DNA from: Hamadaea tsunoensis DSM 44101
GTDB taxonomy: Bacteria; Actinomycetota; Actinomycetes; Mycobacteriales; Micromonosporaceae
Assembly (NCBI RefSeq): GCF_000428945.1
Contig: NZ_AUAX01000006.1
Span: forward strand, 248,001 to 312,000
DNA length: 64,000 nt
Direction of reading: 5' to 3'
Part shown: in pieces, positions 1-64,000 of the stretch
Numbering within the stretch: the stretch's first letter is position 1
Layout: every line of letters starts with the position of its first letter
Notes under the pieces: generated by a model
What the model was told of the DNA's origin: nothing
Seen by the model: the letters and a program-made list of their open reading frames with translations, nothing else
Databases searched by the model: none
Translations under genes and position numbers: made by a program

Positions 1-627
1 GTGCCGGCGGTGGTCAAGCCGCGGACGACGTTCCGGGCGAAGCCCGCGCCGGGACGGCTCGGCCCGCTGGCGGCGTCCGGCGCCGGCATCGCCGGCTTCA
101 CCGGCATCCGCCAGCTGCGCGAGCTCCTGGAGCCCGCGGTCGTGGGCCGGCGGGCCGTCCTGGACCGGCTCGACATCGACCTGTCGATCGCCATCGACGA
201 GCTGCGCGAGCTGTACGCCGGGCCGCCCGCCGCGGTCAGCCCCTCGGTGCTGATCGAGGCGCTGATGAAGGCGGGCGGTTCGAGGGAGCGCATCGCCGCC
301 GCCGTGGACCAGTACGCGCAGCACACCGCGTCCGGCCTGCCGAAGCCGTGGCTGGTGGCGGTGCTGGAGGCGGCCGTCGCCCACGTACCGGAGCTGCCTT
401 CCGCGCTCGACCGGGCCGGCGACCGGGCCAACGCGTTCGACAAGGGCAGCGGCTGGCGCAAGGCGTTCGGTTCGGTGGTCCCCGGGGTCGGCAAGCGGAA
501 CCAGGAGGGCCGGGACCGCCGCGTCCGCGCCGAGTACGCGCGGGTCGCCGAGGATCTCGTCATCGGACCGGTACGCGATGTCGTCACGGCGTACACGGCC
601 GGGCGGGCGGCTCTCGCGGACATCTGA
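1..627 (+). CDS. Hypothetical protein, probably 5'-truncated
   Basis: The reading frame is open from the first base to a TGA at 625-627, giving 208 residues. The window opens on GTG, so this could be the true start, but the frame may equally continue upstream. The sequence is soluble, rich in Ala, Arg and Val, and reads as mainly helical, with no signal peptide, membrane segment or motif I recognise. A Gly/Ala-rich stretch near residues 20-35 is followed by charged helices. The codon use is normal for the window. Function unknown. Confidence 0.6.
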   Translation: MPAVVKPRTTFRAKPAPGRLGPLAASGAGIAGFTGIRQLRELLEPAVVGRRAVLDRLDIDLSIAIDELRELYAGPPAAVSPSVLIEALMKAGGSRERIAAAVDQYAQHTASGLPKPWLVAVLEAAVAHVPELPSALDRAGDRANAFDKGSGWRKAFGSVVPGVGKRNQEGRDRRVRAEYARVAEDLVIGPVRDVVTAYTAGRAALADI

Positions 628-708
628 ACCGCGCCGGGACTTGATCCACTCAGGGGTGCGCGATCGGGGTACGGTGTGCCCCGACGTCCGCTGAGAGGAA
701 GCCAGCTC

Positions 709-1344
709 ATGACCATGCAGCCGCCCATGCCGCCGCCGTCCGAGTACAACCCGGTGGTCTCCGGCCGGCCCGCCCGTCCCGCCACCGTCACGTTCGCCGG
801 TGTGCTCATGTTCCTGATCGCCGCGCTCGAACTGATCTCCATCATTCCGACGCTGGCGAGCTACTCCGCGTACAAGGACGCCTTCGCGGCCGCGTACAAG
901 AACAACAGCCAGATGGCGGACACTGCCGGGACGATCGCGACCGTCTCGATCGCGGTAGGCGTCGGCCTCGCGGTCCTGTTCGCCATCGGCCTCGGCGTGC
1001 TCGCCGCGCTCGACCTCGCCGGCAAGCAGCCGGCCCGCATCATCACCTGGGTCGTCGCCGGCCTCGTGCTGTGCTGCCAGGGATCCAGCCTCGCCGGCAA
1101 CGGCATGAACGCCTCGTTCAGCGGCGGCAGCGGCAACGCCACGGTGGACAGCGATGCGCTCAAGCGGGTGCTGGAGGCCGAGACCCCGGGCTGGGTGCAC
1201 CCGACGCAGCTCGTGCTGGTCGGCATCATGGTGCTCGCGGCGATCGCGGTGGTCGTCCTGCTCGCGCTGCCGACGTCGCACCCCTACTTCCGCAAGCCCG
1301 CCGCTGCGCAGCAGTTCACGCCGCCGGCGTACCCGACCGTCTGA
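709..1344 (+). CDS. Four-pass membrane protein of unknown function
   Basis: This 211-residue protein has a short Pro-rich cytosolic N terminus and four hydrophobic segments, near residues 25-50, 80-110, 115-135 and 165-190. An extracytoplasmic loop rich in Gly, Ser and Asn lies between the last two. The ATG at 709 is chosen because AGAGGAAG sits six bases before it; a longer reading from 676 lacks such a site. This plan is common in small actinobacterial integral membrane proteins that have no known activity. It ends 30 bases before the SDR gene and may be cotranscribed with it. Confidence 0.8.
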   Translation: MTMQPPMPPPSEYNPVVSGRPARPATVTFAGVLMFLIAALELISIIPTLASYSAYKDAFAAAYKNNSQMADTAGTIATVSIAVGVGLAVLFAIGLGVLAALDLAGKQPARIITWVVAGLVLCCQGSSLAGNGMNASFSGGSGNATVDSDALKRVLEAETPGWVHPTQLVLVGIMVLAAIAVVVLLALPTSHPYFRKPAAAQQFTPPAYPTV

Positions 1345-1374
1345 AATACACAGCATATTCACAGGAGGAAGATC

Positions 1375-2175
1375 ATGACCGGCTCCGGGCTCGCGCTCAT
1401 CACCGGCGCCACCGCCGGCATCGGCGCGGCGTTCGCCCGCGACCGCGCCCGGGCCGGTCAGGATCTGATCCTCGTGGCCCGCGACGCGGCCCGGCTCGAC
1501 GCCGTGTGCGCCGAGCTTTCCACCACTTTCGGCGTACGCGCCCAGCCGTTGCCCGCGGATCTCACGGTCCCTGCGGACGTGGCGAAGGTGGCCGCCGTGA
1601 TCCGCGAACAGCCGCTGGATCTGCTGGTCAACAACGCCGGGCGCTCCCTCAACAAGTCGTTCCTCAAGTCCGATGTGGACGATGAGGAGAGCCTCCTCGA
1701 CCTCAACGTGCTCTCGGTGATGAAGCTGACCCACGCGGCCCTTCCCGGCATGGTGGGCCGCGGCCGGGGCGCGATCGTCAACGTCTCGTCGGTGTCCGGG
1801 TTCGCCGCGACCATGCCGGGTTCGACGTATCCGGCGACCAAGGCATGGGTCACCAACTTCAGCGAGTCCACCGGATTGCTGGTGCGCCCCAAGGGAGTAC
1901 GTGTCATGGCGCTGTGCCCGGGGTTCACGCGTACCGAATTCCATGACCGGGCGGGCATCGCCGCCGCCCAGATGCCCGATTGGGTGTGGCTGAAAGCCGA
2001 TGCCGTTGTCCGCCAAGGGATGCGGGATCTGGCGAAAGGAAAGCTGGTCAGCGTGCCGAGCGCCCGTTACAAGGTCGCCGTGGCGGGGCTCAAGCTGATG
2101 CCACGCAGCGTGTTGCACCGCGTACTGTCGCGTGGTGCCCGGCGAATGGGCCGGACCGTTGGTGACGCCGAGTAA
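1375..2175 (+). CDS. SDR family NAD(P)-dependent oxidoreductase
   Basis: The 266-residue protein is a classical short-chain dehydrogenase. It has the cofactor motif TGATAGIG near residues 9-16, an NNAG segment near residue 90, the catalytic serine in VSSVSG, and the YPATK pair of Tyr and Lys about 15 residues later. The substrate cannot be read from sequence. Length and motifs fit soluble cytosolic carbonyl or alcohol dehydrogenases. The start at 1375 follows a strong AGGAGGAAG ribosome site. It lies between a membrane protein and pyrE, all on the plus strand, with no clear functional link to either. Confidence 0.92.
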   Translation: MTGSGLALITGATAGIGAAFARDRARAGQDLILVARDAARLDAVCAELSTTFGVRAQPLPADLTVPADVAKVAAVIREQPLDLLVNNAGRSLNKSFLKSDVDDEESLLDLNVLSVMKLTHAALPGMVGRGRGAIVNVSSVSGFAATMPGSTYPATKAWVTNFSESTGLLVRPKGVRVMALCPGFTRTEFHDRAGIAAAQMPDWVWLKADAVVRQGMRDLAKGKLVSVPSARYKVAVAGLKLMPRSVLHRVLSRGARRMGRTVGDAE

Positions 2176-2195
2176 CAGCCGCTGGTGGCATGCGG

Positions 2196-2201
2196 TACAG
2201 T
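2196..2201 (+). promoter_or_regulatory. Candidate -10 box for leaderless pyrE mRNA
   Basis: TACAGT lies exactly seven bases before the ATG at 2209 and no ribosome site precedes that ATG. The same TANNNT plus 6-7 nt arrangement recurs at many starts in this window. Confidence 0.5.
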
Positions 2202-2208
2202 CGGCAGC

Positions 2209-2748
2209 ATGCTGGATCGCGAAGACCTCCGTAAATTCATCACTGACCTTGCGGTGGTCCACGGGCGCGTGATCCTGTCGTCGGGAGCCGAAGCGGATTA
2301 CTACCTTGATCTGCGCCGCATCTGCCTGCACCACGCGAGTGCCCCGCTTGTGGGGCGGGTGATGCTGGACCTGATCAGTGATTGGGATTGCGCCGCTGTG
2401 GGCGGTCTCACACTGGGCGCAGATCCCGTCGCCGCGGCGATGATGCATGCAAGTGCGAAAACCGACCGACCGGTGGACGCATTCGTCGTCCGTAAGGCCG
2501 GAAAGGCGCACGGATTGCAGCGACGCATCGAAGGTCCCGACATTTCGGGGCGTCGAGTAGTCGCTGTGGAGGACACCTCCACTACTGGCAGTAGCGTTCT
2601 TACCGCAGTGGACGCATTGCGGGAGGCCGGTGCCGAAGTGGTCGGCGTCGCGGTTATTGTCGATCGAGGCGCCGGCGATGCGGTGCGAGCAGCAGGTCTG
2701 CCGTACCGGGCCGCCTTCACCCTGACCGACCTTGGTTTGAGTCGGTAG
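2209..2748 (+). CDS. pyrE: Orotate phosphoribosyltransferase
   Basis: The enzyme converts orotate and PRPP to orotidine 5'-phosphate in pyrimidine synthesis. The 179-residue protein shows the PRPP-binding signature as VVAVEDTSTTGSS near residues 120-132. It also has the N-terminal region that places substrate (SSGAEADYYLDLR) and the conserved VVRKAGKAHG segment. Length matches the family. A GTG at 2185 would extend it, but the ATG at 2209 has a well placed -10 box and fits family starts. It stands alone, with no other pyr gene nearby, followed by an arsR-type gene. Confidence 0.93.
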   Translation: MLDREDLRKFITDLAVVHGRVILSSGAEADYYLDLRRICLHHASAPLVGRVMLDLISDWDCAAVGGLTLGADPVAAAMMHASAKTDRPVDAFVVRKAGKAHGLQRRIEGPDISGRRVVAVEDTSTTGSSVLTAVDALREAGAEVVGVAVIVDRGAGDAVRAAGLPYRAAFTLTDLGLSR

Positions 2749-2771
2749 CACATCTTTAGACTTGGACCTGC

Positions 2772-2801
2772 TAATATGCAGACAAGTCAATTGTTCACTT
2801 G
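2772..2801 (+). promoter_or_regulatory. arsR promoter and operator dyad
   Basis: A TAATAT -10 box (2772-2777) is followed by a 19-base dyad at 2783-2801. CAAGTCAA and TTCACTTG are separated by TTG and match in seven of eight pairs. The dyad would cover the transcription start and lies just upstream of the GTG of the ArsR gene, a typical place for autorepression by an ArsR dimer. Confidence 0.6.
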
Positions 2802-2815
2802 GAAGGATGGAGTAA

Positions 2816-3184
2816 GTGGGAACTGCCCTGGTGGATACCCCATTGCCCGCTATCTCACCGCTCGCCGGTGAGCCGATCGAGAAGGCTGACGCGGAGCGCC
2901 TCGCCGGGGTGCTGAAGGCGCTGGCCGACCCGGCCCGCCTGCGGCTGCTGAGCCTCATCCAGTCGGCCCCGGAGGGCGAGGCGTGCGTCTGCGACCTCAC
3001 CGCCCCGCTCGGTCTTTCGCAGCCGACCGTCAGCCACCACCTGCGCATCCTCACCGAGGCCGGTCTGCTCAACCGGGACAAGCGCGGCGTGTGGGCTTAC
3101 TACAGCCTGGTGCCCTCGGCCATCGGTACCGTTGCCGAGCTGCTGACGCCGCCGCGCAAGCGCGCGTCCAAGAAGGCTCGCTGA
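2816..3184 (+). CDS. ArsR family transcriptional regulator
   Basis: This 122-residue winged-helix protein carries the ArsR/SmtB core. Its N-terminal helix region (ADPARLRLLSLIQ) is followed by an ACVCDL segment near residues 58-63 and a recognition helix in LSQPTVSHHLRIL. The Cys-Val-Cys pair matches the metal-binding position of ArsR-type arsenic or cadmium sensors, so thiol or metal sensing is plausible, but two Cys do not fix the ligand. A basic Lys/Arg tail ends the protein. The start is GTG after GGAAGGATGG. No efflux or arsenate gene adjoins it, so its target may be itself or a distant gene. Confidence 0.9.
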   Translation: MGTALVDTPLPAISPLAGEPIEKADAERLAGVLKALADPARLRLLSLIQSAPEGEACVCDLTAPLGLSQPTVSHHLRILTEAGLLNRDKRGVWAYYSLVPSAIGTVAELLTPPRKRASKKAR

Positions 3185-3252
3185 AAGCGAAGCCTGCAAA
3201 CGATTCCGGACGGTCCGGGCGAAGCCCGCACGGCCGGAAGAAGAGTCAGCGA

Positions 3253-3282
3253 ATGGGGAGTGCCCGAATGGGTACTCCCCAT
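3253..3282 (+). terminator. Hairpin after arsR gene
   Basis: ATGGGGAGTGCCC and GGGTACTCCCCAT pair over 13 bases with one wobble, around a GAAT loop. A short CACGTTTA follows. It lies about 70 bases after the arsR stop. Confidence 0.7.
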
Positions 3283-3314
3283 CACGTTTAGCGAGATGTC
3301 ACGCTGCGCTTTCG

Positions 3315-3331
3315 CCAGGTGACTCACCTGG
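3315..3331. promoter_or_regulatory. Perfect 17-bp palindrome, candidate operator
   Basis: CCAGGTGACTCACCTGG is a perfect inverted repeat around a single central base. It lies in the gap between the arsR terminator and the gene at 3483. A second small dyad, GCGAAT-TTC-ATTCGC at 3368-3382, and an AT-richer TCTAAG follow, so the palindrome sits upstream of a likely promoter. Confidence 0.45.
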
Positions 3332-3482
3332 AAATCCCGGTGCCGACCTCCACCGCCCTCCTATTGCGCGAATTTCATTCGCCTCTAAGCTGTCGGGACA
3401 TTGCGCATACCGACCCTGTCCCGTCGAATGCGGGACTTGAGTCCGCCGGCGGCCGGCCGGTCAGACGCGCGAGAGGTGAGAC

Positions 3483-5153
3483 ATGGTTGGACGGCATCGC
3501 CCCCGACGCGGCGCGGGCCAGGTCACGCTGGCCGTGGCAGCGGCCACCGTGGTCCTGCTCGGGGCCGGGATCGTCGTGAAGACGGTCACCGCGGACGCGG
3601 ACGGCTGCAGCACCACCAACGGAACGAGGCTCGTGGTCGCCGCCGATCCGGCGATCGCACCGGCGATCACCGAGATCGCCGACCGCTGGCAGAAATCGCA
3701 ACACAAGGACGCCACGTGCGTACGCGTGGAGGTTCAGGCCCGCAAGTCCGCCGAGATGGCCAACAGCCTCGGCACCTTCGGCGGCGGTGCGGTCGACATC
3801 GGCGCGAAGCCGGAACCCACCCCGGCCGAGGCCGACCTGCCGGGGGTCTGGATCCCCGATTCCAGCGCCTGGATCGGCCGCGTCCGCGGTGTGGACCGCA
3901 ACGCCTTCGAGTCGCAGGTCACCTCCACGGCGGTCAGCCCGGTCGTCGTCGGCATGCCCGAGGCGGTCGCCCGGCAGCTCGGCGGCACGGTCCCGCTCAC
4001 GGCGGCCTCCGTCGGCGCGCTGCTCCAGGATGGAAGGATCAAGCTCGGCATGGCGGACCCGCGCCGGGACACCGCCAGCCTCGTCGGCGCCATGCTGCTC
4101 AAGGACGTCGTCGTCACGCAGGACTCGGACCTGCCCAAGCTCGTCGGGGCGTACCGGCAGCGGGTGAACGTCGGAACCTCCTTCGCCGACACCGCGGCGG
4201 TCTTCGCCGGCTTCGCGAGCGGGCTCGGCGCGGCACCGCTCAGCGAGCAGTCGATCATCAACTTCAACGCGGCCAACCCGGCGGCCAAGATCGCCGCGGT
4301 GCCGCTGGCCGTGCAGCCCACGCTCGATTTCCCGTACGCGGTCCTGTCGGCGAAGTCGCGGGAGGTCAAGGACGCCGCGGAGACGTTCCGGGCGGCCGTC
4401 AGCGGCGAGCTCTACGCCGACATCCTGGCCGGGCACGGCCTGCGTACGCCCGCCGGTGCCGCCGGCCCCGGTTTCACCGTCGGCCACGGGGTGACCGCGG
4501 CCGCCGCGCACGTGCAGCCGGTGACCGACATGGCCTCGGTGCAGCTGACGCTGAACGTGTGGGTGGCCGCCAAGACCCCGTCCCGGGTGATCACGCTGGT
4601 GGACAGCACGTCATCGCTGAACAACTCCGCCGGCGGGGGCATGACCCGGCTGGAGCTCATGCAGCTGTCCACGCACTACGGGCTCGACCTGTTCACGTCC
4701 GACAGCCAGCTCGCCCTGTGGGGTTTCGCCGGCCCGGGCTACAAGGAACTGGTCCCGATGGGCACGCTCAACGCGGCGCAGCGGGCCAAGCTCGACGGGA
4801 CCATGACCTCGGCCAGGACCAGCCCGACCGACGTCTGCCCGCTGTTCGAGTCGCTGCTGGCGGCGTACAAGATCATGAAGGAGAACTTCGACCCGGAGCG
4901 CTCCAACACGATCGTGGTCTTCACCGACGGCAAGAGCAACGTGCCCGACGGGCTCACGCTGACCAAGATGAAGCGGGAGCTGGAGACGCTGGCCGACGTG
5001 GCGCACCCGATCCGGGTGGTCCTGCTCGGCATCGGCCCGGCGGCCGATCTGGAACAGCTCAAGGAGATCGCCGAGATCACCGGGGGCGGCGCCTTCGCGC
5101 TCACCGACCCCCGGCAACTCAGCGGGATCTTCCTGCAGGCCCTGCTGGCCTAG
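3483..5153 (+). CDS. Membrane-anchored solute-binding domain plus VWA domain protein
   Basis: The 556-residue protein begins with a basic stretch and one hydrophobic segment (about residues 14-33), so it is likely anchored outside the membrane. Residues about 45-330 resemble the periplasmic solute-binding fold seen in molybdate or sulfate binders. From about 360 to the end it is a von Willebrand A domain, with a metal site beginning DSTSS (usual form DxSxS, here with Thr at the third place) and a later FTDGKSN segment. A few VWA proteins in actinobacteria have this order, with no known ligand. The ATG follows GAGAGGTGAG. It is convergent with the DedA gene. Confidence 0.82.
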   Translation: MVGRHRPRRGAGQVTLAVAAATVVLLGAGIVVKTVTADADGCSTTNGTRLVVAADPAIAPAITEIADRWQKSQHKDATCVRVEVQARKSAEMANSLGTFGGGAVDIGAKPEPTPAEADLPGVWIPDSSAWIGRVRGVDRNAFESQVTSTAVSPVVVGMPEAVARQLGGTVPLTAASVGALLQDGRIKLGMADPRRDTASLVGAMLLKDVVVTQDSDLPKLVGAYRQRVNVGTSFADTAAVFAGFASGLGAAPLSEQSIINFNAANPAAKIAAVPLAVQPTLDFPYAVLSAKSREVKDAAETFRAAVSGELYADILAGHGLRTPAGAAGPGFTVGHGVTAAAAHVQPVTDMASVQLTLNVWVAAKTPSRVITLVDSTSSLNNSAGGGMTRLELMQLSTHYGLDLFTSDSQLALWGFAGPGYKELVPMGTLNAAQRAKLDGTMTSARTSPTDVCPLFESLLAAYKIMKENFDPERSNTIVVFTDGKSNVPDGLTLTKMKRELETLADVAHPIRVVLLGIGPAADLEQLKEIAEITGGGAFALTDPRQLSGIFLQALLA

Positions 5154-5158
5154 GAATC

Positions 5159-5908
5159 TCAGCCGACGCGCGACGGGGAGCGGTGCTTGCCGGCCTCTCC
5201 CCGCTCGCGCTTCTTCTCGCGGTGCGAGCGCCACATCTCGATGAACACCGGAATCAGCGAGATGAGCACGATCAGGAAGACGAACGGCAGGATGTAGTGA
5301 TCGATCTTGTCGGGCCCGCCGATCGCGTCGATGATCTTCTGGGCGAAGAAGTACGCCGCGAGCAGGATGCCGTCGGTCCACAGGATCGCGCCGACCGCGT
5401 TCCAGATGAAGAACTGCTTGGCGGGCATCTCCAGCGTGCCGGCCACCGGGTTCATGAAGGTACGCACGATCGGGATGAAGCGCGCCAGGACGACCGCCTT
5501 GCGCGGGCCGAACTTGTGGAAGTAGTGCTCGGCCTTTTCCACGTACTCCCGCTTGAACAGCCGCGAGTCGGGCTTGTTGAACAGCCGCTGGCCGTAGCGG
5601 GCGCCGAGCCAGTGGCCGAACTGGGCACCGGCGATGGCGAACAGCGGCGCGCCGATCAGCAGCGGGACGATCGGGATCTGCCAGCCGACGACCTCGTTGG
5701 CGACCGACGAGGCGGCCACGCCGGTGAGGAAGAGCAGCGAATCGCCGGGGAAGAAGAAGCCGACCATCAGACCGGTCTCGGCGAACAGGATCAGCAGTAC
5801 GCCGATGAGAGCGAAGCGCGGCCCCATCCAGCTCAGGTAGTCGAGGGGGTTGAGCGGATTGAAGCTCAACGAGTCGGCGAAGGAGCGCGCCCGGTCGATG
5901 GTGTTCAC
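5159..5908 (-). CDS. DedA family (VTT domain) membrane protein
   Basis: DedA/VTT proteins are integral membrane proteins linked to lipid flipping and membrane potential. The 249-residue product has the family's ETGLxxGFFxPGD segment near residues 40-55. The later FGPRKAVVLARFIPIVRTF motif carries conserved Arg residues before membrane-inserting helices, and the cytosolic C terminus is very basic. A much longer upstream extension exists, but it lies antisense to the sigma factor gene. The GTG at 5908 gives a family-like N terminus and has TACCCT eight bases upstream. It is divergent from the sigma gene with 66 bases between starts. Confidence 0.88.
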   Translation of the reverse strand: MNTIDRARSFADSLSFNPLNPLDYLSWMGPRFALIGVLLILFAETGLMVGFFFPGDSLLFLTGVAASSVANEVVGWQIPIVPLLIGAPLFAIAGAQFGHWLGARYGQRLFNKPDSRLFKREYVEKAEHYFHKFGPRKAVVLARFIPIVRTFMNPVAGTLEMPAKQFFIWNAVGAILWTDGILLAAYFFAQKIIDAIGGPDKIDHYILPFVFLIVLISLIPVFIEMWRSHREKKRERGEAGKHRSPSRVG

Positions 5909-5974
5909 GCCGACCAAGGGTACCGGGCAATGTTCCGCCCTGTGCGGCCCGTCTAAAGGGTCGGGGAGGTGGAA

Positions 5975-6475
5975 GTGACCTACGAGGAGTTCGCCCGTAC
6001 GCGGTTGGCGGCATTCGCCCGCTATGCCGTCGTGCTGACCGGCGACACCCACAGTGCTCAGGATCTCGTTCAGGAGACCATGGTCCGCGCCCAGCTGCAG
6101 TGGAAGAAGGTCGAAGCTGCCGAATCGCCCGAACGGTACGTGAAGCGGATGATGGTGAACATCTACGTCGACTGGCGGCGCGGATCCTGGTGGAAGCGGA
6201 TCCTGCTGCACGCCGACCCGGGCGCCGGGCTGCGCGTACCCGGAGATGTCGCCGAAGGGGCCGCGGACCGGGACCTGGTGTGGACGGCCCTGGCCGGACT
6301 GCCCCGCCAGCAACGGGCGGCGCTGGTGCTGCGGTACTACGAGGATCTTCCGGACATCGAGATCGCGGACACGCTGGGCTGTTCGGTCGGCACGGTGCGC
6401 GGCTACATCTCGCGGGCCCTCGCCACCCTCCGCGCCCGGATGGTTCCGGGCCTCATCACAGGAGGAACCCGGTGA
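5975..6475 (+). CDS. SigE-family ECF RNA polymerase sigma factor
   Basis: The 166-residue protein has sigma region 2 at about residues 5-70 (AFARYAVVLTGDTHSAQDLVQET) and region 4 at about 105-155 (LPRQQRAALVLRYYEDLPDIEIA, then GCSVGTVRGYISRAL). This matches the short sigma-70 group often annotated as SigE family in actinomycetes. GTG at 5969 and 5975 are in frame; GGGAGG at 5964-5969 favours 5975. Its stop overlaps the next start as GTGA, so the two are translated together. No zinc-type anti-sigma gene is present, which suggests the coupled membrane protein does that job. Confidence 0.9.
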   Translation: MTYEEFARTRLAAFARYAVVLTGDTHSAQDLVQETMVRAQLQWKKVEAAESPERYVKRMMVNIYVDWRRGSWWKRILLHADPGAGLRVPGDVAEGAADRDLVWTALAGLPRQQRAALVLRYYEDLPDIEIADTLGCSVGTVRGYISRALATLRARMVPGLITGGTR

Positions 6476-7557
6476 ACGAGGACGAGCTGAGAGCCGCGTT
6501 CGCCCGCCATGAAGCGGAGGCGCCCGACGTGGACGACTTGCACGCCAGCATCAACAAGGAGGTACGCCGACGACGGCGGCGCCGCACGACCGTGCTCTCG
6601 GGAACGCTGGCGGCGGTGGTCGCGCTGGCGATCGCCGTCCCGGTCTACCTGGTCGGCCGGACCCACGCCGCCGCCGGGGTGCCGGCGGCCGGGCAGAGCA
6701 CCGCACCGGTCGCGCCGGGGCGAGCGCTGAACATCCTGCTGCTGGGTACGGACAACCCCAGCAGGGTCGATCCGACCCAGGCACGGGCGGACACGATCAT
6801 GATCATCCATGTTCCGGTCGACCGCAGCCGTATGTACCTCGTCTCGATCGAACGGGACATCGGGGTGGAGATCCCCGGCCACGGCAAGCAGAAGATCAAC
6901 TCCGCGTTCTACTACGGCGCGGAGAACGGCGGAGGACGGGCCGGTGGGTCGGCGCTGATGGCCCAGGTCGTGGCGACGCTGTCGGGCATACCCAAGTTCG
7001 ACGCGGTGGTGACCGTCGACTTCCGGGCGGTCAAGTCGGTCACCGATGCCCTCGGCGGTGTCGAGGTCTGCCTGCCCCGGCCGGTGACCGTCTACAGAGG
7101 CGTACCCGGTCAGGATGGCAAGCCGCCCGCGGACGCCCGGACGCTCGCCGCCGGCTGCCTCACCCGGAACGGGACTGATTCCCTGGACCTGGTCCGGCAG
7201 CGCTTCGGCCTGCCCAGCGGCGCGTACGGCCGCGATCGCAGTACCCAGCGGTACCTGATCGGGCTGTCGAAGAAGGTCGCCGGTCTCGACATCCTGACCG
7301 ACGCCACCAAGATCGTCAGCCTTGCCCACACCGCCGGCGTGAGCGTGGACACCGGCTCGGCCGGCCTCGTCGATCTGGCGCGGGAGCTCAAGAACGTCAA
7401 CGTGGACGGGACGGTGCCGCTGGCCCTGCAGGACGGCTACACCGACGGGGAAGGCGCCATGGAAGGCATCTCCGCCGGCGGCCGGGAACTTCTCGCGGCC
7501 CTCGCGGCCGGGAAGATCGCGGAGTTCTACGCCCGCCATCCGGAATCCGGCCTGTAG
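6472..7557 (+). CDS. LCP-domain protein with cytosolic anti-sigma-like N terminus
   Basis: The 361-residue protein starts with an acidic, helical cytosolic region (residues 1-30), then a run of arginines and one membrane segment (about 38-60). An extracellular LytR-CpsA-Psr domain follows (about 85-350). LCP motifs present include NILLLGTDN, RADTIMIIHV and QKINSAFYYG; the usual SIPRD is SIERD here. LCP enzymes attach phosphate-linked glycopolymers to peptidoglycan. The gene overlaps the sigma gene by four bases. The layout resembles membrane anti-sigma factors whose outer domain senses or acts on the wall, so a sigma partner role is a reasonable inference. Confidence 0.85.
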   Translation: MNEDELRAAFARHEAEAPDVDDLHASINKEVRRRRRRRTTVLSGTLAAVVALAIAVPVYLVGRTHAAAGVPAAGQSTAPVAPGRALNILLLGTDNPSRVDPTQARADTIMIIHVPVDRSRMYLVSIERDIGVEIPGHGKQKINSAFYYGAENGGGRAGGSALMAQVVATLSGIPKFDAVVTVDFRAVKSVTDALGGVEVCLPRPVTVYRGVPGQDGKPPADARTLAAGCLTRNGTDSLDLVRQRFGLPSGAYGRDRSTQRYLIGLSKKVAGLDILTDATKIVSLAHTAGVSVDTGSAGLVDLARELKNVNVDGTVPLALQDGYTDGEGAMEGISAGGRELLAALAAGKIAEFYARHPESGL

Positions 7558-7563
7558 TCCGGT

Positions 7564-7609
7564 ATCCCGCCCGTTTCGCCGCGGCTGGGCCGGGCGAGGC
7601 GGGCGGGAT
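7564..7609 (+). terminator. Hairpin after LCP gene
   Basis: ATCCCGCCCG (7564-7573) pairs with CGGGCGGGAT (7600-7609), and inner CGCC/GGCG bases can extend it. It starts seven bases after the stop codon and has no U tract. Confidence 0.6.
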
Positions 7610-7711
7610 CTCGGCCCGGGTGCGCGCTCGGATCTGTGATGGGCAATACTCCTGTTACGAAGGACAGCGAGGTCCAGCCGCAGTTCAGCGCACCCAAGGA
7701 GCATTCTTAAG

Positions 7712-8737
<1,026 letters not shown>

Positions 8738-8760
8738 GAAGCGAGAAGTATGGCTGTACC

Positions 8761-8785
8761 AACGGGGGCTTCGGCCCCCGTTTTT
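8761..8785 (+). terminator. Rho-independent terminator after fba
   Basis: AACGGGGGC and GCCCCCGTT form a nine-base-pair stem closed by a TTCG tetraloop and followed by a run of five T. It is the clearest intrinsic terminator in the window. Confidence 0.93.
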
Positions 8786-8849
8786 CGTGCCCGATTCGGT
8801 ACGATCGTCCGATCTACTGTCCGGAGTCCGTCGAGGAGAAGGTGCCGTC

Positions 8850-9368
8850 GTGCTGGGCATCGAGGGTTACGAGCCGATCTGGCACCACGACGCCCGGGCC
8901 TTGGCGGTGGCCCATCGCAACCGCTTCGCCCAGGTCATCGGGCAGCCGCTGATCGGCTCCTGGCTGGTCTGGGATCTCGACGCGCAGGCGTGGTTCACCG
9001 GCGGGCCGGTGGTGCTCGGCTTCCCCGACACCAACATCGAGATCACCCACCGCAAGTTCGACGAGTGCGCGATCAGCTGGGACACCATCGACATGCAGGC
9101 CCCGCTCGACTATCCGGGGCTGCGGCTGGACTGGTGGAGCGACACGCATCCCACCGTGCAGGCCGCCCGGGGGCGTACGCTGCGCCAGGTCAACATCATC
9201 GAGCGGGTCATGCCGGCGCACTGGCGGCCCACCGCGCTGCACTCGGTCGAGCTGTTCTTCGACGGGCTGCGCCTGGAACTGTTCAACGCCATGGACGAGA
9301 ACGGCATCTCCGGCGAGTCCGAAGTGGTGCTTCCGGTCGGGCGCTGGACCCGCATCCCCGTCGCCTGA
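8850..9368 (+). CDS. Conserved hypothetical protein
   Basis: The 172-residue protein is soluble, with many Trp, His and Asp residues and alternating strand-like stretches, and no signal peptide. The GTG at 8850 is taken as start because GAGGAGAAGG lies upstream and the frame before it is unlike coding sequence. A TACTGT at 8815-8820 may be the -10. I do not recognise a family. It follows the fba terminator and ends 25 bases before the stop of a gene on the other strand. Confidence 0.75.
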   Translation: MLGIEGYEPIWHHDARALAVAHRNRFAQVIGQPLIGSWLVWDLDAQAWFTGGPVVLGFPDTNIEITHRKFDECAISWDTIDMQAPLDYPGLRLDWWSDTHPTVQAARGRTLRQVNIIERVMPAHWRPTALHSVELFFDGLRLELFNAMDENGISGESEVVLPVGRWTRIPVA

Positions 9369-9393
9369 ACGGCGAACGCCGCCGCAACCCGCG

Positions 9394-10074
9394 TCAGAGC
9401 CGGCGTTCGAGCTGACCGCGCGCGGTCCGGAACTGGTCGCCGACGTTCTTCGCGGTCGCTCCGAAGAACTGGAGGAAGCCGTAGCTGCCCGCGTCGACCC
9501 AGACGCACACGGCCATGGCGTTCCCGTCGGACGTCGAGTCGCCGCACGACGCCACCCCGCCCAGCGGCCCCGGCGCGACGGTGGCGAGGACGAGACCGGG
9601 TTGCCGCGTCTGCATACCCGCCCGGATCTGGGCCAGCACCGCGGCCGGCTCGCCGGTCGGCGTACGCACGGCCAGCACGAACAGCAGGTTCTTGTGGACG
9701 AAGCTGCCGTAGTAGCCCGCGATGACCTCGGCGTTCGGCGACTGGGCCCGGCGTTCGGCGGCCGCCTGATCGGCGAGCTTCCGCAGCGACTTGTCCGTGC
9801 TGAGCGACCGGTTGATCAGCTTGGCCGGCAACGCCAGCGCGTACGCGGCGACGGGCGAGGCGGACCCCGGCCGGTCGGAGATCACCACCGAGGGGATCGC
9901 GGGCCGATCCTCGCCGGCCGCCTGCTGGCGGGCGATCAGCGAGCCGCCGGTGAGCCCGCCGCACACGAGGACCAGCACGACCGCGCCCAGGGCGAGCCAG
10001 CGCCCGGGTCCTGGACGGCGGGACTGCGGCGCGGGCGGGTACGCGAACGCGGGGTGGCCGGCCGGCTCACTCAT
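9394..10074 (-). CDS. Membrane-anchored extracellular protein, unknown
   Basis: The 226-residue protein has a Pro-rich cytosolic N terminus (about 1-25), one membrane segment (about 27-48), and an extracellular domain of mixed strands and helices. Two Cys in the second half (within ASCGDST and AVCVWV) could form a disulfide. The start ATG has GGAG eight bases upstream. The plan matches many actinobacterial surface proteins with no assigned role. It lies 88 bases downstream of the small zinc-ribbon gene on the same strand. Confidence 0.78.
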   Translation of the reverse strand: MSEPAGHPAFAYPPAPQSRRPGPGRWLALGAVVLVLVCGGLTGGSLIARQQAAGEDRPAIPSVVISDRPGSASPVAAYALALPAKLINRSLSTDKSLRKLADQAAAERRAQSPNAEVIAGYYGSFVHKNLLFVLAVRTPTGEPAAVLAQIRAGMQTRQPGLVLATVAPGPLGGVASCGDSTSDGNAMAVCVWVDAGSYGFLQFFGATAKNVGDQFRTARGQLERRL

Positions 10075-10162
10075 CGACGACTCCGGAAGTATGCGGGGAT
10101 CCCCATGGTCGCAGGGTGGCCGGAGTTTGTCAGAACCGGGCGAACATCCGGCGAACGCCGGA

Positions 10163-10387
10163 TCAGATCCGCAGGTTGCCGGGCCAGTACGCGGCCGGCA
10201 GTTCCAGGTCGCCGGCCCAGGCGCACGATTCGCACTTGTAGTGACCGGTCATCCCGGTGACGCGTTCGGCATCGCCATGCGTACCGCGTATGACGGTGAG
10301 CTCCTCGGTCGGGCGGCGGGTCTCTTCGAGATCATCCGATCCGCAGCGCGGGCAGCGCAGGTCGTCTCCGCTCATGATCCAAGACAT
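10163..10387 (-). CDS. Small zinc-ribbon protein
   Basis: The 74-residue protein has two CxxC knuckles, at Cys12/Cys15 (RCPRCGS) and Cys52/Cys55 (KCESCAW), separated by a charged segment, so it probably folds as a single zinc ribbon. The role is unknown; such small proteins may bind nucleic acid or act as adaptors. Another ATG at 10375 would remove four residues. A frame continuing far upstream is only antisense to the LOG gene and to the 81-bp repeat. Confidence 0.7.
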   Translation of the reverse strand: MSWIMSGDDLRCPRCGSDDLEETRRPTEELTVIRGTHGDAERVTGMTGHYKCESCAWAGDLELPAAYWPGNLRI

Positions 10388-10456
10388 ACCCCGTTCGCCC
10401 GGTTTGCCGCAGGTGAATTGATCAACCTCGTTCCGGCCGCTCTCCCGCGGGCACCG

Positions 10457-10537
10457 CAAGATCTGGTTTGGATCACGGTTGTCACCCGAATCATGGCCCA
10501 AGATTCGGGTGATTTCCCTGATCCGAACGGGATCGAG
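10457..10537. repeat. 81-bp palindromic element, copy 1
   Basis: This is the most diverged of three copies. The outer arms are imperfect, but the inner arms TCACCCGAATC and GATTCGGGTGA are perfect around a nine-base loop. Spacers CGGTTG (left) and TTTCCC (right) are asymmetric and define the orientation, here forward. It lies 15 bases 3' of the LOG gene stop and before the zinc-ribbon gene. Confidence 0.85.
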
Positions 10538-10551
10538 ACACAGCGAGGGGG

Positions 10552-11721
10552 TCAGCTGAGGAGGAGGTCGGCCGCCTCGTCGACGGAGTCGGTGATGTGG
10601 ATCAGCCCGGCCAGGTCGCCCAGCGGCGAGCTGCGCAGCAGCGGTGCCAGCAGCTCCGCCACGGGCAGCTCGCGCGTCCAGAAGTCGCGGCCGAGGAAGA
10701 CGAAGGGGCCCGAGTGCTCCTCGATGCCGTAGAACGTCATCGTCGCCGCCTGGAACACCTCCTGCACCGTGCCCGCGCGGCCCTCGGCGAAGACGATGCC
10801 GCCCCGGGAGAGCTTGAGGATCAGCTCCTCCCGCGAGGCGTTGCTGAACAGCTTGCCGATCTGGGCGGCGAACAGGTTGGCCGGCTCGTGCCCGTAGAAC
10901 CACGTCGGTATGGCGAGACCCCCGCGCTTCTCCCAGCTCGTGGCGGGATCCGCGGCGAACTTGGCGCGGACGGCGAGGGCGGCGGCGGTGTAGGGGTCGG
11001 CCTGGTGGAAGTCGTCGACCAGGGCCAGTTCGTCGATCGCGGCGCCCAGGTCGGCGGCCGGCCGCGCGGCCAGGTACGCGCCGAGGTTGGCCGCCTCCAT
11101 CACGCCGGGGCCGCCACCGGTCACGACGAGCCGCCCCGCCCCCGCCAGCCGGTACGCCAGCCGGGCGGCGTCGCGGTAGCCGGCCGATCCGCGCCGGGCG
11201 GCGTGCCCGCCCATGATCCCGACGATGGCGGCCGGCCCGTTCTCGGCGACCCACCAGTCCGTCTCGGCCGCGAGGGCGTTGTCGATGCCGTGGTCGTGGA
11301 TCCGCTGGGCGAGCGCCTCGCGCAGGTCCGGCGTGGCCCCGCCGTGCTCGACGTAGTGCCGGTAGACCACCGCGTCGTACATCGTCGCGACGCCGCCGGT
11401 CTCGAAGCCGGCCGCCAGGTCCTCGGGCGTGTACAGGTGGGACGGCTGCGTCGGGTACGGCGTGTCGACGAAGATCGGCACCACGTGGGCGCCGCCGCGG
11501 ATCAGGGCGGCGATCTGGGCGTCGGTCAACCGGCAGCCGACGAGGAGGGTCCCCGTCACGTCCACTGCGGACAGTTCGACGGCGGTGAGATCGAGGCCCT
11601 GCACGGTCAGACCGGCCAGGCTGCGGCGGCTCAGGTGGTCGGCGAGTTCGGCGGGCGACTCGACCTCGTGGGGGCTGTGGTCGATCGGAGTGATGACCTC
11701 GGGCCGGGGAATCGGGGGCAC
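10552..11721 (-). CDS. LOG family (Rossmann-like) protein
   Basis: The 389-residue protein belongs to the lysine-decarboxylase-like or LOG fold. Plant LOG enzymes release free cytokinin bases from nucleotides, and bacterial relatives are nucleotide phosphoribohydrolases. The signature here reads GGGPGVMEAANLGAY near residue 200, with EGRAGTVQEVFQA near 325 in place of the classic PGGxGTxxE. It is longer than minimal LOG proteins (about 200 residues) because of a 150-residue N-terminal region, so it belongs to the larger subgroup with unknown substrate. The start is GTG, seven bases after a TAGGAT box. Confidence 0.85.
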   Translation of the reverse strand: MPPIPRPEVITPIDHSPHEVESPAELADHLSRRSLAGLTVQGLDLTAVELSAVDVTGTLLVGCRLTDAQIAALIRGGAHVVPIFVDTPYPTQPSHLYTPEDLAAGFETGGVATMYDAVVYRHYVEHGGATPDLREALAQRIHDHGIDNALAAETDWWVAENGPAAIVGIMGGHAARRGSAGYRDAARLAYRLAGAGRLVVTGGGPGVMEAANLGAYLAARPAADLGAAIDELALVDDFHQADPYTAAALAVRAKFAADPATSWEKRGGLAIPTWFYGHEPANLFAAQIGKLFSNASREELILKLSRGGIVFAEGRAGTVQEVFQAATMTFYGIEEHSGPFVFLGRDFWTRELPVAELLAPLLRSSPLGDLAGLIHITDSVDEAADLLLS

Positions 11722-11728
11722 GACGGAA

Positions 11729-11734
11729 ATCCTA
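11729..11734 (-). promoter_or_regulatory. Candidate -10 box for leaderless LOG gene
   Basis: On the minus strand TAGGAT is followed by seven bases and then the GTG at 11721. No ribosome-binding sequence intervenes. Confidence 0.5.
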
Positions 11735-11958
11735 GGCCCGCCGCCGGACCACGAGATCGGCGAGACGCGCCCGAGAAGCCCGACGGGGCCCGGCGCTCAC
11801 GCACCGGACCCCGCGTTACCGGGTCCTGGGGAGGCTCCGGACCTCCAGTTATACGCTCATCAACCTCGTCGCAATAGTGGCCGCAAGCGGGACGCTCGGC
11901 TCACCCGATCGCGTTCGGCGCAACTCCGTTCGGCGCGAGGAACCAGTGGTGCCCGGTA

Positions 11959-11964
11959 TAGCGT
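11959..11964 (+). promoter_or_regulatory. Candidate -10 box for DUF3151 gene
   Basis: TAGCGT lies six bases before the ATG at 11971. GAGG in the same spacer could also serve as a short ribosome site. The rest of the 249-base gap between divergent genes holds a twofold GTTCGGCGC direct repeat and nothing else clear. Confidence 0.4.
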
Positions 11965-11970
11965 TGAGGC

Positions 11971-12378
11971 ATGCAGAACCTGCTCCCCGAGCCTCCCGCG
12001 ACCCTGTTGCCCGCCAACGAGCCCGCAGCCGCCGCGCTGGCCGCCGCCGAAGACCCGACCCAGGTCGCCGCCGACTTCCCGACGTTCTCGGCCGCCTGGG
12101 CGGCGCTGGCCGTCCGGTCGCTCGCCGCCGGGCAGCCCGTTCCGGCGTACGCGTTCGCGCGTACCGGGTATCACCGGGGGCTGGACCAGCTGCGCAAGGC
12201 CGGTTGGCGGGGATCCGGGCCGGTGCCCTGGTCGCACGAGCCGAACCAGGGCTTCCTGCGCTGCCTGAGCGCCCTCGCCGAGGCCGCCGACGCGATCGGG
12301 GAGGCCGAGGAGGCCGCCCGCTGCGCCCAGTTCCTGCGCGACTGCGACCCGGTCGCCGCCGACGCCCTGGCCGGCTGA
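11971..12378 (+). CDS. DUF3151 family protein
   Basis: The 135-residue protein matches the actinobacterial DUF3151 family by its Pro-rich start (LLPEPPATLLP), the GYHRGLDQLRKAGWRG segment and the following PVPWSHEPNQGFLRCL. It is soluble and mainly helical. The family is widespread in actinobacteria and no biochemical role is known. It sits between a LOG gene and purD, which is convergent with it 38 bases away. Confidence 0.87.
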   Translation: MQNLLPEPPATLLPANEPAAAALAAAEDPTQVAADFPTFSAAWAALAVRSLAAGQPVPAYAFARTGYHRGLDQLRKAGWRGSGPVPWSHEPNQGFLRCLSALAEAADAIGEAEEAARCAQFLRDCDPVAADALAG

Positions 12379-12416
12379 CCGGCGACCGAGCCGGAATCAG
12401 CGCCGGATAAAGGGAA

Positions 12417-13637
12417 CTAGGCCACCTTCGCCGCGATGTCGGTGCGGAACTGGGCGCCGTCCAGGTGCACGTTCCGCACCTTCGCGTACGCCTGCTCGCG
12501 GGCCTCGGCCAGCGTCGCGCCGGTCCCCGTGCACGCGAGTACCCGGCCGCCGGCGGCGACGAGCCGGCCGTCGCGTACTCCCGTGCCCGCGTGGAAGATG
12601 CCCGGGGCCTCGGCGCCGGTGATCACGTCTCCCGAGCGGACCTGGCCGGGGTAGCCCGCCGCCGCGACCACGACGGTGACCGCCGCGCCCGGGGACCAGG
12701 CGAGCGGGGGGTGGGCGGCGAGCGTGCCGGTGGCCGCCGCGAGCAGCAGGCCGGCCAGCGGCGTCTCCAGCAGGGAGAGGACGACCTGGGTCTCCGGGTC
12801 GCCGAAGCGCGCGTTGAACTCGATGACCTTGGGGCCGTCGGTGGTGATCGCGAGGCCGACGTAGAGCAGGCCGGCGAACGGCGTGCCCCGGCGGCGCATC
12901 TCGGCGAGGGTCGGCTCGACCACGTCGCGCAGCACGACCGGCACCAGGTCCGGACTCGTCCACGGCAGCGGGCTGTAGGCGCCCATGCCGCCGGTGTTCG
13001 GGCCCTCGTCGCCGTCGCGCAGCCGCTTGAAGTCCTGCGCGGGCTGCAGCGGCACGGCGGTCGTCCCGTCGGTCACCACGAACAGCGACACCTCCGGACC
13101 GTCGAGGTACTCCTCGATCACCACCCGGCCGCACGCCGCCGCGTGCGCCAGCGCGGCCGCGCGGTCGTCGGTCACGACCACGCCCTTGCCCGCGGCCAGC
13201 CCGTCGTCCTTCACCACGTAGGGGCTGCCGGTCTTGTCCAGCGCCGCCGCTGCCTCCTCCGGCGTTTCACAGGTGTACGCGCCGGCGGTGGGCACGCCCG
13301 CCGAGGACATCACGTCCTTCGCGAACGTCTTCGAACCCTCGATCCGGGCAGCCGCCCGGCCCGGGCCGAACACGGGGATGCCGCGCTCGCGTACGGCGTC
13401 GGCGACTCCGGCCACCAGCGGGGCTTCGGGGCCGACGATCACGAGATCGGCGCTCTCGCGTACGGCGAGGTCGGCCACGGCCGCCGGGTCCATCGGGTCG
13501 ACGGCGGCCAGCCGGGCCACCTGGGCGATGCCAGGGTTGCCGGGGGCGGCGATGAGTTCGGTGACCGCGGGGTCCTTCGCCAGGCTCGCCGCGAGGGCGT
13601 GCTCCCGCCCACCCGTGCCGATCAGCAGTACGCGCAT
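12417..13637 (-). CDS. purD: Phosphoribosylamine-glycine ligase
   Basis: PurD joins glycine to 5-phosphoribosylamine with ATP, the second step of purine synthesis. The 406-residue protein has the N-terminal [10 protein letters not shown] motif and the ATP-grasp lid [13 protein letters not shown] near residue 130. The GGMGAYSP loop and the metal-site [12 protein letters not shown] near residue 275 are also present. Length is normal. The ATG at 13637 is the family start; the frame upstream is noncoding. A TAGGCT box lies eight bases before it. Other purine genes in the window (purA, purB, purSQL) lie in separate units. Confidence 0.95.
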
Positions 13638-13724
13638 GTCTGCCGAGCCTACCGAAGCGGTGTCGGGCCACGGCGACACGGCCGGGAGGGTGTGATCCTT
13701 CGGGGTGCCCCCGCCACCGACGGT

Positions 13725-13765
13725 GGTGATCTTGCCGCCGACGAGGGGTGATCTTGCCACCGACG
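13725..13765. repeat. Short tandem direct repeat upstream of purD
   Basis: A 19-base unit starting GGTGATCTTGCC occurs at 13725 and again at 13747, with one mismatch and a 22-base period. A CCACCG-A-CGGTGG dyad lies just left of it. It sits in the 250-base gap between divergent purD and the lamin-tail gene; no further structure is clear in that gap. Confidence 0.55.
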
Positions 13766-13887
13766 GGTGAGGGTGGACGCCGGCGCGGGTGACCGCCCGG
13801 AGGTGATTCACGGAGTGGGGACTATGCCCAGGTCAGGACGGTAGGAAGCATGGGTCGCAGCCCCGAACCCCAACGGAAGGTTCCGTC

Positions 13888-14337
13888 ATGCTCCGACGCT
13901 TGCCCGTCCTGCTCGCCCTGCTGGCCGCCGCCGTCGTACCGGCCGCGCTGACCGCCACCCCGGCGAGCGCGGCGACGCCCAGCATCATGATCACGAAGGT
14001 GCTGGTGAACCCGTCCGGCTCCGACACGACCGCGAACTCCCAGCTCGTACGCGAGTACATCGTGCTCAAGAACACGACGCGGGGCAGCATCAACCTCAAC
14101 CACTGGACGGTCCGGGACCGCAGCAACCACGTCTACACGTTCGGCAGCCTCACGCTCGGCGCCGGCAAGTCCGTCACCCTGCACACCGGCAAGGGCGCGA
14201 ACACCTCGACCAACCGCTACTGGGGCCTCGGCTGGTACGTCTGGAACAACACCGGCGACGGCGCGTACGTGCGCAACTCCGCGGGCAAGTCGATCGACTC
14301 GTGCTCGTGGGGCAGCGTGTCGGTGACCTACTGCTGA
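13888..14337 (+). CDS. Secreted lamin-tail domain protein
   Basis: The 149-residue protein has a signal peptide (basic start, hydrophobic core, cleavage near ATPASAA at about residue 29). The mature part is a single lamin-tail-like beta domain. Features include REYIVLKNTT, LNHWTVRD, a TFGSLTLGAG turn and WNNTGDGAYVRN. These domains occur in secreted actinobacterial proteins, often with nucleases or adhesins, but here the domain is alone. Two C-terminal Cys may form a disulfide. GGAAGG precedes the ATG. Its stop directly abuts that of the convergent regulator gene. Confidence 0.87.
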   Translation: MLRRLPVLLALLAAAVVPAALTATPASAATPSIMITKVLVNPSGSDTTANSQLVREYIVLKNTTRGSINLNHWTVRDRSNHVYTFGSLTLGAGKSVTLHTGKGANTSTNRYWGLGWYVWNNTGDGAYVRNSAGKSIDSCSWGSVSVTYC

Positions 14338-15099
14338 TCAGGGACGACTCGGCGGGGCGGGCGGTTCCTCGCCCGCCCCGTCCGGCGTGAGGGGCCGGCT
14401 GCGCAGGATCTCGCGGGCCTGCTCCGCGGCGCGGGTGATGCTCTCGCTGATGAAGTCGAGGAACCGGGCGATGTTCTCCAGCCGGTGGGCGGCCGGCGTC
14501 TGCGCGCCGAGCAGGCCGACGCCCTGGCGCGCGATCGCGACGAGCTGGTCGTTGGCCCGGGCGCTGGAGATCGTCGCCTGGTAGAAGAGCTCGTCGTCGA
14601 CGATGTAGCGGTCGCGGCGGCGCTCGTCGCGCTCCCGCCGGACGAGGCTCTGGCTCTCCAGGAAGGCGATCGCCTTGGAGACGGACGCCGGGCTGACCTG
14701 GAGGCGCTGGGCCAGCGCGGGCGCGGTGAGGCTGCCCGCGTCGGTGACGAACAGCAGCGTCAGCACGCGGGCGGACATCTTGGGCAGGCCCGACGCCATC
14801 AGTACGGTCGTGAGCGTCTCCTCGTACTCGGCCAGTGCCGCCGCGTCGCGCCCGTCCTGCGGCGCCGCCGACCCGGACGGGCGGGCGGCGGCCGGGCGGC
14901 GCCGGTGGGCCCGGCGTTCGGTGGCGCGGTGCGCCAGTTCGGCCCGGTACGCCGTCGGCCCGCCGTTGCGCATCACCTCCCGCGTGACCGTCGAGGTGGG
15001 ACGGTCGAGGCGGCGCGCGATCTCCGCGTAGGGAAGGTCGTCGGCCAGCCCCACCGCGATCTGCTGGCGTTCGGACTGGGTGAGTCGGCCGCCCGGCAT
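14338..15099 (-). CDS. Two-HTH transcriptional regulator (IS30-type HTH plus MarR/GbsR-type domain)
   Basis: The 253-residue protein has two DNA-binding regions. Residues about 5-50 resemble the HTH of IS30-type proteins (LPYAEIARRLDRPTSTVTREV). Residues about 95-170 form a MarR/GbsR-like winged helix (LTAPALAQRLQVSPASVSKAIAFLE, then a wing with DERRRDRYIVDD). The C-terminal helices probably dimerise. The ATG at 15099 follows GGGAGACC; a longer reading lacks a ribosome site. It is divergent from the DUF4097 gene, and the 253-base gap is full of GCAACG motifs, so it probably controls both genes. Confidence 0.85.
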   Translation of the reverse strand: MPGGRLTQSERQQIAVGLADDLPYAEIARRLDRPTSTVTREVMRNGGPTAYRAELAHRATERRAHRRRPAAARPSGSAAPQDGRDAAALAEYEETLTTVLMASGLPKMSARVLTLLFVTDAGSLTAPALAQRLQVSPASVSKAIAFLESQSLVRRERDERRRDRYIVDDELFYQATISSARANDQLVAIARQGVGLLGAQTPAAHRLENIARFLDFISESITRAAEQAREILRSRPLTPDGAGEEPPAPPSRP

Positions 15100-15176
15100 C
15101 GTGGTCTCCCTGGTTGTGGTCGTGTCTTGTGTTCGTGTCGCGGGACCGCGCGGGGTCACCATAGCGTTCACTCGCT

Positions 15177-15305
15177 ATCCATTGCAACGTCGGCGCATTC
15201 TCGCGTTGCCTTGATCTCTGATCCATTGCAACGAAATCAGCAACTTTACGTGCTGAAATGCCGATGCTGTGCAACGAAGCTGTTGCCGCAATCTAGAAAG
15301 CAACG
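15177..15305. promoter_or_regulatory. Operator cluster with repeated GCAACG motifs
   Basis: The divergent gap contains ATCCATTGCAACG twice (15177-15189 and 15221-15233, exact). It also has CGTTGC at 15204-15209, the dyad GCAAC-N6-GTTGC at 15271-15286 and GCAACG again at 15300-15305. The region is AT-richer than its surroundings. The arrangement suggests several bound dimers of the neighbouring regulator. Confidence 0.6.
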
Positions 15306-15352
15306 TAGCGTTTCCCATGTCAGAAACACCGACCCGAACATGGGAGAGCACG

Positions 15353-16018
15353 ATGCAGAAGTTCGACAGCCCGGCCCCGATCTCCGCCGTCCTGGCCATC
15401 CCGGCCGGCCGCATCCAGGTCATCGCCGCCGAGCGCGCCGACACCACCGTCGAGGTCCGCCCGGCCGACCCGGGCAAGAACCGCGACGTCCAGACCGCCG
15501 AGCAGACCACCGTCGCGTACGCCGACGGGGTGCTGCGGATCTCGGCTCCGGAGCCGCGCAACAGCCTGATCGGCGCGACCGGATCGGTGGAGATCACCGT
15601 TCAGGTGCCGGCCGGGTCCCACGTCGAGGGCAGGACCGCCGGCTCCGAGCTGCGCGGTGTCGGCCGGCTCGGGGACGTGGTCTTCGAGGGCGCGTACCGG
15701 CAGATCAAGATCGACGAAGCGGCGAGCGTACGCCTGACCGCGGTCGACGGCACCGTCGAGATCGGCCGGCTGAACGGCCCGGCCGAGATCACCACGGCCC
15801 GGGGCGACATCCGGATCACCGAGGCGGTACGCGGTTCGGTGGTGCTGCGTACGCAGTCCGGCGACATCTCGGTCGGCGCCGCCACCGGTGTGTCGGCCGT
15901 CCTGGACGCCGGTACCAGCTTCGGCCGGATCAGCAGCAACCTGCGCAACGCCGGAACCCCGGAGCTGAACATCCACGCCACCACCTCGCACGGCGACATC
16001 ACCGCCCGTGCGCTCTGA
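15353..16018 (+). CDS. DUF4097 family beta-solenoid-like protein
   Basis: The 221-residue protein matches DUF4097-type adhesin-like proteins. It shows repeated short strands with alternating Gly and Asp/Glu turns (for example VDGTVEIGRLNG, ARGDIRITEAV, QSGDISVGAA). No signal peptide is visible, so it is probably cytosolic. Several actinomycetes pair such a gene with a divergent MarR-like regulator, which is the arrangement here, but no biochemical function is known. The ATG at 15353 follows GGGAGAG; in-frame starts further upstream lie among the operator motifs and are unlikely. Confidence 0.82.
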   Translation: MQKFDSPAPISAVLAIPAGRIQVIAAERADTTVEVRPADPGKNRDVQTAEQTTVAYADGVLRISAPEPRNSLIGATGSVEITVQVPAGSHVEGRTAGSELRGVGRLGDVVFEGAYRQIKIDEAASVRLTAVDGTVEIGRLNGPAEITTARGDIRITEAVRGSVVLRTQSGDISVGAATGVSAVLDAGTSFGRISSNLRNAGTPELNIHATTSHGDITARAL

Positions 16019-16039
16019 TCACGCGTACCACTCAGGCGA

Positions 16040-16071
16040 CCGGCCTGCTGGGCATGGGCCCGGCAGGCCGG
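16040..16071. terminator. Bidirectional hairpin between DUF4097 gene and purA
   Basis: CCGGCCTGC and GCAGGCCGG form nine perfect pairs around a GC-rich loop that can pair further (GGG/CCC). It lies between convergent stops at 16018 and 16091. Confidence 0.7.
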
Positions 16072-16090
16072 CGGCGGTCAGCGTGATCCT

Positions 16091-17443
<1,353 letters not shown>

Positions 17444-17507
17444 TCAGGCTAACAAGTCGATCAGGTCTGCGGTGTCACAGGCCATGGCACAGGCCACAGG
17501 GAGAATC

Positions 17508-18470
17508 ATGTTCGACGTCGTGGTCCTCACGCTGGAAGACAGCGCATGCGGTTCGTCGTGCGGCGGGTGCGGCGGCGGCGACGCCTGCTCGACCCGGCCG
17601 CGTACGCCCGTGCTGCACCTGATCGACGCGCTGACGGCGGCCGGCGCTCGGACCGAGGCGGTCACCGCGCACGACGACTCCGGCATCGACGACGTCCTGG
17701 CCCGCTTCGACGCGCCGCCGGACGCCGACGGGCTGCGCCGGCCCGACCCTGACACGAAGACCCGGCTCGTCGTGGCGATCGCCGACGACGCGCAGCTGCG
17801 GCATGTCGTGCACCGGATGGTCCGCCGGTACGCGCCGCCGCCGTCCCGCCGCCCGGGTGACCTGCCGTCGAACCGCACGGTCCCGGACCTGCCGCCGCTG
17901 GGCGTGCTGTTGCTCGACAAATCCGACACCACGGCGTACGCCACCCGGCTCGGCCTGCCCCTGGCGCCGGCCGACGTGGCGCGGGCGGTGCTCGGCGACC
18001 GCGTACGCCGGCTCGATCTGATGCGCAACGACGGCGGCACGGTGACGATCGACGGGGCGCTGTTCGGTGCCGTCGACGGCGCGGGACAGGCGCTGGCCTG
18101 GAAGGGGCGCGTCGAGGTGGACGACCACGTGCTGACCGACGGCGACGATCCGGTGCTGGCCTGCGCCGTCGCGGTCGCCGACGGGTACGCGAAGGTCGAC
18201 GACATCGACCTGGTGGACGCGCCGAACCCGGCCGACGGCCTGGTGGACGTGGGCATCGCGGTGCCGGTCGTGGTGAAGAGGGCCTTCGGCCGCGACACCC
18301 TGCGCATCGAGGTACGCCGGGTCCGTGGCCGCGCGGTGTCGGTGACGCCGCACCCGGACAACGTGACCGGGCTGCCGTACGTGGAGGACGGCGTGACCGG
18401 CGAGCTGGCCCCGTCCCGCAAGCGGTCCTGGTGGACCGAGCCCGCCGCCTGGGCCGTCTACACCGCCTGA
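17508..18470 (+). CDS. Cysteine-rich N-terminus protein with possible lipid-kinase-like C-terminal half
   Basis: The 320-residue protein opens with a cluster of four Cys in the pattern Cx3Cx2Cx5C (Cys14, 18, 21, 27) within a Gly-rich loop, then an Asp-rich alpha/beta region. The C-terminal half has a segment NPADGLVDVGIAVPV followed by a strand pair containing RGRAVSVTP. Faintly, this recalls the second domain of diacylglycerol-kinase-like enzymes. No kinase GGDGT motif is seen, so activity is doubtful. The ATG at 17508 has AGGGAG upstream. The Cys cluster could bind a metal. Function unknown. Confidence 0.75.
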   Translation: MFDVVVLTLEDSACGSSCGGCGGGDACSTRPRTPVLHLIDALTAAGARTEAVTAHDDSGIDDVLARFDAPPDADGLRRPDPDTKTRLVVAIADDAQLRHVVHRMVRRYAPPPSRRPGDLPSNRTVPDLPPLGVLLLDKSDTTAYATRLGLPLAPADVARAVLGDRVRRLDLMRNDGGTVTIDGALFGAVDGAGQALAWKGRVEVDDHVLTDGDDPVLACAVAVADGYAKVDDIDLVDAPNPADGLVDVGIAVPVVVKRAFGRDTLRIEVRRVRGRAVSVTPHPDNVTGLPYVEDGVTGELAPSRKRSWWTEPAAWAVYTA

Positions 18471-18498
18471 CCGCCACCGCCCGCCCCCGTCTTCCGGC

Positions 18499-18565
18499 GA
18501 TCTTGCGCGAATGTTCGGGCCTCTCGGACATATCCGGGCAGCCAGTGAGACTTTCGCGCAAGATC
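18499..18565. repeat. 67-bp inverted-repeat element, different from the 81-bp family
   Basis: GATCTTGCGCGAA (18499-18511) and TTCGCGCAAGATC (18553-18565) are perfect 13-base arms. Inside, ATGT and ACAT form a smaller dyad. It lies between two plus-strand genes and lacks a T tract. It shares only the CAAGATC end with the 81-bp element. Confidence 0.65.
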
Positions 18566-18625
18566 CATCTATGTGTCCGTTGTGGAATGGCTGGTCGGGG
18601 GCCTGGCGTTACAGAGTGAAGTGGC

Positions 18626-18631
18626 TACTCT
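18626..18631 (+). promoter_or_regulatory. Candidate -10 box for EspI-like gene
   Basis: TACTCT is followed by seven bases and then the GTG at 18639, with no ribosome site. This supports 18639 as both transcription and translation start. Confidence 0.5.
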
Positions 18632-18638
18632 TGCCAGC

Positions 18639-20795
18639 GTGACGGATGACTTCTGGCCCGAGGACGAGGTCGACGGCGCCCCCGCGCTCGCACCGCGTAC
18701 GACGGGGGAGAAGGGTGCGCCCGCGCCGGAGCCGGCGGAGCGTCGGATCGCGGTGCCGGCGAAGACTCCGGACCCGGCACGGCAACCGATCTACGCACCG
18801 CGTCCGGTCGACGGGGTGACCGCCGTCGCGGGCGTACCGGTGCAGTTGCCGCCGCGCTCCACCGACTCCGTCCCGGCGCCGCCCCCGCGCGTGCCCGCCC
18901 GGCCGATGCCGCAGGATCTGCCCCAGGCGCCGGAGTCCGCCTGGGCGCGTCCGCCGACAGCGCAGTTCCCCACCGTCACACCCGCGCAGGCCGCCACGCC
19001 GCCGGTCCCGGTGCAACGGATGGAACCGCTGCACGGCGTACCGCACCAGGTGCCGCCCGCGCCGCTGCCCCGGGCCGCCGAGCCGCCGGAGCCGCACCCG
19101 GTCCTGCCCGGCCGCCCGCCCGCGCTTCCGGCCGACGGCTGGCCGGACGACGATCTCACCGCGCACGAGTCGGCGTACGACGACGACGCCTGGTACGCGC
19201 AGACCGGCCCGACCGTACGCCCCGCGCCGCCACCGGTGACGCACGAGTTCCACTTCACCGGGACCTTTCCGACGTCCTCCCGGGAGGCGGAGGAGTCCAG
19301 CTACACCGTCGAGTCCCATGGGGACAGCGGGTACGCCGACCACCGTGATCGCGATTACTACGACGACTACGACGACCGGCACTTCTTCGACGCCGGCACC
19401 CACGCACCTGCAGGCGTCGGCACCCACGCACCTGAAGACGCCGGTACGCACGCGCCTGGATTCGGCCCTGGCACCCACGCGCCTGGATTCGGCGCTGGTA
19501 CCGACGCGCCCGAAGTCCATGATGCCGAGATCGCGCCGCCGCCGTTGCCGCCCTCCTGGCCGACCCGGGTGTTCGAGCCGCCGACCGCCGCCCCCACCCC
19601 GGCCGCCGACCAGGACCTTCCGCTGTACGAGTTCGACGCCGACAGCCAGCCGGACGGGGCGTACGAGCGGCCGGCGGATCTGCCCGCCACCGGGACCGGG
19701 GATGCCCCGGGCCGGCACTCCTTCGAGCATCCGCCTGTGCCGGACGGCCCGCCCGCGCTGCCGGGGCCGACCGTCCGTCCGGTTCCGCCGGGCACCGTCC
19801 ACAATGGCGCGGACTTCACGCCCTCCCGCGATCCGGCCCGGCGCGTCGACGGCTTCGCGCCCGGCGTACCGACGGCGGAGGAGTTCGCCCGGCGCCGCGC
19901 CGCCCGGCAGCCCGAGCCCGAGGCCCGGATGGGTGTGCAGGCCGCTCTCCGGCGTTCGACGTTCGGCCTGGTGAGCCCTGGGCCGGGTAAGAAGGAGCGG
20001 GAGCACCGGCACAACGTCGAGCTGATCCGGCGCAACTTCGGCGGCCTGCGGCAGGTCACCGTGGTGAACCCGAAGGGCGGCGCGGGCAAGACCGTCGCCG
20101 TCCTGATGCTGGCCATGACGTTCGGCCAGCGCCGCGGCGGCTACGTGCTGGCCTGGGACAACAACGAGACGCAGGGCACCCTCGGCATGCGCGCGCAGCA
20201 GGACTTCCACGCGCGTACCGTCCGGGATCTGTTGCGGGACCTGCACTTCTTCACCGGCGCCTCGGGGCGGGTCGGCGACCTGTCGCAGTACGTGCGCGCG
20301 CAAGGCGAGGGCATGTTCGAGGTGCTGGCCTCGGACGAGTCCGCCACGGCCGGCGAGATGCTCACCGACGTCGCCTTCGGCGACATCCGCGACGTGGTCA
20401 GCCGGTTCTACAAGGTGATCGTCGTCGACACCGGCAACAACGTCCGCGCGCCCAACTGGCAGGCCGCCGTCGACGCCACCGACCAGCTCGTCGTCACCAT
20501 GTCCGCGCGCAACGACTCCGCCGAGACCGCCGCGCGCATGCTCGACCATCTCGAGCAGACCGGGCGTACGCGCGCGGTCCGGCAGGCCGTCACGGTCGTG
20601 TCGATGCCGGCCAACCAGCGCGATCTCGACGTGGACGCCATCGAACGGCACTTCGCGGCGCGTACGCGCGAGGTCATCCGGGTGCCGTTCGAGCGCGTCA
20701 TCGACAGCGGCGAACCCATCCGCTACGCCCGCCTCTCCGACGCCACCGCCGCGGCCTGGGTCAAGGTCGCCGCGGCGGTAGCCGAAGGGCTCTAG
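18639..20795 (+). CDS. EspI-like ParA/MinD family ATPase with long proline-rich N terminus
   Basis: The 718-residue protein has a disordered N-terminal half (about 1-440), rich in Pro, Ala and acidic residues, that includes the GTHAP peptide repeats. A C-terminal ParA/MinD ATPase domain follows. Its Walker A-type loop is VNPKGGAGKT near residue 475, followed by the Asp-rich VIVVDTGNN segment near 593. This layout matches mycobacterial EspI, an ATPase tied to ESX-1 type VII secretion, but no ESX gene is nearby. It could instead serve polar growth or division. The start is GTG. The 3' end overlaps the convergent acyl-CoA synthetase gene by 35 bases. Confidence 0.83.
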   Translation: MTDDFWPEDEVDGAPALAPRTTGEKGAPAPEPAERRIAVPAKTPDPARQPIYAPRPVDGVTAVAGVPVQLPPRSTDSVPAPPPRVPARPMPQDLPQAPESAWARPPTAQFPTVTPAQAATPPVPVQRMEPLHGVPHQVPPAPLPRAAEPPEPHPVLPGRPPALPADGWPDDDLTAHESAYDDDAWYAQTGPTVRPAPPPVTHEFHFTGTFPTSSREAEESSYTVESHGDSGYADHRDRDYYDDYDDRHFFDAGTHAPAGVGTHAPEDAGTHAPGFGPGTHAPGFGAGTDAPEVHDAEIAPPPLPPSWPTRVFEPPTAAPTPAADQDLPLYEFDADSQPDGAYERPADLPATGTGDAPGRHSFEHPPVPDGPPALPGPTVRPVPPGTVHNGADFTPSRDPARRVDGFAPGVPTAEEFARRRAARQPEPEARMGVQAALRRSTFGLVSPGPGKKEREHRHNVELIRRNFGGLRQVTVVNPKGGAGKTVAVLMLAMTFGQRRGGYVLAWDNNETQGTLGMRAQQDFHARTVRDLLRDLHFFTGASGRVGDLSQYVRAQGEGMFEVLASDESATAGEMLTDVAFGDIRDVVSRFYKVIVVDTGNNVRAPNWQAAVDATDQLVVTMSARNDSAETAARMLDHLEQTGRTRAVRQAVTVVSMPANQRDLDVDAIERHFAARTREVIRVPFERVIDSGEPIRYARLSDATAAAWVKVAAAVAEGL
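19395..19515 (+). repeat. Tandem repeat encoding GTHAP units inside EspI-like gene
   Basis: Five copies of a unit beginning GGCACCCACGCACCT (variants GGTACGCACGCGCCT, GGTACCGACGCGCCC) recur with periods of 24, 24, 27 and 27 bases. They encode GTHAP-AGV, GTHAP-EDA, GTHAP-GFGP, GTHAP-GFGA and GTDAP. The repeats are in frame, so unit number may vary between strains. Confidence 0.85.
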
Positions 20796-22308
20796 GGATC
20801 ACCTTCCCGGTCGCGGTCCGCGGCAGCTCCGGCAGGAACACCACGTCCCGGGGTACGCAGAACCGGGCGAGATAGTGCCGCACGTACTCGCGTACCGACT
20901 CGGGATCGAGACGCTCGCCCGGATGCAGCACGATGTACGCCGCCAGCCGCTGGCCGAAGGACGGATCGTCGACCCCGATGACGGCGACCTCGCGTACCTG
21001 CGGGAGCTGGGCGATGAGCTCCTCGACGGGCCGGGGGAACACGTTCTCCCCGCCGGAGACGATCATGTCGTCGGCCCGGCCGTCCACATAGAGCAGTCCG
21101 TCGGTGTCGAAATGGCCGAGATCACCCGTACCGAGCAGCCCTTCCGGGGTCGCCTCGCGCTGGGCGGTGTAGCCCTCGAAGAGCATGTTGTTGCGTACGT
21201 GGATCTCGCCGACCTGGCCCGCGTCGAGCACCCGCCCGTCCCGGGAGCGGATCTCGACGACCGTCCCCAGTGGTGGCCGCCCCGCCGTCCGCGGGTCCGT
21301 ACGCAGATCCGCCGGCGTCGCGATAGACACCCAGGACGCCTCGGTGCTGCCGTAGAGGTTGTAGAGGCAGTCGCCGTAGACGTCCATGAAGTGCGTGGCG
21401 AGGCCGCCGGGCAGCGCCGATCCGCTGAGCGCCACGACCCGCGGCCGGGGATCGGGCACCACGCCCGTCTCCAGCAGCCGTTGCAGCATCACGGGCACGG
21501 CGACCAGGCCGGGGCACTCGTACTGCTCGACCGCGCGTACGGTCGCCTGGGGGTCGAATTTCCGCTGCAGGACAAGCGTGGCGCGCAGGCCGAGCGAGAT
21601 CTGGAGGGCGGCGAGGCCCCAGGTGTGAAACAGCGGCGCGGCGACGAAGATGCGCTCGCCGACGCGCAGCGGGATGCGGTCGAGGACCGAGGCGAGCGGG
21701 CTGAGGCTGCTGGGATTGCGGCGGCGGGCGCCCTTGGGCGCGGCCGTGGTGCCGGAGGTGAGCACGATGAGCCGGCCGGCCCGGGTGGGCGGGCGCAGAT
21801 CGCCGGGCGACGGCGCGGCGATGAGGCGTTCGGCGTTGGTCTCGGTCAGCGTCGGTACGCCGGGGATGAGTTCGACCAGGTCGTTGTCGGCGAGGACGAG
21901 CTCGATCTTCTGCTCGTGCACGACGGCGTCGATGGCGGCCGCGGAGAGGGCGGGGTTGAGCAGCACGACCTCGGCGCCGAGGGCCGAGCCGGCGGCCATC
22001 GAGGCGATCATGCCCGCGTGGTTCCGCGCCAGTACGCCGATCTTGCTGCCGACGCCGATCCCGTACCGGGCGCGCAGCGACAAGGCCAGCGCCTCGGTAC
22101 GCCTCCACAGCTCGCGGTAGGTGGTCGTCCGGTCGGTGCCATCGGGGCTGGAGTCGATGACGGCGGCGTGGTCGGGCGAGCGGTCGGCGGCCGAGCGCAG
22201 CTCTCCGGCGAGCGAGAAGCCCCAGCGGCGCAGGGCGTTGAGCTGCGCCACCATCTTGCCGGGCGGCCCCGGATTGAGCAGTCCCCGCTTCGCCAGTACC
22301 CAGAGCAC
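20761..22308 (-). CDS. Acyl-CoA synthetase, AMP-binding (FadD-like)
   Basis: The 515-residue enzyme belongs to the adenylate-forming family and should activate a carboxylic acid, probably a fatty acid, as an acyl-adenylate and then a CoA thioester. It has the P-loop-like LTSGTTAAPKGA near residue 185, the NLYGSTEASWV segment near 325, the GTGDLGHFDTDGLLY region near 400 and a C-terminal Lys in TATGKVIPR. GTG at 22308 is preferred because GAGGAG lies upstream; an ATG at 22335 is possible. The substrate is not readable. A TetR-type operator stands just upstream. Confidence 0.9.
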   Translation of the reverse strand: MLWVLAKRGLLNPGPPGKMVAQLNALRRWGFSLAGELRSAADRSPDHAAVIDSSPDGTDRTTTYRELWRRTEALALSLRARYGIGVGSKIGVLARNHAGMIASMAAGSALGAEVVLLNPALSAAAIDAVVHEQKIELVLADNDLVELIPGVPTLTETNAERLIAAPSPGDLRPPTRAGRLIVLTSGTTAAPKGARRRNPSSLSPLASVLDRIPLRVGERIFVAAPLFHTWGLAALQISLGLRATLVLQRKFDPQATVRAVEQYECPGLVAVPVMLQRLLETGVVPDPRPRVVALSGSALPGGLATHFMDVYGDCLYNLYGSTEASWVSIATPADLRTDPRTAGRPPLGTVVEIRSRDGRVLDAGQVGEIHVRNNMLFEGYTAQREATPEGLLGTGDLGHFDTDGLLYVDGRADDMIVSGGENVFPRPVEELIAQLPQVREVAVIGVDDPSFGQRLAAYIVLHPGERLDPESVREYVRHYLARFCVPRDVVFLPELPRTATGKVIPRALRLPPRRP

Positions 22309-22342
22309 ACGCGTCTCCTCTTCACCGATGAGCACCAGAATA

Positions 22343-22371
22343 GTTACTTGCTGGTAATACCGATGAGTAAC
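22343..22371. promoter_or_regulatory. TetR-type operator before acyl-CoA synthetase gene
   Basis: GTTACT and AGTAAC flank a 29-base dyad, with inner GGTA-A-TACC. The left half, TTACTTGCTGGTAA, matches the first half of the operator at 24307 in 11 of 14 positions, so the same TetR protein probably binds both. Confidence 0.62.
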
Positions 22372-22410
22372 AACATGACGTATGGCCCCCCGTGATCACA
22401 AGGGCAGCAG

Positions 22411-22468
22411 CCAAGATCCCGCTGGGGCCCGTCGCCAAGATCCCGCCGGTTAGCAGCCAAGATCCCGC
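22411..22468 (+). repeat. Three tandem CCAAGATCCCGC motifs
   Basis: CCAAGATCCCGC occurs at 22411, 22435 and 22457, spaced 24 and 22 bases. The third copy forms the left end of the 81-bp element copy 2. The two extra copies look like partial remnants of that element's arm. Confidence 0.7.
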
Positions 22469-22538
22469 TTGGATCAGGGAAATCACCCGAATCTTGGTCC
22501 ATGATTCGGGTGACAACCGTGATCCAAACGGGATCTTG
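22458..22538. repeat. 81-bp palindromic element, copy 2 (inverted)
   Basis: The outer 19-base arms match in 18 of 19 positions. The inner arms TCACCCGAATC and GATTCGGGTGA are perfect around a nine-base loop. Spacers GGGAAA (left) and CAACCG (right) are the reverse complement of those in copy 1, so this copy is in the opposite orientation. It lies 40 bases 3' of the acyl-CoA dehydrogenase stop. Confidence 0.92.
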
Positions 22539-22578
22539 TGGGGTCGGTACGGCCCAGGTCGGTACGGCCCGAGGACGG

Positions 22579-23796
22579 TCAGCGCAGCGCCATCCCGGAG
22601 ATGTTGCGGGCGATCACCAGCCGCTGGATCTCGCTGGTGCCCTCGAAGATGGTGTAGATCTTGGCGTCCCGGTACCAGCGCTCGACCGGGTGTTCGCGGG
22701 TGAAACCGGCCCCGCCGAGGATCTGCACGGCCCGGCTCGTCACGTCGACGGCCACCTCGCCGGCCTTGAGCTTGGACATCGAGCCCTCGCCGGCCAGGAA
22801 TGGCCGGTTGTTGCGGCCCATCCAGGCGGCCCGCCAGACGAGCAGGCGCGCGGCGTCGATCTCCATCTTCATGTCGGCCAGTTGGAAGGCGATGCCCTGG
22901 TTCTCGATGATCGGGCGGCCGAACTGCACGCGCGTCTTGGCGTACTCCAGGGCGTATTCGAAGGCGGCCCGGGCGATGCCCAGCGCCTGTGCCCCGACGG
23001 TCGGCCGGGACAGCTCGAACGTGCGCATCGACGCCTGGCCGCCGGTACGCTCGCCGGACCGGGCCTTGCCGAGCCGGTCCAGCAGCCGCTCCCGGCCGCC
23101 GAGCAGCTGGGAACCGGGGATCCGGACGTCGTCGAGGAAGACGTCGGCCGTGTTGGAGGCGCGCAGGCCCAGCTTCTTGAGCTTCTTCGTGGCCTGGAGT
23201 CCGGGCGTGTCCGGCCCGATGACGAAGGCGGCCTGGCCGCGGCTGCCCAGCGACGGATCCACCGACGCCGTGACCACGTGGACCTTGGCGATCCCGCCGT
23301 TGGTCGCGTACGCCTTCTGGCCGTTCAGGACCCATTCGTCGGCGGCCTCGTCATAGACGGCCCGCGTACGCATCGCGCCGACGTCGGAGCCGGCCTCGGG
23401 CTCGGTCGAGCAGAACGCCGCGGTGGCGGGCGTGTCGACCGTGCCGAAGCACTGCGGGATCCACTCGGCGAGCTGTTCGGGGCTGCCGTTGCCGAAGATC
23501 GCGGCGACCGCGAGCGAGGTGCCCATGATGGACATCGCGATGCCGGCGTCGCCCCAGAAGAGCTCCTCGCTCGCCAGGCACAGCGACAGGCCGGACGGGT
23601 CCGACCAGGTGTTGGCGAGGAACTCGAACCCGTACAGGCCGATCTTCGCCGCCTCCTGGATGACGGGCCACGGGGTGTCCTCGCGCTCGTCCCATTCGGC
23701 GGCGGCCGGGCGCACGACGTCGGCGGCGAAGCCGTGCACCCAGTCGCGCAGGTCGGTCTGCTCCTCGCTGAGATCGAGGGAGAACTCAGCGGCCAT
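22579..23796 (-). CDS. Acyl-CoA dehydrogenase
   Basis: This flavoenzyme family oxidises acyl-CoA to the 2-enoyl form in fatty acid degradation. The 405-residue protein has the expected order: N-terminal helices (FSLDLSEEQTDLRDWVHGF), the middle FCSTEPEAGSDVGAM segment and the YAKTRVQFGRPI motif. Near the end it has QILGGAGFTREHPVERWYRDAK and the catalytic-base region YTIFEGTSEIQRL. Chain-length preference is unknown. It starts two bases after the SCP2 stop (TGA-TC-ATG), so the pair is cotranscribed. The TetR operator lies upstream of the SCP2 gene. Confidence 0.94.
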   Translation of the reverse strand: MAAEFSLDLSEEQTDLRDWVHGFAADVVRPAAAEWDEREDTPWPVIQEAAKIGLYGFEFLANTWSDPSGLSLCLASEELFWGDAGIAMSIMGTSLAVAAIFGNGSPEQLAEWIPQCFGTVDTPATAAFCSTEPEAGSDVGAMRTRAVYDEAADEWVLNGQKAYATNGGIAKVHVVTASVDPSLGSRGQAAFVIGPDTPGLQATKKLKKLGLRASNTADVFLDDVRIPGSQLLGGRERLLDRLGKARSGERTGGQASMRTFELSRPTVGAQALGIARAAFEYALEYAKTRVQFGRPIIENQGIAFQLADMKMEIDAARLLVWRAAWMGRNNRPFLAGEGSMSKLKAGEVAVDVTSRAVQILGGAGFTREHPVERWYRDAKIYTIFEGTSEIQRLVIARNISGMALR

Positions 23797-23798
23797 GA

Positions 23799-24251
23799 TC
23801 AGGCCTTCGGGATGCTGAACAGGTTGGCGATGTTGGACGCCAGGGCCAGGTCGCCCTTGGCCTTCAGCTTGCCGGTCATGAACATCATCACCGGGTTGCC
23901 GTTGCCGGAGACGACCTTGAGGAAGTCGACCGGGCCGACGGTCAGGGCGAGCTTCGGGTCGTGGCTCGGCGTCTCCGAGAGGGTGCAGGCGCCGTCGGCG
24001 ATGACCAGCTCGTAAGTGTCGGCGCCGCCGTCCGGGGCACCCGTGATCGTCCAGTGGATGACGGCGTTCGTGTTGCCCGCCCGCTCCGGCCGGAACAGGG
24101 ACGGCATCCGGCGGAAGATCTCGTCGAGCACCTTCGGCCGGGCGTCGCCGCTCATGACCTCGGCGATCTGCGCGTCGGAGGCGGACTTGACGAGTTGGGC
24201 GAAGTTGCTCGGGTCCAACGAGGTGAAGTCGGACAGGTCGAAGTCGGCCAT
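23799..24251 (-). CDS. SCP2 sterol-binding domain protein
   Basis: The 150-residue protein matches the SCP2 fold, which binds lipids such as acyl-CoA or sterols. Visible segments are IHWTITGAPDGGADTY, DPKLALTVGPVDFLKVVSGN and MTGKLKAKGDLALASNI, the last two being typical of the family. It has no signal peptide. GGAGGGACCTC precedes the ATG. It forms the first gene of a two-gene unit with an acyl-CoA dehydrogenase and is divergent from the TetR gene, consistent with a lipid-transfer role in fatty acid breakdown. Confidence 0.9.
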   Translation of the reverse strand: MADFDLSDFTSLDPSNFAQLVKSASDAQIAEVMSGDARPKVLDEIFRRMPSLFRPERAGNTNAVIHWTITGAPDGGADTYELVIADGACTLSETPSHDPKLALTVGPVDFLKVVSGNGNPVMMFMTGKLKAKGDLALASNIANLFSIPKA

Positions 24252-24305
24252 GAGGTCCCTCCATCGGGTGCGGCGCATGTCGCGGTGCTGGGATATGCGA
24301 CATAA

Positions 24306-24337
24306 CTTACTCGCGCGTAACATTACGCGGGAGTAGG
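24306..24337. promoter_or_regulatory. TetR-type operator between divergent SCP2 and tetR genes
   Basis: CTTACTCGCGCGTAA and TTACGCGGGAGTAGG flank a central CA, with 13 of 15 pairs matching. It lies directly upstream of the -10 box of the regulator and of the SCP2 gene start, so it can control both directions. Confidence 0.72.
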
Positions 24338-24343
24338 TAAGGT
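24338..24343 (+). promoter_or_regulatory. Candidate -10 box for tetR gene
   Basis: TAAGGT lies seven bases before the GTG at 24351 and directly after the operator dyad, so bound repressor would block it. Confidence 0.5.
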
Positions 24344-24350
24344 GGCAAGC

Positions 24351-24983
24351 GTGGGGAAACGACTGCCGAGAAGCGTCCGCGAGCAACAGATGCTCGACGC
24401 GGCCATCCGTGAGTTCGCCCAGCACGGATTCCACGCCGCGAACATGGACGCGATCGCCGAGCGCGCCGGCGTGTCGAAACCGATGGTGTACGCCTACCTG
24501 GGAACGAAGGACGAACTGTTCGTGGCGTGCCTGCGCCGCGAGGCCGGCCGGCTGCTCGAAGCCGTCGCCGGGGTCGTGGACTCGGACCTGCCCCCGGACC
24601 AGCAGCTCTGGCGGGGACTGCGGGGCTTCTTCGCGTACGTCGGCAAGCATCGCGACGGGTGGGCGGTGCTCTACCGGCAGGCCCGCAGCCGGGAGCCGTT
24701 CGCGAGCGAGCTGGCCGCCATGCGCCGGGCGATGGTCGAGGTCATCGCGGAGCGGCTGGCGCTGGCCCTGGCCGGTCACGGCCGCTCGGTGCCGGCGGAG
24801 GAGCTGGAGTCGATCGCGCTGGCCCTGGTCGGCGCCGGGGAGTCCCTGGCCGACCGGCTCGTGGACACGCCGCAGGAGGACCCCGAGCGGGTCGCGACCC
24901 GGATGATGGGCGCGATCTGGCTGGGCGCCGAGCGCCAGCTCCACGGCGAGGTCTGGCGGACCCACCAGGATCAGTCGGCCTGA
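24351..24983 (+). CDS. TetR family transcriptional regulator
   Basis: The 210-residue protein has the N-terminal TetR HTH (FAQHGFHAANMDAIAERAGVSKPMVYAYLGTKDELF at about residues 25-60). An all-helical ligand-binding domain follows, including FAYVGKHRDGWAVLYR, which is common in actinobacterial fatty-acid TetR regulators. GTG at 24351 is preferred over 24342 because a -10 box lies seven bases upstream. The likely targets are itself, the SCP2/acyl-CoA dehydrogenase pair and the acyl-CoA synthetase, with an acyl-CoA as the likely inducer. Confidence 0.92.
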   Translation: MGKRLPRSVREQQMLDAAIREFAQHGFHAANMDAIAERAGVSKPMVYAYLGTKDELFVACLRREAGRLLEAVAGVVDSDLPPDQQLWRGLRGFFAYVGKHRDGWAVLYRQARSREPFASELAAMRRAMVEVIAERLALALAGHGRSVPAEELESIALALVGAGESLADRLVDTPQEDPERVATRMMGAIWLGAERQLHGEVWRTHQDQSA

Positions 24984-24985
24984 AA

Positions 24986-25010
24986 GGCCCGCGCCGGATG
25001 GGCGCGGGCC
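24986..25010. terminator. Bidirectional hairpin between tetR and adaptor gene
   Basis: GGCCCGCGCC and GGCGCGGGCC form ten perfect pairs around a GGATG loop. TTT follows on the minus-strand side. It lies between the convergent stops at 24983 and 25026. Confidence 0.8.
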
Positions 25011-25025
25011 GGTCTGCCGGCGGAT

Positions 25026-26075
25026 CTAGGCGGTCTCGACCGTGACGTTGGCGCTCTGCCCGACGAGGATTCCCTGCGGGACCTGGTCGAACGTGAGGAT
25101 CACCTGGTACGTGACGAGGTTGCTGGAGATCGTGCCCGTCTCGGCGATCTGCGTGATCTTCGCGGTGTAGGTCTCGCCGTCCTTGCCGGGCAGGGCGATC
25201 TGCGCCTGCTGCCCCACGGTCAGCGCGACCACGTCGGCCTCGCTGAAGGAGGCCTTCACGACCATCGTGGAGACCACGCCGAGCGTGATCACATTGGACC
25301 GGGCGGTGTCGCCGACCTTGATGGTGACCGTGAGGATCTTGCCGGCCGCCGGTGCGGTGACGATCGTGCCGTCGAGTTCGCGCTGCGCCTTGGCCAGCGC
25401 CGCCCTGTCGTTGTTGACCGTCTGCTGGGCGCTGAGGATCGCGTCGCCGCCGTTGCCGCCGGAGCCCTGCCGCCCGGTCGTCCCGGCCGTGCTGCAACCC
25501 TGCGGTGCCGTGTACGCGACCAGGTGCGCGACCACCCCGGAGGAGGCCGGTGCGGCAGTGGAAGCCGCCGTCTCGGACGCGCTCGGTGCGGGGCTGGCCG
25601 ACGACGAATGCCCGGTCGAGCCGGAACCGGTCGAGCTGCCGCCACCCGTGCTGCCGCCGGTGCTCCCGCCGCCGGTGCTCCCGCCACCCTGGTTGCAGGT
25701 CTGGGCGGACGGGCTGGCGCTGGCGGAGGCCCACGCGTCGTCCAGCGCCGCCTGGGCGTCGTCGAGCGCGGACTGTGCGTCGGCGACCGCCAGCTTGGCG
25801 TCGGCCTGGTCGATGCGAGCGAGGACCTGTCCGGTGGTGACCATGTCGCCGGGCTTGACGGTGACCGCGGTGACGGTGCCGCTGACGGAGAAGCTGAGTG
25901 ACTGCGTGGTGACCGGCTGTACGGTGCCCTTGGCGGTCACGCCCGTGGCGGCGACCCGCTGAACCGTCTGCGCCGCCGGCTTCGTCTGGGGCGTGCCGCT
26001 CTCGGCGTACCAGAGCAGGCCACCGGCGACGGCCAGCGCCACCACTCCGGCGGCGACCGCCACGATCCAACGCAT
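25026..26075 (-). CDS. HlyD/MacA-type periplasmic adaptor-like protein
   Basis: The 349-residue protein has an N-terminal membrane anchor (about residues 5-24) and the split biotinyl-lipoyl domain of efflux adaptors. One half lies near residues 50-90 (VSGTVTAVTVKPGDMVTTGQVLARID) and the other near 240-265 (TAPAAGKILTVTIKVGD), followed by a barrel domain. The usual alpha-hairpin is replaced by a long Ser/Gly-rich linker (about 125-180). In MacAB systems such proteins join an ABC transporter, but no ATPase adjoins this gene. The ATG at 26075 is chosen for GAGGAAAT upstream. It is divergent from the lipoprotein gene. Confidence 0.86.
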   Translation of the reverse strand: MRWIVAVAAGVVALAVAGGLLWYAESGTPQTKPAAQTVQRVAATGVTAKGTVQPVTTQSLSFSVSGTVTAVTVKPGDMVTTGQVLARIDQADAKLAVADAQSALDDAQAALDDAWASASASPSAQTCNQGGGSTGGGSTGGSTGGGSSTGSGSTGHSSSASPAPSASETAASTAAPASSGVVAHLVAYTAPQGCSTAGTTGRQGSGGNGGDAILSAQQTVNNDRAALAKAQRELDGTIVTAPAAGKILTVTIKVGDTARSNVITLGVVSTMVVKASFSEADVVALTVGQQAQIALPGKDGETYTAKITQIAETGTISSNLVTYQVILTFDQVPQGILVGQSANVTVETA

Positions 26076-26254
26076 CCGATTTCCTCGCATGGAGCGGCAG
26101 TCTCGTCAGGCGACATCGGCCGGTCCTCGGCGCAACCTCGGAGCCACCTCAGAATGACGATGCCAATGCGGCACCCGATTGCGAGCGTTCTTTGAGTTTC
26201 CCTTGAGTACTCCCGGAGCAGTCGCCGCCAGGCTGCCGTGCGGAGGTGCCAAGG

Positions 26255-26812
26255 ATGAAACTGCGTATGGGCTCCCGCATGGGGATCGCCGCCATGGCCG
26301 CGATCGCGGCCGTGACGATCGCGGGCCTTGCCGGGTGCGGTGGCAAGGGCGACGACACCGGATCGAGCAGCACCGGGACGGACGCCGCGTCGCAGTACCG
26401 GGACTGCCTGGCGAAGAACGGCGTCACGCTGCCCAGCAACTTCGCCCGCGGCTCCGGCCGGCCCGGCGGCAACTTCCCGTCCGGCCGCCCGTCCGGCTTC
26501 CCTTCGGGTTTCCCGACCGTACGCCCCTCCGGCGGCAACGGTAACGGCGGCGGCGGGTTCGGCGGTTTCCCCGGCGCCCAGTCGAGCGAGTTCGCCAAGG
26601 CCGAGCAGGTCTGCGCGAGCCTGCGACCCAGCGGCCAGCCCGGCTTCGGCGGCAACCGCGGCGGCGGCGCCAACGCGGCGTACCGCAACTGCCTGACGGA
26701 GCACGGCGTCACCATGAACCAGGGGCAGCAGCTCAACACGGCCGACCCCAAGGTGGTCGAGGCCATGAAGACGTGTTCGGTCCTTCGGCCGAGCGCCGCC
26801 CCGTCAAACTGA
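26255..26812 (+). CDS. Lipoprotein with duplicated YRxCL motif
   Basis: The 185-residue protein has a lipoprotein signal with lipobox LAGC near residue 27. After cleavage it holds two similar short segments, YRDCLAKNGVT (about 45-55) and YRNCLTEHGVT (about 143-153), joined by a Gly/Phe/Pro/Ser-rich linker. The duplication suggests a small domain with a conserved Cys, possibly forming disulfides. I know no function. GGAGG lies seven bases before the ATG at 26255. It sits beside MacA-like adaptors here, and low-complexity Gly/Phe text also occurs in the gene at 36661. Confidence 0.8.
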   Translation: MKLRMGSRMGIAAMAAIAAVTIAGLAGCGGKGDDTGSSSTGTDAASQYRDCLAKNGVTLPSNFARGSGRPGGNFPSGRPSGFPSGFPTVRPSGGNGNGGGGFGGFPGAQSSEFAKAEQVCASLRPSGQPGFGGNRGGGANAAYRNCLTEHGVTMNQGQQLNTADPKVVEAMKTCSVLRPSAAPSN

Positions 26813-26850
26813 CACTTGCGCGCCGGTCGCGTTTCGCTACACACTAAGCT

Positions 26851-26984
26851 CCTGCCCCGACAGGCCCGGTTCCCCCGTGCTGCGCCTGCCGGGGCAGGCC
26901 CATTTCCGCAGCCTGCGGGGCTGTTCCACAGCCGGCCGGATCTCTTCCCCGGCCTGCCGGACAGCGTTCGGCAGCCTGCCCGGG
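26851..26984. repeat. Cluster of hairpins with repeated CCTGCC motifs
   Basis: The 215-base gap between convergent genes holds CCTGCCCC/GGGGCAGG arms (26851-26858 and 26891-26898), CTGCCG/CGGCAG arms (26954-26959 and 26969-26974) and further CCTGC-containing units. It may act as a transcription stop for both genes, but the repeated motif suggests a decayed tandem repeat. Confidence 0.5.
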
Positions 26985-27027
26985 TGGCACCCGCCGCGGC
27001 CAATGTGTCGCTTGTGGAGAGTGCGGG

Positions 27028-27966
27028 TCAGCCCGCCGACCCGAACGCCTGCCGCAACTCGCCGATCGCCTTCGCGGCCGTCCCGTTCACCACCGACTTG
27101 CCGGCGTCGAACGTGTCGTTGTGGTCGCTGAGCACGGCGATCACCCAGTCATGGCCGTCCTCGACGATGCGCCCGATCGAGTTGGTCGCGTACTGGCCGT
27201 TCTCGTCGTCGAGATCGACCCAGCCCACCTTGAGGTAGACCGCCGTCGCGGCGTCGTCCGCGCCGGCCGTCACGCCGAAGCGCTGCTCGCTGACGACGTT
27301 GCTCATCCAGCCCTGCAGGAGCCCGCGGTTGGCGGCGCTGAGCGGGCCGTTCCCGTCGCTGATCTTCTTGAGCAGGCGTACCTGGTCGTCGGCCGTGGTG
27401 GTGGTCATGCCCCAGGCGTCCGACGGCGTCGTCTCGGTCAGGCCGAGCCGCTCGTTCGCGGCGGCCAGCCCGTCCGTCCCGCCGATCGCGTCGAACAGCG
27501 CCGAGGCGGAGTCGTTGTCGCTGCGCTCGATCGCCGCCGCGGCCCACTGCTTCTCCTGGGCCGTGAGGCTCGTGCCCGCGTCCTGGTGCTGCAGCATCAG
27601 CGCCGCGATGATGTCCACCTTCACGATGCTCGCCGTCTGGTACTCCGCCGTGCCGTTCACGCTGATCGACGCCCCGGTCGCCCGGTCGTACACGGCCACC
27701 GAGACGTTGCCGCCCTCCGCCTTGACGTACGCGCGGACAGCCGCGGTGACGGTGGCGGTGTCGGCCTTGGCAGCGCCTGATGCGGAGGGTGATGACCCGA
27801 TTGCAGAGGGTGATGTGGACGAGACCACATCAGACTTCGTCACAGCCTGTGTGTCCGCAGCCACGGAACGGCCATGATGCGCGTACGCGACGCCCACTCC
27901 CAGCGTTCCCACCGCGGCGAGGGCGACGATTCCGACGGCGTACATGAATGACTTTCGACTGTGCAC
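27028..27966 (-). CDS. Class A beta-lactamase-like serine hydrolase
   Basis: The 312-residue protein has an N-terminal hydrophobic anchor or signal (about residues 8-29), a Ser/Thr-rich linker (about 34-70) and a class A beta-lactamase fold. The catalytic SxxK is SIVK (Ser113, Lys116) and the SDN loop is at 149-151. The usual KTG triad near the end reads KVG, and I see no clear Glu of the omega loop. So it may bind or process wall peptides rather than break down beta-lactams. The start is uncertain: GTG at 27966 or ATG at 27945, neither with a strong ribosome site. It is divergent from the response regulator. Confidence 0.82.
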   Translation of the reverse strand: MHSRKSFMYAVGIVALAAVGTLGVGVAYAHHGRSVAADTQAVTKSDVVSSTSPSAIGSSPSASGAAKADTATVTAAVRAYVKAEGGNVSVAVYDRATGASISVNGTAEYQTASIVKVDIIAALMLQHQDAGTSLTAQEKQWAAAAIERSDNDSASALFDAIGGTDGLAAANERLGLTETTPSDAWGMTTTTADDQVRLLKKISDGNGPLSAANRGLLQGWMSNVVSEQRFGVTAGADDAATAVYLKVGWVDLDDENGQYATNSIGRIVEDGHDWVIAVLSDHNDTFDAGKSVVNGTAAKAIGELRQAFGSAG

Positions 27967-28081
27967 CGCGCAAGAGTGCCCGGCTGACCTGGGCGGACCC
28001 TGAGAACCTTGCAGGTCCTTCCGAGGTTTCTCCAAGGCTGGGCCGCTAAAACAGTGACATCCGGTTGATGGAGGAGATGAC

Positions 28082-28810
28082 GTGACCAACAGTGAGGCGC
28101 CCGCGCGGCCGACGCGCGTACTCGTCGTCGACGACGAACCGAACATCTGCGCGCTGCTGCAGGCGACGCTGCGCCTGACCGGGTTCGACGTACGCGTGGC
28201 CGAGAACGGCCGCGACGCGCTCATCATCGCCGAGGAGTTCCAGCCGGAGCTGGTCGTGCTCGACGTCATGCTGCCCGACATGGACGGCTTCCAGATCGCC
28301 TCCAAGCTGCGCGCGGACGGCCGGGGTACGCCGGTGCTGTTCCTGACCGCGCGGCAGTCGGTCGAGGACCGGATCTCCGGTTTGACCGTGGGGGCCGACG
28401 ACTACGTCACGAAGCCGTTCAGCCTGGAGGAGGTCGTGCTGCGGATCCGGGCGATCCTGCGCCGTAGTCAACTGGCTACGCCCAGTGACGACGACGGCAT
28501 CCTGCGCTACGCCGACCTGGAGCTGGACGAGGAGGCGCACGAGGTACGCCGGGCCGGCAAGCTCGTCGAGCTGAGCCCCACGGAGTTCAACCTGCTGCGC
28601 TACCTGATGGTGAACGCGGGCCGGGTGGTGAGCAAGGCGCAGATCCTCGACCGCGTGTGGAGCTACGACTTCGGCGGCGACGGCCGGATCGTCGAATCCT
28701 ATGTGTACTACCTGCGCAAGAAGGTCGACAAGCTGGACCCGCCGCTGATCCACACCGTCCGCGGCGTCGGGTACGCCCTGCGCCTGCCGCGTGCGGAGCA
28801 GGCGGCCTGA
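28082..28810 (+). CDS. OmpR-family response regulator
   Basis: The 242-residue protein has a receiver domain (residues about 12-125) with the acidic pair at 17-18, phospho-acceptor Asp61 in VVLDVMLPD and Lys near 111 in VTKPF. A winged-helix DNA-binding domain follows at about 145-235 (LSPTEFNLLRYLMVNAG, then RIVESYVYYLRKKVD). GGAGGAG precedes the GTG. The sensor kinase gene starts two bases after its stop, so they form a two-component system. Neighbouring surface-protein genes are natural targets, though no site was found. Confidence 0.95.
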   Translation: MTNSEAPARPTRVLVVDDEPNICALLQATLRLTGFDVRVAENGRDALIIAEEFQPELVVLDVMLPDMDGFQIASKLRADGRGTPVLFLTARQSVEDRISGLTVGADDYVTKPFSLEEVVLRIRAILRRSQLATPSDDDGILRYADLELDEEAHEVRRAGKLVELSPTEFNLLRYLMVNAGRVVSKAQILDRVWSYDFGGDGRIVESYVYYLRKKVDKLDPPLIHTVRGVGYALRLPRAEQAA

Positions 28811-28812
28811 GC

Positions 28813-30354
28813 ATGCGCCGGCTGAGGATCCGCCGTTGGGGGCAGTGGACGCTGCGGTCGCGCATGGTCGTGTCGATCGTGGCGCTCGCCGGGGTGGCGC
28901 TCATCGTGGTCAACATCGTGGCCGCGACGCTGATCCGCGGCTACCTGACCGACAAGCTGGACACCGAGCTCACCCGGTTCGGCGGCGGCGGTCCGCGGCC
29001 GGACCCCGAGCAGCAGTACGACCCGACGCGTACCGGGGACGGCCAGTTCAGAGGGCTGCCGGCGTGGGCGCAGGAGGGCGTGGCCTTCATCCGGTACGAC
29101 GCGACCGGCACGAAGGCCCCGTGGGGCAACTTCGGCAGCGTGACCTCGACCGAGTTGCCGATCCTGGGCGACTTCCAGGAGCTCAAGACGCACGCCGGCC
29201 AGGCGCCGTTCACGGCCGTGGGTACCAAGGCGAGCTATCGGGTCGCCGTCATGCAGAACGCCGACAACACCGGCAAGGTCTACTACTCGGTCTCCGCGCG
29301 CTCGATGGACAAGATCGAGCAGACGGCCAACCAGCTGATGCTCGTCGGCATGGGAGTCAGCGGCCTCGCCCTGCTCGTGCTGGCGCTGCTGGCCTCCGCG
29401 GTCGTCAAGATCGGCCTGCGGCCGCTCACCCGCATGGAGACCGCCGCGGCCTCCATCGCCGCCGACGACCCGCCCTCGCAGACGCAGGTCGCGGGGCGCG
29501 TACCGGACGCCGACCCGCATACCGAGGCGGGGCGGCTGGGGCTCGCGCTCAACACCATGCTCGGCCGCATCCAGAACGCCATCGCCGCCCGCGCGGCCTC
29601 CGAGCAGCGGCTGCGGCAGTTCCTCGCCGACGCCTCCCACGAATTGCGTACGCCGCTGACGTCCATCCGCGGTTTCGCGGAGCTCTACCGGCGCAGCGGG
29701 TCGCAGGGCGGGCCGGAGATGACCGAGATGATGTCGCGCATCGAGCAGGAGGCCGCCCGGATGGGCCTGCTGGTCGAGGATCTGCTGCTGCTGGCCGCGC
29801 TGGACGAGGAGCGGCCGCTGCGCGCCCAGCCGGTCGACCTGCTCGCGGTGGCGGCGGACACGATCAGCGACGCGCACGTACGCAATCCCACCCGGTTCGT
29901 GGCGCTCTCCTCCTTCGATCCGGTGACGGTCACCGGCGACGACCACCGGCTGCGGCAGGTCGCCACCAACCTGGTCAGCAACGCCCTGCGGCACACGGGC
30001 GATTTCGCCAAGGTCGAGATACGCGTCGCCGAGACGACGATGACCGTCCCCGATCCGGCCGTCGTGGCCTCCGTCGGAGCCGATCTGCGCCCCGGTACGC
30101 GTATCGCGCTGCTCGAAGTCGGCGACACGGGTCCCGGCGTACCGGCGGAACATGCCGAGCGCATCTTCGAGCGGCTGTACCGGGCCGATCCGGGCCGGGC
30201 GCGATCGCAGGGCGGTTCGGGTCTCGGCCTGTCCATTGTGGCGGCGATCGTGGCCGCGCACGGCGGCCGGGTCGAACTGGTCACCGCCCCGGGCCAGGGC
30301 GCGACCTTCCGGGTCCTCCTTCCCTTAGGAAATAAGCCCAGCCCACATCCGTGA
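28813..30354 (+). CDS. Sensor histidine kinase
   Basis: The 513-residue protein has two membrane segments (about 15-42 and 175-202) flanking an extracellular sensor region with acidic and polar residues. A HAMP segment and a HisKA domain follow, with phospho-acceptor His276 in DASHELRTPLTS. A C-terminal HATPase domain includes NLVSNALRHT, DTGPGVP and QGGSGLGLSI. It partners the OmpR regulator upstream (spacing two bases). The frame could begin earlier, but the ATG at 28813 fits both the stop of the regulator and the kinase start. Its signal is unknown. Confidence 0.94.
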   Translation: MRRLRIRRWGQWTLRSRMVVSIVALAGVALIVVNIVAATLIRGYLTDKLDTELTRFGGGGPRPDPEQQYDPTRTGDGQFRGLPAWAQEGVAFIRYDATGTKAPWGNFGSVTSTELPILGDFQELKTHAGQAPFTAVGTKASYRVAVMQNADNTGKVYYSVSARSMDKIEQTANQLMLVGMGVSGLALLVLALLASAVVKIGLRPLTRMETAAASIAADDPPSQTQVAGRVPDADPHTEAGRLGLALNTMLGRIQNAIAARAASEQRLRQFLADASHELRTPLTSIRGFAELYRRSGSQGGPEMTEMMSRIEQEAARMGLLVEDLLLLAALDEERPLRAQPVDLLAVAADTISDAHVRNPTRFVALSSFDPVTVTGDDHRLRQVATNLVSNALRHTGDFAKVEIRVAETTMTVPDPAVVASVGADLRPGTRIALLEVGDTGPGVPAEHAERIFERLYRADPGRARSQGGSGLGLSIVAAIVAAHGGRVELVTAPGQGATFRVLLPLGNKPSPHP

Positions 30355-30484
30355 TCCACTTTAGGTGGACAACCCTTCTCGAACCCTTTCCTCCCTTGCG
30401 ACCGAGTCGAGGGCGTCTTTAGGCTGCCTTCGTCCAGTGGTGCGTCTCGATCCGTGAGCGCACCGATGTCAATGGGGAGGAACA

Positions 30485-33391
30485 GTGTCGTTACGCTCTA
30501 CCCATCTGAGACCGGGCGGCCGCAAGGCTCTCGCCTTCGGTTTCGCGGTGGCCCTGGCCGTCGCGGTGCCGTCCGCGAGCCAGGCCGCCGACCGGTCCGG
30601 TGGCGCGGCGAAGAAGGCCGACGCCGGCGCGCACGACCTGCGCGACAAGGCGAGTTTCTATGACTCCCGGCAGGACCCCGCGGTCGCCAAGCTGTTGAAG
30701 CAGCGCTCGGCGCTGATGTCCGCCAGCCCGAAGTCGGGCGTGCGGACGCTGCGCGGCGAGCTCGGCAACCTCGGTGTCATCGACATCGACCCGCTGACCG
30801 GGACGGCCCGTGCGGTCTCCCGGCTCGACGGCTTCCTCACCGCGGCCAGCAGGAAGCCGGCCACCTCCATCGCCCTCGACTACGTACGCTCCCACCAGGA
30901 CGTGTTCGGCCTCGACGCGGCCGGCGTATCGCGCCTGCAGCTGCGCCGGGACTACGTGGACATCGAGGGCACCCACCACCTCAGCTACATCCAGACGGTC
31001 GGCGGGATCCCGTTCTTCGGCAACGGCGTACAGGCGAACGTGACGAAGAAGGGCCAGCTGATCAACGTGGTCGGCTCCCCGGTCGCGGCCACGCCGTCGG
31101 CCGCCGCCGCGCCCGGCATCTCCGCGAGCACCGCCCGCCAGGCGGCGATCAAGGACGTCGAGGGCAAGGCCAAGGACGCGACCGCCAAGACCGTCGGCGG
31201 GGCGCGCCAGGAGGTGGAGTTCAGCAACGGCGACAACGCCCAGCTCGCGTACTTCCAGACCGCGGGTGGGCCGCGCCTGGCGTGGCAGACGCTGACCGCG
31301 CCGAGCAGCAAGGAGCTCTACACGCACATCGTCGACGCGGCGACCGGCCGGGTGCTCTACCGGCAGTCCCTCGTGGACTACGACAACGGCCTGGCCTGGG
31401 ACTACTACCCGGGTGCGGCCAAGGGCGGCGTCCAGACCAGCCGTAACTTCACGGCCAAGGGCTGGCTGCCGAACAACTCGCCGTGGCTCGCCGGCAACGT
31501 CGCGCACGTCTACACCGACGTGAACGACGACAACGTCGCGGAGCCGTCGGAGGAGGTCACGCCGTCCGGCAAGAAGTCGTTCACCTACCCGGTGACCAGC
31601 TTCAACAGCCTGGGCGCGCCGTGTTCGGCCACGTTCGTCTGCACGTGGGACCCGAGCACGCCGTACTCGTGGCAGGCCAACCGGTCGCAGAACGCCGTGC
31701 AGGTGCTCTACTACATCGGCATGTTCCACGACCACCTCGCCGCCGCCCCGATCGGCTTCAACCGGACGGCCGGCAACTTCGAGGCCGTGGACGGCGACGC
31801 CGTGCAGGCCGAGGCCATGGACGGCGCCGACACCATGGGCGGTCTGCCCGACCCGAACCACGCGGACAACGCCAACATGTCCACGCCGCCGGACGGTCAG
31901 TCGCCGCGCATGCAGATGTACCTGTTCCCGGACCCGAGTACGCCGGGCGACCCGTGGCTGGCCAGCAACGGCGGCGACGAGGCGGACATCGTCTACCACG
32001 AGTACACCCACGGCCTGTCCAACCGGCTCGTCGTGGACGCGCTGGGCCAGTCGACCCTGGGCAACATCCAGGCCGGGTCGATGGGCGAGGCGTGGAGCGA
32101 CTGGTACGCGATGGACTACCTGAACAACCTGGGCTTCCAGGCTGACGGGAACCAGCCGGGCGACGTCCGCATGGGCAACTACGTCGGCTGGGGCAACGAC
32201 ATCATCCGGACGCAGCCCCTGGACTGCCCGGTCGGTACCACGTCCGCCAAGTGCCCCGGCACGCCGACGGCCGGTTCCGGCGGTTACACCTACGGCGACT
32301 TCGGCACCATCATCGGTGCGCCCGAGGTCCACGCCGACGGCGAGATCTGGAGCGAGACGCTGTGGCAGCTGCGCTCCGTTCTCGGCTCGAAGCTCTCCGA
32401 GTCCCTCGTGACCCGGGCCATGGAGCTCTCCCCGGCGAACCCGTCCTACCTGGACGAGCGCAACGCGATCCTGATGGCTGACCAGGTCGTCAACGGTGGC
32501 AAGGCGAGCAAGAAGATCTGGCAGGTGTTCGCGTCGCGCGGTATGGGCTACTTCGCCGGTGCCGTCGACGGTGACGACACCCACCCGGTCGAGGACTTCT
32601 CCACGCCGCCGGCTCCGGGTACGCCCAAGGGCTCGCTCACGGGCAAGGTGCTCGACGCGGACAGCGGCCTCGCGGTCGCCGGTGCCATCGTCGGGTTCGG
32701 CGGCCACGCGTCCGGGTTCCCGGGCGACTACGCCGCCATCACCGACTCGTCGGGCAACTACACGATCAGCGGGATCTTCCCTGGCACCTACCCCGCCGTC
32801 TTCGGGCGCGCGGGCGGGTACGACAGCCAGACGACGACGCTGAGCGTACGGTCCACCACCAATGTGAAGAACTGGGCGCTGCGCCGGGACTGGGCGGCAC
32901 TCGGCGGCGGCGGGTCGGTCGTGGACTTCAACGGTCCCGACTACACGCCGTTCGGCTGCGGCCCGACCAGCGCGATCGACCAGTCCCTCGGCAACGGCTG
33001 GGGCAGTGACGTCGAGCAGGTCGGCACCTCCGCGACCCCGAAGTTCGTCACGATCAAGCTGCCGCAGCCGGTGAACATCGCGGCGATCGCGGTGGACCCG
33101 GGCAACACCTGCGGCGACGGCGGCAGCGCGTCGACCGGTGACTTCTCGATCGAGACGTCCACCGACGGCGTGACCTTCACCGTGGCCGCGACCGGCACCT
33201 TCGGTGCCGCGGACCGGCACCGGCTCAACAGCGTCCCGCTGACCGCCGGCCAGTCCAACGTCCAGTACGTCAAGCTGTGGCTGCGGGGGACCCAGGTTCC
33301 CGGCGGCCTGGCGAGCTGCCCGGGTCCGTACTCGGGCTGCGACTTCATGGACATGTCCGAGATCGAGGTCTACGGCACCTCCGCTTCCTGA
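30485..33391 (+). CDS. M36 family (fungalysin-type) metallopeptidase
   Basis: The 968-residue secreted protease has a signal peptide (about residues 1-35), an N-terminal propeptide and a catalytic domain with zinc motif HEYTH at 505-509. The downstream EIWSETLWQLR region carries the third ligand. Two added domains follow. At about 715-780 is a carboxypeptidase-regulatory-like beta domain (GKVLDADSGLAVAGA). At about 800-968 is a discoidin-like domain. The GTG at 30485 has GGGGAGGAA directly upstream. It lies between the two-component pair and a MacA-like gene, so it may be controlled by that system, but no operator is seen. Confidence 0.92.
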   Translation: MSLRSTHLRPGGRKALAFGFAVALAVAVPSASQAADRSGGAAKKADAGAHDLRDKASFYDSRQDPAVAKLLKQRSALMSASPKSGVRTLRGELGNLGVIDIDPLTGTARAVSRLDGFLTAASRKPATSIALDYVRSHQDVFGLDAAGVSRLQLRRDYVDIEGTHHLSYIQTVGGIPFFGNGVQANVTKKGQLINVVGSPVAATPSAAAAPGISASTARQAAIKDVEGKAKDATAKTVGGARQEVEFSNGDNAQLAYFQTAGGPRLAWQTLTAPSSKELYTHIVDAATGRVLYRQSLVDYDNGLAWDYYPGAAKGGVQTSRNFTAKGWLPNNSPWLAGNVAHVYTDVNDDNVAEPSEEVTPSGKKSFTYPVTSFNSLGAPCSATFVCTWDPSTPYSWQANRSQNAVQVLYYIGMFHDHLAAAPIGFNRTAGNFEAVDGDAVQAEAMDGADTMGGLPDPNHADNANMSTPPDGQSPRMQMYLFPDPSTPGDPWLASNGGDEADIVYHEYTHGLSNRLVVDALGQSTLGNIQAGSMGEAWSDWYAMDYLNNLGFQADGNQPGDVRMGNYVGWGNDIIRTQPLDCPVGTTSAKCPGTPTAGSGGYTYGDFGTIIGAPEVHADGEIWSETLWQLRSVLGSKLSESLVTRAMELSPANPSYLDERNAILMADQVVNGGKASKKIWQVFASRGMGYFAGAVDGDDTHPVEDFSTPPAPGTPKGSLTGKVLDADSGLAVAGAIVGFGGHASGFPGDYAAITDSSGNYTISGIFPGTYPAVFGRAGGYDSQTTTLSVRSTTNVKNWALRRDWAALGGGGSVVDFNGPDYTPFGCGPTSAIDQSLGNGWGSDVEQVGTSATPKFVTIKLPQPVNIAAIAVDPGNTCGDGGSASTGDFSIETSTDGVTFTVAATGTFGAADRHRLNSVPLTAGQSNVQYVKLWLRGTQVPGGLASCPGPYSGCDFMDMSEIEVYGTSAS

Positions 33392-33411
33392 TCGCGGTAG
33401 TGCCAACGCCG

Positions 33412-33442
33412 GGTCCCGTCCTGCTCCGTGCAGGGCGGGACC
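33412..33442 (+). terminator. Hairpin after metallopeptidase gene
   Basis: GGTCCCGTCCTGC and GCAGGGCGGGACC form a 13-base stem with one wobble, around a TCCGT loop, about 20 bases after the stop. A short TTTG follows. Confidence 0.7.
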
Positions 33443-33530
33443 TGCGTTTGTACGCATCCGGGAAGCCATCTTGAGGTGGCTCCGAGGTTCGGCCGAGCAG
33501 CCTCCGAGTGCGATTCGCCATTGTGCCGCC

Positions 33531-34736
33531 ATGCGATTCCTGCGACGACGTACATTCCTGATCAACGGTGCGCTGGGCGTGCTGCTGGTCGGCGGGCTGG
33601 TATGGGCGTACCTGGCGGTCAAGGGGACCGGTACGACGCCCGCCGCGGCCTCGTCGACGCGTACCGGCACCGTCGCGCAGGGCACCGTCACCGAGACCGT
33701 GACCGCCTCCGGCACGGTGGCCAGTGCCAACGTCATGAACCACAATTTCGTCACCTCGGGGACGGTCACCTCGATCAGCGTCGCCCTCGGCCAGAAGGTC
33801 ACCAAGGGGCAGGTGCTGGCGAAGGTCGACGACACCGACGCCGCGGCCGACCTGGCGACGGCCAAGGAGAACCTGAGCGCGGCCGAGGACGCCTACACCC
33901 GGGCGAAGGACGCCGCCGACGGCGACACCTCCGCCGACGCGGTCAAGCAGGCGCAGCGTACGGTCAACAGCGCGCAGAACGCCGTGGACAGCGCGCAGCG
34001 CGCGGAGAACGGCACGGTGCTCAAGGCCGGGATGGCCGGCACGGTGACCACCCTGAGCGGAACGGTGGGCGGCTCCTCCAGCGGGTCGAGCAGCAGCTCG
34101 GGCGGCACGGGCTCGACCGGTGGCGGCGGCACGGGATCGTCTTCCAACTCGTCCAGTTCGTCCAGTTCGTCGAGCGCCTTCATCGTCATCTCCGACATGG
34201 CCAAGCTGCAGGTCTCGGCGAGCGTCCCGGAGGCGGACGCGACCCGCCTGCAGCTCAAGCAGGGCGCCCAGGTCACCTGGAACGCCCTGGCGAACACGTC
34301 GGTCGAGGGCACGGTCTCCTCGATCTCGCCCACCTCGACGACCAGCGGCGGTGTCACCTCGTACCCGATCGTCGTCAGCCTGAACACGGTGCCCGCGGGT
34401 GCGAAGCTCGGCCAGTCCGTCTCGCTGAGCGTGGTCGTCGCCGAGGCGAAGGACGTGCTCTACGTACCGGCCGCGGCGGTCAAGTCGGCCGGGAACATCA
34501 AGACGGTCACCGTGATCACCGATACCGGCGCGCAGCAGATCCAGCCGGTCACCATCGGTGTCGAGGGCGACTCGTACACCGAGATCAAAGAGGGCCTGAC
34601 CGTCGGCCAGAAGGTCGTCATCGCGACCGTCACCAGCACCACCGGGACGACGAACTTCCCCGGCGGCGGCCAGTTCCCCGGCGGCGGGTTCGGCGGCGCG
34701 GGCACCGGTGGCGGCGGCTTCGGCGGCAACCGATGA
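33531..34736 (+). CDS. MacA-type adaptor with Ser-rich hairpin
   Basis: The 401-residue protein is anchored by one N-terminal segment (about residues 8-27) and has the adaptor plan: a split lipoyl-like domain near 50-100 (SGTVTSISVALGQKVTKGQVLAKVDD), a helical pair, then a beta barrel and C-terminal domain. The hairpin tip is a Ser/Gly-rich stretch of about 40 residues. The C-terminal tail is a Gly/Phe repeat. The ATG at 33531 has no ribosome site. It overlaps the ATPase gene (ATGA), and together with the permease it forms a MacAB-like transporter. Confidence 0.88.
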   Translation: MRFLRRRTFLINGALGVLLVGGLVWAYLAVKGTGTTPAAASSTRTGTVAQGTVTETVTASGTVASANVMNHNFVTSGTVTSISVALGQKVTKGQVLAKVDDTDAAADLATAKENLSAAEDAYTRAKDAADGDTSADAVKQAQRTVNSAQNAVDSAQRAENGTVLKAGMAGTVTTLSGTVGGSSSGSSSSSGGTGSTGGGGTGSSSNSSSSSSSSSAFIVISDMAKLQVSASVPEADATRLQLKQGAQVTWNALANTSVEGTVSSISPTSTTSGGVTSYPIVVSLNTVPAGAKLGQSVSLSVVVAEAKDVLYVPAAAVKSAGNIKTVTVITDTGAQQIQPVTIGVEGDSYTEIKEGLTVGQKVVIATVTSTTGTTNFPGGGQFPGGGFGGAGTGGGGFGGNR

Positions 34737-35458
34737 AGGCCGTCATCGACGTCCGCGACCTCGTGAAGACCTACGGCGAGGGCGAGGCCACGGTCCACGC
34801 GCTCGCCGGGGTCTCCCTCACGATCAACCGCGGCGACTACGTGGCGATCATGGGCTCCTCGGGCTCCGGCAAGTCGACCCTCATGCACATCCTCGGCTGC
34901 CTCGACATCCCCACCTCCGGCAGCTACCTGCTCGACGGCGTGGACGTCAGCCGGCTCAACGACCGCCAGCTCGCGCTCGTGCGCAACCGCCGGATCGGCT
35001 TCGTCTTCCAGGCGTTCAACCTGATCCCCCGCACCAGCGCCGTCGCCAACGTCGAGCTTCCCTTGGCGTACGCGGGAGTCAAGGCGTCCGTACGCCGGAA
35101 GCGGGCCCTCGCGGCGCTGGACATGGTGGGTCTGGGCAACCGCGCGGACCACGACCCGAACCAGCTCTCCGGCGGCCAGCAGCAGCGGGTCGCCGTGGCC
35201 CGCGCGCTGGTGAGCGAGCCGGCGCTGCTGCTGGCCGACGAGCCGACGGGCAACCTGGACAGCAAGTCGACCGCGGACGTGCTCGCGGTGCTGGACCAGA
35301 TCAACCGGGAGGGACGCACGATCGTGCTGATCACCCATGAGGACGAGGTGGCGCACCACGCCCGCCGGGTGATCCGGCTGAAGGACGGCGAGATCATGTC
35401 GGACGTACGGCAGCGGGCCATCCAGGACGAGCGGGACGAGGTGCCGTCGTGGGCCTGA
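34733..35458 (+). CDS. ABC transporter ATPase, MacB type
   Basis: The 241-residue protein is a complete ABC ATPase. Walker A is GSSGSGKST at residues 41-49. The Q-loop is in FVFQAFNL, the signature motif LSGGQQQRVAVARAL is near 145 and Walker B LLLADEPTGNLD near 168. The H-loop is LITHE. It belongs to the LolD/MacB/FtsE group that powers transport of lipids, peptides or drugs. It starts within the adaptor stop (ATGA) and its end overlaps the permease by ten bases, so the three are one unit. Confidence 0.94.
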   Translation: MKAVIDVRDLVKTYGEGEATVHALAGVSLTINRGDYVAIMGSSGSGKSTLMHILGCLDIPTSGSYLLDGVDVSRLNDRQLALVRNRRIGFVFQAFNLIPRTSAVANVELPLAYAGVKASVRRKRALAALDMVGLGNRADHDPNQLSGGQQQRVAVARALVSEPALLLADEPTGNLDSKSTADVLAVLDQINREGRTIVLITHEDEVAHHARRVIRLKDGEIMSDVRQRAIQDERDEVPSWA

Positions 35459-36648
35459 TGGAGATCTTCAAGTTCGCCCTGCGGGGCATCAGCGCGAACA
35501 AGCTGCGCTCCAGCCTGACGATGCTCGGCATCCTGATCGGTGTCGGCGCGGTCATCCTGCTGGTGGCGGTCGGCAACGGATCGAAGGTGGAGGTCGAGAA
35601 GAGCCTGCAGGGCCTCGGCACCAACACCCTCACCGTCAGCAGCGGCCGGGCGATCCGCAGTTCCACCTACAGCACCGACCTGACGCTGTCCATCGTGGAG
35701 GCGTTGAAGGACAAGAACGCCGCGCCGGACATCCTGAGCGTCTCGCCGGTCGTGCAGAGCTCCCAGACCCTGACGTACGGCTCGACGGACCACACGACCA
35801 CGGTCATCGGCACCTCGACCGACTACATCCAGGCGTCGAGCGGCAAGATCGCGACGGGTGAGGCGTTCAACGCGGACGACGCGGCGAAGGCGGAACGCGT
35901 ACTGGTGATCGGGCAGACGACCGCGACGGAGCTGTTCGGCAACGAGGATCCGCTCGGCAAGCAGGTCAGCGTCGGCGGCCAGATCTTTACCGTCATCGGC
36001 ACGCTGCAGAAGAAGGGCTCGACCGGGTTCAACGACCCGGACGACACCGCGATCGCGCCGCTCTCGGCCGTGCAGCGGGCACTGACCGGCTACGGGCCGG
36101 TCAACTCGATCACCATCGAGGCCGTCAGCGCCGACGCGGTGTCCGCCGCCCAGGCCGAGGCCACCGCCATCCTGAACACGAAGATGCACGTTACCAGCAC
36201 CTCCAACACGCCCTATCAGATCCGGTCGGCCTCGCAGCTGCTGGAGACGCGTACGGCGACGGCGGAGACGTTCACGACACTGCTCGGCGCGGTGGCGGCC
36301 ATCTCGCTGCTCGTCGGCGGCATCGGCATCACGAACATCATGATGGTGACCGTCACGGAGCGTACGCGCGAGATCGGTATCCGCAAGGCGCTCGGCGCCC
36401 CTCGCCGGGTCATCCTGACCCAGTTCCTGCTGGAGGCGACGATGCTCTCGCTCGTCGGCGGCCTGCTCGGCGTGGCCGGCGCCTTCATCGGCGCGAACTT
36501 CCAGATCACGGGCATCACGCCGGTGATCGTGCCGAGCTCGGTGGTGCTCGCCCTCGGCGTGTCCGTCGCCATCGGGCTGTTCTTCGGCAGTTATCCGGCG
36601 AGTCGCGCCGCGGGACTGCGCCCCATCGACGCACTGCGGTACGAGTAG
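35449..36648 (+). CDS. ABC transporter permease, MacB type
   Basis: The 399-residue protein has an N-terminal membrane segment (about residues 20-42), a long extracellular MacB-type domain (about 45-270) and three C-terminal membrane segments in the FtsX-like domain. The family motif MMVTVTERTREIGIRKALGA lies after the second of these helices. It pairs with the ATPase at 34733 and the adaptor at 33531. Substrate unknown, possibly a peptide or lipid. The GTG at 35449 has GAGG seven bases upstream; the ATG at 35458 is also possible. Confidence 0.92.
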   Translation: MGLMEIFKFALRGISANKLRSSLTMLGILIGVGAVILLVAVGNGSKVEVEKSLQGLGTNTLTVSSGRAIRSSTYSTDLTLSIVEALKDKNAAPDILSVSPVVQSSQTLTYGSTDHTTTVIGTSTDYIQASSGKIATGEAFNADDAAKAERVLVIGQTTATELFGNEDPLGKQVSVGGQIFTVIGTLQKKGSTGFNDPDDTAIAPLSAVQRALTGYGPVNSITIEAVSADAVSAAQAEATAILNTKMHVTSTSNTPYQIRSASQLLETRTATAETFTTLLGAVAAISLLVGGIGITNIMMVTVTERTREIGIRKALGAPRRVILTQFLLEATMLSLVGGLLGVAGAFIGANFQITGITPVIVPSSVVLALGVSVAIGLFFGSYPASRAAGLRPIDALRYE

Positions 36649-36660
36649 GAGATGCAGGAC

Positions 36661-37224
36661 ATGAGCAAGCACGCAACGGCCGGCCAGGTCAGCGAGCCCG
36701 ACGTCGAGATCGACGACACGGCCCCGATCGACGATCTCGCCGTCGGCCTGGCGCGCGCGGAGCGCAAGCAGTGGATGACGCGTACGACGGTGATCCTGGG
36801 CGGGCTCGTCCTCATCACGGCCGGCTTCATCGGCGGTGTGCAGGTGCAGAAGGCCAACGGCAGCTCGACGGCGGCGAGCACCCCCGGCGCGAACCGGGGC
36901 ACCGGCGGCCGCAACTTCGAGGGTTTCGGCGGCGGCAACTTCCCGGGCTTCGGCGGCACGGGCACCGGCAACGGCGGCACGGGTACGGGTGCCTCGTCGC
37001 GCAACGCCACCACCGGCAAGATCAAGCTGGTCGACGGCAACACGGTCTACGTGGAGCTGACCGACGGCACGGTCGTCACGGTGAAGGTCTCGGACACCAC
37101 CAAGATCTCCTCGGCCGCGACCATCTCGGTCAAGGACCTCAAGGCCGGCGCCTCGGTCACGGTCCAGGGCCAGGAAGGCTCGGACGGGACCATCGCCGCG
37201 GGTTCCATCACGGCCACCAAGTAG
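36661..37224 (+). CDS. Membrane-anchored DUF5666-like protein with Gly/Phe-rich linker
   Basis: The 187-residue protein has an acidic cytosolic N terminus (about 1-35), one membrane segment (about 40-62), a Gly/Phe/Asn/Thr-rich linker (about 70-110) and a C-terminal beta domain (GKIKLVDGNTVYVELTDGT, then VSVKDLKAGASVTVQG). The beta domain resembles the small DUF5666 type, which is often found near transporters. ATG at 36661 is chosen because AGGAG lies nine bases before it; the ATG at 36652 is too close to that site. It ends the MacAB-like unit. Confidence 0.78.
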   Translation: MSKHATAGQVSEPDVEIDDTAPIDDLAVGLARAERKQWMTRTTVILGGLVLITAGFIGGVQVQKANGSSTAASTPGANRGTGGRNFEGFGGGNFPGFGGTGTGNGGTGTGASSRNATTGKIKLVDGNTVYVELTDGTVVTVKVSDTTKISSAATISVKDLKAGASVTVQGQEGSDGTIAAGSITATK

Positions 37225-37240
37225 CTCCCCGGCGGGGGAA

Positions 37241-37270
37241 GGGCCGCGGGGACACCCGTCCCCGTGGCCC
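37241..37270 (+). terminator. Hairpin after MacAB-like unit
   Basis: GGGCCGCGGGGAC and GTCCCCGTGGCCC form a 13-base stem with one wobble around an ACCC loop, 17 bases after the last stop. No U tract follows. Confidence 0.7.
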
Positions 37271-37310
37271 CGGCCGACCCGCCGACGCCCGTGGCTGGTA
37301 GTGGTGGGAC

Positions 37311-37823
37311 ATGACGATTCACAGCGAGGACCCGTTCGCGACGCCGGAAGAGCAGCGCTCCCCGGTACGCCGGCTGCGTGGCCGGGCAGCGGCGGCGGTG
37401 ACGTTGTGGACCGCCGGTGAAGGAACGGGCCGGGCCGGGCTGACGGTCTCGTCGGCGCTCGTCGCGGACGGGCAACCCGGTCGGCTCCTCGGCCTCGTGG
37501 ACGACGAGTCGGACTTCTGGGCCGCCGCGCGACCGGCCGGGCGGTTCGCGTACGCGCTGCTCGGCCCGGACGACAAGCAGCTCGCCGACCGGTTCGCGGG
37601 GCTGCTGCCGGCGCCGGGCGGCCTCTTCCTCGATCCTGTGTGGACACAGACGGCGTACGGGCCGGTGCTGGCGAGCGCGTCGGCATGGGCGGGCTGCCGG
37701 ATCGACGACGCCCGCGGGTTCGGCTGGGGCCTGCTCGTCGAGGCGACGATCGAGGAGATCACGCTGGGTCCGGCCGCGCCGCCGCTGCTGTATCACCGCG
37801 GCCGGTACCGGGAGTTGCCCTGA
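37311..37823 (+). CDS. Flavin reductase-like domain protein
   Basis: The 170-residue protein resembles the split-barrel FMN-binding domain. There is an early AVTLWTAGEGTGRAGLTVSS segment, where such proteins start their flavin site, and a later RFAYALLGPDD. It is shorter in its second half than typical flavin reductases and lacks a clear C-terminal motif. It may reduce or hold flavin, but activity is not shown. The ATG has no strong ribosome site. It stands between the MacAB unit terminator and the acetate permease genes. Confidence 0.7.
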   Translation: MTIHSEDPFATPEEQRSPVRRLRGRAAAAVTLWTAGEGTGRAGLTVSSALVADGQPGRLLGLVDDESDFWAAARPAGRFAYALLGPDDKQLADRFAGLLPAPGGLFLDPVWTQTAYGPVLASASAWAGCRIDDARGFGWGLLVEATIEEITLGPAAPPLLYHRGRYRELP

Positions 37824-37868
37824 CGCTCCTGACCCGGCGTCGCCGGCCGGTCACCGTGCGCCCAGTGG

Positions 37869-37884
37869 TGTGACTCAGGTCACT
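37869..37884. promoter_or_regulatory. CRP/GlxR-like site upstream of DUF485-actP
   Basis: TGTGA-CTCAGG-TCACT matches the CRP consensus TGTGA-N6-TCACA except for the last base. It lies about 140 bases upstream of the DUF485 gene. A TAGGGT at 37962-37967 may be the -10. Acetate uptake genes are CRP-family targets in related bacteria, so the site is plausible. Confidence 0.5.
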
Positions 37885-38024
37885 CGGCGCAGTGGGCCGA
37901 CCGTTCGGCGCATCGGCCGACGCCCACCGGTCAACGCCTAGGTCAACGGTCGCGACCAGCCTAGGGTCCGCAGGCACCCGGCCCGAACGTCTGCGGGCCT
38001 CGCGCTCCCGGCGGTGATCTACCG

Positions 38025-38372
38025 ATGACCACGGCTCCACCTCCCGAAGCACCACCTGCCACCGACGACTCGTACGCGGCGGTCCAGCAGTCGCCCGAGT
38101 TCCAGTCGTTGCGCCGAGCCCTTCGCAGGTTCGTCTTCCCGATGACGGTCGCCTTCCTCCTCTGGTACGCCCTCTACGTCGTGCTGTCGGCGTACGCCCG
38201 GGACTTCATGGGCAAGGTCCTGTTCGGGAACATCAACGTGGCCCTCGTCTTCGGGCTGCTGCAGTTCCTGAGCACCTTCCTCATCGCCTGGGCGTACGCC
38301 CGGTTCGCCGACCGCAACATCGACGGCCAGGCCGACGCGATCAAGGCCCGGATCGAGGGAGGAGACCAGTGA
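38025..38372 (+). CDS. DUF485 domain membrane protein
   Basis: The 115-residue protein has a short polar N terminus, two membrane helices (about residues 45-67 and 78-100) and a basic tail. DUF485 proteins usually lie directly before acetate/cation symporter genes, as here, and probably help that permease. The RRALRRFVFPMTVAFLLWY segment is family-like. Its stop overlaps the symporter start (GTGA), so the two are translated as a pair. No clear ribosome site precedes the ATG. Confidence 0.9.
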   Translation: MTTAPPPEAPPATDDSYAAVQQSPEFQSLRRALRRFVFPMTVAFLLWYALYVVLSAYARDFMGKVLFGNINVALVFGLLQFLSTFLIAWAYARFADRNIDGQADAIKARIEGGDQ

Positions 38373-40015
38373 CCAACGCCCGTACGCTCACGATCATCCT
38401 GTTCCTCGTCCTGGTGGCGGTGACGCTGGGCATCACGATCTGGGCCAGCCGCCAGACCCGGACGGCGACGGACTTCTACGCCGGCGGCCGTTCGTTCTCG
38501 GCCTTCCAGAACGGCATGGCGATCGGCGGCGACTACATGTCGGCGGCGTCGTTCCTCGGCATCGCCGGCCTGATCGCGCTGTTCGGCTACGACGGCTTCC
38601 TCTACTCCATCGGCTTCCTGGTCGCCTGGCTCGTGGCGCTGCTGCTGGTGGCGGAGTTCCTGCGCAACGCGGGCCGCTACACGATGGCCGACGCGCTGGC
38701 GTTCCGCCTCAAGCAGCGCCCGGTACGCGCGGCCGCCTCGCTCTCGACGGTCGTCGTGTCGATCTTCTACCTGATCGCCCAGATGGTCGGCGCCGGTTCG
38801 CTGGTCGCCCTGCTGCTCGGGATCAAGCCGGGCTCGACCTTCCTCGGCATGTCGGCGGACACGGCCAAGGTCGCCACCATCATCCTCATCGGCGCCCTGA
38901 TGATCGTCTACGTGGTCGTCGGCGGCATGAAGGGCACCACCTACGTGCAGATCGTCAAGGCGTTCCTGCTCATGGGCGGGGCCATCCTGATGACAATCCT
39001 GGTGCTGTCGGCGTACAAGTTCAATCTGTCGAGCCTGCTCGGCGCGGCGGCGGAGAAGTCGGGCAGCGGCTCGGCCTTCCTGGAGCCGGGCCTGCGGTAC
39101 GGCAAGGAGGTCGCGGGCAACGCGACGCAGACCTTCTACAACAAGATGGACCTGCTCTCGCTCGGCCTGGCGCTCGTGCTCGGCACGGCCGGCCTGCCGC
39201 ACATCCTGATCCGGTTCTACACGGTGCCGACGGCGCGGACCGCACGCCGCAGCGTGCTGTGGGCGATCGGCATCATCGGCCTGTTCTACCTGCTCACCCT
39301 GGCGCTCGGCTTCGGCGCGGCGGCGATGGTGGGCGGCAAGGCGATCAAGGCGCAGGACGCGGCCGGCAACACCGCGGCCCCGCAGCTCGCCGAGGCGCTC
39401 GGCAAGCGGTTCCTGGGCGGTGACGTCGGCGGCGCGTCGCTGCTGGCGGTGATCGCGGCGGTCGCTTTCGCCACGATCCTCGCGGTCGTCGCGGGCCTGA
39501 CGCTGGCGTCGTCCTCGTCGGTCTCGCACGACTTCTACGCCAACGTGGTCAAGCGCGGCCAGGCCACCGAGCGGCAGGAGATCAGGGTCGCCCGGGTGTC
39601 CGCGCTGGTCATCGGTGCGCTGTCGATCGTTCTCGCGATCTTCGCGCAGAAGCTGAACGTGGCGTTCCTCGTCGCGCTCGCCTTCGCGGTGGCGGCCTCG
39701 GGCAACCTGCCGGCGATCCTCTACAGCCTGTTCTGGAAGAGGTTCACGACGGTCGGCGCGACCGCGGCCATCTACGGCGGTCTCATCTCGGCCGTCGGCC
39801 TGGTCGCGTTCTCGCCCGTCGTGTCGGGCGCAGCCACGTCGTGGTTCCCGCACGCGGACTTCGCCTGGTTCCCGCTGTCCAACCCGGGCATCATCTCGAT
39901 CCCGATCGGCTTCCTCTGCGGCTGGATCGGGACCCTGCTGTCCAGCGAGCCCAGCTCCGTCGAGAAGTACGCCGAGCTGGAGGTCCGGTCGATCACGGGG
40001 GCCGGCGCCCACTGA
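38369..40015 (+). CDS. actP: Cation/acetate symporter
   Basis: The 548-residue membrane protein belongs to the solute:sodium symporter family, ActP branch, which takes up acetate and similar small acids. It shows about 13 hydrophobic helices and family segments such as TATDFYAGGRSFSAFQNGMA early, GDYMSAASFLGI, and the later GLPHILIRFYTVPTARTAR. It follows the DUF485 gene with a GTGA overlap. A CRP-like site upstream suggests carbon-source control. A hairpin and an 81-bp repeat element lie just after it. Confidence 0.93.
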   Translation: MTNARTLTIILFLVLVAVTLGITIWASRQTRTATDFYAGGRSFSAFQNGMAIGGDYMSAASFLGIAGLIALFGYDGFLYSIGFLVAWLVALLLVAEFLRNAGRYTMADALAFRLKQRPVRAAASLSTVVVSIFYLIAQMVGAGSLVALLLGIKPGSTFLGMSADTAKVATIILIGALMIVYVVVGGMKGTTYVQIVKAFLLMGGAILMTILVLSAYKFNLSSLLGAAAEKSGSGSAFLEPGLRYGKEVAGNATQTFYNKMDLLSLGLALVLGTAGLPHILIRFYTVPTARTARRSVLWAIGIIGLFYLLTLALGFGAAAMVGGKAIKAQDAAGNTAAPQLAEALGKRFLGGDVGGASLLAVIAAVAFATILAVVAGLTLASSSSVSHDFYANVVKRGQATERQEIRVARVSALVIGALSIVLAIFAQKLNVAFLVALAFAVAASGNLPAILYSLFWKRFTTVGATAAIYGGLISAVGLVAFSPVVSGAATSWFPHADFAWFPLSNPGIISIPIGFLCGWIGTLLSSEPSSVEKYAELEVRSITGAGAH

Positions 40016-40025
40016 CGCTCCGGGG

Positions 40026-40064
40026 GACCTCCTGGGCCGGCCGCTCCGGCGGGCCCAGGAGTCC
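40026..40064 (+). terminator. Hairpin after actP
   Basis: GGACCTCCTGGGCC pairs with GGCCCAGGAGTCC apart from one bulged C. It begins ten bases after the stop. The 81-bp element begins directly after it. Confidence 0.65.
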
Positions 40065-40065
40065 T

Positions 40066-40146
40066 CAAGATCCCGCTTGGATCACGGTCGGCACCCGAAT
40101 CTTGGCTCATGATCCGGGTGATTCACCTGATCCAAGCGGGATCTTG
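40066..40146. repeat. 81-bp palindromic element, copy 3 (perfect outer arms)
   Basis: CAAGATCCCGCTTGGATCA (40066-40084) is an exact 19-base inverted match to the last 19 bases (40128-40146). The inner arms CACCCGAATC and GATCCGGGTG match with one wobble around a nine-base loop. It is the best-preserved copy in the outer arms. It lies between actP and the UDP-xylose synthase-like gene. Confidence 0.92.
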
Positions 40147-40208
40147 GGCGTACGGGCGGGCTGCCGGGCGGGGCAGGGGCCAGGGCCGTGCGGACGGCCG
40201 GCCTTGGG

Positions 40209-40214
40209 TAAGGT
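40209..40214 (+). promoter_or_regulatory. Candidate -10 box for UXS-like gene
   Basis: TAAGGT lies six bases before the ATG at 40221, the leaderless arrangement seen elsewhere in the window. Confidence 0.45.
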
Positions 40215-40220
40215 CGGGGC

Positions 40221-41183
40221 ATGGTGGAGCAGCGGTTCGGCGAAGGTCATCGGGTTCTCGTCTCGGGCGGCGCGGGCTTCGTGCCCTCGCACGTCGTGGA
40301 TGCCCTGCTCGGGCGCGGCTGCGAGGTCGTGGCCGTCGACAACTTCGTGACCGGGTCGCCGGCCAACGTCGCCCACCAGGCCGACAATCCGAAGTTCACC
40401 CTCGTGAAGGCGGACGTCTCCGAGGGGCTGCCGGCGGACCTCGGCGGCCGGTTCGACGCCGTCCTGCACATGGCCTCCCCGGCCAGCCCGACGGACTTCG
40501 CGCTGCTGCCGGTGGAGATCCTCAAGGTCGGCTCCTACGGCACCTTCCACCTGCTCGACCGCGCGCTGCAGGACCGGGCCCGGTTCCTCATGGCCTCGAC
40601 GTCCGAGGCGTACGGGGATCCGCTCGTGCACCCGCAGCCGGAGACCTACTGGGGCAACGTCAACCCGATCGGCGTACGCAGCGTCTACGACGAGGCGAAG
40701 CGGTTCAGCGAAGCGGCCGTGATGGCGTACCGGCGGTTCCACGGGGTGGACACCGCGATCGTGCGGATCTTCAACACCTACGGCCCCCGGATGCGGCCCA
40801 ACGACGGCCGGGCCATCCCGACCTTCATCTCGCAGGCGCTGCGCGGCGAGCCGGTGACGGTCCACGGCTCCGGACGGCAGACGCGGTCGATCTGCTTCGT
40901 CGACGACCTGGTCCGCGGCATCCTCGCGCTGCTCGACTCGGGCGAGTCCGGTCCGATCAACTGCGGCACCGAGCACGAGATGACCATGCGGGAGCTGGCC
41001 GAGCGGATCGTCGCGCTGAGCGGCTCCCAGTCGGAGATCATCTTCACCGAGCGCGGCTCGGACGACCCCGAGCGGCGCCGGCCGGATCTGACCCAGGCGC
41101 GTACCAAGCTGGGCTACGAGCCGGCCGTCGGACCGGACGAGGGCCTGCTCGCCACGATCGAGTACTTCCGCTCGCACGCCTGA
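40221..41183 (+). CDS. NAD-dependent epimerase/dehydratase, UDP-glucuronate decarboxylase (UDP-xylose synthase)-like
   Basis: The 320-residue SDR-type enzyme has an N-terminal NAD loop GGAGFVPS (with Pro where many have Ile), ASPASP near residue 90 as in UDP-xylose synthases, catalytic YDEAK near 155, and the RIFNTYGPRM and RQTRSICFVDD segments also typical of that group. It probably makes UDP-xylose or a related sugar from UDP-glucuronate. The three LCP genes that follow transfer polymers to the wall, so a role in a cell-wall or capsule polymer is reasonable. Confidence 0.85.
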   Translation: MVEQRFGEGHRVLVSGGAGFVPSHVVDALLGRGCEVVAVDNFVTGSPANVAHQADNPKFTLVKADVSEGLPADLGGRFDAVLHMASPASPTDFALLPVEILKVGSYGTFHLLDRALQDRARFLMASTSEAYGDPLVHPQPETYWGNVNPIGVRSVYDEAKRFSEAAVMAYRRFHGVDTAIVRIFNTYGPRMRPNDGRAIPTFISQALRGEPVTVHGSGRQTRSICFVDDLVRGILALLDSGESGPINCGTEHEMTMRELAERIVALSGSQSEIIFTERGSDDPERRRPDLTQARTKLGYEPAVGPDEGLLATIEYFRSHA

Positions 41184-41265
41184 CCCGCACCACCGCGTAC
41201 GCGGGAGGCGCCGGACACACTGTCGGGCACGTGTCGATCATGCGGCCGGTTGTCGCCCTTCTCCG

Positions 41266-41271
41266 TACCCT
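41266..41271 (+). promoter_or_regulatory. Candidate -10 box for LCP gene
   Basis: TACCCT lies six bases before the ATG at 41278; the spacer GGAGCC also contains a short ribosome-like GGAG. Confidence 0.45.
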
Positions 41272-41277
41272 GGAGCC

Positions 41278-42558
41278 ATGGCGAACTCATCCGGGGGCGT
41301 GTACGGCCGTCCGCGCAGGGACCGCGACGATGACGATCAGCCGGACGGCACGCCGGCGGAGAACGGCGGCGGGAGCCGGGCCAGCGGTCGCGCGAGTGTC
41401 GGCGGCCCGGGCCGGTCGCGCGGCGGCAGCGGCTCGGCCAACCGCCGGGACACCGGCCGGAAGGATGCCGGCCGGCCTGGTGGCGGCCCCGGCCGGACCC
41501 CGGCGGGCAGGACGGCGGCGGGCGCCGGTGCCGGGCTGCCGCCCAAGCGCAAGATCAAGCCCCGCTGGGACCGCATCGCCCTGGTGGCCGGCGTCGCCGT
41601 GCTCGTCATCGGCCTGCTGACCGCGGGCGGCCTGTGGCTCTACGGCCACAACCTCAACAACAAGCTGCAGAAGACCGACCCGTTCTCGTCCATCGTCGGC
41701 AACCGTCCGGTGAAGACCGTGGACGGCGCGCTCAACATCCTGCTGCTCGGCAGCGACTCCCGCGATCCCGACACGGACGTCTCCACCGCCAGCCAGTGGC
41801 GCGCCGACACCATCGTGCTCGTGCACATCCCGGCCTCGCACGACAAGGCGTACCTGGTGTCGTTGCCACGGGACCTCTACGTCTTCGTGCCCAAGAGCCA
41901 GTCCAGCCCCTACGGCAACACCTACGCGAAGATCAACGCCGCGTTCGCCTGGGGCGGCCTCCCGCTCGCGGTGCAGACCGTGGAGAACTACACCGGCGTA
42001 CGCATCGACCACGTGGTCTCGATCAACTTCGGCGGCCTGGAGGCGGTCGTCGACGCCCTCGGCGGCGTGGACATGTACGTCGACCAGACGATCACCTCGA
42101 TCCACGGCGCGCACCGGGTCTTCACCAAGGGCAACCACCACTTCAACGGGTCCCAGGCCCTCGACTACGTCCGCCAGCGCAAGCAGTTCGCCGACGGTGA
42201 CTTCGCCCGCGTACGCCATCAGCAGGCCCTGCTGCGCGCCCTGCTGGACAAGGCCACGTCCGCCGGTACGCTCACCGATCCGCTCAAACTGAACTCCTTC
42301 CTACAGACCATCACAAAAGCCGTCACTGTGGACAAGGACTTCGCGTTGACCGACATGGTGCTGCAGTTCCGCGGCCTGCGCAGCAACAACTTGGCCTTCA
42401 TGACCAGCCCGAACCTGGGCAGCGAGACGCGCGACGGCGAGAGTGTCGTGGTCTCGGACAAGCCCAACGCGCTCGCGCTGTACGACGCGATGGCGAAGGA
42501 CACCATGGACGCCTACATAGCCGCCCATCCGACGGGTAAGCCGTCCGCGACCTCGTGA
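41278..42558 (+). CDS. LCP family protein (LytR-CpsA-Psr), first of three in a row
   Basis: The 426-residue protein has a long, charged, Gly/Arg-rich cytosolic N terminus (about 1-85), one membrane segment (about 98-122) and an extracellular LCP domain (about 150-400). Motifs include NILLLGSDSRD, RADTIVLVHI, SLPRDLYV and KINAAFAWGG. LCP enzymes move polyprenyl-phosphate-linked glycopolymers to peptidoglycan. Several LCP paralogues per genome are usual in actinobacteria. It is followed at once by two more LCP genes with their own upstream sequences. Confidence 0.9.
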   Translation: MANSSGGVYGRPRRDRDDDDQPDGTPAENGGGSRASGRASVGGPGRSRGGSGSANRRDTGRKDAGRPGGGPGRTPAGRTAAGAGAGLPPKRKIKPRWDRIALVAGVAVLVIGLLTAGGLWLYGHNLNNKLQKTDPFSSIVGNRPVKTVDGALNILLLGSDSRDPDTDVSTASQWRADTIVLVHIPASHDKAYLVSLPRDLYVFVPKSQSSPYGNTYAKINAAFAWGGLPLAVQTVENYTGVRIDHVVSINFGGLEAVVDALGGVDMYVDQTITSIHGAHRVFTKGNHHFNGSQALDYVRQRKQFADGDFARVRHQQALLRALLDKATSAGTLTDPLKLNSFLQTITKAVTVDKDFALTDMVLQFRGLRSNNLAFMTSPNLGSETRDGESVVVSDKPNALALYDAMAKDTMDAYIAAHPTGKPSATS

Positions 42559-42616
42559 GATTCCCGGCATAAGCCCGAAAAGTCGCCCGGCGCACCGCGG
42601 CGGAGTGGCAATGCGT

Positions 42617-42688
42617 AACACTCGCTGTCTACGGTGTTGCGCCTACGGGCAACGCGCCGCGTGCCTCCCCACGTCATACATGCGTGGG
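42617..42688. promoter_or_regulatory. Dyads in the gap before second LCP gene
   Basis: AACAC-N12-GTGTT (42617-42638), GTTGC-N8-GCAAC (42636-42653) and CCCACG-N9-CGTGGG (42668-42688) crowd the 154-base gap. They may be operators or a leader fold. Confidence 0.4.
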
Positions 42689-42712
42689 TACGCGTTCAAC
42701 GAGGGGAGTCGC

Positions 42713-43960
42713 ATGCCGTCGAGGATGAGCCCGGGTCGGCCGGCGGCCGGCGGCCAGGACGACGGCAGCGCGCAGGACGGCCCGTCACCTCTTCGTTCTG
42801 GCGGCACGGTGGTGCGCTCGAAGTCCGGCCACGGGCTGAAGCCCCGGCGGCCGAAGCGGGCGAGCAGTCCACTGTGGTCCAAACTGGTGCTCGCGTTCGG
42901 CGCGATGGTGGCCCTGATCGGCTTCGGCGGCGTGGCCGTCGCCAAGTCCTTCATGGGCGATCTGACCAGCGCCATCGAGACCGGCAGCGTCGACGAGTCG
43001 GGCACCGGGCCGGCCCCGGTCGCGGCCGGCAACGCCCTCAAGGGTGCGATCAACATCCTGCTGCTCGGGCTGGACACGCGTACCGGGTGGGCGGAGGACG
43101 TGTCCCGGGCCGACACGATCATCATCCTGCACATCCCGGCGTCGCACGACCAGGCGTACCTGATCTCGATACCGCGGGACGCCGAGGTGCCCATTCCCAG
43201 CTGGGAGAAGTCCGGCTTCCCCGGCGAGCCCTACGACAAGATCAACGCTGCCTACTTCTACGGCTCCCAGCGCAAGCAGGGCTGGCAGGGTGGCGCGGGC
43301 CTGATGCTGAAGACGGTGCAGAACCTGACCGGCATCCAGTTCAACGGTGTCGTCGTCATCGACTTCAACGGCTTCAAGAACGTCATCGCGGCCATGGGCG
43401 GCGTGCACCTCTGCGTCGAGCAGGACACCTGGTCGAGCCACTACGTCAAGAACGACGCGGGCAATCCCGAGTACTACAACTACAAGGGCGACCACAAGCT
43501 GTCCAACAGCTGGATCCACAAGAAGGGCTGCCGGGACATGGCGCCCTGGGAGGCGCTGGACTACTCGCGGCAGCGCTACGGCCTGCCCAACAGCGACTAC
43601 GACCGGCAGCGTCACCAGCAGCAGCTGCTGAAGTCGATGGCGAAGAAGGCGGCCAGCGCCGGCGTCATCTCCAATCCGAGCAAGCTGTCGGCACTGGTCA
43701 AGGCGGCCGGTGCGTCGTTGAAGATGGACACCCGCGGCGTACCGCTGGACGACTTCATCTTCACGTTGAAGTCGCTGGCCGGCTCGGACCTCACCGCGCT
43801 GAAGACCAACGCCGGCACGTACGCGCACTCCGAGGTGGGCTCCGGTGAAGGGATCACAGCGGGGACGAAGGAGATGTTCGCGGCGGCCCAGAACGACAGC
43901 CTCGGCGAGTTCATCTCGGACAATCCCCAGTATCTGATTCTGGACAAAACAGCGGGATAA
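42713..43960 (+). CDS. LCP family protein, second of three in a row
   Basis: The 415-residue protein has a basic cytosolic N terminus (about 1-55), one membrane segment (about 58-80) and an LCP domain (about 108-390). Motifs include NILLLGLDTR, RADTIIILHI, SIPRDAEV and KINAAYFYGS. GGGGAG precedes the ATG at 42713; the frame upstream is unlikely to be used. It shares the LCP core with the neighbours at 41278 and 44067 but has its own control region rich in dyads, so it may be expressed separately. Confidence 0.9.
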   Translation: MPSRMSPGRPAAGGQDDGSAQDGPSPLRSGGTVVRSKSGHGLKPRRPKRASSPLWSKLVLAFGAMVALIGFGGVAVAKSFMGDLTSAIETGSVDESGTGPAPVAAGNALKGAINILLLGLDTRTGWAEDVSRADTIIILHIPASHDQAYLISIPRDAEVPIPSWEKSGFPGEPYDKINAAYFYGSQRKQGWQGGAGLMLKTVQNLTGIQFNGVVVIDFNGFKNVIAAMGGVHLCVEQDTWSSHYVKNDAGNPEYYNYKGDHKLSNSWIHKKGCRDMAPWEALDYSRQRYGLPNSDYDRQRHQQQLLKSMAKKAASAGVISNPSKLSALVKAAGASLKMDTRGVPLDDFIFTLKSLAGSDLTALKTNAGTYAHSEVGSGEGITAGTKEMFAAAQNDSLGEFISDNPQYLILDKTAG

Positions 43961-44066
43961 CCCGGAAACCCTGCGGTACGCCTCGAAAACCAACAAAGCG
44001 TCCTCAACGGACGGCGATCTCTCCTAATGTGAGCAGGGATCACCCCACCGTTCGTGAGGAGCCTTC

Positions 44067-45116
44067 GTGAGGCCGCACAAGTCGGATCGGCTGCTGAGCA
44101 GGTGGCCGCTGATCGTGGCGGGAGCCGTCGTGCTGACGCTGACGCTGCTGGTCGGTGGGGCGTTCAGCGTGCGCGCGATGATCCACCGGTACGACGCGGC
44201 CGTGCACCGGGGACAGCTGCTCGACGCGACCGCCCGGCAGGCGGACCCGAACACGCCCGACCCGATGGCCAAGCTCCGCCAGTCGACGATCAAGGGCCCG
44301 CTGAACTACCTGCTCGTGGGCTCGGACCGGCGGGCGACCGATCCGGACGCCGGCCAGCGGTCGGACACGATCATCATCGCCCAGGTGGATCGCGACCTGC
44401 GGCACGTCTACCTCGTCTCGATCCCGCGCGACCTGTACGTGGACATCCCGGCCTACAAGAACTTCGAGGGCGGCAGCGACAAGATCAATGCGGCCTACGA
44501 CTACGGCGGCGGCGGTCCGCGGGGCGTACAGCTGCTGTCGGCCACGTTGACCAAGCTGACCGGGGTCAAGTTCGACGGCGCGGCGATCATCGAGTTCTCG
44601 GGCTTCCGCAAGGTGATCGACCTGCTCGGCGGCGTGAACCTCTGCGTCGACCACGACGTCACCTCGATCCACACCGGCAAGCACTTCACGGTCGGCTGCC
44701 GGATGATGAACGGCACCGACGCCCTCGACTACTCCCGGCAGCGCTACAACCTGCCCGACGGCGACTACGACCGGCAGCGCCACCAGCAGCAGCTGCTCAA
44801 GGCGATCTTCAAACGGGCCGGGGACGGCGGAGTCGCGTACAACCCGCTGAAGCTGGACGCCCTGATCCGCGCGGTCGGCGACACCCTTACCGTGGACACG
44901 GGCGGCGCGTCGCTCCCCGATCTCCTCCTCGGCCTGCGCCACCTCGGCCCGGACAGCCTGACCGGCGTACGCCTGCCGAGCCATCCCGAAGACGTCGACG
45001 ACATCTCCTACGTCTTCCTCGACGACGAGAGCGCGGGACTGTTCGCCGCGATGCGGTCGGCCACGTTGAGCACCTGGGCCACCGCCCACGGAGACTGGAT
45101 CAATCCCCTGGGCTGA
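44067..45116 (+). CDS. LCP family protein, third of three in a row
   Basis: The 349-residue protein has a very short cytosolic start, one membrane segment (about 13-37) and an LCP domain (about 75-340). Motifs include NYLLVGSDRR, QRSDTIIIAQV, SIPRDLYVDI and DKINAAYDYG, then the Arg-rich DYSRQRYNLPDGDYDRQRHQQQ shared with its neighbour. GAGGAGCC precedes the GTG. TAATGT at 44025-44030 may be a -10. The three tandem LCP genes probably arose by duplication, and each may act on a different polymer. Confidence 0.9.
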   Translation: MRPHKSDRLLSRWPLIVAGAVVLTLTLLVGGAFSVRAMIHRYDAAVHRGQLLDATARQADPNTPDPMAKLRQSTIKGPLNYLLVGSDRRATDPDAGQRSDTIIIAQVDRDLRHVYLVSIPRDLYVDIPAYKNFEGGSDKINAAYDYGGGGPRGVQLLSATLTKLTGVKFDGAAIIEFSGFRKVIDLLGGVNLCVDHDVTSIHTGKHFTVGCRMMNGTDALDYSRQRYNLPDGDYDRQRHQQQLLKAIFKRAGDGGVAYNPLKLDALIRAVGDTLTVDTGGASLPDLLLGLRHLGPDSLTGVRLPSHPEDVDDISYVFLDDESAGLFAAMRSATLSTWATAHGDWINPLG

Positions 45117-45122
45117 GATTCC

Positions 45123-45145
45123 TTGCGGGACGCGGGCGCCCGCAA
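45123..45145 (+). terminator. Hairpin after third LCP gene
   Basis: TTGCGGG (45123-45129) pairs with CCCGCAA (45139-45145) in a short stem that starts seven bases after the stop. Confidence 0.5.
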
Positions 45146-45199
45146 TCACGTTCGGCGCACACACGTGTGGCCGAGCCGGGCGCCTGCCGGCGCACGCGT

Positions 45200-45205
45200 T
45201 AGCCT
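45200..45205 (+). promoter_or_regulatory. Candidate -10 box for rhodanese gene
   Basis: TAGCCT is followed by seven bases and the GTG at 45213, the leaderless arrangement. Confidence 0.5.
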
Positions 45206-45212
45206 TGCTCTC

Positions 45213-45539
45213 GTGCAGATTCCTGTGACCGAGGCCGGCCAGGTTCCCGACGGGGCGTACCTGCTGGACGTGCGTGAACCCGAGGAGTGGACGGCCGGGC
45301 ACGCGCCGGGCGCCACCCACCTGCCGATGATGGACGTCCCCGTACGCCTCGACGAGATCCCGCGCGACGGCGACGTGGTCGTGGTGTGCCGTTCCGGCGG
45401 CCGGTCCGGGCAGGTCGTCGCGTACCTGATGCATCAGGGGTACGACAACGTCGCCAACCTCGACGGCGGAATGCTCGACTGGGCCGCCGCCGGTCGTCCG
45501 ATGGTCAGCGAGGACGGCCAGCCGGCGCGGGTGCTCTGA
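45213..45539 (+). CDS. Single-domain rhodanese-like protein
   Basis: The 108-residue protein is a lone rhodanese domain. The active-site loop is CRSGGRSG with Cys59, and earlier LLDVREPEEW and HAPGATHLP match the family. It probably transfers sulfane sulfur. The GTG at 45213 is preferred over longer readings because a -10 box lies upstream and the domain starts directly. The GDPD gene begins two bases after its stop, so they are one transcript. Confidence 0.9.
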   Translation: MQIPVTEAGQVPDGAYLLDVREPEEWTAGHAPGATHLPMMDVPVRLDEIPRDGDVVVVCRSGGRSGQVVAYLMHQGYDNVANLDGGMLDWAAAGRPMVSEDGQPARVL

Positions 45540-45541
45540 CG

Positions 45542-46270
45542 ATGCGTCCGCTGGTCATCGCACACCGCGGTGCGTCCGCCGCATATCCCGAGCACACCCG
45601 CCCCGCGTACGAGAAGGCTCTGGCGGACGGGGCGGACGGGCTGGAGTGCGACGTGCGGCTCAGCCGCGACGGGCAGCTGGTCCTCATGCACGACCGGGTG
45701 CTGGACCGGACGACGGAGCTGCGCGGGCCGGTCTCCCGGCGATCGGTGCCCGAGTTGCGGGGGGCCGGGGTGATGACCCTGGAGGAGCTGATCGAGCTGG
45801 CCCGCGGCGCCGGCCGCCCGGTGAAGCTGCTGGTCGAGACCAAGCATCCCAACCGCTACGGCAAGGCGGTCGAGCAGCGGCTGCTGGCGCTGCTGCGCCG
45901 GCAGGGGCTGGACCGGCCGCGCGCCGGCGAGCAGGTGGCGGTGACGATGATGTCGTTCTCGCCGCTGGCCGTCCGCCGCGTCCGGGCGCTCGCCCCCACG
46001 CTGCCCCGCGTGCAGCTGCTCGACCTGATCCCGCCGGGCCTCAAGCCGAGCCGGCTGCCGTTCGGCGCCCGGATCGCCGGCCCCGGCCTGGAACTCGTCC
46101 GCCGCCGCCCGGACCTGGTCCGGCGGCTCAAGGCCCGGGGCAACGACGTCTACATCTGGACGGTCAACGAGCTCGCCGACGTGGATCTCGTGGTCGGGCT
46201 CGGCGCCGACGCCATCATCACCGACCGTCCCGCCGAGGTGCGAAATCACCTCCTCGGGGGCGTGCTCTAG
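45542..46270 (+). CDS. Glycerophosphodiester phosphodiesterase
   Basis: The enzyme breaks glycerophosphodiesters to glycerol 3-phosphate and an alcohol. The 242-residue protein has the family start IAHRGASAAYPEHT with metal and catalytic His, the GLECDVRLSRDGQLVLMHD core and IWTVNE near the end. No signal peptide is seen, so it is cytosolic. It follows the rhodanese gene by two bases. The window holds no linked glycerol-phosphate uptake gene. Confidence 0.92.
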   Translation: MRPLVIAHRGASAAYPEHTRPAYEKALADGADGLECDVRLSRDGQLVLMHDRVLDRTTELRGPVSRRSVPELRGAGVMTLEELIELARGAGRPVKLLVETKHPNRYGKAVEQRLLALLRRQGLDRPRAGEQVAVTMMSFSPLAVRRVRALAPTLPRVQLLDLIPPGLKPSRLPFGARIAGPGLELVRRRPDLVRRLKARGNDVYIWTVNELADVDLVVGLGADAIITDRPAEVRNHLLGGVL

Positions 46271-46303
46271 CGCACGGAGCGTGCGGACGGCAGGATCTAC
46301 CGC

Positions 46304-47533
46304 GTGGGAGCGCGCTCGCGGTCGCTGCTGGCGGAACTGACCGCCACGCTGGAGCGTGTCAACGCGGGGGGCGCCGGCCTGCCCGCCATCGGCGAGGTCC
46401 TGGAGGCCAGCCATCGCGCGCTCGGCGCGCTGGGCGCCGCCGCCTCCGAGTACGTGGACAACGACGGTCGCGTGATCGCCGCCAGCGGCATCGTCGCGCC
46501 GTTCGTCGGCATCCGCTTCGACGGCGACACCAGCAAGTCGCACGAGGTGCGGGCCGGTTCGGGTGTGCACGCGTACGCGGTGGAGGACATCCAGCCGCTG
46601 GCCGCCGAACATCTCAAGGCGCTCGGCGTACACCGGCTGCTCGTCGCCGGGGCGCAGGTACGCGGCCGCGTCATCGCCTCGATCACGGCGGTCTTCGGCG
46701 GCGGCCCGGGCGGCGACCCCGAGGACGAGATCGCGATCATGCGCTGGTCCGCCGCCGTGGCCGCCCACCTCTACCTGGACCAGGTCGGCCTGCCCATCCT
46801 CGGCGACGGCCTGCCGGGCGTCGGGCGTACCGGGGACATCTCCGAGCGCGGGCTGTTCATCGCGATGGCCAGCCACGAGCTGCGTACGCCGGTGACCGTG
46901 ATCAAGGGGTACGCCGACACGCTCAACGATCACTGGGACCAGCTCGACCCCCAGGCGCGGATGGACGCGATCCGGGTCATCGGCCAGCGTTCGGGAGAAC
47001 TCGCCCGTCTCGTGGACCGGCTGCTCACCAGTGCCGTCGGCGGTCCGGCCGATGCCGCGCTGACCTCGTTCGACATGGTGGAGGCGCTGCGTACGGCGGT
47101 CTCGGAACTGCCCGCGAGCCTGCGGCGGCGGCTCGTGGTGCAGCTGCCCGCGCGCCTTCCGCCGGCCTGGGGGCTGCGCGCCGACGTCGAGATGGTGTTG
47201 ACCGAACTGGTGACGAACGGCGACAAGTACTCGACGCCCGCCGAGCCGGTCACCCTGTCGGCGGGGGCCGATGAGGGAACCGTCTACTACCGGGTGGCCG
47301 ATCGGGGTGTCGGTGTACGCCCGGACGAGGTCGAACTGGCCTTCGAACGGTACTGGCAGGGCACGGATCATGACATCACCGCGCGGCACGGGGTCGGACT
47401 GGGCCTATATCTCGTCCGAAAGACTATTGAGCGACAGAACGGTTGGGTGTCCTTACGTCCACGAGATGGAGGAGGTACCGTCGCAGAGGTACGGCTGCCA
47501 CGAGGGGACCGTGTTCGGTCCGGGGAGGCATGA
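46304..47533 (+). CDS. Soluble histidine kinase with GAF-like sensor region
   Basis: The 409-residue protein has no membrane segment. An N-terminal sensor region (about 30-165) resembles a GAF domain. HisKA and HATPase domains follow, with His191 in MASHELRTPVTV, the N-box as LTELVTNGDKYS, VADRGVGV and GVGLGLYLVRK. A response regulator gene is not next to it. Its stop overlaps the next start (ATGA), which encodes a small HATPase-type protein. That close coupling suggests the two act together, perhaps by output through the small ATPase. Confidence 0.87.
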   Translation: MGARSRSLLAELTATLERVNAGGAGLPAIGEVLEASHRALGALGAAASEYVDNDGRVIAASGIVAPFVGIRFDGDTSKSHEVRAGSGVHAYAVEDIQPLAAEHLKALGVHRLLVAGAQVRGRVIASITAVFGGGPGGDPEDEIAIMRWSAAVAAHLYLDQVGLPILGDGLPGVGRTGDISERGLFIAMASHELRTPVTVIKGYADTLNDHWDQLDPQARMDAIRVIGQRSGELARLVDRLLTSAVGGPADAALTSFDMVEALRTAVSELPASLRRRLVVQLPARLPPAWGLRADVEMVLTELVTNGDKYSTPAEPVTLSAGADEGTVYYRVADRGVGVRPDEVELAFERYWQGTDHDITARHGVGLGLYLVRKTIERQNGWVSLRPRDGGGTVAEVRLPRGDRVRSGEA

Positions 47534-47946
47534 GCGTGACGATGGCCATCGCTGAGCGTGCGTGGTGCGTGGTGGTCCCTCATCACGCGCGGGGTGCACA
47601 GCAGGCCCGGCACCGCCTCGCCGCCGAACTGTCCGAGCTCCTCCCGCCGGCCATGCTGGCCGATGTCGTCGCCGTCGTCGCCGAGCTGGTCGGCAACGCC
47701 GTCCGCCATGCCGGACCCCTGCCCGGCGGGGTCGTCCGGGTCGCCTGGCGCGTCCGTGAGCTCGCCGGTGTCCGCGCCGTCGAGGTACGCGTGACCGACG
47801 GCGGCGCCGCCGAGGTGCCCCTGCCCCGGTCGGCCGGTCCGGACGAGGTGGACGGCCGCGGGCTGACCATCGTCGAGGCGCTGTCGCGGCGCTGGGGTGT
47901 CGAGCGTGACGGGCTCGGCCAGAGCGTCTGGGCCGAGATCGGCTGA
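47530..47946 (+). CDS. Small HATPase (RsbW/anti-sigma-like) protein
   Basis: The 138-residue protein is a single HATPase_c_2-type ATP-binding domain. It has the N-box as VVAELVGNAVRHAG near residue 60 and a G-rich box GRGLTIVEALS near 115. Proteins of this group are serine kinases of sigma or anti-sigma partners, and lone copies are numerous in actinomycetes. GGGGAGG precedes the ATG. It shares four bases with the histidine kinase gene. Neither a sigma factor nor an anti-anti-sigma gene lies here. Confidence 0.85.
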   Translation: MSVTMAIAERAWCVVVPHHARGAQQARHRLAAELSELLPPAMLADVVAVVAELVGNAVRHAGPLPGGVVRVAWRVRELAGVRAVEVRVTDGGAAEVPLPRSAGPDEVDGRGLTIVEALSRRWGVERDGLGQSVWAEIG

Positions 47947-48008
47947 CCGTCCGCACCTCATGATCATCAAGTAAGGGGCGGGCGCCGGGCGGCGCCGACC
48001 GGCTTCCG

Positions 48009-48014
48009 TAGGAT
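48009..48014 (+). promoter_or_regulatory. Candidate -10 box for purB
   Basis: TAGGAT lies six bases before the GTG at 48021, but GAGG in the spacer could also be a ribosome site. Confidence 0.45.
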
Positions 48015-48020
48015 GAGGTC

Positions 48021-49448
48021 GTGACCGCAGCCATTCCCAACGTCCTCGCCGGCCGCTACGCCTCCGCAGAGATGGTGTCGATCTGGGCGCCCGAGGAGAA
48101 GATCAGGGCCGAGCGGAAGCTCTGGATCGCCGTCCTCAAAGCCCAGCGCGATCTGGGCGTGGCCGTGCCGGACGGCGTCGTCGAGGCGTACGAGCGGGTG
48201 CTCGACCAGGTTGACCTCGACTCGATCGCCGAGCGGGAGCGGGTCACCCGGCACGACGTCAAGGCCCGCATCGAGGAGTTCGGCGCCCTGGCCGGGCACG
48301 AGCACGTGCACAAGGGCATGACCTCCCGCGACCTCACCGAGAACGTCGAGCAGCTGCAGATCCGCGACTCCCTCGCCCTCGTCCGCGATCGGATGGTGGC
48401 CTCGCTGGCCCGGCTCGCCGCCCTCGCGGTGCGCTACGACGACCTCGTCATCGCCGGCCGCTCGCACAACGTCGCCGCCCAGGCCACCACCCTCGGCAAG
48501 CGGTTCGCCAGCGCGGCCCAGGAGCTGCTGCTCGCGTACGAGCGGGTGGAGGAGCTGCTGGTCCGGTACCCGCTGCGGGGGATCAAGGGGCCGGTCGGGA
48601 CCTCCGCGGACCAGCTCGATCTGCTGGATGGGGATTCCACCAAGGTCGCCGAGCTGGAGCAGGCGGTCGCGCGGCACCTCGGCTTCTCGCGCGTCCTCGT
48701 CAGCGTCGGCCAGGTCTACCCCCGCTCGCTCGACCTCGACGTGCTCTCCGCGCTGGCCCAGGCCGCGGCCGGACCGTCCAGCCTGGCCACCACGATCCGG
48801 CTGATGGTCGGCCAGGAGCTGGCCACCGAGGGCTTCAAGCCCGGGCAGGTCGGCTCGTCGGCGATGCCGCACAAGATGAACACCCGTTCCAGCGAGCGGA
48901 TCAACGGCCTCGCCGTGGTCGTCCGCGGCTACCTGTCGATGGCCGGCGAGCTGGCCGGCGACCAGTGGAACGAGGGCGACGTCTCGTGCTCGGTCGTGCG
49001 CCGGGTCGCCCTGCCGGACGCCTTCTTCGCTCTCGACGGGCTGTTCCAGACCCTGCTGACGGTGCTGGACGAGTTCGGCGCGTACCCGGCCGTGGTGGAG
49101 CGGGAGCTGGAGCGCTTCCTGCCGTTCCTGGCCACAACCAAGATCCTCGTCGCCGCCGTCCGCAAGGGCGTCGGCCGGGAGACCGCGCACGAAGTGATCA
49201 AGGAGCACGCCGTCGCCGTCGCGCTGGACATGCGCGAGCGCGGGCTGCCCGGCAACGACCTGTTCGACCGCCTCGCCGCCGACGGCCGGCTCGGCCTCAC
49301 CCGGGCCGAGATCGATGCTCTCGTCAAGGACCGGGCGGCCTTCGTCGGGGCCGCGTCGGCCCAGGTCGCCGAGATCGTCCGCCAGGTCGAGGCGGCCGTC
49401 GAGGCTCATCCCGCCGCTGCCGCGTACGTCCCTGGGGCAATCCTGTGA
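48021..49448 (+). CDS. purB: Adenylosuccinate lyase
   Basis: PurB cleaves adenylosuccinate to AMP and SAICAR to AICAR, releasing fumarate. The 475-residue protein belongs to the fumarase/aspartase superfamily and shows its signature GSSAMPHKMN near residue 280, with early TRHDVKARIEEF and HKGMTSRD segments. Length is normal. The GTG start has AGGATGAGG upstream. Its stop overlaps the GDT1 gene start, but that coupling is probably due to packing. purA lies 31 kb away. Confidence 0.95.
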   Translation: MTAAIPNVLAGRYASAEMVSIWAPEEKIRAERKLWIAVLKAQRDLGVAVPDGVVEAYERVLDQVDLDSIAERERVTRHDVKARIEEFGALAGHEHVHKGMTSRDLTENVEQLQIRDSLALVRDRMVASLARLAALAVRYDDLVIAGRSHNVAAQATTLGKRFASAAQELLLAYERVEELLVRYPLRGIKGPVGTSADQLDLLDGDSTKVAELEQAVARHLGFSRVLVSVGQVYPRSLDLDVLSALAQAAAGPSSLATTIRLMVGQELATEGFKPGQVGSSAMPHKMNTRSSERINGLAVVVRGYLSMAGELAGDQWNEGDVSCSVVRRVALPDAFFALDGLFQTLLTVLDEFGAYPAVVERELERFLPFLATTKILVAAVRKGVGRETAHEVIKEHAVAVALDMRERGLPGNDLFDRLAADGRLGLTRAEIDALVKDRAAFVGAASAQVAEIVRQVEAAVEAHPAAAAYVPGAIL

Positions 49449-50050
49449 GTGAGTGGTTGATCGCCTTTTTCACCGCGTTCATCCTCATCGTTCCGGTCGA
49501 GCTGCCGGACAAGACCTTCATCGCCACCCTCGTCCTGAGTACGCGTTACCGCCCGCTCCCGGTCTGGCTGGGTGTGAGCGCCGCCTTCGCCGTGCAGTGC
49601 GCGGTGGCGGTCCTGGCGGGAGCACTGCTCTCGAAGCTGCCCCGGATGCCGATCACGATCTTCGCGGCGCTCATGTTCGCGGCCGGTGCCGTGATCCTCT
49701 TCCGCGGCGCCCGCAACGTCGACGCCGAGGAGGCCGAGACCGAGCGCGAGTACGCCGCCAAGGCGACCGGCGCGAAGACCGGCTGGCGGGCCGCGATCGC
49801 GAGCTTCGTGGTGCTGTTCGCCGCCGAGTGGGGCGACCTGTCGCAGCTGATGACGGCGGGTCTCGTGGCCCGCGGCGGGCACCCGATCGCGGTGGGCCTG
49901 GGCTCCTGGGTGGCGCTCATTCTGGTGGCCGGCGCGGCCGTGCTGCTCGGCCGGTGGCTGCTGCGCCGGATCCGGCTGTCGGTCATCCGGTACATCGGCG
50001 CGGCCGTCTGTGCGATCTTGGCCACACTGACGGTCGTCTCTCTCGCGTGA
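49445..50050 (+). CDS. GDT1/TMEM165 (UPF0016) family transporter
   Basis: The 201-residue membrane protein has six hydrophobic segments in two related halves, as in the GDT1 family of cation/proton exchangers. The two family motifs appear as VELPDKTF near residue 18 and AEWGDLSQ near residue 128. Eukaryotic members move manganese and calcium; bacterial MneA-type members export manganese. The GTG at 49445 overlaps the purB stop. It is a good candidate for manganese export, but the substrate is not shown by sequence. Confidence 0.9.
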   Translation: MSEWLIAFFTAFILIVPVELPDKTFIATLVLSTRYRPLPVWLGVSAAFAVQCAVAVLAGALLSKLPRMPITIFAALMFAAGAVILFRGARNVDAEEAETEREYAAKATGAKTGWRAAIASFVVLFAAEWGDLSQLMTAGLVARGGHPIAVGLGSWVALILVAGAAVLLGRWLLRRIRLSVIRYIGAAVCAILATLTVVSLA

Positions 50051-50140
50051 TCTTCTCCGGCGAGTGGGCCGCGGAGAAGTGTTCGCATAGCGGCAGGTAG
50101 GCTGGGCTCGGCCCCGCTACGAACTGGCAGGAGATAGCCC

Positions 50141-50377
50141 GTGGCTCGCGTCGTGGTAGACGTCATGCTCAAGCCCGAAATTCTGGACCCTCAGGGGCAG
50201 GCGGTCGCCGGCGCCCTTCCCCGCCTAGGCGTCAGCGACGTCGCCTCGGTACGGATCGGCCGTCGGGTCGAGATCGACTTTTCCGGCGAGGTGGATCTGG
50301 ACAAGGCCCGTGAGATCGCCGACAAGCTGCTCGCCAACCCGGTGATCGAGGACTACACCGTCCGGGTAGAGCAGTGA
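50141..50377 (+). CDS. purS: Phosphoribosylformylglycinamidine synthase subunit PurS
   Basis: PurS is the small subunit that helps PurQ and PurL exchange ammonia in the fourth purine step. The 78-residue protein fits the family in length and in its [13 protein letters not shown] and IDF segments. CAGGAG precedes the GTG. Its stop overlaps the purQ start (GTGA). A TAGGCT at 50098-50103 may be the -10 of the purSQL unit, giving a leader of about 35 bases. Confidence 0.95.
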
Positions 50378-51075
50378 AGATCGGTGTCGTGACCTTCCCC
50401 GGGTCACTGGACGACGGGGACGCGGCCCGCGCCGCGCGTTACGCCGGCGCCGAGGCCGTACGCCTCTGGCACGCCGATCCCGAGCTGCACGGCGTCGACG
50501 CCGTGGTGCTGCCGGGCGGCTTCTCGTACGGCGACTACCTGCGCTGCGGCGCGATCGCGCGGTTCGCGCCGGTGATGGAGACCATCGCCCGCGAGGCCCG
50601 TGACGGGCTGCCGGTGCTCGGCATCTGCAACGGCTTCCAGATCCTCTGCGAGGCCCACCTGCTGCCCGGCGCGCTGACCCGCAATCAGCACCTGCACTTC
50701 CGCAACCGCGACCAGCGCGTACGGATCGAGAACGCGACGACGGCGTGGACCGGCGACTTCTCGGCCGGCCAGGAGGTCGTCATCCCGGTCAAGAACGGGG
50801 AGGGCTGCTTCGTCGGCTCGACCGAGCTGCTCGACGAGCTGGAGGCGAACGGCCAGATCGTGGCCCGTTACGTCGGCGAGAACCCGAACGGCTCGATGCG
50901 CGACATCGCCGCCATCCGCAACGAGGCGGGCAACGTCGTCGGGATCATGCCGCACCCCGAGCACGCCGTGGACCTGCTGACCGGGCCCTCCGTGGACGGC
51001 CTCGGCTTCTTCACGTCCGTGCTCAAGGCGATCACGCCGGGTCGGCGTACCACGACCGAGGAGGTGCCGGCGTGA
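50374..51075 (+). CDS. purQ: Phosphoribosylformylglycinamidine synthase subunit PurQ
   Basis: PurQ is the glutaminase subunit, releasing ammonia for PurL. The 233-residue protein has the class I glutamine amidotransferase catalytic Cys in GICNGFQIL near residue 87, with [12 protein letters not shown] early, and His and Glu in MPHPEHA near residue 195. It overlaps purS by four bases and purL by four bases, the usual order purS-purQ-purL in Gram-positive bacteria. Confidence 0.96.
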
Positions 51076-53405
51076 CGTCGGTCGAGATCGACTTCGACAC
51101 CGTCGAGCAGGCCCGCAGGACGCCGGACGAGGAGCAACCCTTCGCCGAGCTGGGCCTGCAGCCCGACGAGTACGAGCGCATCCGCCAGATCCTGGGCCGC
51201 CGGCCGACCCAGTCCGAGCTGGCCATGTACTCGATCATGTGGAGCGAGCACTGCTCCTACAAGTCCAGCAAGATCCATCTGCGCCAGTTCGGTGAGAAGA
51301 AGCCGGTCAGCGAGCGGGTACTGGCGGGGATCGGGGAGAACGCCGGCGTCATCGCGATCAGCGACGACATCGCGGTCACCTTCAAGGTCGAGTCGCACAA
51401 CCACCCGTCCTACGTCGAGCCGTACCAGGGTGCGGCCACCGGCGTCGGCGGCATCGTGCGCGACATCCTCGCCATGGGCGCCCGCCCGGTCGCCGTGATG
51501 GACCCGCTGCGCTTCGGCGCGGCCGACCACCCCGACACCGCCCGGGTCCTGCCCGGCGTCGTCGCGGGCGTCGGCGGCTACGGCAACTGCCTGGGCCTGC
51601 CCAACATCGGCGGCGAGGTCGTCTTCGACCCCTGCTACCAGGGCAACCCGCTGGTCAACGCGCTCTGCGTGGGCGTACTGCCGGTGGACCGGCTGCAGCG
51701 CAAGGAGGCCGACGGCCCCGGCAACATCGTCGTGCTGATGGGGGCCAAGACCGGCCGCGACGGCATCGGCGGCGTCTCCGTCCTGGCCAGCGCCACCTTC
51801 GACGAGGGCTCCGAGCAGCGCCGGCCGTCGGTCCAGGTCGGCGACCCGTTCATGGAGAAGCTGCTCATCGAGAGCTGCCTGGAGCTGTACGCGGCCGACC
51901 TCATCGTCGGCGTACAGGATCTCGGTGGTGCAGGTCTGACCTGCGCGCTGACCGAGACCAGCGCGTCCGCCGGGACCGGCATGAAGGTGCAGCTGGAGAC
52001 GGTGCCGCTGCGCGAGCCGTCGATGTCGCCGCACGAGGTGCTGGCGAGCGAGTCGCAGGAGCGCATGCTGCTCATCGTGGAGCCGTCGCGGCTCAACGCG
52101 GTGCTCGGCATCGCCCAGCTGTGGGGCGTCCTGGCCACCCCGATCGGCGTCGTCACGGCGCCCGAACCGGGCGAGAAGGCCGGCCGCCTGACGATCACCT
52201 GGCACGGCGAGACCGTCGTCGACGTCCCGCCGGGCAGCCTCGTGGACGACGGCCCGGTGTACGCGCGCCCGCTGAAGGAGCCGAACGACCTCCCGCTGCT
52301 GCAGGCGGACCGGGCCGAGACGCTGCCGAAGCCGGCCGACGGCGACGGGCTGCGGGCACTGCTGCTGCGCATGATCGCCTCGCCGAACCTGTGCGACAAG
52401 AGCTGGGTCACCGAGCAGTACGACCGCTACGTGCTCGGCAACACCGTCCTCGCGCAGCCGGAGGACGCCGGCCTGATCCGGATCGACGAGAACTCCGGCC
52501 TCGGTGTCGCGATCTCGCTCGACGGCAACGCCCGGTACGCCCGCCTCGACCCGTACGCCGGCGCGCAGCTGGCGTTGGCCGAGGCGTACCGGAACGTGGC
52601 CGTGACCGGTGCGAATCCCGTCGCCGTGACGAACTGCCTGAACTTCGGCTCGCCGGAGGACCCGGCGGTCATGTGGCAGTTCGCGGAGGCCGTCCGAGGT
52701 CTCGCCGACGGCTGCCTGGAACTGGGCATCCCGGTGACCGGCGGCAACGTCAGCTTCTACAACCAGACCGGCGCGGCCGCCATCCACCCGACCCCCGTGG
52801 TCGGCGTGCTCGGCGTGCACGACGACGTGGCGCAGCGGGTGCCGATGGGCTTCTCGTACGCGGGCGACGCCGTGTTCCTGCTGGGCTCGACGCGTACGGA
52901 GCTGTCGGGGTCGGAATGGGCCTGGGTGGAGCACAACCACCTCGGCGGTACGCCGCCCCAGGTCGACCTGCCGGGCGAGCGCCGGCTGGGCGAGGCGCTG
53001 GGCGAGGCGGCCGACCGCGGCCTGGTCCGCAGCGCGCACGACCTGTCCGACGGCGGCCTCGCGCAGGCGCTGGTCGAGAGCAGCCTCCGGCGCGGCTTCG
53101 GCGTGGACGTCGAACTGCCGGCCGAGTGGTCGACGGGCACGCTGCCCTTCGTCTACCTGTTCTCCGAGTCGACCGGCCGGGCGCTGGTCACCGTTCCGCC
53201 GGGCCACGAGATGGCGTTCACCGCGCTGTGCGAGGAGCGGCAGCTGCCCGTCACCAAGCTCGGCACGGTGGCCGCCGAGGGCGCGGCGCTGAGCGTACAG
53301 GGGCAGTTCTCGGTGTCGCTCGACGAACTGCGTGAAGCCTGGACCGGTACGCTCCCGCGACTGTTCGGCTCGACCATCAGCACGAACGTCGTCCAGGAGG
53401 ACTAG
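51072..53405 (+). CDS. purL: Phosphoribosylformylglycinamidine synthase subunit PurL
   Basis: PurL uses ATP and ammonia to convert FGAR to FGAM. The 777-residue protein is the small-form synthase. It has [12 protein letters not shown] near residue 60, [19 protein letters not shown] near 105, [14 protein letters not shown] near 280 and [16 protein letters not shown] near 660. Length fits the Bacillus-type enzyme that works with PurS and PurQ. The GTG at 51072 overlaps the purQ stop. The unit ends at a strong hairpin. Confidence 0.96.
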
Positions 53406-53427
53406 CTCCGAAGACGGAAGACGGAAA

Positions 53428-53460
53428 CGAATGGCGTCCCTGGCTCAGGGGCGCCATTCG
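53428..53460. terminator. Bidirectional hairpin between purL and PLP-enzyme gene
   Basis: CGAATGGCGTCCCT and AGGGGCGCCATTCG form a 14-base stem with one wobble around GGCTC. It overlaps the last codons of the minus-strand gene, so that gene's 3' end is itself part of the hairpin. Confidence 0.82.
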
Positions 53461-54536
53461 CCTGTCCGGAGGAAATCGCGGACGGTGGCCGTCGGCCCGG
53501 CCAGGTCGAGGCCGGCGTCGCGTACCCAGGCGTCGTCGTAGTAGGTGTTGGCATAGCGCTCGCCGCCGTCGCAGAGCAGCGTGACGATCGAGCCCGTGTC
53601 CCCGGCCGCCCGCATCTGGGCAATGAGGCTGAAAGCGCCCCACAGGTTCGTGCCGGTGGACCCGCCGACCCGCCGTCCGAGCAGTTCCGACGCCGTACGC
53701 ATCGCGGCCAGCGAGCCCGCGTCCGGCACGGAGATCATCCGGTCGACGACCGACGGCTGGAACGACTGCTCCACCCGCTGGCGGCCGATGCCCTCGATCC
53801 GCGAGCCGGTGCCGGTCGTGATCGACCAGTCGCCGTTCCGCCAGGCCGCGTAGAAGGCCGAGTTCTCCGGGTCGACCACGCACACCTTGGTGCAGTGGCG
53901 CTGATAGCGGACGTACCGGCCGATCGTCGCCGAAGTGCCGCCGGTGCCGGCGCCGACCACGATCCACGCCGGGATCGGATGGCGCTCCAGTTCCAGCTGC
54001 TCGAAGATCGACTCCGCGATGTTGTTGTTGCCGCGCCAGTCGGTGGCGCGCTCGGCGTACGTGAACTGGTCCATGAAGTGACCGCGGCGTTCGTCGGCCA
54101 GCCGCCGGGCCGCCGTGACGACCTGTGCTGGATCGTCGACGAGATGGCACTGCCCGCCCTGGAACTCGATCAGGGCGATCTTCTCCTTGCTGGTCGAGGC
54201 CGGCATCACCGCGACGAAGGGCAGCCCCAGCATCCGCGCGAAGTACGCCTCGCTGACCGCCGTCGACCCCGAGGACGCCTCGACGATCGTGGTGCCCGGC
54301 CGGATCCAGCCGTTGCACAGCGCGTACAGGAAAAGGGAACGGGCGAGGCGGTGCTTGAGCGAGCCGGTGGGGTGGACGGACTCGTCCTTGAGGTACAGGT
54401 CGATCCCCCACGCCGTGGGCAGCGGAAACGGCAGCAGGTGGGTGTCCGCGGACCGGTGCGCGTCGGCCGCGACGCGGGTGACGGCTTCGGTGACCCAGGC
54501 ACGGTCGTCGTCAGAACATCTGTCGAGCTGCTCCAT
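53445..54536 (-). CDS. PLP-dependent cysteine synthase/desulfhydrase family protein
   Basis: The 363-residue protein belongs to the fold-type II PLP family. PLP Lys61 lies in [22 protein letters not shown] is the substrate loop and [16 protein letters not shown] is the phosphate-binding loop. It resembles actinobacterial L-cysteine desulfhydrase-like proteins that release sulfide from cysteine, but it could be a synthase. The ATG at 54536 has a TATTCT box six bases upstream, so its mRNA may be leaderless. It is divergent from bldC. Confidence 0.88.
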
Positions 54537-54542
54537 CCGGAC

Positions 54543-54548
54543 AGAATA
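54543..54548 (-). promoter_or_regulatory. Candidate -10 box for PLP-enzyme gene
   Basis: On the minus strand TATTCT is followed by six bases and then the ATG at 54536. This is a near-consensus -10 and the clearest of the leaderless set. Confidence 0.6.
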
Positions 54549-54730
54549 ACCGCAGGTAGGAGGTGAGGATCACGCGACGGATTCCGGCTAACTCGTGCCG
54601 AAGAGGGCGTTGATAAGGGAATATACGAAGGAGGTTCGCAAATAGTACAAGACATTTTGGGTGGATGGTACGAATCGGCAGTTTCAGGGATAACTATCTC
54701 TGATGGTGATTCAATGATCGTACGTCCACA

Positions 54731-54770
54731 CGGAGCCCGAGCTTATCGGCCGTGATCCATGGGGGCTCCG
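54731..54770 (+). promoter_or_regulatory. Leader hairpin before bldC
   Basis: CGGAGCCC (54731-54738) pairs with GGGCTCCG (54763-54770), with ATC/GAT able to pair within the loop. It lies nine bases before the bldC ribosome site, downstream of an AT-rich stretch (54600-54720) unusual for this window. The AT-rich part holds no convincing -35/-10 pair. Confidence 0.5.
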
Positions 54771-54789
54771 TCGACACTAGGAGGTGCGT

Positions 54790-55053
54790 GTGGACACGGG
54801 AGATCGCCTGCTGACACCCGGTGAGGTGGCGGCGTTGTTCCGGGTGGATCCGAAGACCGTCACGCGGTGGGCCGCGGCCGGTCGGATCGGCAGCATCCGT
54901 ACGCCGGGTGGTCATCGCCGGTTCCGTGAGTCGGAAGTCCGAGCACTCCTGGAGGGTGAGGCGGAACTGGCCGAGGCGGGCGGCGCCGCGACCAGCGGAC
55001 ATTCCGCCAACCCGCACATGAGCGATGCGTACGAGCGGCGCCCATCGTATTGA
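54790..55053 (+). CDS. bldC: BldC, MerR-type developmental regulator
   Basis: BldC is a small DNA-binding protein that in Streptomyces sets the timing of aerial growth and binds direct repeats cooperatively. The 87-residue product has the HTH LTPGEVAALFRVDPKTVTRWAAAGRIGSIRTPGGHRRF at about residues 8-45, matching it closely. It has an extra C-terminal tail of about 20 residues. Two in-frame GTG codons exist (54784, 54790); AGGAGG at 54779-54784 favours 54790. An AT-rich upstream region and a leader hairpin suggest tight control. Confidence 0.93.
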   Translation: MDTGDRLLTPGEVAALFRVDPKTVTRWAAAGRIGSIRTPGGHRRFRESEVRALLEGEAELAEAGGAATSGHSANPHMSDAYERRPSY

Positions 55054-55073
55054 CGGGGTGCGTGGGCATATCC

Positions 55074-55105
55074 TCCATCGTGGAATGCGATCCATCGTGG
55101 AGTGC
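55074..55105. repeat. Direct repeat of TCCATCGTGGA downstream of bldC
   Basis: TCCATCGTGGAATGC (55074) and TCCATCGTGGAGTGC (55091) repeat with 17-base period and one mismatch; each core is itself a TCCA-TCG-TGGA dyad. The rest of the 195-base gap holds a GC-rich hairpin at about 55127-55171. Confidence 0.6.
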
Positions 55106-55248
55106 CCCCGCCTCCGTAGCGCCACAGGCCGGGGCCCGGCCGGATCGCCTGCTCCGGCGACCCGGCCGGAGCCGGGAGGGCGCGACCCCCACCGCCAGGG
55201 ACTGGACGAGTCCACGACGCGGTGAGATGGGACGGTGATTGTCGCGAG

Positions 55249-56562
55249 ATGCCCGTTAATCCCCGCGCCGCGCAACTGCAGGAAGCCACTTGCGAGGCCA
55301 TCACGACGGCCGTGCGGCGATACCTGCCCGCCGGGGCGTACCGGGACTTCACCTTGTGGGCGTTCTCGCCGGCCAATCCGCGCCGGCAGGACTATCTCCA
55401 GGTCACCGGGCTGACTCAGCTCGTCACCATGAACGTCACGCTCCTGTCCGGCCTCGTCGAGCACGACGACTGGGCGGATGTCGAGCGATACCTCGCGCTG
55501 ATGAACGCGTACCAGTTCTTCGAGACGATCTCCGACAACGTTGCCATGGGCCTCGGCTCGCCCCGCCTGGCCGAGACCGGCCGTGAGCGGCTCGAACTCG
55601 TCACAGCGCTCAACCGGGCCATGATCGGCGCACTCGCCCCCGGCCGCGCGACACCCGCGCTGCTCCTGCTCAGCGGCGCGCCGCGGGCCGCCGCCGAGCG
55701 CGTCTCCGCCTTCGACCAGAGCCTCGCCTCCGCGAAATACGCCGGCATCGCCGAGGAGTACGCGCGCCACGGCGCCGGGATCACCTCCGGCGAGATCGAA
55801 TTCGGGCTGTGGGGCGCGCTCGTCACCAACGTCGAGACCTGTCGCGACATCGCCGAGGCCATGGCATCCCGACCGGTCGGTCCGCTGCTGCGCGACGGCC
55901 TGAGCAGCCGCTACCGGGCCGTCGACCGCAGCCTGCGGGCGGCCAGCCTCTCCCGCATGGAACTGGCCACCCTCGGCGCCCACTCGATCCTGGTGATGCC
56001 GACACTCGCGTACGGGATCGGCGTGCTGGCCGACGCGACGACCGGTACGGACCTGGCCGGGGTGCTGGCCGACGGAACCCTCACCGACGTCCTGTTCGAC
56101 GCCGCCCTGCTCGTACGCCTGCAGAACGACGTCGGTACGCGGCTGCTCCGGATGGCGACCGCCCAGCAGGACGCCCTGCTGCACCGGTTGGCCCGGCAGG
56201 CCGCCGACACCGGGCGTACCACCGTGGCGGATGCGTTCGCGCTGCTGGTCGAGGCGGCCGTGACCGAGGTGTCGCTGACCCGGCTGGAGAAGGACATCGT
56301 CAACGACGAGTTCAACATCGCCCTCTGGAACGCCCGCCGGGCCGGGGACGCGGCCGGTGCGCTCCGGGCGCTCGGCGAGAGCCTCGCGTACTTCGCCGTC
56401 CTGTACACCCAGCACAGTGGACGGTTGGCGAGCGGCCTGGGCTGGCTGGACGAGCGGCTGGGTGACCGCCGGATCTCGACGGTCGTCGAGCGGTTCGTCC
56501 GGTTCCACGAGCGGATGTACGCCCACCGCTACACCGAGGCGATCGGCGAATACGCGATCTGA
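55249..56562 (+). CDS. Unrecognised helical protein with terpene-synthase-like motifs
   Basis: The 437-residue protein appears nearly all-helical and soluble. It is unlike any family I can name. It has an acidic DDWAD (DDxxD form) at residues 73-77 and NDVGTRLLR at 293-301, close to the second metal motif of class I terpene synthases (NDxxTxxxE), but with Arg where Glu is expected. It also has an HRY near the C terminus. The two motifs are about 216 residues apart, more than usual. So a terpene-synthase-like fold is a hypothesis. The start at 55249 is the more likely ATG; GTG at 55222 is an alternative. Confidence 0.72.
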   Translation: MPVNPRAAQLQEATCEAITTAVRRYLPAGAYRDFTLWAFSPANPRRQDYLQVTGLTQLVTMNVTLLSGLVEHDDWADVERYLALMNAYQFFETISDNVAMGLGSPRLAETGRERLELVTALNRAMIGALAPGRATPALLLLSGAPRAAAERVSAFDQSLASAKYAGIAEEYARHGAGITSGEIEFGLWGALVTNVETCRDIAEAMASRPVGPLLRDGLSSRYRAVDRSLRAASLSRMELATLGAHSILVMPTLAYGIGVLADATTGTDLAGVLADGTLTDVLFDAALLVRLQNDVGTRLLRMATAQQDALLHRLARQAADTGRTTVADAFALLVEAAVTEVSLTRLEKDIVNDEFNIALWNARRAGDAAGALRALGESLAYFAVLYTQHSGRLASGLGWLDERLGDRRISTVVERFVRFHERMYAHRYTEAIGEYAI

Positions 56563-56596
56563 CGGTGTATCGCCGGCCGGTGTCGGTGGCGGGTCG

Positions 56597-57028
56597 TCAG
56601 GCCGGAACCGCGGTTCGGAGGCTGCCGAAGTAGCGCCTGGCCACGATCCGCAGCAGGGGCAGGAACACCGGACCGAACCACCGGAACGGACCCGTCGCCG
56701 CCAGCTCGGCAGTCATCGTGAACCGCGTACGCCCGGCCGTCAGCGGCGTGAACGTGTACTCGGCCGTGAACGGGGTCAGCGAATCCGTCGACCGGTACAG
56801 GAAACGCCGGGGCGGCTCGACCTCCAGCACCACCATCCGAGCCGGGAAGCGTACGCCGAACAGTCGTGTGTCCTGCGCGTACTCCGTGCCGGGACCGCCG
56901 TCCCCGGTGAGCCGTTCGGCCGAGATGACCCCTCGCCACCAGTGGACGTCGTTGCGGATGTCGGCGACGTACGCGAAGACGTTCTCCACCGGCCGGTCGA
57001 CATCAACATGGATGCGAATGGTCGCCAT
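56597..57028 (-). CDS. SRPBCC family protein
   Basis: The 143-residue protein fits the START-like SRPBCC fold. An early PVENVFAYVADIRNDVHWWRGV segment is followed by alternating strands and a long C-terminal helix. Members bind lipids or polyketides, or act as cyclases or coenzyme Q-binding proteins, so no single function is implied. A TAGGGT box lies six bases before the ATG. It is convergent with the unrecognised helical gene (34 bases between stops) and divergent from the UbiX-type gene. Confidence 0.85.
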   Translation of the reverse strand: MATIRIHVDVDRPVENVFAYVADIRNDVHWWRGVISAERLTGDGGPGTEYAQDTRLFGVRFPARMVVLEVEPPRRFLYRSTDSLTPFTAEYTFTPLTAGRTRFTMTAELAATGPFRWFGPVFLPLLRIVARRYFGSLRTAVPA

Positions 57029-57034
57029 GGCGCG

Positions 57035-57076
57035 ACCCTAGGGCGCGGACCGGTCAAGGTCAACGACCGATAGGCT
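57035..57076. promoter_or_regulatory. Divergent -10 pair between SRPBCC and UbiX-type genes
   Basis: TAGGGT on the minus strand (57035-57040) serves 57028 and TAGGCT on the plus strand (57071-57076) serves 57083, each six bases from its start codon. The two promoters lie back to back within 54 bases. Confidence 0.5.
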
Positions 57077-57082
57077 GAGCGT

Positions 57083-57709
57083 ATGCGCAGGCCGTGGATC
57101 GTGGGCGTCTCCGGAGCGTCGGGTACGCCGTACGCCGCGGCCGTTCTGCGGGCCCTTCTCGACGCCGATCATCCTGTCGACCTGGTTGTGTCACGGGCTG
57201 CTCGGTTGACAATCATCGATGAAACCGGCGTACCGTTCCGCGACGCACATTGGCACACCGACCTTGAGAGCTGGCTGGGCCGTTCCGTCGACGCTGACCG
57301 CGTACGCTTCTGGCCCGCCGGTGACTTCGCGGCCGGCCCCAGCAGCGGTTCGTACCCGGCCGCCGGGATGATCGTCGTCCCCGCCTCGACCGCCGCCTGT
57401 GCGGGTATCGCGCTCGGCCTCTCCAAAGACCTGCTCCAGCGGGCCGCCGAGGTGAACCTCAAGGAACGCCGCCGGGTCGTCGTCGTCCCCCGCGAGACGC
57501 CGGTCTCCCGCTCGCATCTGCTGCATCTCGTGTCGCTTGTGGACTCCGGCGCGGTGGTCCTGCCCGCGTCCCCCGGCTTCTACAGCGGCGGCGCCCAAGC
57601 GACCGCCCAGCAGCTCGTCGACTTCGTCGCCGGCAAGATCCTGGACGCCTGCGAGATCGACCACGATCTCTTCACCCGCTGGTCGGGGACCGGACTCAAG
57701 CGCCCCTGA
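57083..57709 (+). CDS. ubiX: Flavin prenyltransferase, UbiX type
   Basis: UbiX prenylates FMN to make the prFMN cofactor of UbiD enzymes. The 208-residue protein has the GVSGASGTPYAAAVLRAL start, SGSYPAAGMIVVPASTAACAGIALG near residues 90-115 and LLQRAAEVNLKERRRVVVVPRETP near 125-145, all family hallmarks. It lies on the plus strand facing the UbiA and UbiD genes, with a convergent gap of 31 bases. In futalosine-type menaquinone synthesis this protein is called MqnM. Confidence 0.94.
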   Translation: MRRPWIVGVSGASGTPYAAAVLRALLDADHPVDLVVSRAARLTIIDETGVPFRDAHWHTDLESWLGRSVDADRVRFWPAGDFAAGPSSGSYPAAGMIVVPASTAACAGIALGLSKDLLQRAAEVNLKERRRVVVVPRETPVSRSHLLHLVSLVDSGAVVLPASPGFYSGGAQATAQQLVDFVAGKILDACEIDHDLFTRWSGTGLKRP

Positions 57710-57740
57710 TCCCACCCCGGCCAGCAAGATCGCCGCGGAT

Positions 57741-58592
57741 CTAGATCGCGAGCGCGATCACGGCGAACGCGAACAGGGCGATTCCGACAAAACCGTTGCT
57801 GGTGAAGAAGGCCCGATTCACCCGGGACAGGTCCGTGGGCGTGACGATGACGTGCTGGTACGCGAACGCCCCCGCCGTCAGCGCGAGACCGACCCACCAC
57901 GGCCAGCCGAAGCCGATCCAGATCCCGAAGAGGACGAACAGTCCGAACGTCACCAGGTGGGTCAGCGTGGAGACCCGCAGGGCGAACGGGATGCCGTAGC
58001 GGGCCGGCACGCTGCGTACGCCGATCTGCCGGTCGACTTCGGCGTCCTGGCAGGCGTAGATGAGGTCGAAGCCGCCGATCCAGAGGCCGACGGCCGCGCC
58101 GAGCAGCCAGGCCGGACCGCTGCCGTGGAAGGTGCCGGTGACGGCGAGCCAGCCGCCGATCGGGCCGACCGCCTGGGCGAGGGCGAGGAACGCGTGCGGC
58201 CAGTTGGTGAACCGCTTGGCGTACGGGTAGATGACCAGCGGGATCACGGCGAGCGGCGACAGGATGAGGCAGAGCGGGTTGAGCAGCGCCGCGCTGCCGA
58301 GGAAGACGACGAGCGCGACGATGGCGCCGGTCCAGGCGGTGCGGACGCTGACCTTGCCGGTGACCAGTTCCCGCTGGGCCGTACGCGGATTCCGCGCGTC
58401 GATCTTGCGGTCGATGATCCGGTTGGCGGCCATCGCGAAGGTACGCGCACCGACCATGGCGATCGTGATCAACAGCAGCGTGACCCAGCTGAACTGGTCG
58501 AAGCGCTGCATGGCCGTCAACGCCGACAGGTACGCGAACGGCAGCGCGAAGACGGAGTGCTCGATCATGACGAGTCGCAGGAATGCCTTCAC
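57741..58592 (-). CDS. mqnP: UbiA-family prenyltransferase, menaquinone type
   Basis: The 283-residue membrane protein has about eight hydrophobic helices and the two Asp-rich UbiA motifs, NRIIDRKID near residue 58 and DLIYACQDAEVD near 180. It attaches a polyprenyl chain to an aromatic acceptor. Beside a UbiD-type decarboxylase and UbiX, it matches MqnP of the futalosine menaquinone route in actinobacteria. It overlaps the UbiD-type gene by four bases (ATGA), so they are one unit. Confidence 0.9.
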   Translation of the reverse strand: MKAFLRLVMIEHSVFALPFAYLSALTAMQRFDQFSWVTLLLITIAMVGARTFAMAANRIIDRKIDARNPRTAQRELVTGKVSVRTAWTGAIVALVVFLGSAALLNPLCLILSPLAVIPLVIYPYAKRFTNWPHAFLALAQAVGPIGGWLAVTGTFHGSGPAWLLGAAVGLWIGGFDLIYACQDAEVDRQIGVRSVPARYGIPFALRVSTLTHLVTFGLFVLFGIWIGFGWPWWVGLALTAGAFAYQHVIVTPTDLSRVNRAFFTSNGFVGIALFAFAVIALAI

Positions 58593-60049
58593 AGCCCGTA
58601 CTCCTTCCAGCGCTTGGTGACCTTGGCGACGATCTCGGGGGACATCACGGTCGCATCCGGCCAGCCGCGGTGGTAACCCTCGCTCGGGAGTTTGCGGGTG
58701 GCGTCGACGCCCGCCTTGCCACCCCAGAACTGCTGGTACGACGCGTGATCCAGATGGTCGACCGGGCCGGAGGTGACGACCAGGTCGTGGGCGTAGTCGA
58801 CGTTGCCGAACGCGCGGAACGCGACCTCGTTGAGGTCCCGCGGGTCGCAGTCGTCGTCGACGATGACGATCAGCTTGGTGAGCGACAGCAGGTGGGCGCC
58901 CCAGACCGCGCTCATCACCTTCTGCGCGTGCTTGGGGTAGCGCTTGCGGATGGAGACGACCAGGCAGTTGTGGAAGACGCCCGGCTCGGGCATGTGCATG
59001 TCCACGATGTCCGGCACGAGCAGCTTGATGAGCGGCAGGAAGATCCGCTCGGTGGCCCGGCCGATCGGCCCGTCCTCCTGCGGCGGCTTGCTCGTGATGA
59101 TCGAGTGGTAGATCGGATCGCGCTGCATCGTCATGGCCTCGACGTGCAGGACCGGGAACGGCTCGACCGGGGTGTAGAAGCCGGTGTGGTCGCCGAACGG
59201 GCCCTCCGGGTGCCGCTCGCCGGGCTCGACGTAGCCCTCCAGCACCACCTGCGCGCGCGCCGGAACCTGCAGCGGGACGGTGAGGCAGTCGACCATCTCG
59301 ACCCGCTCGCCGCGCAGGAAACCGGCGAACAGGTACTCGTCGATGTCGCCGGGCAGCGGGGCGGTCGCGCTGTAGGAGACGACCGGGTCGCAGCCGAAGG
59401 CGATCGCCACCGGCAGCCGCCGGCCGAGCCGCTCGGCCACGGCGTGGTGGGCGGTCGAGTCCTTGTGGATCTGCCAGTGCATGCCGAGCGTGTTGCGGGA
59501 GTGCTGCTGCAGCCGGTACAGGCCGAGGTTGCGCTTGCCGGTCTCCGGGTGCTTGGTGTGGGTCAGGCCGTAGTTGTGGAAGATCCCACCGTCGTCGGGC
59601 CAGGTGACCAGGCCCGGGAGCTTGTTCAGGTCGACGTCCGGGCCTTTGAGGACGATCTCCTGGCAGGGCGCCGTGCGTACCTTCTTGGGCGGGAGGCTCT
59701 TCAGCTGCATGACCTTGCCCAGGCCGTCCATCATGCCGGAGAAGCCCATCGGCAGGTCCGGCTTGATGAGGTCGCCGATCCGGGCCCCGATCTCGTCGAA
59801 GTCCTTCACGCCCAGGGCGGTCGCCATCCGCCGGTCGGTGCCGAAGATGTTGATGGCCAGCGGCATCTCGCCCCGGGTCGGCCGCTCGAACAGCAGCGCC
59901 GGGCCCTGGTCGCGTACGGTGCGGGTGACGATCTCGCTGATCTCCAGCGTCGGATCCACCGGGACGCGTACGCGCTTCAGCTCACCGTCGGACTCCAGGG
60001 CGGTCAGGAACTCGCGCAGGTCGGTGAAGGGAAACCGCGGTCGGGCCAT
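58589..60049 (-). CDS. mqnL: UbiD-family decarboxylase, menaquinone type
   Basis: The 486-residue enzyme belongs to the UbiD family, which uses prenylated FMN to remove a carboxyl group. Visible family segments include FPFTDLREFLTALESDGEL at the start, PEGPFGDHTGFYTP near residue 285 and DDCDPRDLNEVAFRAFGN near 395. With the UbiA-type gene that overlaps it and the nearby UbiX-type gene, it fits the futalosine route decarboxylase MqnL. Other mqn genes are not in the window. Confidence 0.92.
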   Translation of the reverse strand: MARPRFPFTDLREFLTALESDGELKRVRVPVDPTLEISEIVTRTVRDQGPALLFERPTRGEMPLAINIFGTDRRMATALGVKDFDEIGARIGDLIKPDLPMGFSGMMDGLGKVMQLKSLPPKKVRTAPCQEIVLKGPDVDLNKLPGLVTWPDDGGIFHNYGLTHTKHPETGKRNLGLYRLQQHSRNTLGMHWQIHKDSTAHHAVAERLGRRLPVAIAFGCDPVVSYSATAPLPGDIDEYLFAGFLRGERVEMVDCLTVPLQVPARAQVVLEGYVEPGERHPEGPFGDHTGFYTPVEPFPVLHVEAMTMQRDPIYHSIITSKPPQEDGPIGRATERIFLPLIKLLVPDIVDMHMPEPGVFHNCLVVSIRKRYPKHAQKVMSAVWGAHLLSLTKLIVIVDDDCDPRDLNEVAFRAFGNVDYAHDLVVTSGPVDHLDHASYQQFWGGKAGVDATRKLPSEGYHRGWPDATVMSPEIVAKVTKRWKEYGL

Positions 60050-60091
60050 GGCGCCATCCTGCCACGGCCCGGGGCACTGCCTGCTGAGGGC

Positions 60092-60979
60092 CTACGAGAT
60101 GCAGTCCCCGGCGTTCCACGTGTCGAATCGGGTCAGCCAGGTGACGCAGTAGGGGGCGCTGCCCTGGTTCGCCGTGGAGGTCACGTCGTCCTCCCGCCAG
60201 AACTGCGTGGGGGCGCCGGGCGTCGGGAGAAGCTGCACGTTGTCGAAGCTGACCGGCGGCACGGTGTACGACTTGGGCGCGTTGCTGGCCGAGTAGATCT
60301 CGACGTACTGCTCGATCGTGGCGGCCGCCGAGATCGGCAGGTTCTGGCTGGCCAGCAGGTGCCACTGGTCGCCCCACCAGAGCCAGGCCAGCCAGGTCGT
60401 GTCACCTTGCTCGGTGGCCGACTCCGCCTGCAGGTAGATCCAGATCCGGTCGCCGGGCTTGATCGCGTAGTCGTCGAAGAACGTCCAGGCGTTGCGGTTG
60501 GTGTCGTAGGTGTAGATCCGCTGCCGGCCGCCGCCCGCCCAGCCCGTCTCCGCCCAGCCGGCCTCCAGCCAGGCGGTGTCGCCGTCGGCGGTCTCTTGCC
60601 GTGCCATGAACCGGGCCGCGGTGAAGTCGAGCGTGTCCTTGCGTACGCCGGGGTCGGCGACCGAGATCCGGCCCATCACCCCGGCCCAGCCGGACATCGT
60701 CGTGGCCCCGAGATGCTGGTAGTGCCCGGAGGTGTCGGCCGGCGCGAGCGACTTCGGCATCGGGCGCGCCTGGCGTACGGGCTGGATGCTGGTGGGCCGG
60801 GCCCGGCAGACGTCGTGGCCGGACAGGTCCGGCGCACTCGTCGGAGCGTGGGTTGGTGCCTGCGCGGCGGCCCTGCACAGCGGCAGCGCGACCGCCGGGT
60901 CGCCGGAGAACAGGGTCCAGCCGGTCGGCAGGAGCAGGACGGCGGCGAGGGCCAGGCGAGGCAGGGCGAGCAGCTTCAC
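60092..60979 (-). CDS. Secreted Trp-rich protein of unknown function
   Basis: The 295-residue protein has a hydrophobic N-terminal signal (about 1-25) and a Pro/Ala-rich segment up to about residue 80. The main domain has many Trp residues (for example AWLEAGWAETGWAGG, WLAWLWWGDQWH) and strand-like stretches. This resembles secreted beta-sandwich proteins, such as carbohydrate-binding ones, but no family is certain. Four Cys could form disulfides. It starts with GTG without a clear ribosome site and lies between the UbiD and ccsB genes. Confidence 0.78.
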   Translation of the reverse strand: MKLLALPRLALAAVLLLPTGWTLFSGDPAVALPLCRAAAQAPTHAPTSAPDLSGHDVCRARPTSIQPVRQARPMPKSLAPADTSGHYQHLGATTMSGWAGVMGRISVADPGVRKDTLDFTAARFMARQETADGDTAWLEAGWAETGWAGGGRQRIYTYDTNRNAWTFFDDYAIKPGDRIWIYLQAESATEQGDTTWLAWLWWGDQWHLLASQNLPISAAATIEQYVEIYSASNAPKSYTVPPVSFDNVQLLPTPGAPTQFWREDDVTSTANQGSAPYCVTWLTRFDTWNAGDCIS

Positions 60980-61052
60980 ACTGCGCGTAACTGCCCCCGC
61001 GACCTGGGGTGACGGCCGAGGGGGCGGTGCAACGCGCGCGAGTGGGTGAGAG

Positions 61053-62033
61053 CTACTGCACGCCGGCGTAGCTGTGCAGACCGGTGAAGAAGAAGTTCAC
61101 GCCGAACAGGTTCATCAGCATCGTCAGCCAGCCGATGATCGCGATCCAGGCGACCAGGCGGCGGTTCATGCTCGGCGTACTGCGGGCGTGCAGGTAGCCG
61201 GCGTAGACGACCCAGGAGATGAACGCCCAGGTCTCCTTCGGGTCCCAGCCCCAGTAGCGGCCCCACGCCGCCTCGGCCCAGACCGCGCCGGCGGCCACGC
61301 CGAAGGTCCAGATCGGGAAGGCGAACGCCTGGATGCCGAAGGCCAGCCGCTCCATCGCGTCGGCGGCCGGCAGCCGGCCACCCAGCGAGTACGGGAAGCG
61401 CCGCTTGCCGGCGTCGTAACCGTCGCGGATCAGGAACGCGGCCGACGGGACGAAGCCGACCAGGAAGAGGCCGGAGGCGAGGACGACCGAGGTCACGTGG
61501 ATGACGAACCAGTACGACTGCAGCGCCGGCACCAGCGGGTTGACCTGCGTGTACAGGACCAGTCCGGCGAAGCCGAGCAGCAGCATCTCCACCAGCGTGA
61601 GGACGATGCCGAGCCGGCGTACCTGCGGCTTGCGGATCGCCACCACGAGCCAGGCCGCGCCGCCGACGAGAGTCACCGACAGCACGAACTCGTACATGTT
61701 GCCCCACGGCATGCGGTGCGCCGCGAGGCCGCGGGTCGCCGTCGTCGTGAAGTGCAGGAGCACGGCCAGCCCGGTCATCCAGACCGCGAGCTTGCCGAAG
61801 AGCGGCGCCCAGTCGCGCCGCTCCGGCGCCGCCGGCGGGGCCTGAACGTCCTCGATCGGGTTCACGGCGACCTCGGGGCCGCCCGCGCCGACGAGGACCT
61901 TCGCCTCGGCGGGCGCGGCCACGGCCGGACGCCGGCGCATCAGCGCGTAGTCCGCCGTGTGCAGCATCATCGCGCCCAGGTACGCCAGGATCGCGATGTA
62001 GAGCAGATTATCGGAGAGCGTCGACAGGCTCAC
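61053..62033 (-). CDS. ccsB: Cytochrome c biogenesis protein CcsB/CcsA (ResC)
   Basis: The 326-residue membrane protein belongs to the heme-handling CcsA family. It has about eight hydrophobic helices and the Trp-rich motif YWGWDPKETWAF near residue 255, with conserved His residues (LLHFTTT, FVIHVTSV and HARSTPS regions). Together with ResB it forms the System II heme ligation machine for c-type cytochromes. AGGAG lies nine bases before the GTG. Its start overlaps the resB stop by 26 bases, so the genes are translated together. Confidence 0.93.
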   Translation of the reverse strand: MSLSTLSDNLLYIAILAYLGAMMLHTADYALMRRRPAVAAPAEAKVLVGAGGPEVAVNPIEDVQAPPAAPERRDWAPLFGKLAVWMTGLAVLLHFTTTATRGLAAHRMPWGNMYEFVLSVTLVGGAAWLVVAIRKPQVRRLGIVLTLVEMLLLGFAGLVLYTQVNPLVPALQSYWFVIHVTSVVLASGLFLVGFVPSAAFLIRDGYDAGKRRFPYSLGGRLPAADAMERLAFGIQAFAFPIWTFGVAAGAVWAEAAWGRYWGWDPKETWAFISWVVYAGYLHARSTPSMNRRLVAWIAIIGWLTMLMNLFGVNFFFTGLHSYAGVQ

Positions 62034-63537
62034 GGTCCGAGTCTCCTATCCGGTCCATCAGGGCACGGAACTCGTCGTCGAATCCGGGGTAGTCGGATCG
62101 CGCGAGCCCGCCCGCTTCCAGCAAGCTACTCCCCGTGCCGTCGGGGGTCAGACGCACCCACACCCGGCGGCGCTTCCCGGCCAGCGACAACATCAGTCCG
62201 ATGAGGACGAACGCGACGCCGCCGAGCACCACCGGCTCGCCCGGATCGTGCCGCAGGGACAGGGCCACCCAGGGGCGCGTACCGAGGAATTCCAGCTTGG
62301 AGCCGTCGTCGAGGGTCCAGCTGTCGCCGACCTTGAGCACCTTGCCCTCGCCGACCTGCTTGAGGTCGCCGCGGGCGATGTTCACCTGGTTCAGCTTGTA
62401 CACCGAGCTCGGTGTGCCCTCGTCGATGCCCAGATCGCCGCGGTAGAAGGTGAGCATCAGCCGCGGGTTGCGCTCGGCCGGGAAGATCGACTGGGCGATC
62501 ATGCCGGTCTCCGGCGCGGTCGGGATGTACAGGCCCGAGAACGCCACCTGCTTCTTCCGGTCGCCGTTGGCGTCCGGGAAGGTCGCGACACCCTCGCTGG
62601 TCAGCGTCGAGTTGTCGGTCGGCAGGAACGGCGCCACCGTCGTCTGCTGCTTGCCCTGGGCGTTGGTGTAGCGCAGGATCGGCGCGTACCCGTGGCCGAG
62701 CAGGTAGACGTTGGCGTCCTTGAGCCGCAACGGGTGGTTCACCGAGAAGCTGCCGGTCCGGGTCTCCGAGCCGGTGACCGAGAGGTAGCCCGCGAAGGCG
62801 GACGGCTCGCCGGTCTCCAGGTACTTCGAGTCGAAGCCGGTCAGCTCCAGGCAGAAGGGCGGCAGGTCGCCCGCGCCCACCGCGGTCCCCAGCGAGTAGT
62901 CGTCGAACTGCTGCACCGTGTCGCAGAACGCCTGCTCCTCGCCCTGCACGAGGATGCGGTTCGCGTGCCAGCCGCCCATCGAGCCCAGCGCCACACCGAT
63001 CAGCACCACGATCAGCGAGGTGTGGAACACCAGGTTGCCGGACTCCTTGAGGAACCCGCGCTCCGCCGCGACGGTCACGCTGCCGTCGGCCTGCTCGCGG
63101 GTCACCGTCCGCCAGCCGCGCAGCCGCGCGGTCACCTCCGCGGCACCGAGCGTGGTGCGGCCCCGGTGATGTGCGGGCAGTCGTTCCAACCGCTTCGGAG
63201 CATCGGGTACGCGCCGCAGCAGCGCCCGCGCGTGGTCGCGTGACCGCGGCAGGATGCAGCCGACCAGCGAGGTGAACAGCAGCAGGTAGATCGCGGCGAA
63301 CCACGGCGAGGAGAACACCTCGAAGCCGTAGAGCCGGGCGACGACCGGGCCGAGCTTCGGGTGGTCGGTGAGGTACCGGGTGACCGCCTCGGGCTTGATG
63401 TTCTGCTGGGGGAAGACCGATCCGGGGATCGCGGCCAGGGCCAGCAGGAACAGCAGCACCAGCGCCGTACGCATGCTCGTCAGCTGCCGCCAGCCGTTGC
63501 GCAGCTTGACGGAGGCGAAGGTCAGGAGGGGTTTCAT
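62008..63537 (-). CDS. resB: Cytochrome c biogenesis protein ResB
   Basis: The 509-residue protein is the ResB/Ccs1 subunit. It has membrane segments near residues 25-45 (before PGSVFPQQ), 80-100, 170-195 and at the C-terminal end, and a large extracellular domain in between. The GFLKESGNLVFHTSLIVVLIGVALG segment is typical. It overlaps ccdA at its start (ATGA) and ccsB at its end, so ccdA-resB-ccsB is one unit. The ATG at 63537 gives the family-like start. Confidence 0.93.
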   Translation of the reverse strand: MKPLLTFASVKLRNGWRQLTSMRTALVLLFLLALAAIPGSVFPQQNIKPEAVTRYLTDHPKLGPVVARLYGFEVFSSPWFAAIYLLLFTSLVGCILPRSRDHARALLRRVPDAPKRLERLPAHHRGRTTLGAAEVTARLRGWRTVTREQADGSVTVAAERGFLKESGNLVFHTSLIVVLIGVALGSMGGWHANRILVQGEEQAFCDTVQQFDDYSLGTAVGAGDLPPFCLELTGFDSKYLETGEPSAFAGYLSVTGSETRTGSFSVNHPLRLKDANVYLLGHGYAPILRYTNAQGKQQTTVAPFLPTDNSTLTSEGVATFPDANGDRKKQVAFSGLYIPTAPETGMIAQSIFPAERNPRLMLTFYRGDLGIDEGTPSSVYKLNQVNIARGDLKQVGEGKVLKVGDSWTLDDGSKLEFLGTRPWVALSLRHDPGEPVVLGGVAFVLIGLMLSLAGKRRRVWVRLTPDGTGSSLLEAGGLARSDYPGFDDEFRALMDRIGDSDREPVDALR

Positions 63538-64000
63538 ACGCTCACCGATCCGGGGCCGACGGTCGCCCGCAGCCAGGTGACGAAGTCCCCCCAGACGCCG
63601 GTCAGCAGGGCGACGCCGACGAGGAGGAGCAGGATCCCGCCGACGACGGTGACCCAGCGGGAGTTGCGCCGGATGACGGCGACCACCCCGGCGAGGCGCC
63701 GCATGCCCAGGCCCAGGGCCAGGAACGGCGCCCCGATCCCCAGGCAGTACGCGACCGCGAGGGCCGCCGCGCGGGTGGGCTGGCCGGAAACCGTGGCCAG
63801 GCCGATGACCGCCCCGAGCGTGGGGCCGATGCACGGGATCCAGCTCAACGCGAAGACCGCGCCGAAGACGGGCGCGCCCCACAGGCCGGCCGCGGGCAGG
63901 CGGTGCAGGCGTACCTCGCGTTGCAGGCCCGGCACCCAGCCGAGCATGGCCAGGCCGAACAGGATGATCAGCCCGCCGATCACCATCTCCAGCGCGCGGG
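63534..64000 (-). CDS. ccdA: Cytochrome c biogenesis protein CcdA, 5'-truncated by window end
   Basis: The frame is open to the right edge, giving about 155 C-terminal residues. It has at least four hydrophobic helices and the family motif ALSWIPCIGPTLGAVI, holding one of the two conserved Cys. CcdA moves electrons across the membrane to keep apocytochrome Cys reduced. The internal ATG at 63986 is not the true start. The stop overlaps the resB start by four bases. A thioredoxin-like gene is often next upstream, outside this window. Confidence 0.9.
   Translation of the reverse strand, partial: RALEMVIGGLIILFGLAMLGWVPGLQREVRLHRLPAAGLWGAPVFGAVFALSWIPCIGPTLGAVIGLATVSGQPTRAAALAVAYCLGIGAPFLALGLGMRRLAGVVAVIRRNSRWVTVVGGILLLLVGVALLTGVWGDFVTWLRATVGPGSVSV

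Follow-up and report, generated by a model that had tools for sequence, protein, structure and literature searches.

Why does the same palindrome recur three times, outside genes and near their ends, in a 64-kb stretch of Hamadaea tsunoensis DNA (hereafter the window)? The initial annotation had reported an 81-bp element at 10457-10537, 22458-22538 and 40066-40146, and sequence inspection found it at all three places, with perfect 19-nt outer arms in copy 3 and perfect 11-nt inner arms in copies 1 and 2, as described. Oriented by its conserved half, copy 2 is indeed inverted relative to copies 1 and 3. Each copy is intergenic and close to a gene end, at gaps of about 13, 38 and 50 nt, respectively. 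The length needed adjusting: the three copies are real, but the unit is nearer ~83 nt. We call the family F1; its copies and their neighbours in the window are as follows.

10456..10538, plus strand: F1 copy 1, conserved half on the right side; 3' of a SLOG-like gene (10552-11721, minus strand)
18494..18565, no strand assigned: copy of F2, a second palindromic intergenic family in the same genome
22411..22422, plus strand: lone outer-arm piece CCAAGATCCCGC, left of F1 copy 2
22435..22446, plus strand: second lone outer-arm piece CCAAGATCCCGC, also left of F1 copy 2
22457..22539, minus strand: F1 copy 2; 3' of an acyl-CoA dehydrogenase gene (22579-23796, minus strand)
40029..40061, plus strand: separate inverted repeat CTCCTGGGCC...GGGCCCAGGAG, seen by eye, adjoining and preceding F1 copy 3
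40065..40147, plus strand: F1 copy 3; 3' of a sodium:solute symporter gene (38369-40015)

Lone outer arms were enriched around F1, with 13 in 25.6 kb against 19 in the remaining 2.41 Mb.

Using nhmmer and sequence patterns, we found F1 far more often than three times. The half-arm AAGATCNNGNTTGGATCA occurred 340 times in the genome and a reversed control pattern 0 times, so the recurrence is no chance effect. Half-arm matches numbered 509 in the organism's own 9.48-Mb genome, equivalent to ~250 copies, and a looser core pattern detected 226. The same looser core was present in three congeners (51 copies in genome G001, and 121 and 97 in the others) and had 0 copies in 350 genomes from 43 other genera of the family. 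Among the matches listed, all 63 named ones came from two Hamadaea MAGs. With up to two mismatches, the half-arm was found at 12 places in 11 of 353 other family genomes; no F1-like palindrome was seen at the 6 of these 12 places inspected (L121-L124, L130 and L131), and we took these six matches as chance. The exact full pattern had no match in a genome contig collection that may exclude the organism's own genome, and phage and plasmid records gave none at an E value of 0.01. In 180 kb of G001 no stretch of at least 25 nt was covered five times, a negative that we attribute to sampling and sensitivity, since genome-wide G001 has 51 looser-core copies. In line with the view that no named family fits, no Rfam family reached its gathering score anywhere in the window. 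Titles and abstracts revealed no publication describing repeats of this kind in Hamadaea or elsewhere in its family, a search with subscription journals mostly outside its scope. F1 can be described as an intergenic family of repeated hairpins, to date confined to Hamadaea among the genomes searched; as far as we found, the family is undescribed and the kind of repeat is already known.

Placement relative to genes was scored in 2.45 Mb of the genome using a home-made gene caller. The C2, C4, C11 and C17 stretches in this sample were picked where copies were known or adjoined such places. The sample held 117 F1 matches, and dropping 9 partial ones left 108 full copies, which were distributed as 60 between convergent genes, 41 in tandem junctions, 4 in divergent ones, 2 in called open reading frames and 1 at an edge. 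Convergent junctions thus held 60 of 105 copies against 20% of intergenic bases, and divergent junctions 4 of 105 against 32%. The median distance to a gene 3' end was 28 nt (quartiles 17 and 42 nt; n = 161), and in 33 of the 41 tandem cases the nearer end was the 3' end of the upstream gene. Orientation in tandem junctions was indifferent (23 versus 18). Among 64 congener copies, 24 were tandem, 23 convergent and none divergent, with 12 at edges and 5 in called open reading frames. Location at gene 3' ends is the strongest F1 signal and suggests that a hairpin, of RNA or of DNA, works at these sites, although purifying selection against insertion into promoters and coding sequence could also produce the bias.

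When copies are oriented, one half is nearly invariant and the other variable. The conserved half GATTCGGGTGATTTCCCTGATCC was exact in 84 of the 108 full copies, and the variable half was of the ACGTAATC type in 61; by subtype, 61 variable halves were ACGT-type, 43 were CCCGAATC-type and 4 were other. The usual core reads TGGATCAGGG-9N-GAATCWTG-3N-CAWGATTC-9N-CCCTGATCCA. Because the ACGTAATC-type inner arm pairs with the conserved half solely over AATC/GATT, a perfect 11-nt inner arm belongs to a subtype and not to F1 as a whole. F1 measures ~61 nt in congeners and ~83 nt in H. tsunoensis, which has species-specific outer arms. We dropped the idea that asymmetry guards against palindrome instability, as congeners have near-perfect 61-nt palindromes; the one nearly symmetric copy among 22 inspected also speaks against it.

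The predicted fold is strong, with a median energy of -53.5 kcal/mol for one strand and -51.9 kcal/mol for the other. A check for paired changes found compensatory ones in the outer arms: at pairs 3, 4, 9, 10 and 12 the observed pairing was reached by 0 or 1 of 300 shuffles. Covariation was absent from positions 21-33 (z -2.4 to 0.9). Among congener elements, Watson-Crick pairing at pairs 12 and 13 was limited to 25 and 24 of 63, one of the 64 having been left out for want of a full flank. These paired changes might have arisen with no selection at all, through quasi-palindrome template switching that perfects the arms or through copying from different source elements. The well-supported changes in the outer arms with positions 21-33 unmatched, and the fall of variable halves into few subtypes, would fit such an origin, which we nonetheless consider quite unlikely, as it leaves unexplained both the 3'-end placement and the hairpins at orthologous sites described below. 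The blocks GATC and AATC.TG are invariant, more so than pairing requires, and this excess suggests an additional sequence-specific partner, either a protein or a copying activity.

On balance F1 is, in our judgement, probably a REP-like intergenic hairpin repeat that takes the place of a terminator at gene 3' ends, whichever way it faces; that it terminates transcription we infer. Transcribed from either side, it would yield a long hairpin just past the stop codon, which could serve as an orientation-independent 3'-end module, whether as a transcription terminator or as a 3' trimming or stability barrier, and one hairpin would serve both convergent genes. F1 resembles intrinsic terminators in being a strong hairpin soon after the stop codon, with T-tailed hairpins at some orthologous sites, and departs from them in the conservation of its sequence over ~250 repeats and in the missing T-run (flank composition, 108 copies). 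The missing T-run, set beside congener hairpins that have T-runs at the same sites, counts against a terminator role. By a short-loop hairpin score, about half of the 210 convergent ends that lack an element carry a strong hairpin, versus 1% of shuffles; 35% of 120 F1 ends passed, a figure that does not rank F1, because the score copes poorly with its internal loops.

Orthologous sites showed what else can occupy these positions. At the place of copy 1, Hamadaea Bin2.24 (G003) has the 61-nt congener form. A check for empty sites found copies 2 and 3 missing from the congeners, with other hairpins in their stead (by eye): G001, G002 and G003 carry other inverted repeats at the 3' end matching copy 2, and a common T-tailed hairpin (CTTTTCG) at the junction matching copy 3. 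At the orthologous sites of C17:240763, congener hairpins end in CTTTTCG (G001) and CCTTTC (G003). Conversely, the H. tsunoensis junction corresponding to a core element of Bin8.36 (L278) is occupied by a further palindromic family, F3. Of the 64 congener elements, 10 were set aside for short flanks and another 40 lacked a syntenic counterpart in the sampled sequence; at 10 of the remaining 14 junctions H. tsunoensis lacked the core. Presence therefore differs between congeners at orthologous sites, which fits gain and loss. Another inverted repeat precedes copy 3, so copy 3 may not be what terminates transcription at that site.

Among 390 convergent junctions, none held F1 and F2 together (4.3 expected, p = 0.008) and none held two full F1 copies (p = 0.008). 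Restricting the exclusion test to junctions of at least 80 nt gave 0 versus 6.2, a comparison biased by the element itself lengthening the junction; we prefer the unconditioned test. Tandem junctions showed no avoidance of F1 by F2 (1 versus 0.97 expected), and two or more F2 copies shared 3 convergent, 1 tandem and 1 divergent junction, so one hairpin per junction is no general rule.

In a further reading, F1 is a BIME-like element acting as DNA between convergent genes, where gyrase or a nucleoid protein would bind it to manage supercoiling and folding of the RNA would be a by-product. Convergent enrichment, indifference to orientation, blocks invariant past pairing needs and a similar placement of REPs as described in PMC3733652 are all compatible with it. 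We regard it as very unlikely, given that outer-arm covariation preserves pairing and that the other hairpins at orthologous sites, some T-tailed, better match an RNA 3'-end role.

How F1 spread is a separate matter. Y1 transposases are thought to mobilise REPs, and a search for Y1 transposase/RAYT genes (PF01797) that was positive in 5 of 14 controls found none in four Hamadaea genomes. H. tsunoensis has two IS110 genes (PF01548), rejected as movers because F1 arms were absent from both 3.4-kb loci. No autonomous partner with F1 ends was noticed in an unsystematic look at the 117 matches in 2.45 of 9.48 Mb. Target-site duplications of 2-6 and 8 nt, at shifts of -3 to +3, never exceeded the maximum of 200 shuffles of right flanks; the mild excesses were 16 versus 10.8 (2 nt, shift -1) and 7 versus 3.6 (3 nt, shift -2), and duplications of old copies could be lost by now. 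F1 probably spread non-autonomously, and whatever copies it is not a Y1/RAYT transposase belonging to the four genomes. The proposal that the element is mobile or folded was partly supported: high copy number, folding, compensatory changes in the outer arms and presence differences agree with it, and movement by a transposase gained no support from target duplications, Y1 genes or the IS110 loci.

These results leave some room for a selfish, non-autonomous MITE-like element whose 3' placement reflects the purging of gene and promoter hits or a hairpin-aiming transposase. High copy number and presence or absence between species at orthologous junctions agree with this. So do two split F1 copies with halves 370 and 540 nt apart and other palindromes in between, one of which has an uninterrupted congener ortholog (L223). 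The missing duplications, Y1 transposase and IS110-linked arms weigh on the other side, as do 3'-end distances that we judged tighter than promoter avoidance alone demands. We consider this account, which is compatible with a 3'-end role, somewhat unlikely.

ERIC, RUP and Correia elements are MITE-like, ~100 nt long, high-copy and intergenic, with inverted-repeat ends. F1 shares their general build, but was found without target duplication or a related insertion sequence, and to our knowledge its sequence is not akin to theirs. REPs, as PMC3733652 describes them, are high-copy intergenic palindromes near 3' ends, mostly of convergent or unidirectional genes, with some families species-specific. 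F1 is likewise intergenic, high-copy and near 3' ends at convergent and tandem junctions; in contrast to REP elements of 20-40 nt, it is a single hairpin of 61-83 nt. REP/REPIN identity was rejected, with no Y1/RAYT gene and no enrichment of GTAG (4 of 108 copies within 6 nt of an end; shuffled mean 3.0) or CGTC (7 of 108; shuffled mean 12.3). REP sequences also serve as insertion sequence targets, according to PMC1525189; some F1 copies similarly have other sequence inside or beside their centre, but it consists of non-coding nested palindromes and not of insertion sequences.

In a wider and doubtful extension of the REP-like 3'-end reading, several competing palindrome populations in Hamadaea may seize 3'-end slots, with species-specific versions kept even at orthologous sites by concerted turnover, which some copying activity other than Y1 and a co-evolving partner that recognises the sequence would drive. 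If true, hairpin families would rewrite a genome's set of 3'-end signals. With F1 the intergenic palindromic repeats gain an actinobacterial family, to date observed in a single genus, whose genomes lack Y1 transposase. Its 51 to ~250 copies per genome in four species make it a clean system for asking whether such repeats act as interchangeable 3'-end signals and what copies them.

All three of the 81-bp palindromic copies that the initial annotation described in the window were found as it had placed them. They belong to F1, a family of intergenic palindromic repeats of about 83 nt, and a search of the whole genome and of related genomes showed that the family extends well beyond them. In the 9,477,227 bases (68 contigs) of the Hamadaea tsunoensis genome, the half-arm AAGATCNNGNTTGGATCA occurs 340 times and a reversed control pattern does not occur; AAGATCCCGTTTGGATCA, with up to two mismatches allowed, gives 509 matches, or about 250 elements. 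Genes for an AMP-binding enzyme and an NAD-dependent epimerase also flank the window copies.

Copies of F1 in the window
10456..10538, copy 1, 3' of a SLOG-like gene
22457..22539, copy 2, 3' of an acyl-CoA dehydrogenase gene
40065..40147, copy 3, 3' of a sodium:solute symporter gene

We characterized F1 in a 2.45-Mb sample of the genome that includes the window (contigs C1, C3 and C9 complete, C5 up to 400 kb, and parts of C2, C4, C11 and C17 picked at or adjoining known copies). A profile search yielded 117 matches, 108 of them full length. Once oriented, these copies have an almost invariant right half, with GATTCGGGTGATTTCCCTGATCC exact in 84 of 108, and a variable left half (61 ACGT-type, 43 CCCGAATC-type and 4 other). 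Median folding energies are -53.5 and -51.9 kcal/mol for the two strands. Compensating changes, as had been claimed, are present at outer pairs 3, 4, 9, 10 and 12, which covary (z 3.4 to 4.5; 0 or 1 of 300 shuffles, values that are not probabilities because the shuffles do not preserve relatedness among copies), but the covariation test was negative at positions 21-33. Pairs 5, 6, 8, 11 and 15-20 scarcely vary at all, and the high z of pairs 7, 37 and 39 is due to only one or two copies.

Using gene models from a codon-usage caller written for this analysis, we assigned the 108 full-length copies to 60 convergent, 41 tandem and 4 divergent junctions, with 2 inside called open reading frames and 1 at an edge. 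Convergent junctions thus hold 60/105 copies versus 20% of intergenic bases, and divergent junctions 4/105 versus 32%. Copies stand a median of 28 nt from a gene 3' end (n = 161). Tandem junctions show F1 closer to the end of the upstream gene in 33 of 41 cases and no preferred orientation (23 to 18).

Among the genomes searched, the family is so far confined to Hamadaea. The own-species arm (up to two mismatches) has one or two matches in 11 of 353 other genomes of the bacterial family, and no F1-like palindrome was present at the six inspected of the 12 places with such matches. In the congener G003 (MAG Bin2.24), the ortholog of the copy 1 site carries GATCAGGGTTCGCGGTCGAATCTTGCACCAAGATTCGACCCGGAACCCTGATC, with spacing identical to the F1 core. 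The core pattern derived from this spacing, GATC-14N-AATCNTG-3N-CANGATT-14N-GATC, has 226 copies in H. tsunoensis and 51, 121 and 97 in the congeners G001, G002 and G003, respectively; it has none in 350 genomes from 43 other genera of the bacterial family, and a reversed control pattern has no match. A named-genome collection contains it in at least 63 stretches, and among the matches listed all come from the Hamadaea MAGs Bin2.24 and Bin8.36. The congener form, usually GCGCTGGATCAGGG...CCCTGATCCAGCGC and about 61 nt, matches F1 in placement (n = 64: tandem 24, convergent 23, divergent 0, edge 12, inside a called open reading frame 5) and covaries modestly, at pairs -1, 9 and 11 (0, 3 and 1 of 500 shuffles).

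Presence of F1-type elements differs between species at orthologous sites, where hairpins were identified by eye except those computationally folded. At the copy 2 site, F1 is missing from all three congeners; in them this 3' end carries other inverted repeats. At the copy 3 site, they share one hairpin followed by CTTTTCG, and H. tsunoensis carries F1 together with a distinct inverted repeat. The copy 1 site has the congener form in G003 and none in the stretch of G001 examined. At the site of C17:240763, a T-tailed hairpin follows the left gene in G001 as well as in G003, and the stretch examined lacks F1 in both; the orthologous junction in G001 (C1:2284900-2286700) also contains a tandem-like repeat block (GGCGTCAGGCGGCCTTGGGCCCGTGCGCTGAGGTGCG...). 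Fourteen of the 64 congener elements lie in junctions syntenic within the H. tsunoensis sample; F1 occupies four of these and is lacking from ten, some of whose alignments stop inside genes and leave the junction loosely defined. At the four shared sites, every H. tsunoensis copy has the own-species form, a result compatible both with concerted evolution and with elements arriving repeatedly at one slot; four of 14 sites do not suffice to decide between the two, because F1 fills 101 of the 1,707 sampled junctions of convergent or tandem type anyway. At locus L278, a congener (Bin8.36) has an F1-type core and the same H. tsunoensis junction holds another family, F3.

At least three further palindromic intergenic families, F2, F3 and F4, occur in H. 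tsunoensis. F2, with arms CGACGATCTTGCGCGAATGTC, has 410 half-arms (up to two mismatches), or about 205 copies, one of which lies in the window at 18494-18565. No convergent junction (0/390) contains both F1 and F2 (4.3 expected, p = 0.008), and none (0/390) contains two full F1 copies (p = 0.008). Tandem junctions show no avoidance of F1 and F2 (1 co-occurrence versus 0.97 expected), and five junctions hold at least two F2 copies, so avoidance is no strict rule. F3 (TTGTCCCGGGTTCGTCGATCTCACCTCC..., about 120 nt) is repeated in intergenic regions, for example at C5:248572-248757, a junction where a congener carries the F1-type core. Another inverted repeat, with GTTGATCATGA arms, is intergenic in congeners (G003:C83 and G002:C536; loci L202 and L203). 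A few hairpin-forming relatives of F2, apparently close to gene ends as judged by eye, occur in another genus of the bacterial family, g9.

Relatives of F2 in g9
L125, G088:C1
L126, G088:C98
L127, G090:C2
L128, G091:C4
L129, G091:C2

Nine matches in the sample are partial. Four make two pairs, with halves 370 and 540 nt apart, other palindromes in between and the central GAATC.TG region kept in each half; each pair may have arisen by insertion close to the centre or may be two truncated copies. At one pair (L223), the congener element is uninterrupted, and from the sequences compared the separation may be derived in H. tsunoensis or may have been undone in the congener. Insertion of IS elements into REPs is reported in PMC1525189, and the separated copies are a partial parallel. 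The remaining five partial matches are single halves adjoining long nested-palindrome islands. Such intergenic islands span 600-1400 nt, with GATC near many arm ends, and some lie between or beside F1 halves.

Nested-palindrome islands in H. tsunoensis
C1:148549-149573
C1:443268-444693
C1:201980-202730
C2:207091-208137

The flanks of F1 were tested for the target-site duplication that the initial annotation had proposed to look for, and none was found. The four genomes of the genus have no Y1 transposase, and F1 arms were not found near the two IS110 genes of H. tsunoensis. Lone arm pieces are concentrated near elements (13 in 25.6 kb versus 19 in 2.41 Mb).

F1 falls within the intergenic palindromic repeats, broadly defined, and its placement agrees with that reported for REPs in PMC3733652. 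Identity with tagged REPs was rejected, as two defining tests, for the tag and for RAYT, failed. The literature searched contained no description of an F1-type family. Given its place, fold and covariation, and the other hairpins that congeners carry at these sites, F1 probably acts as a 3'-end hairpin that can serve genes on either side, whether as a terminator or in 3' processing or stability. Termination is not proven, because F1 is without the T-run that some congener hairpins at the same sites have and copy 3 stands downstream of another inverted repeat. F1 is a real, large family of an already known kind of repeat, and it is of interest for turnover at gene-end slots.
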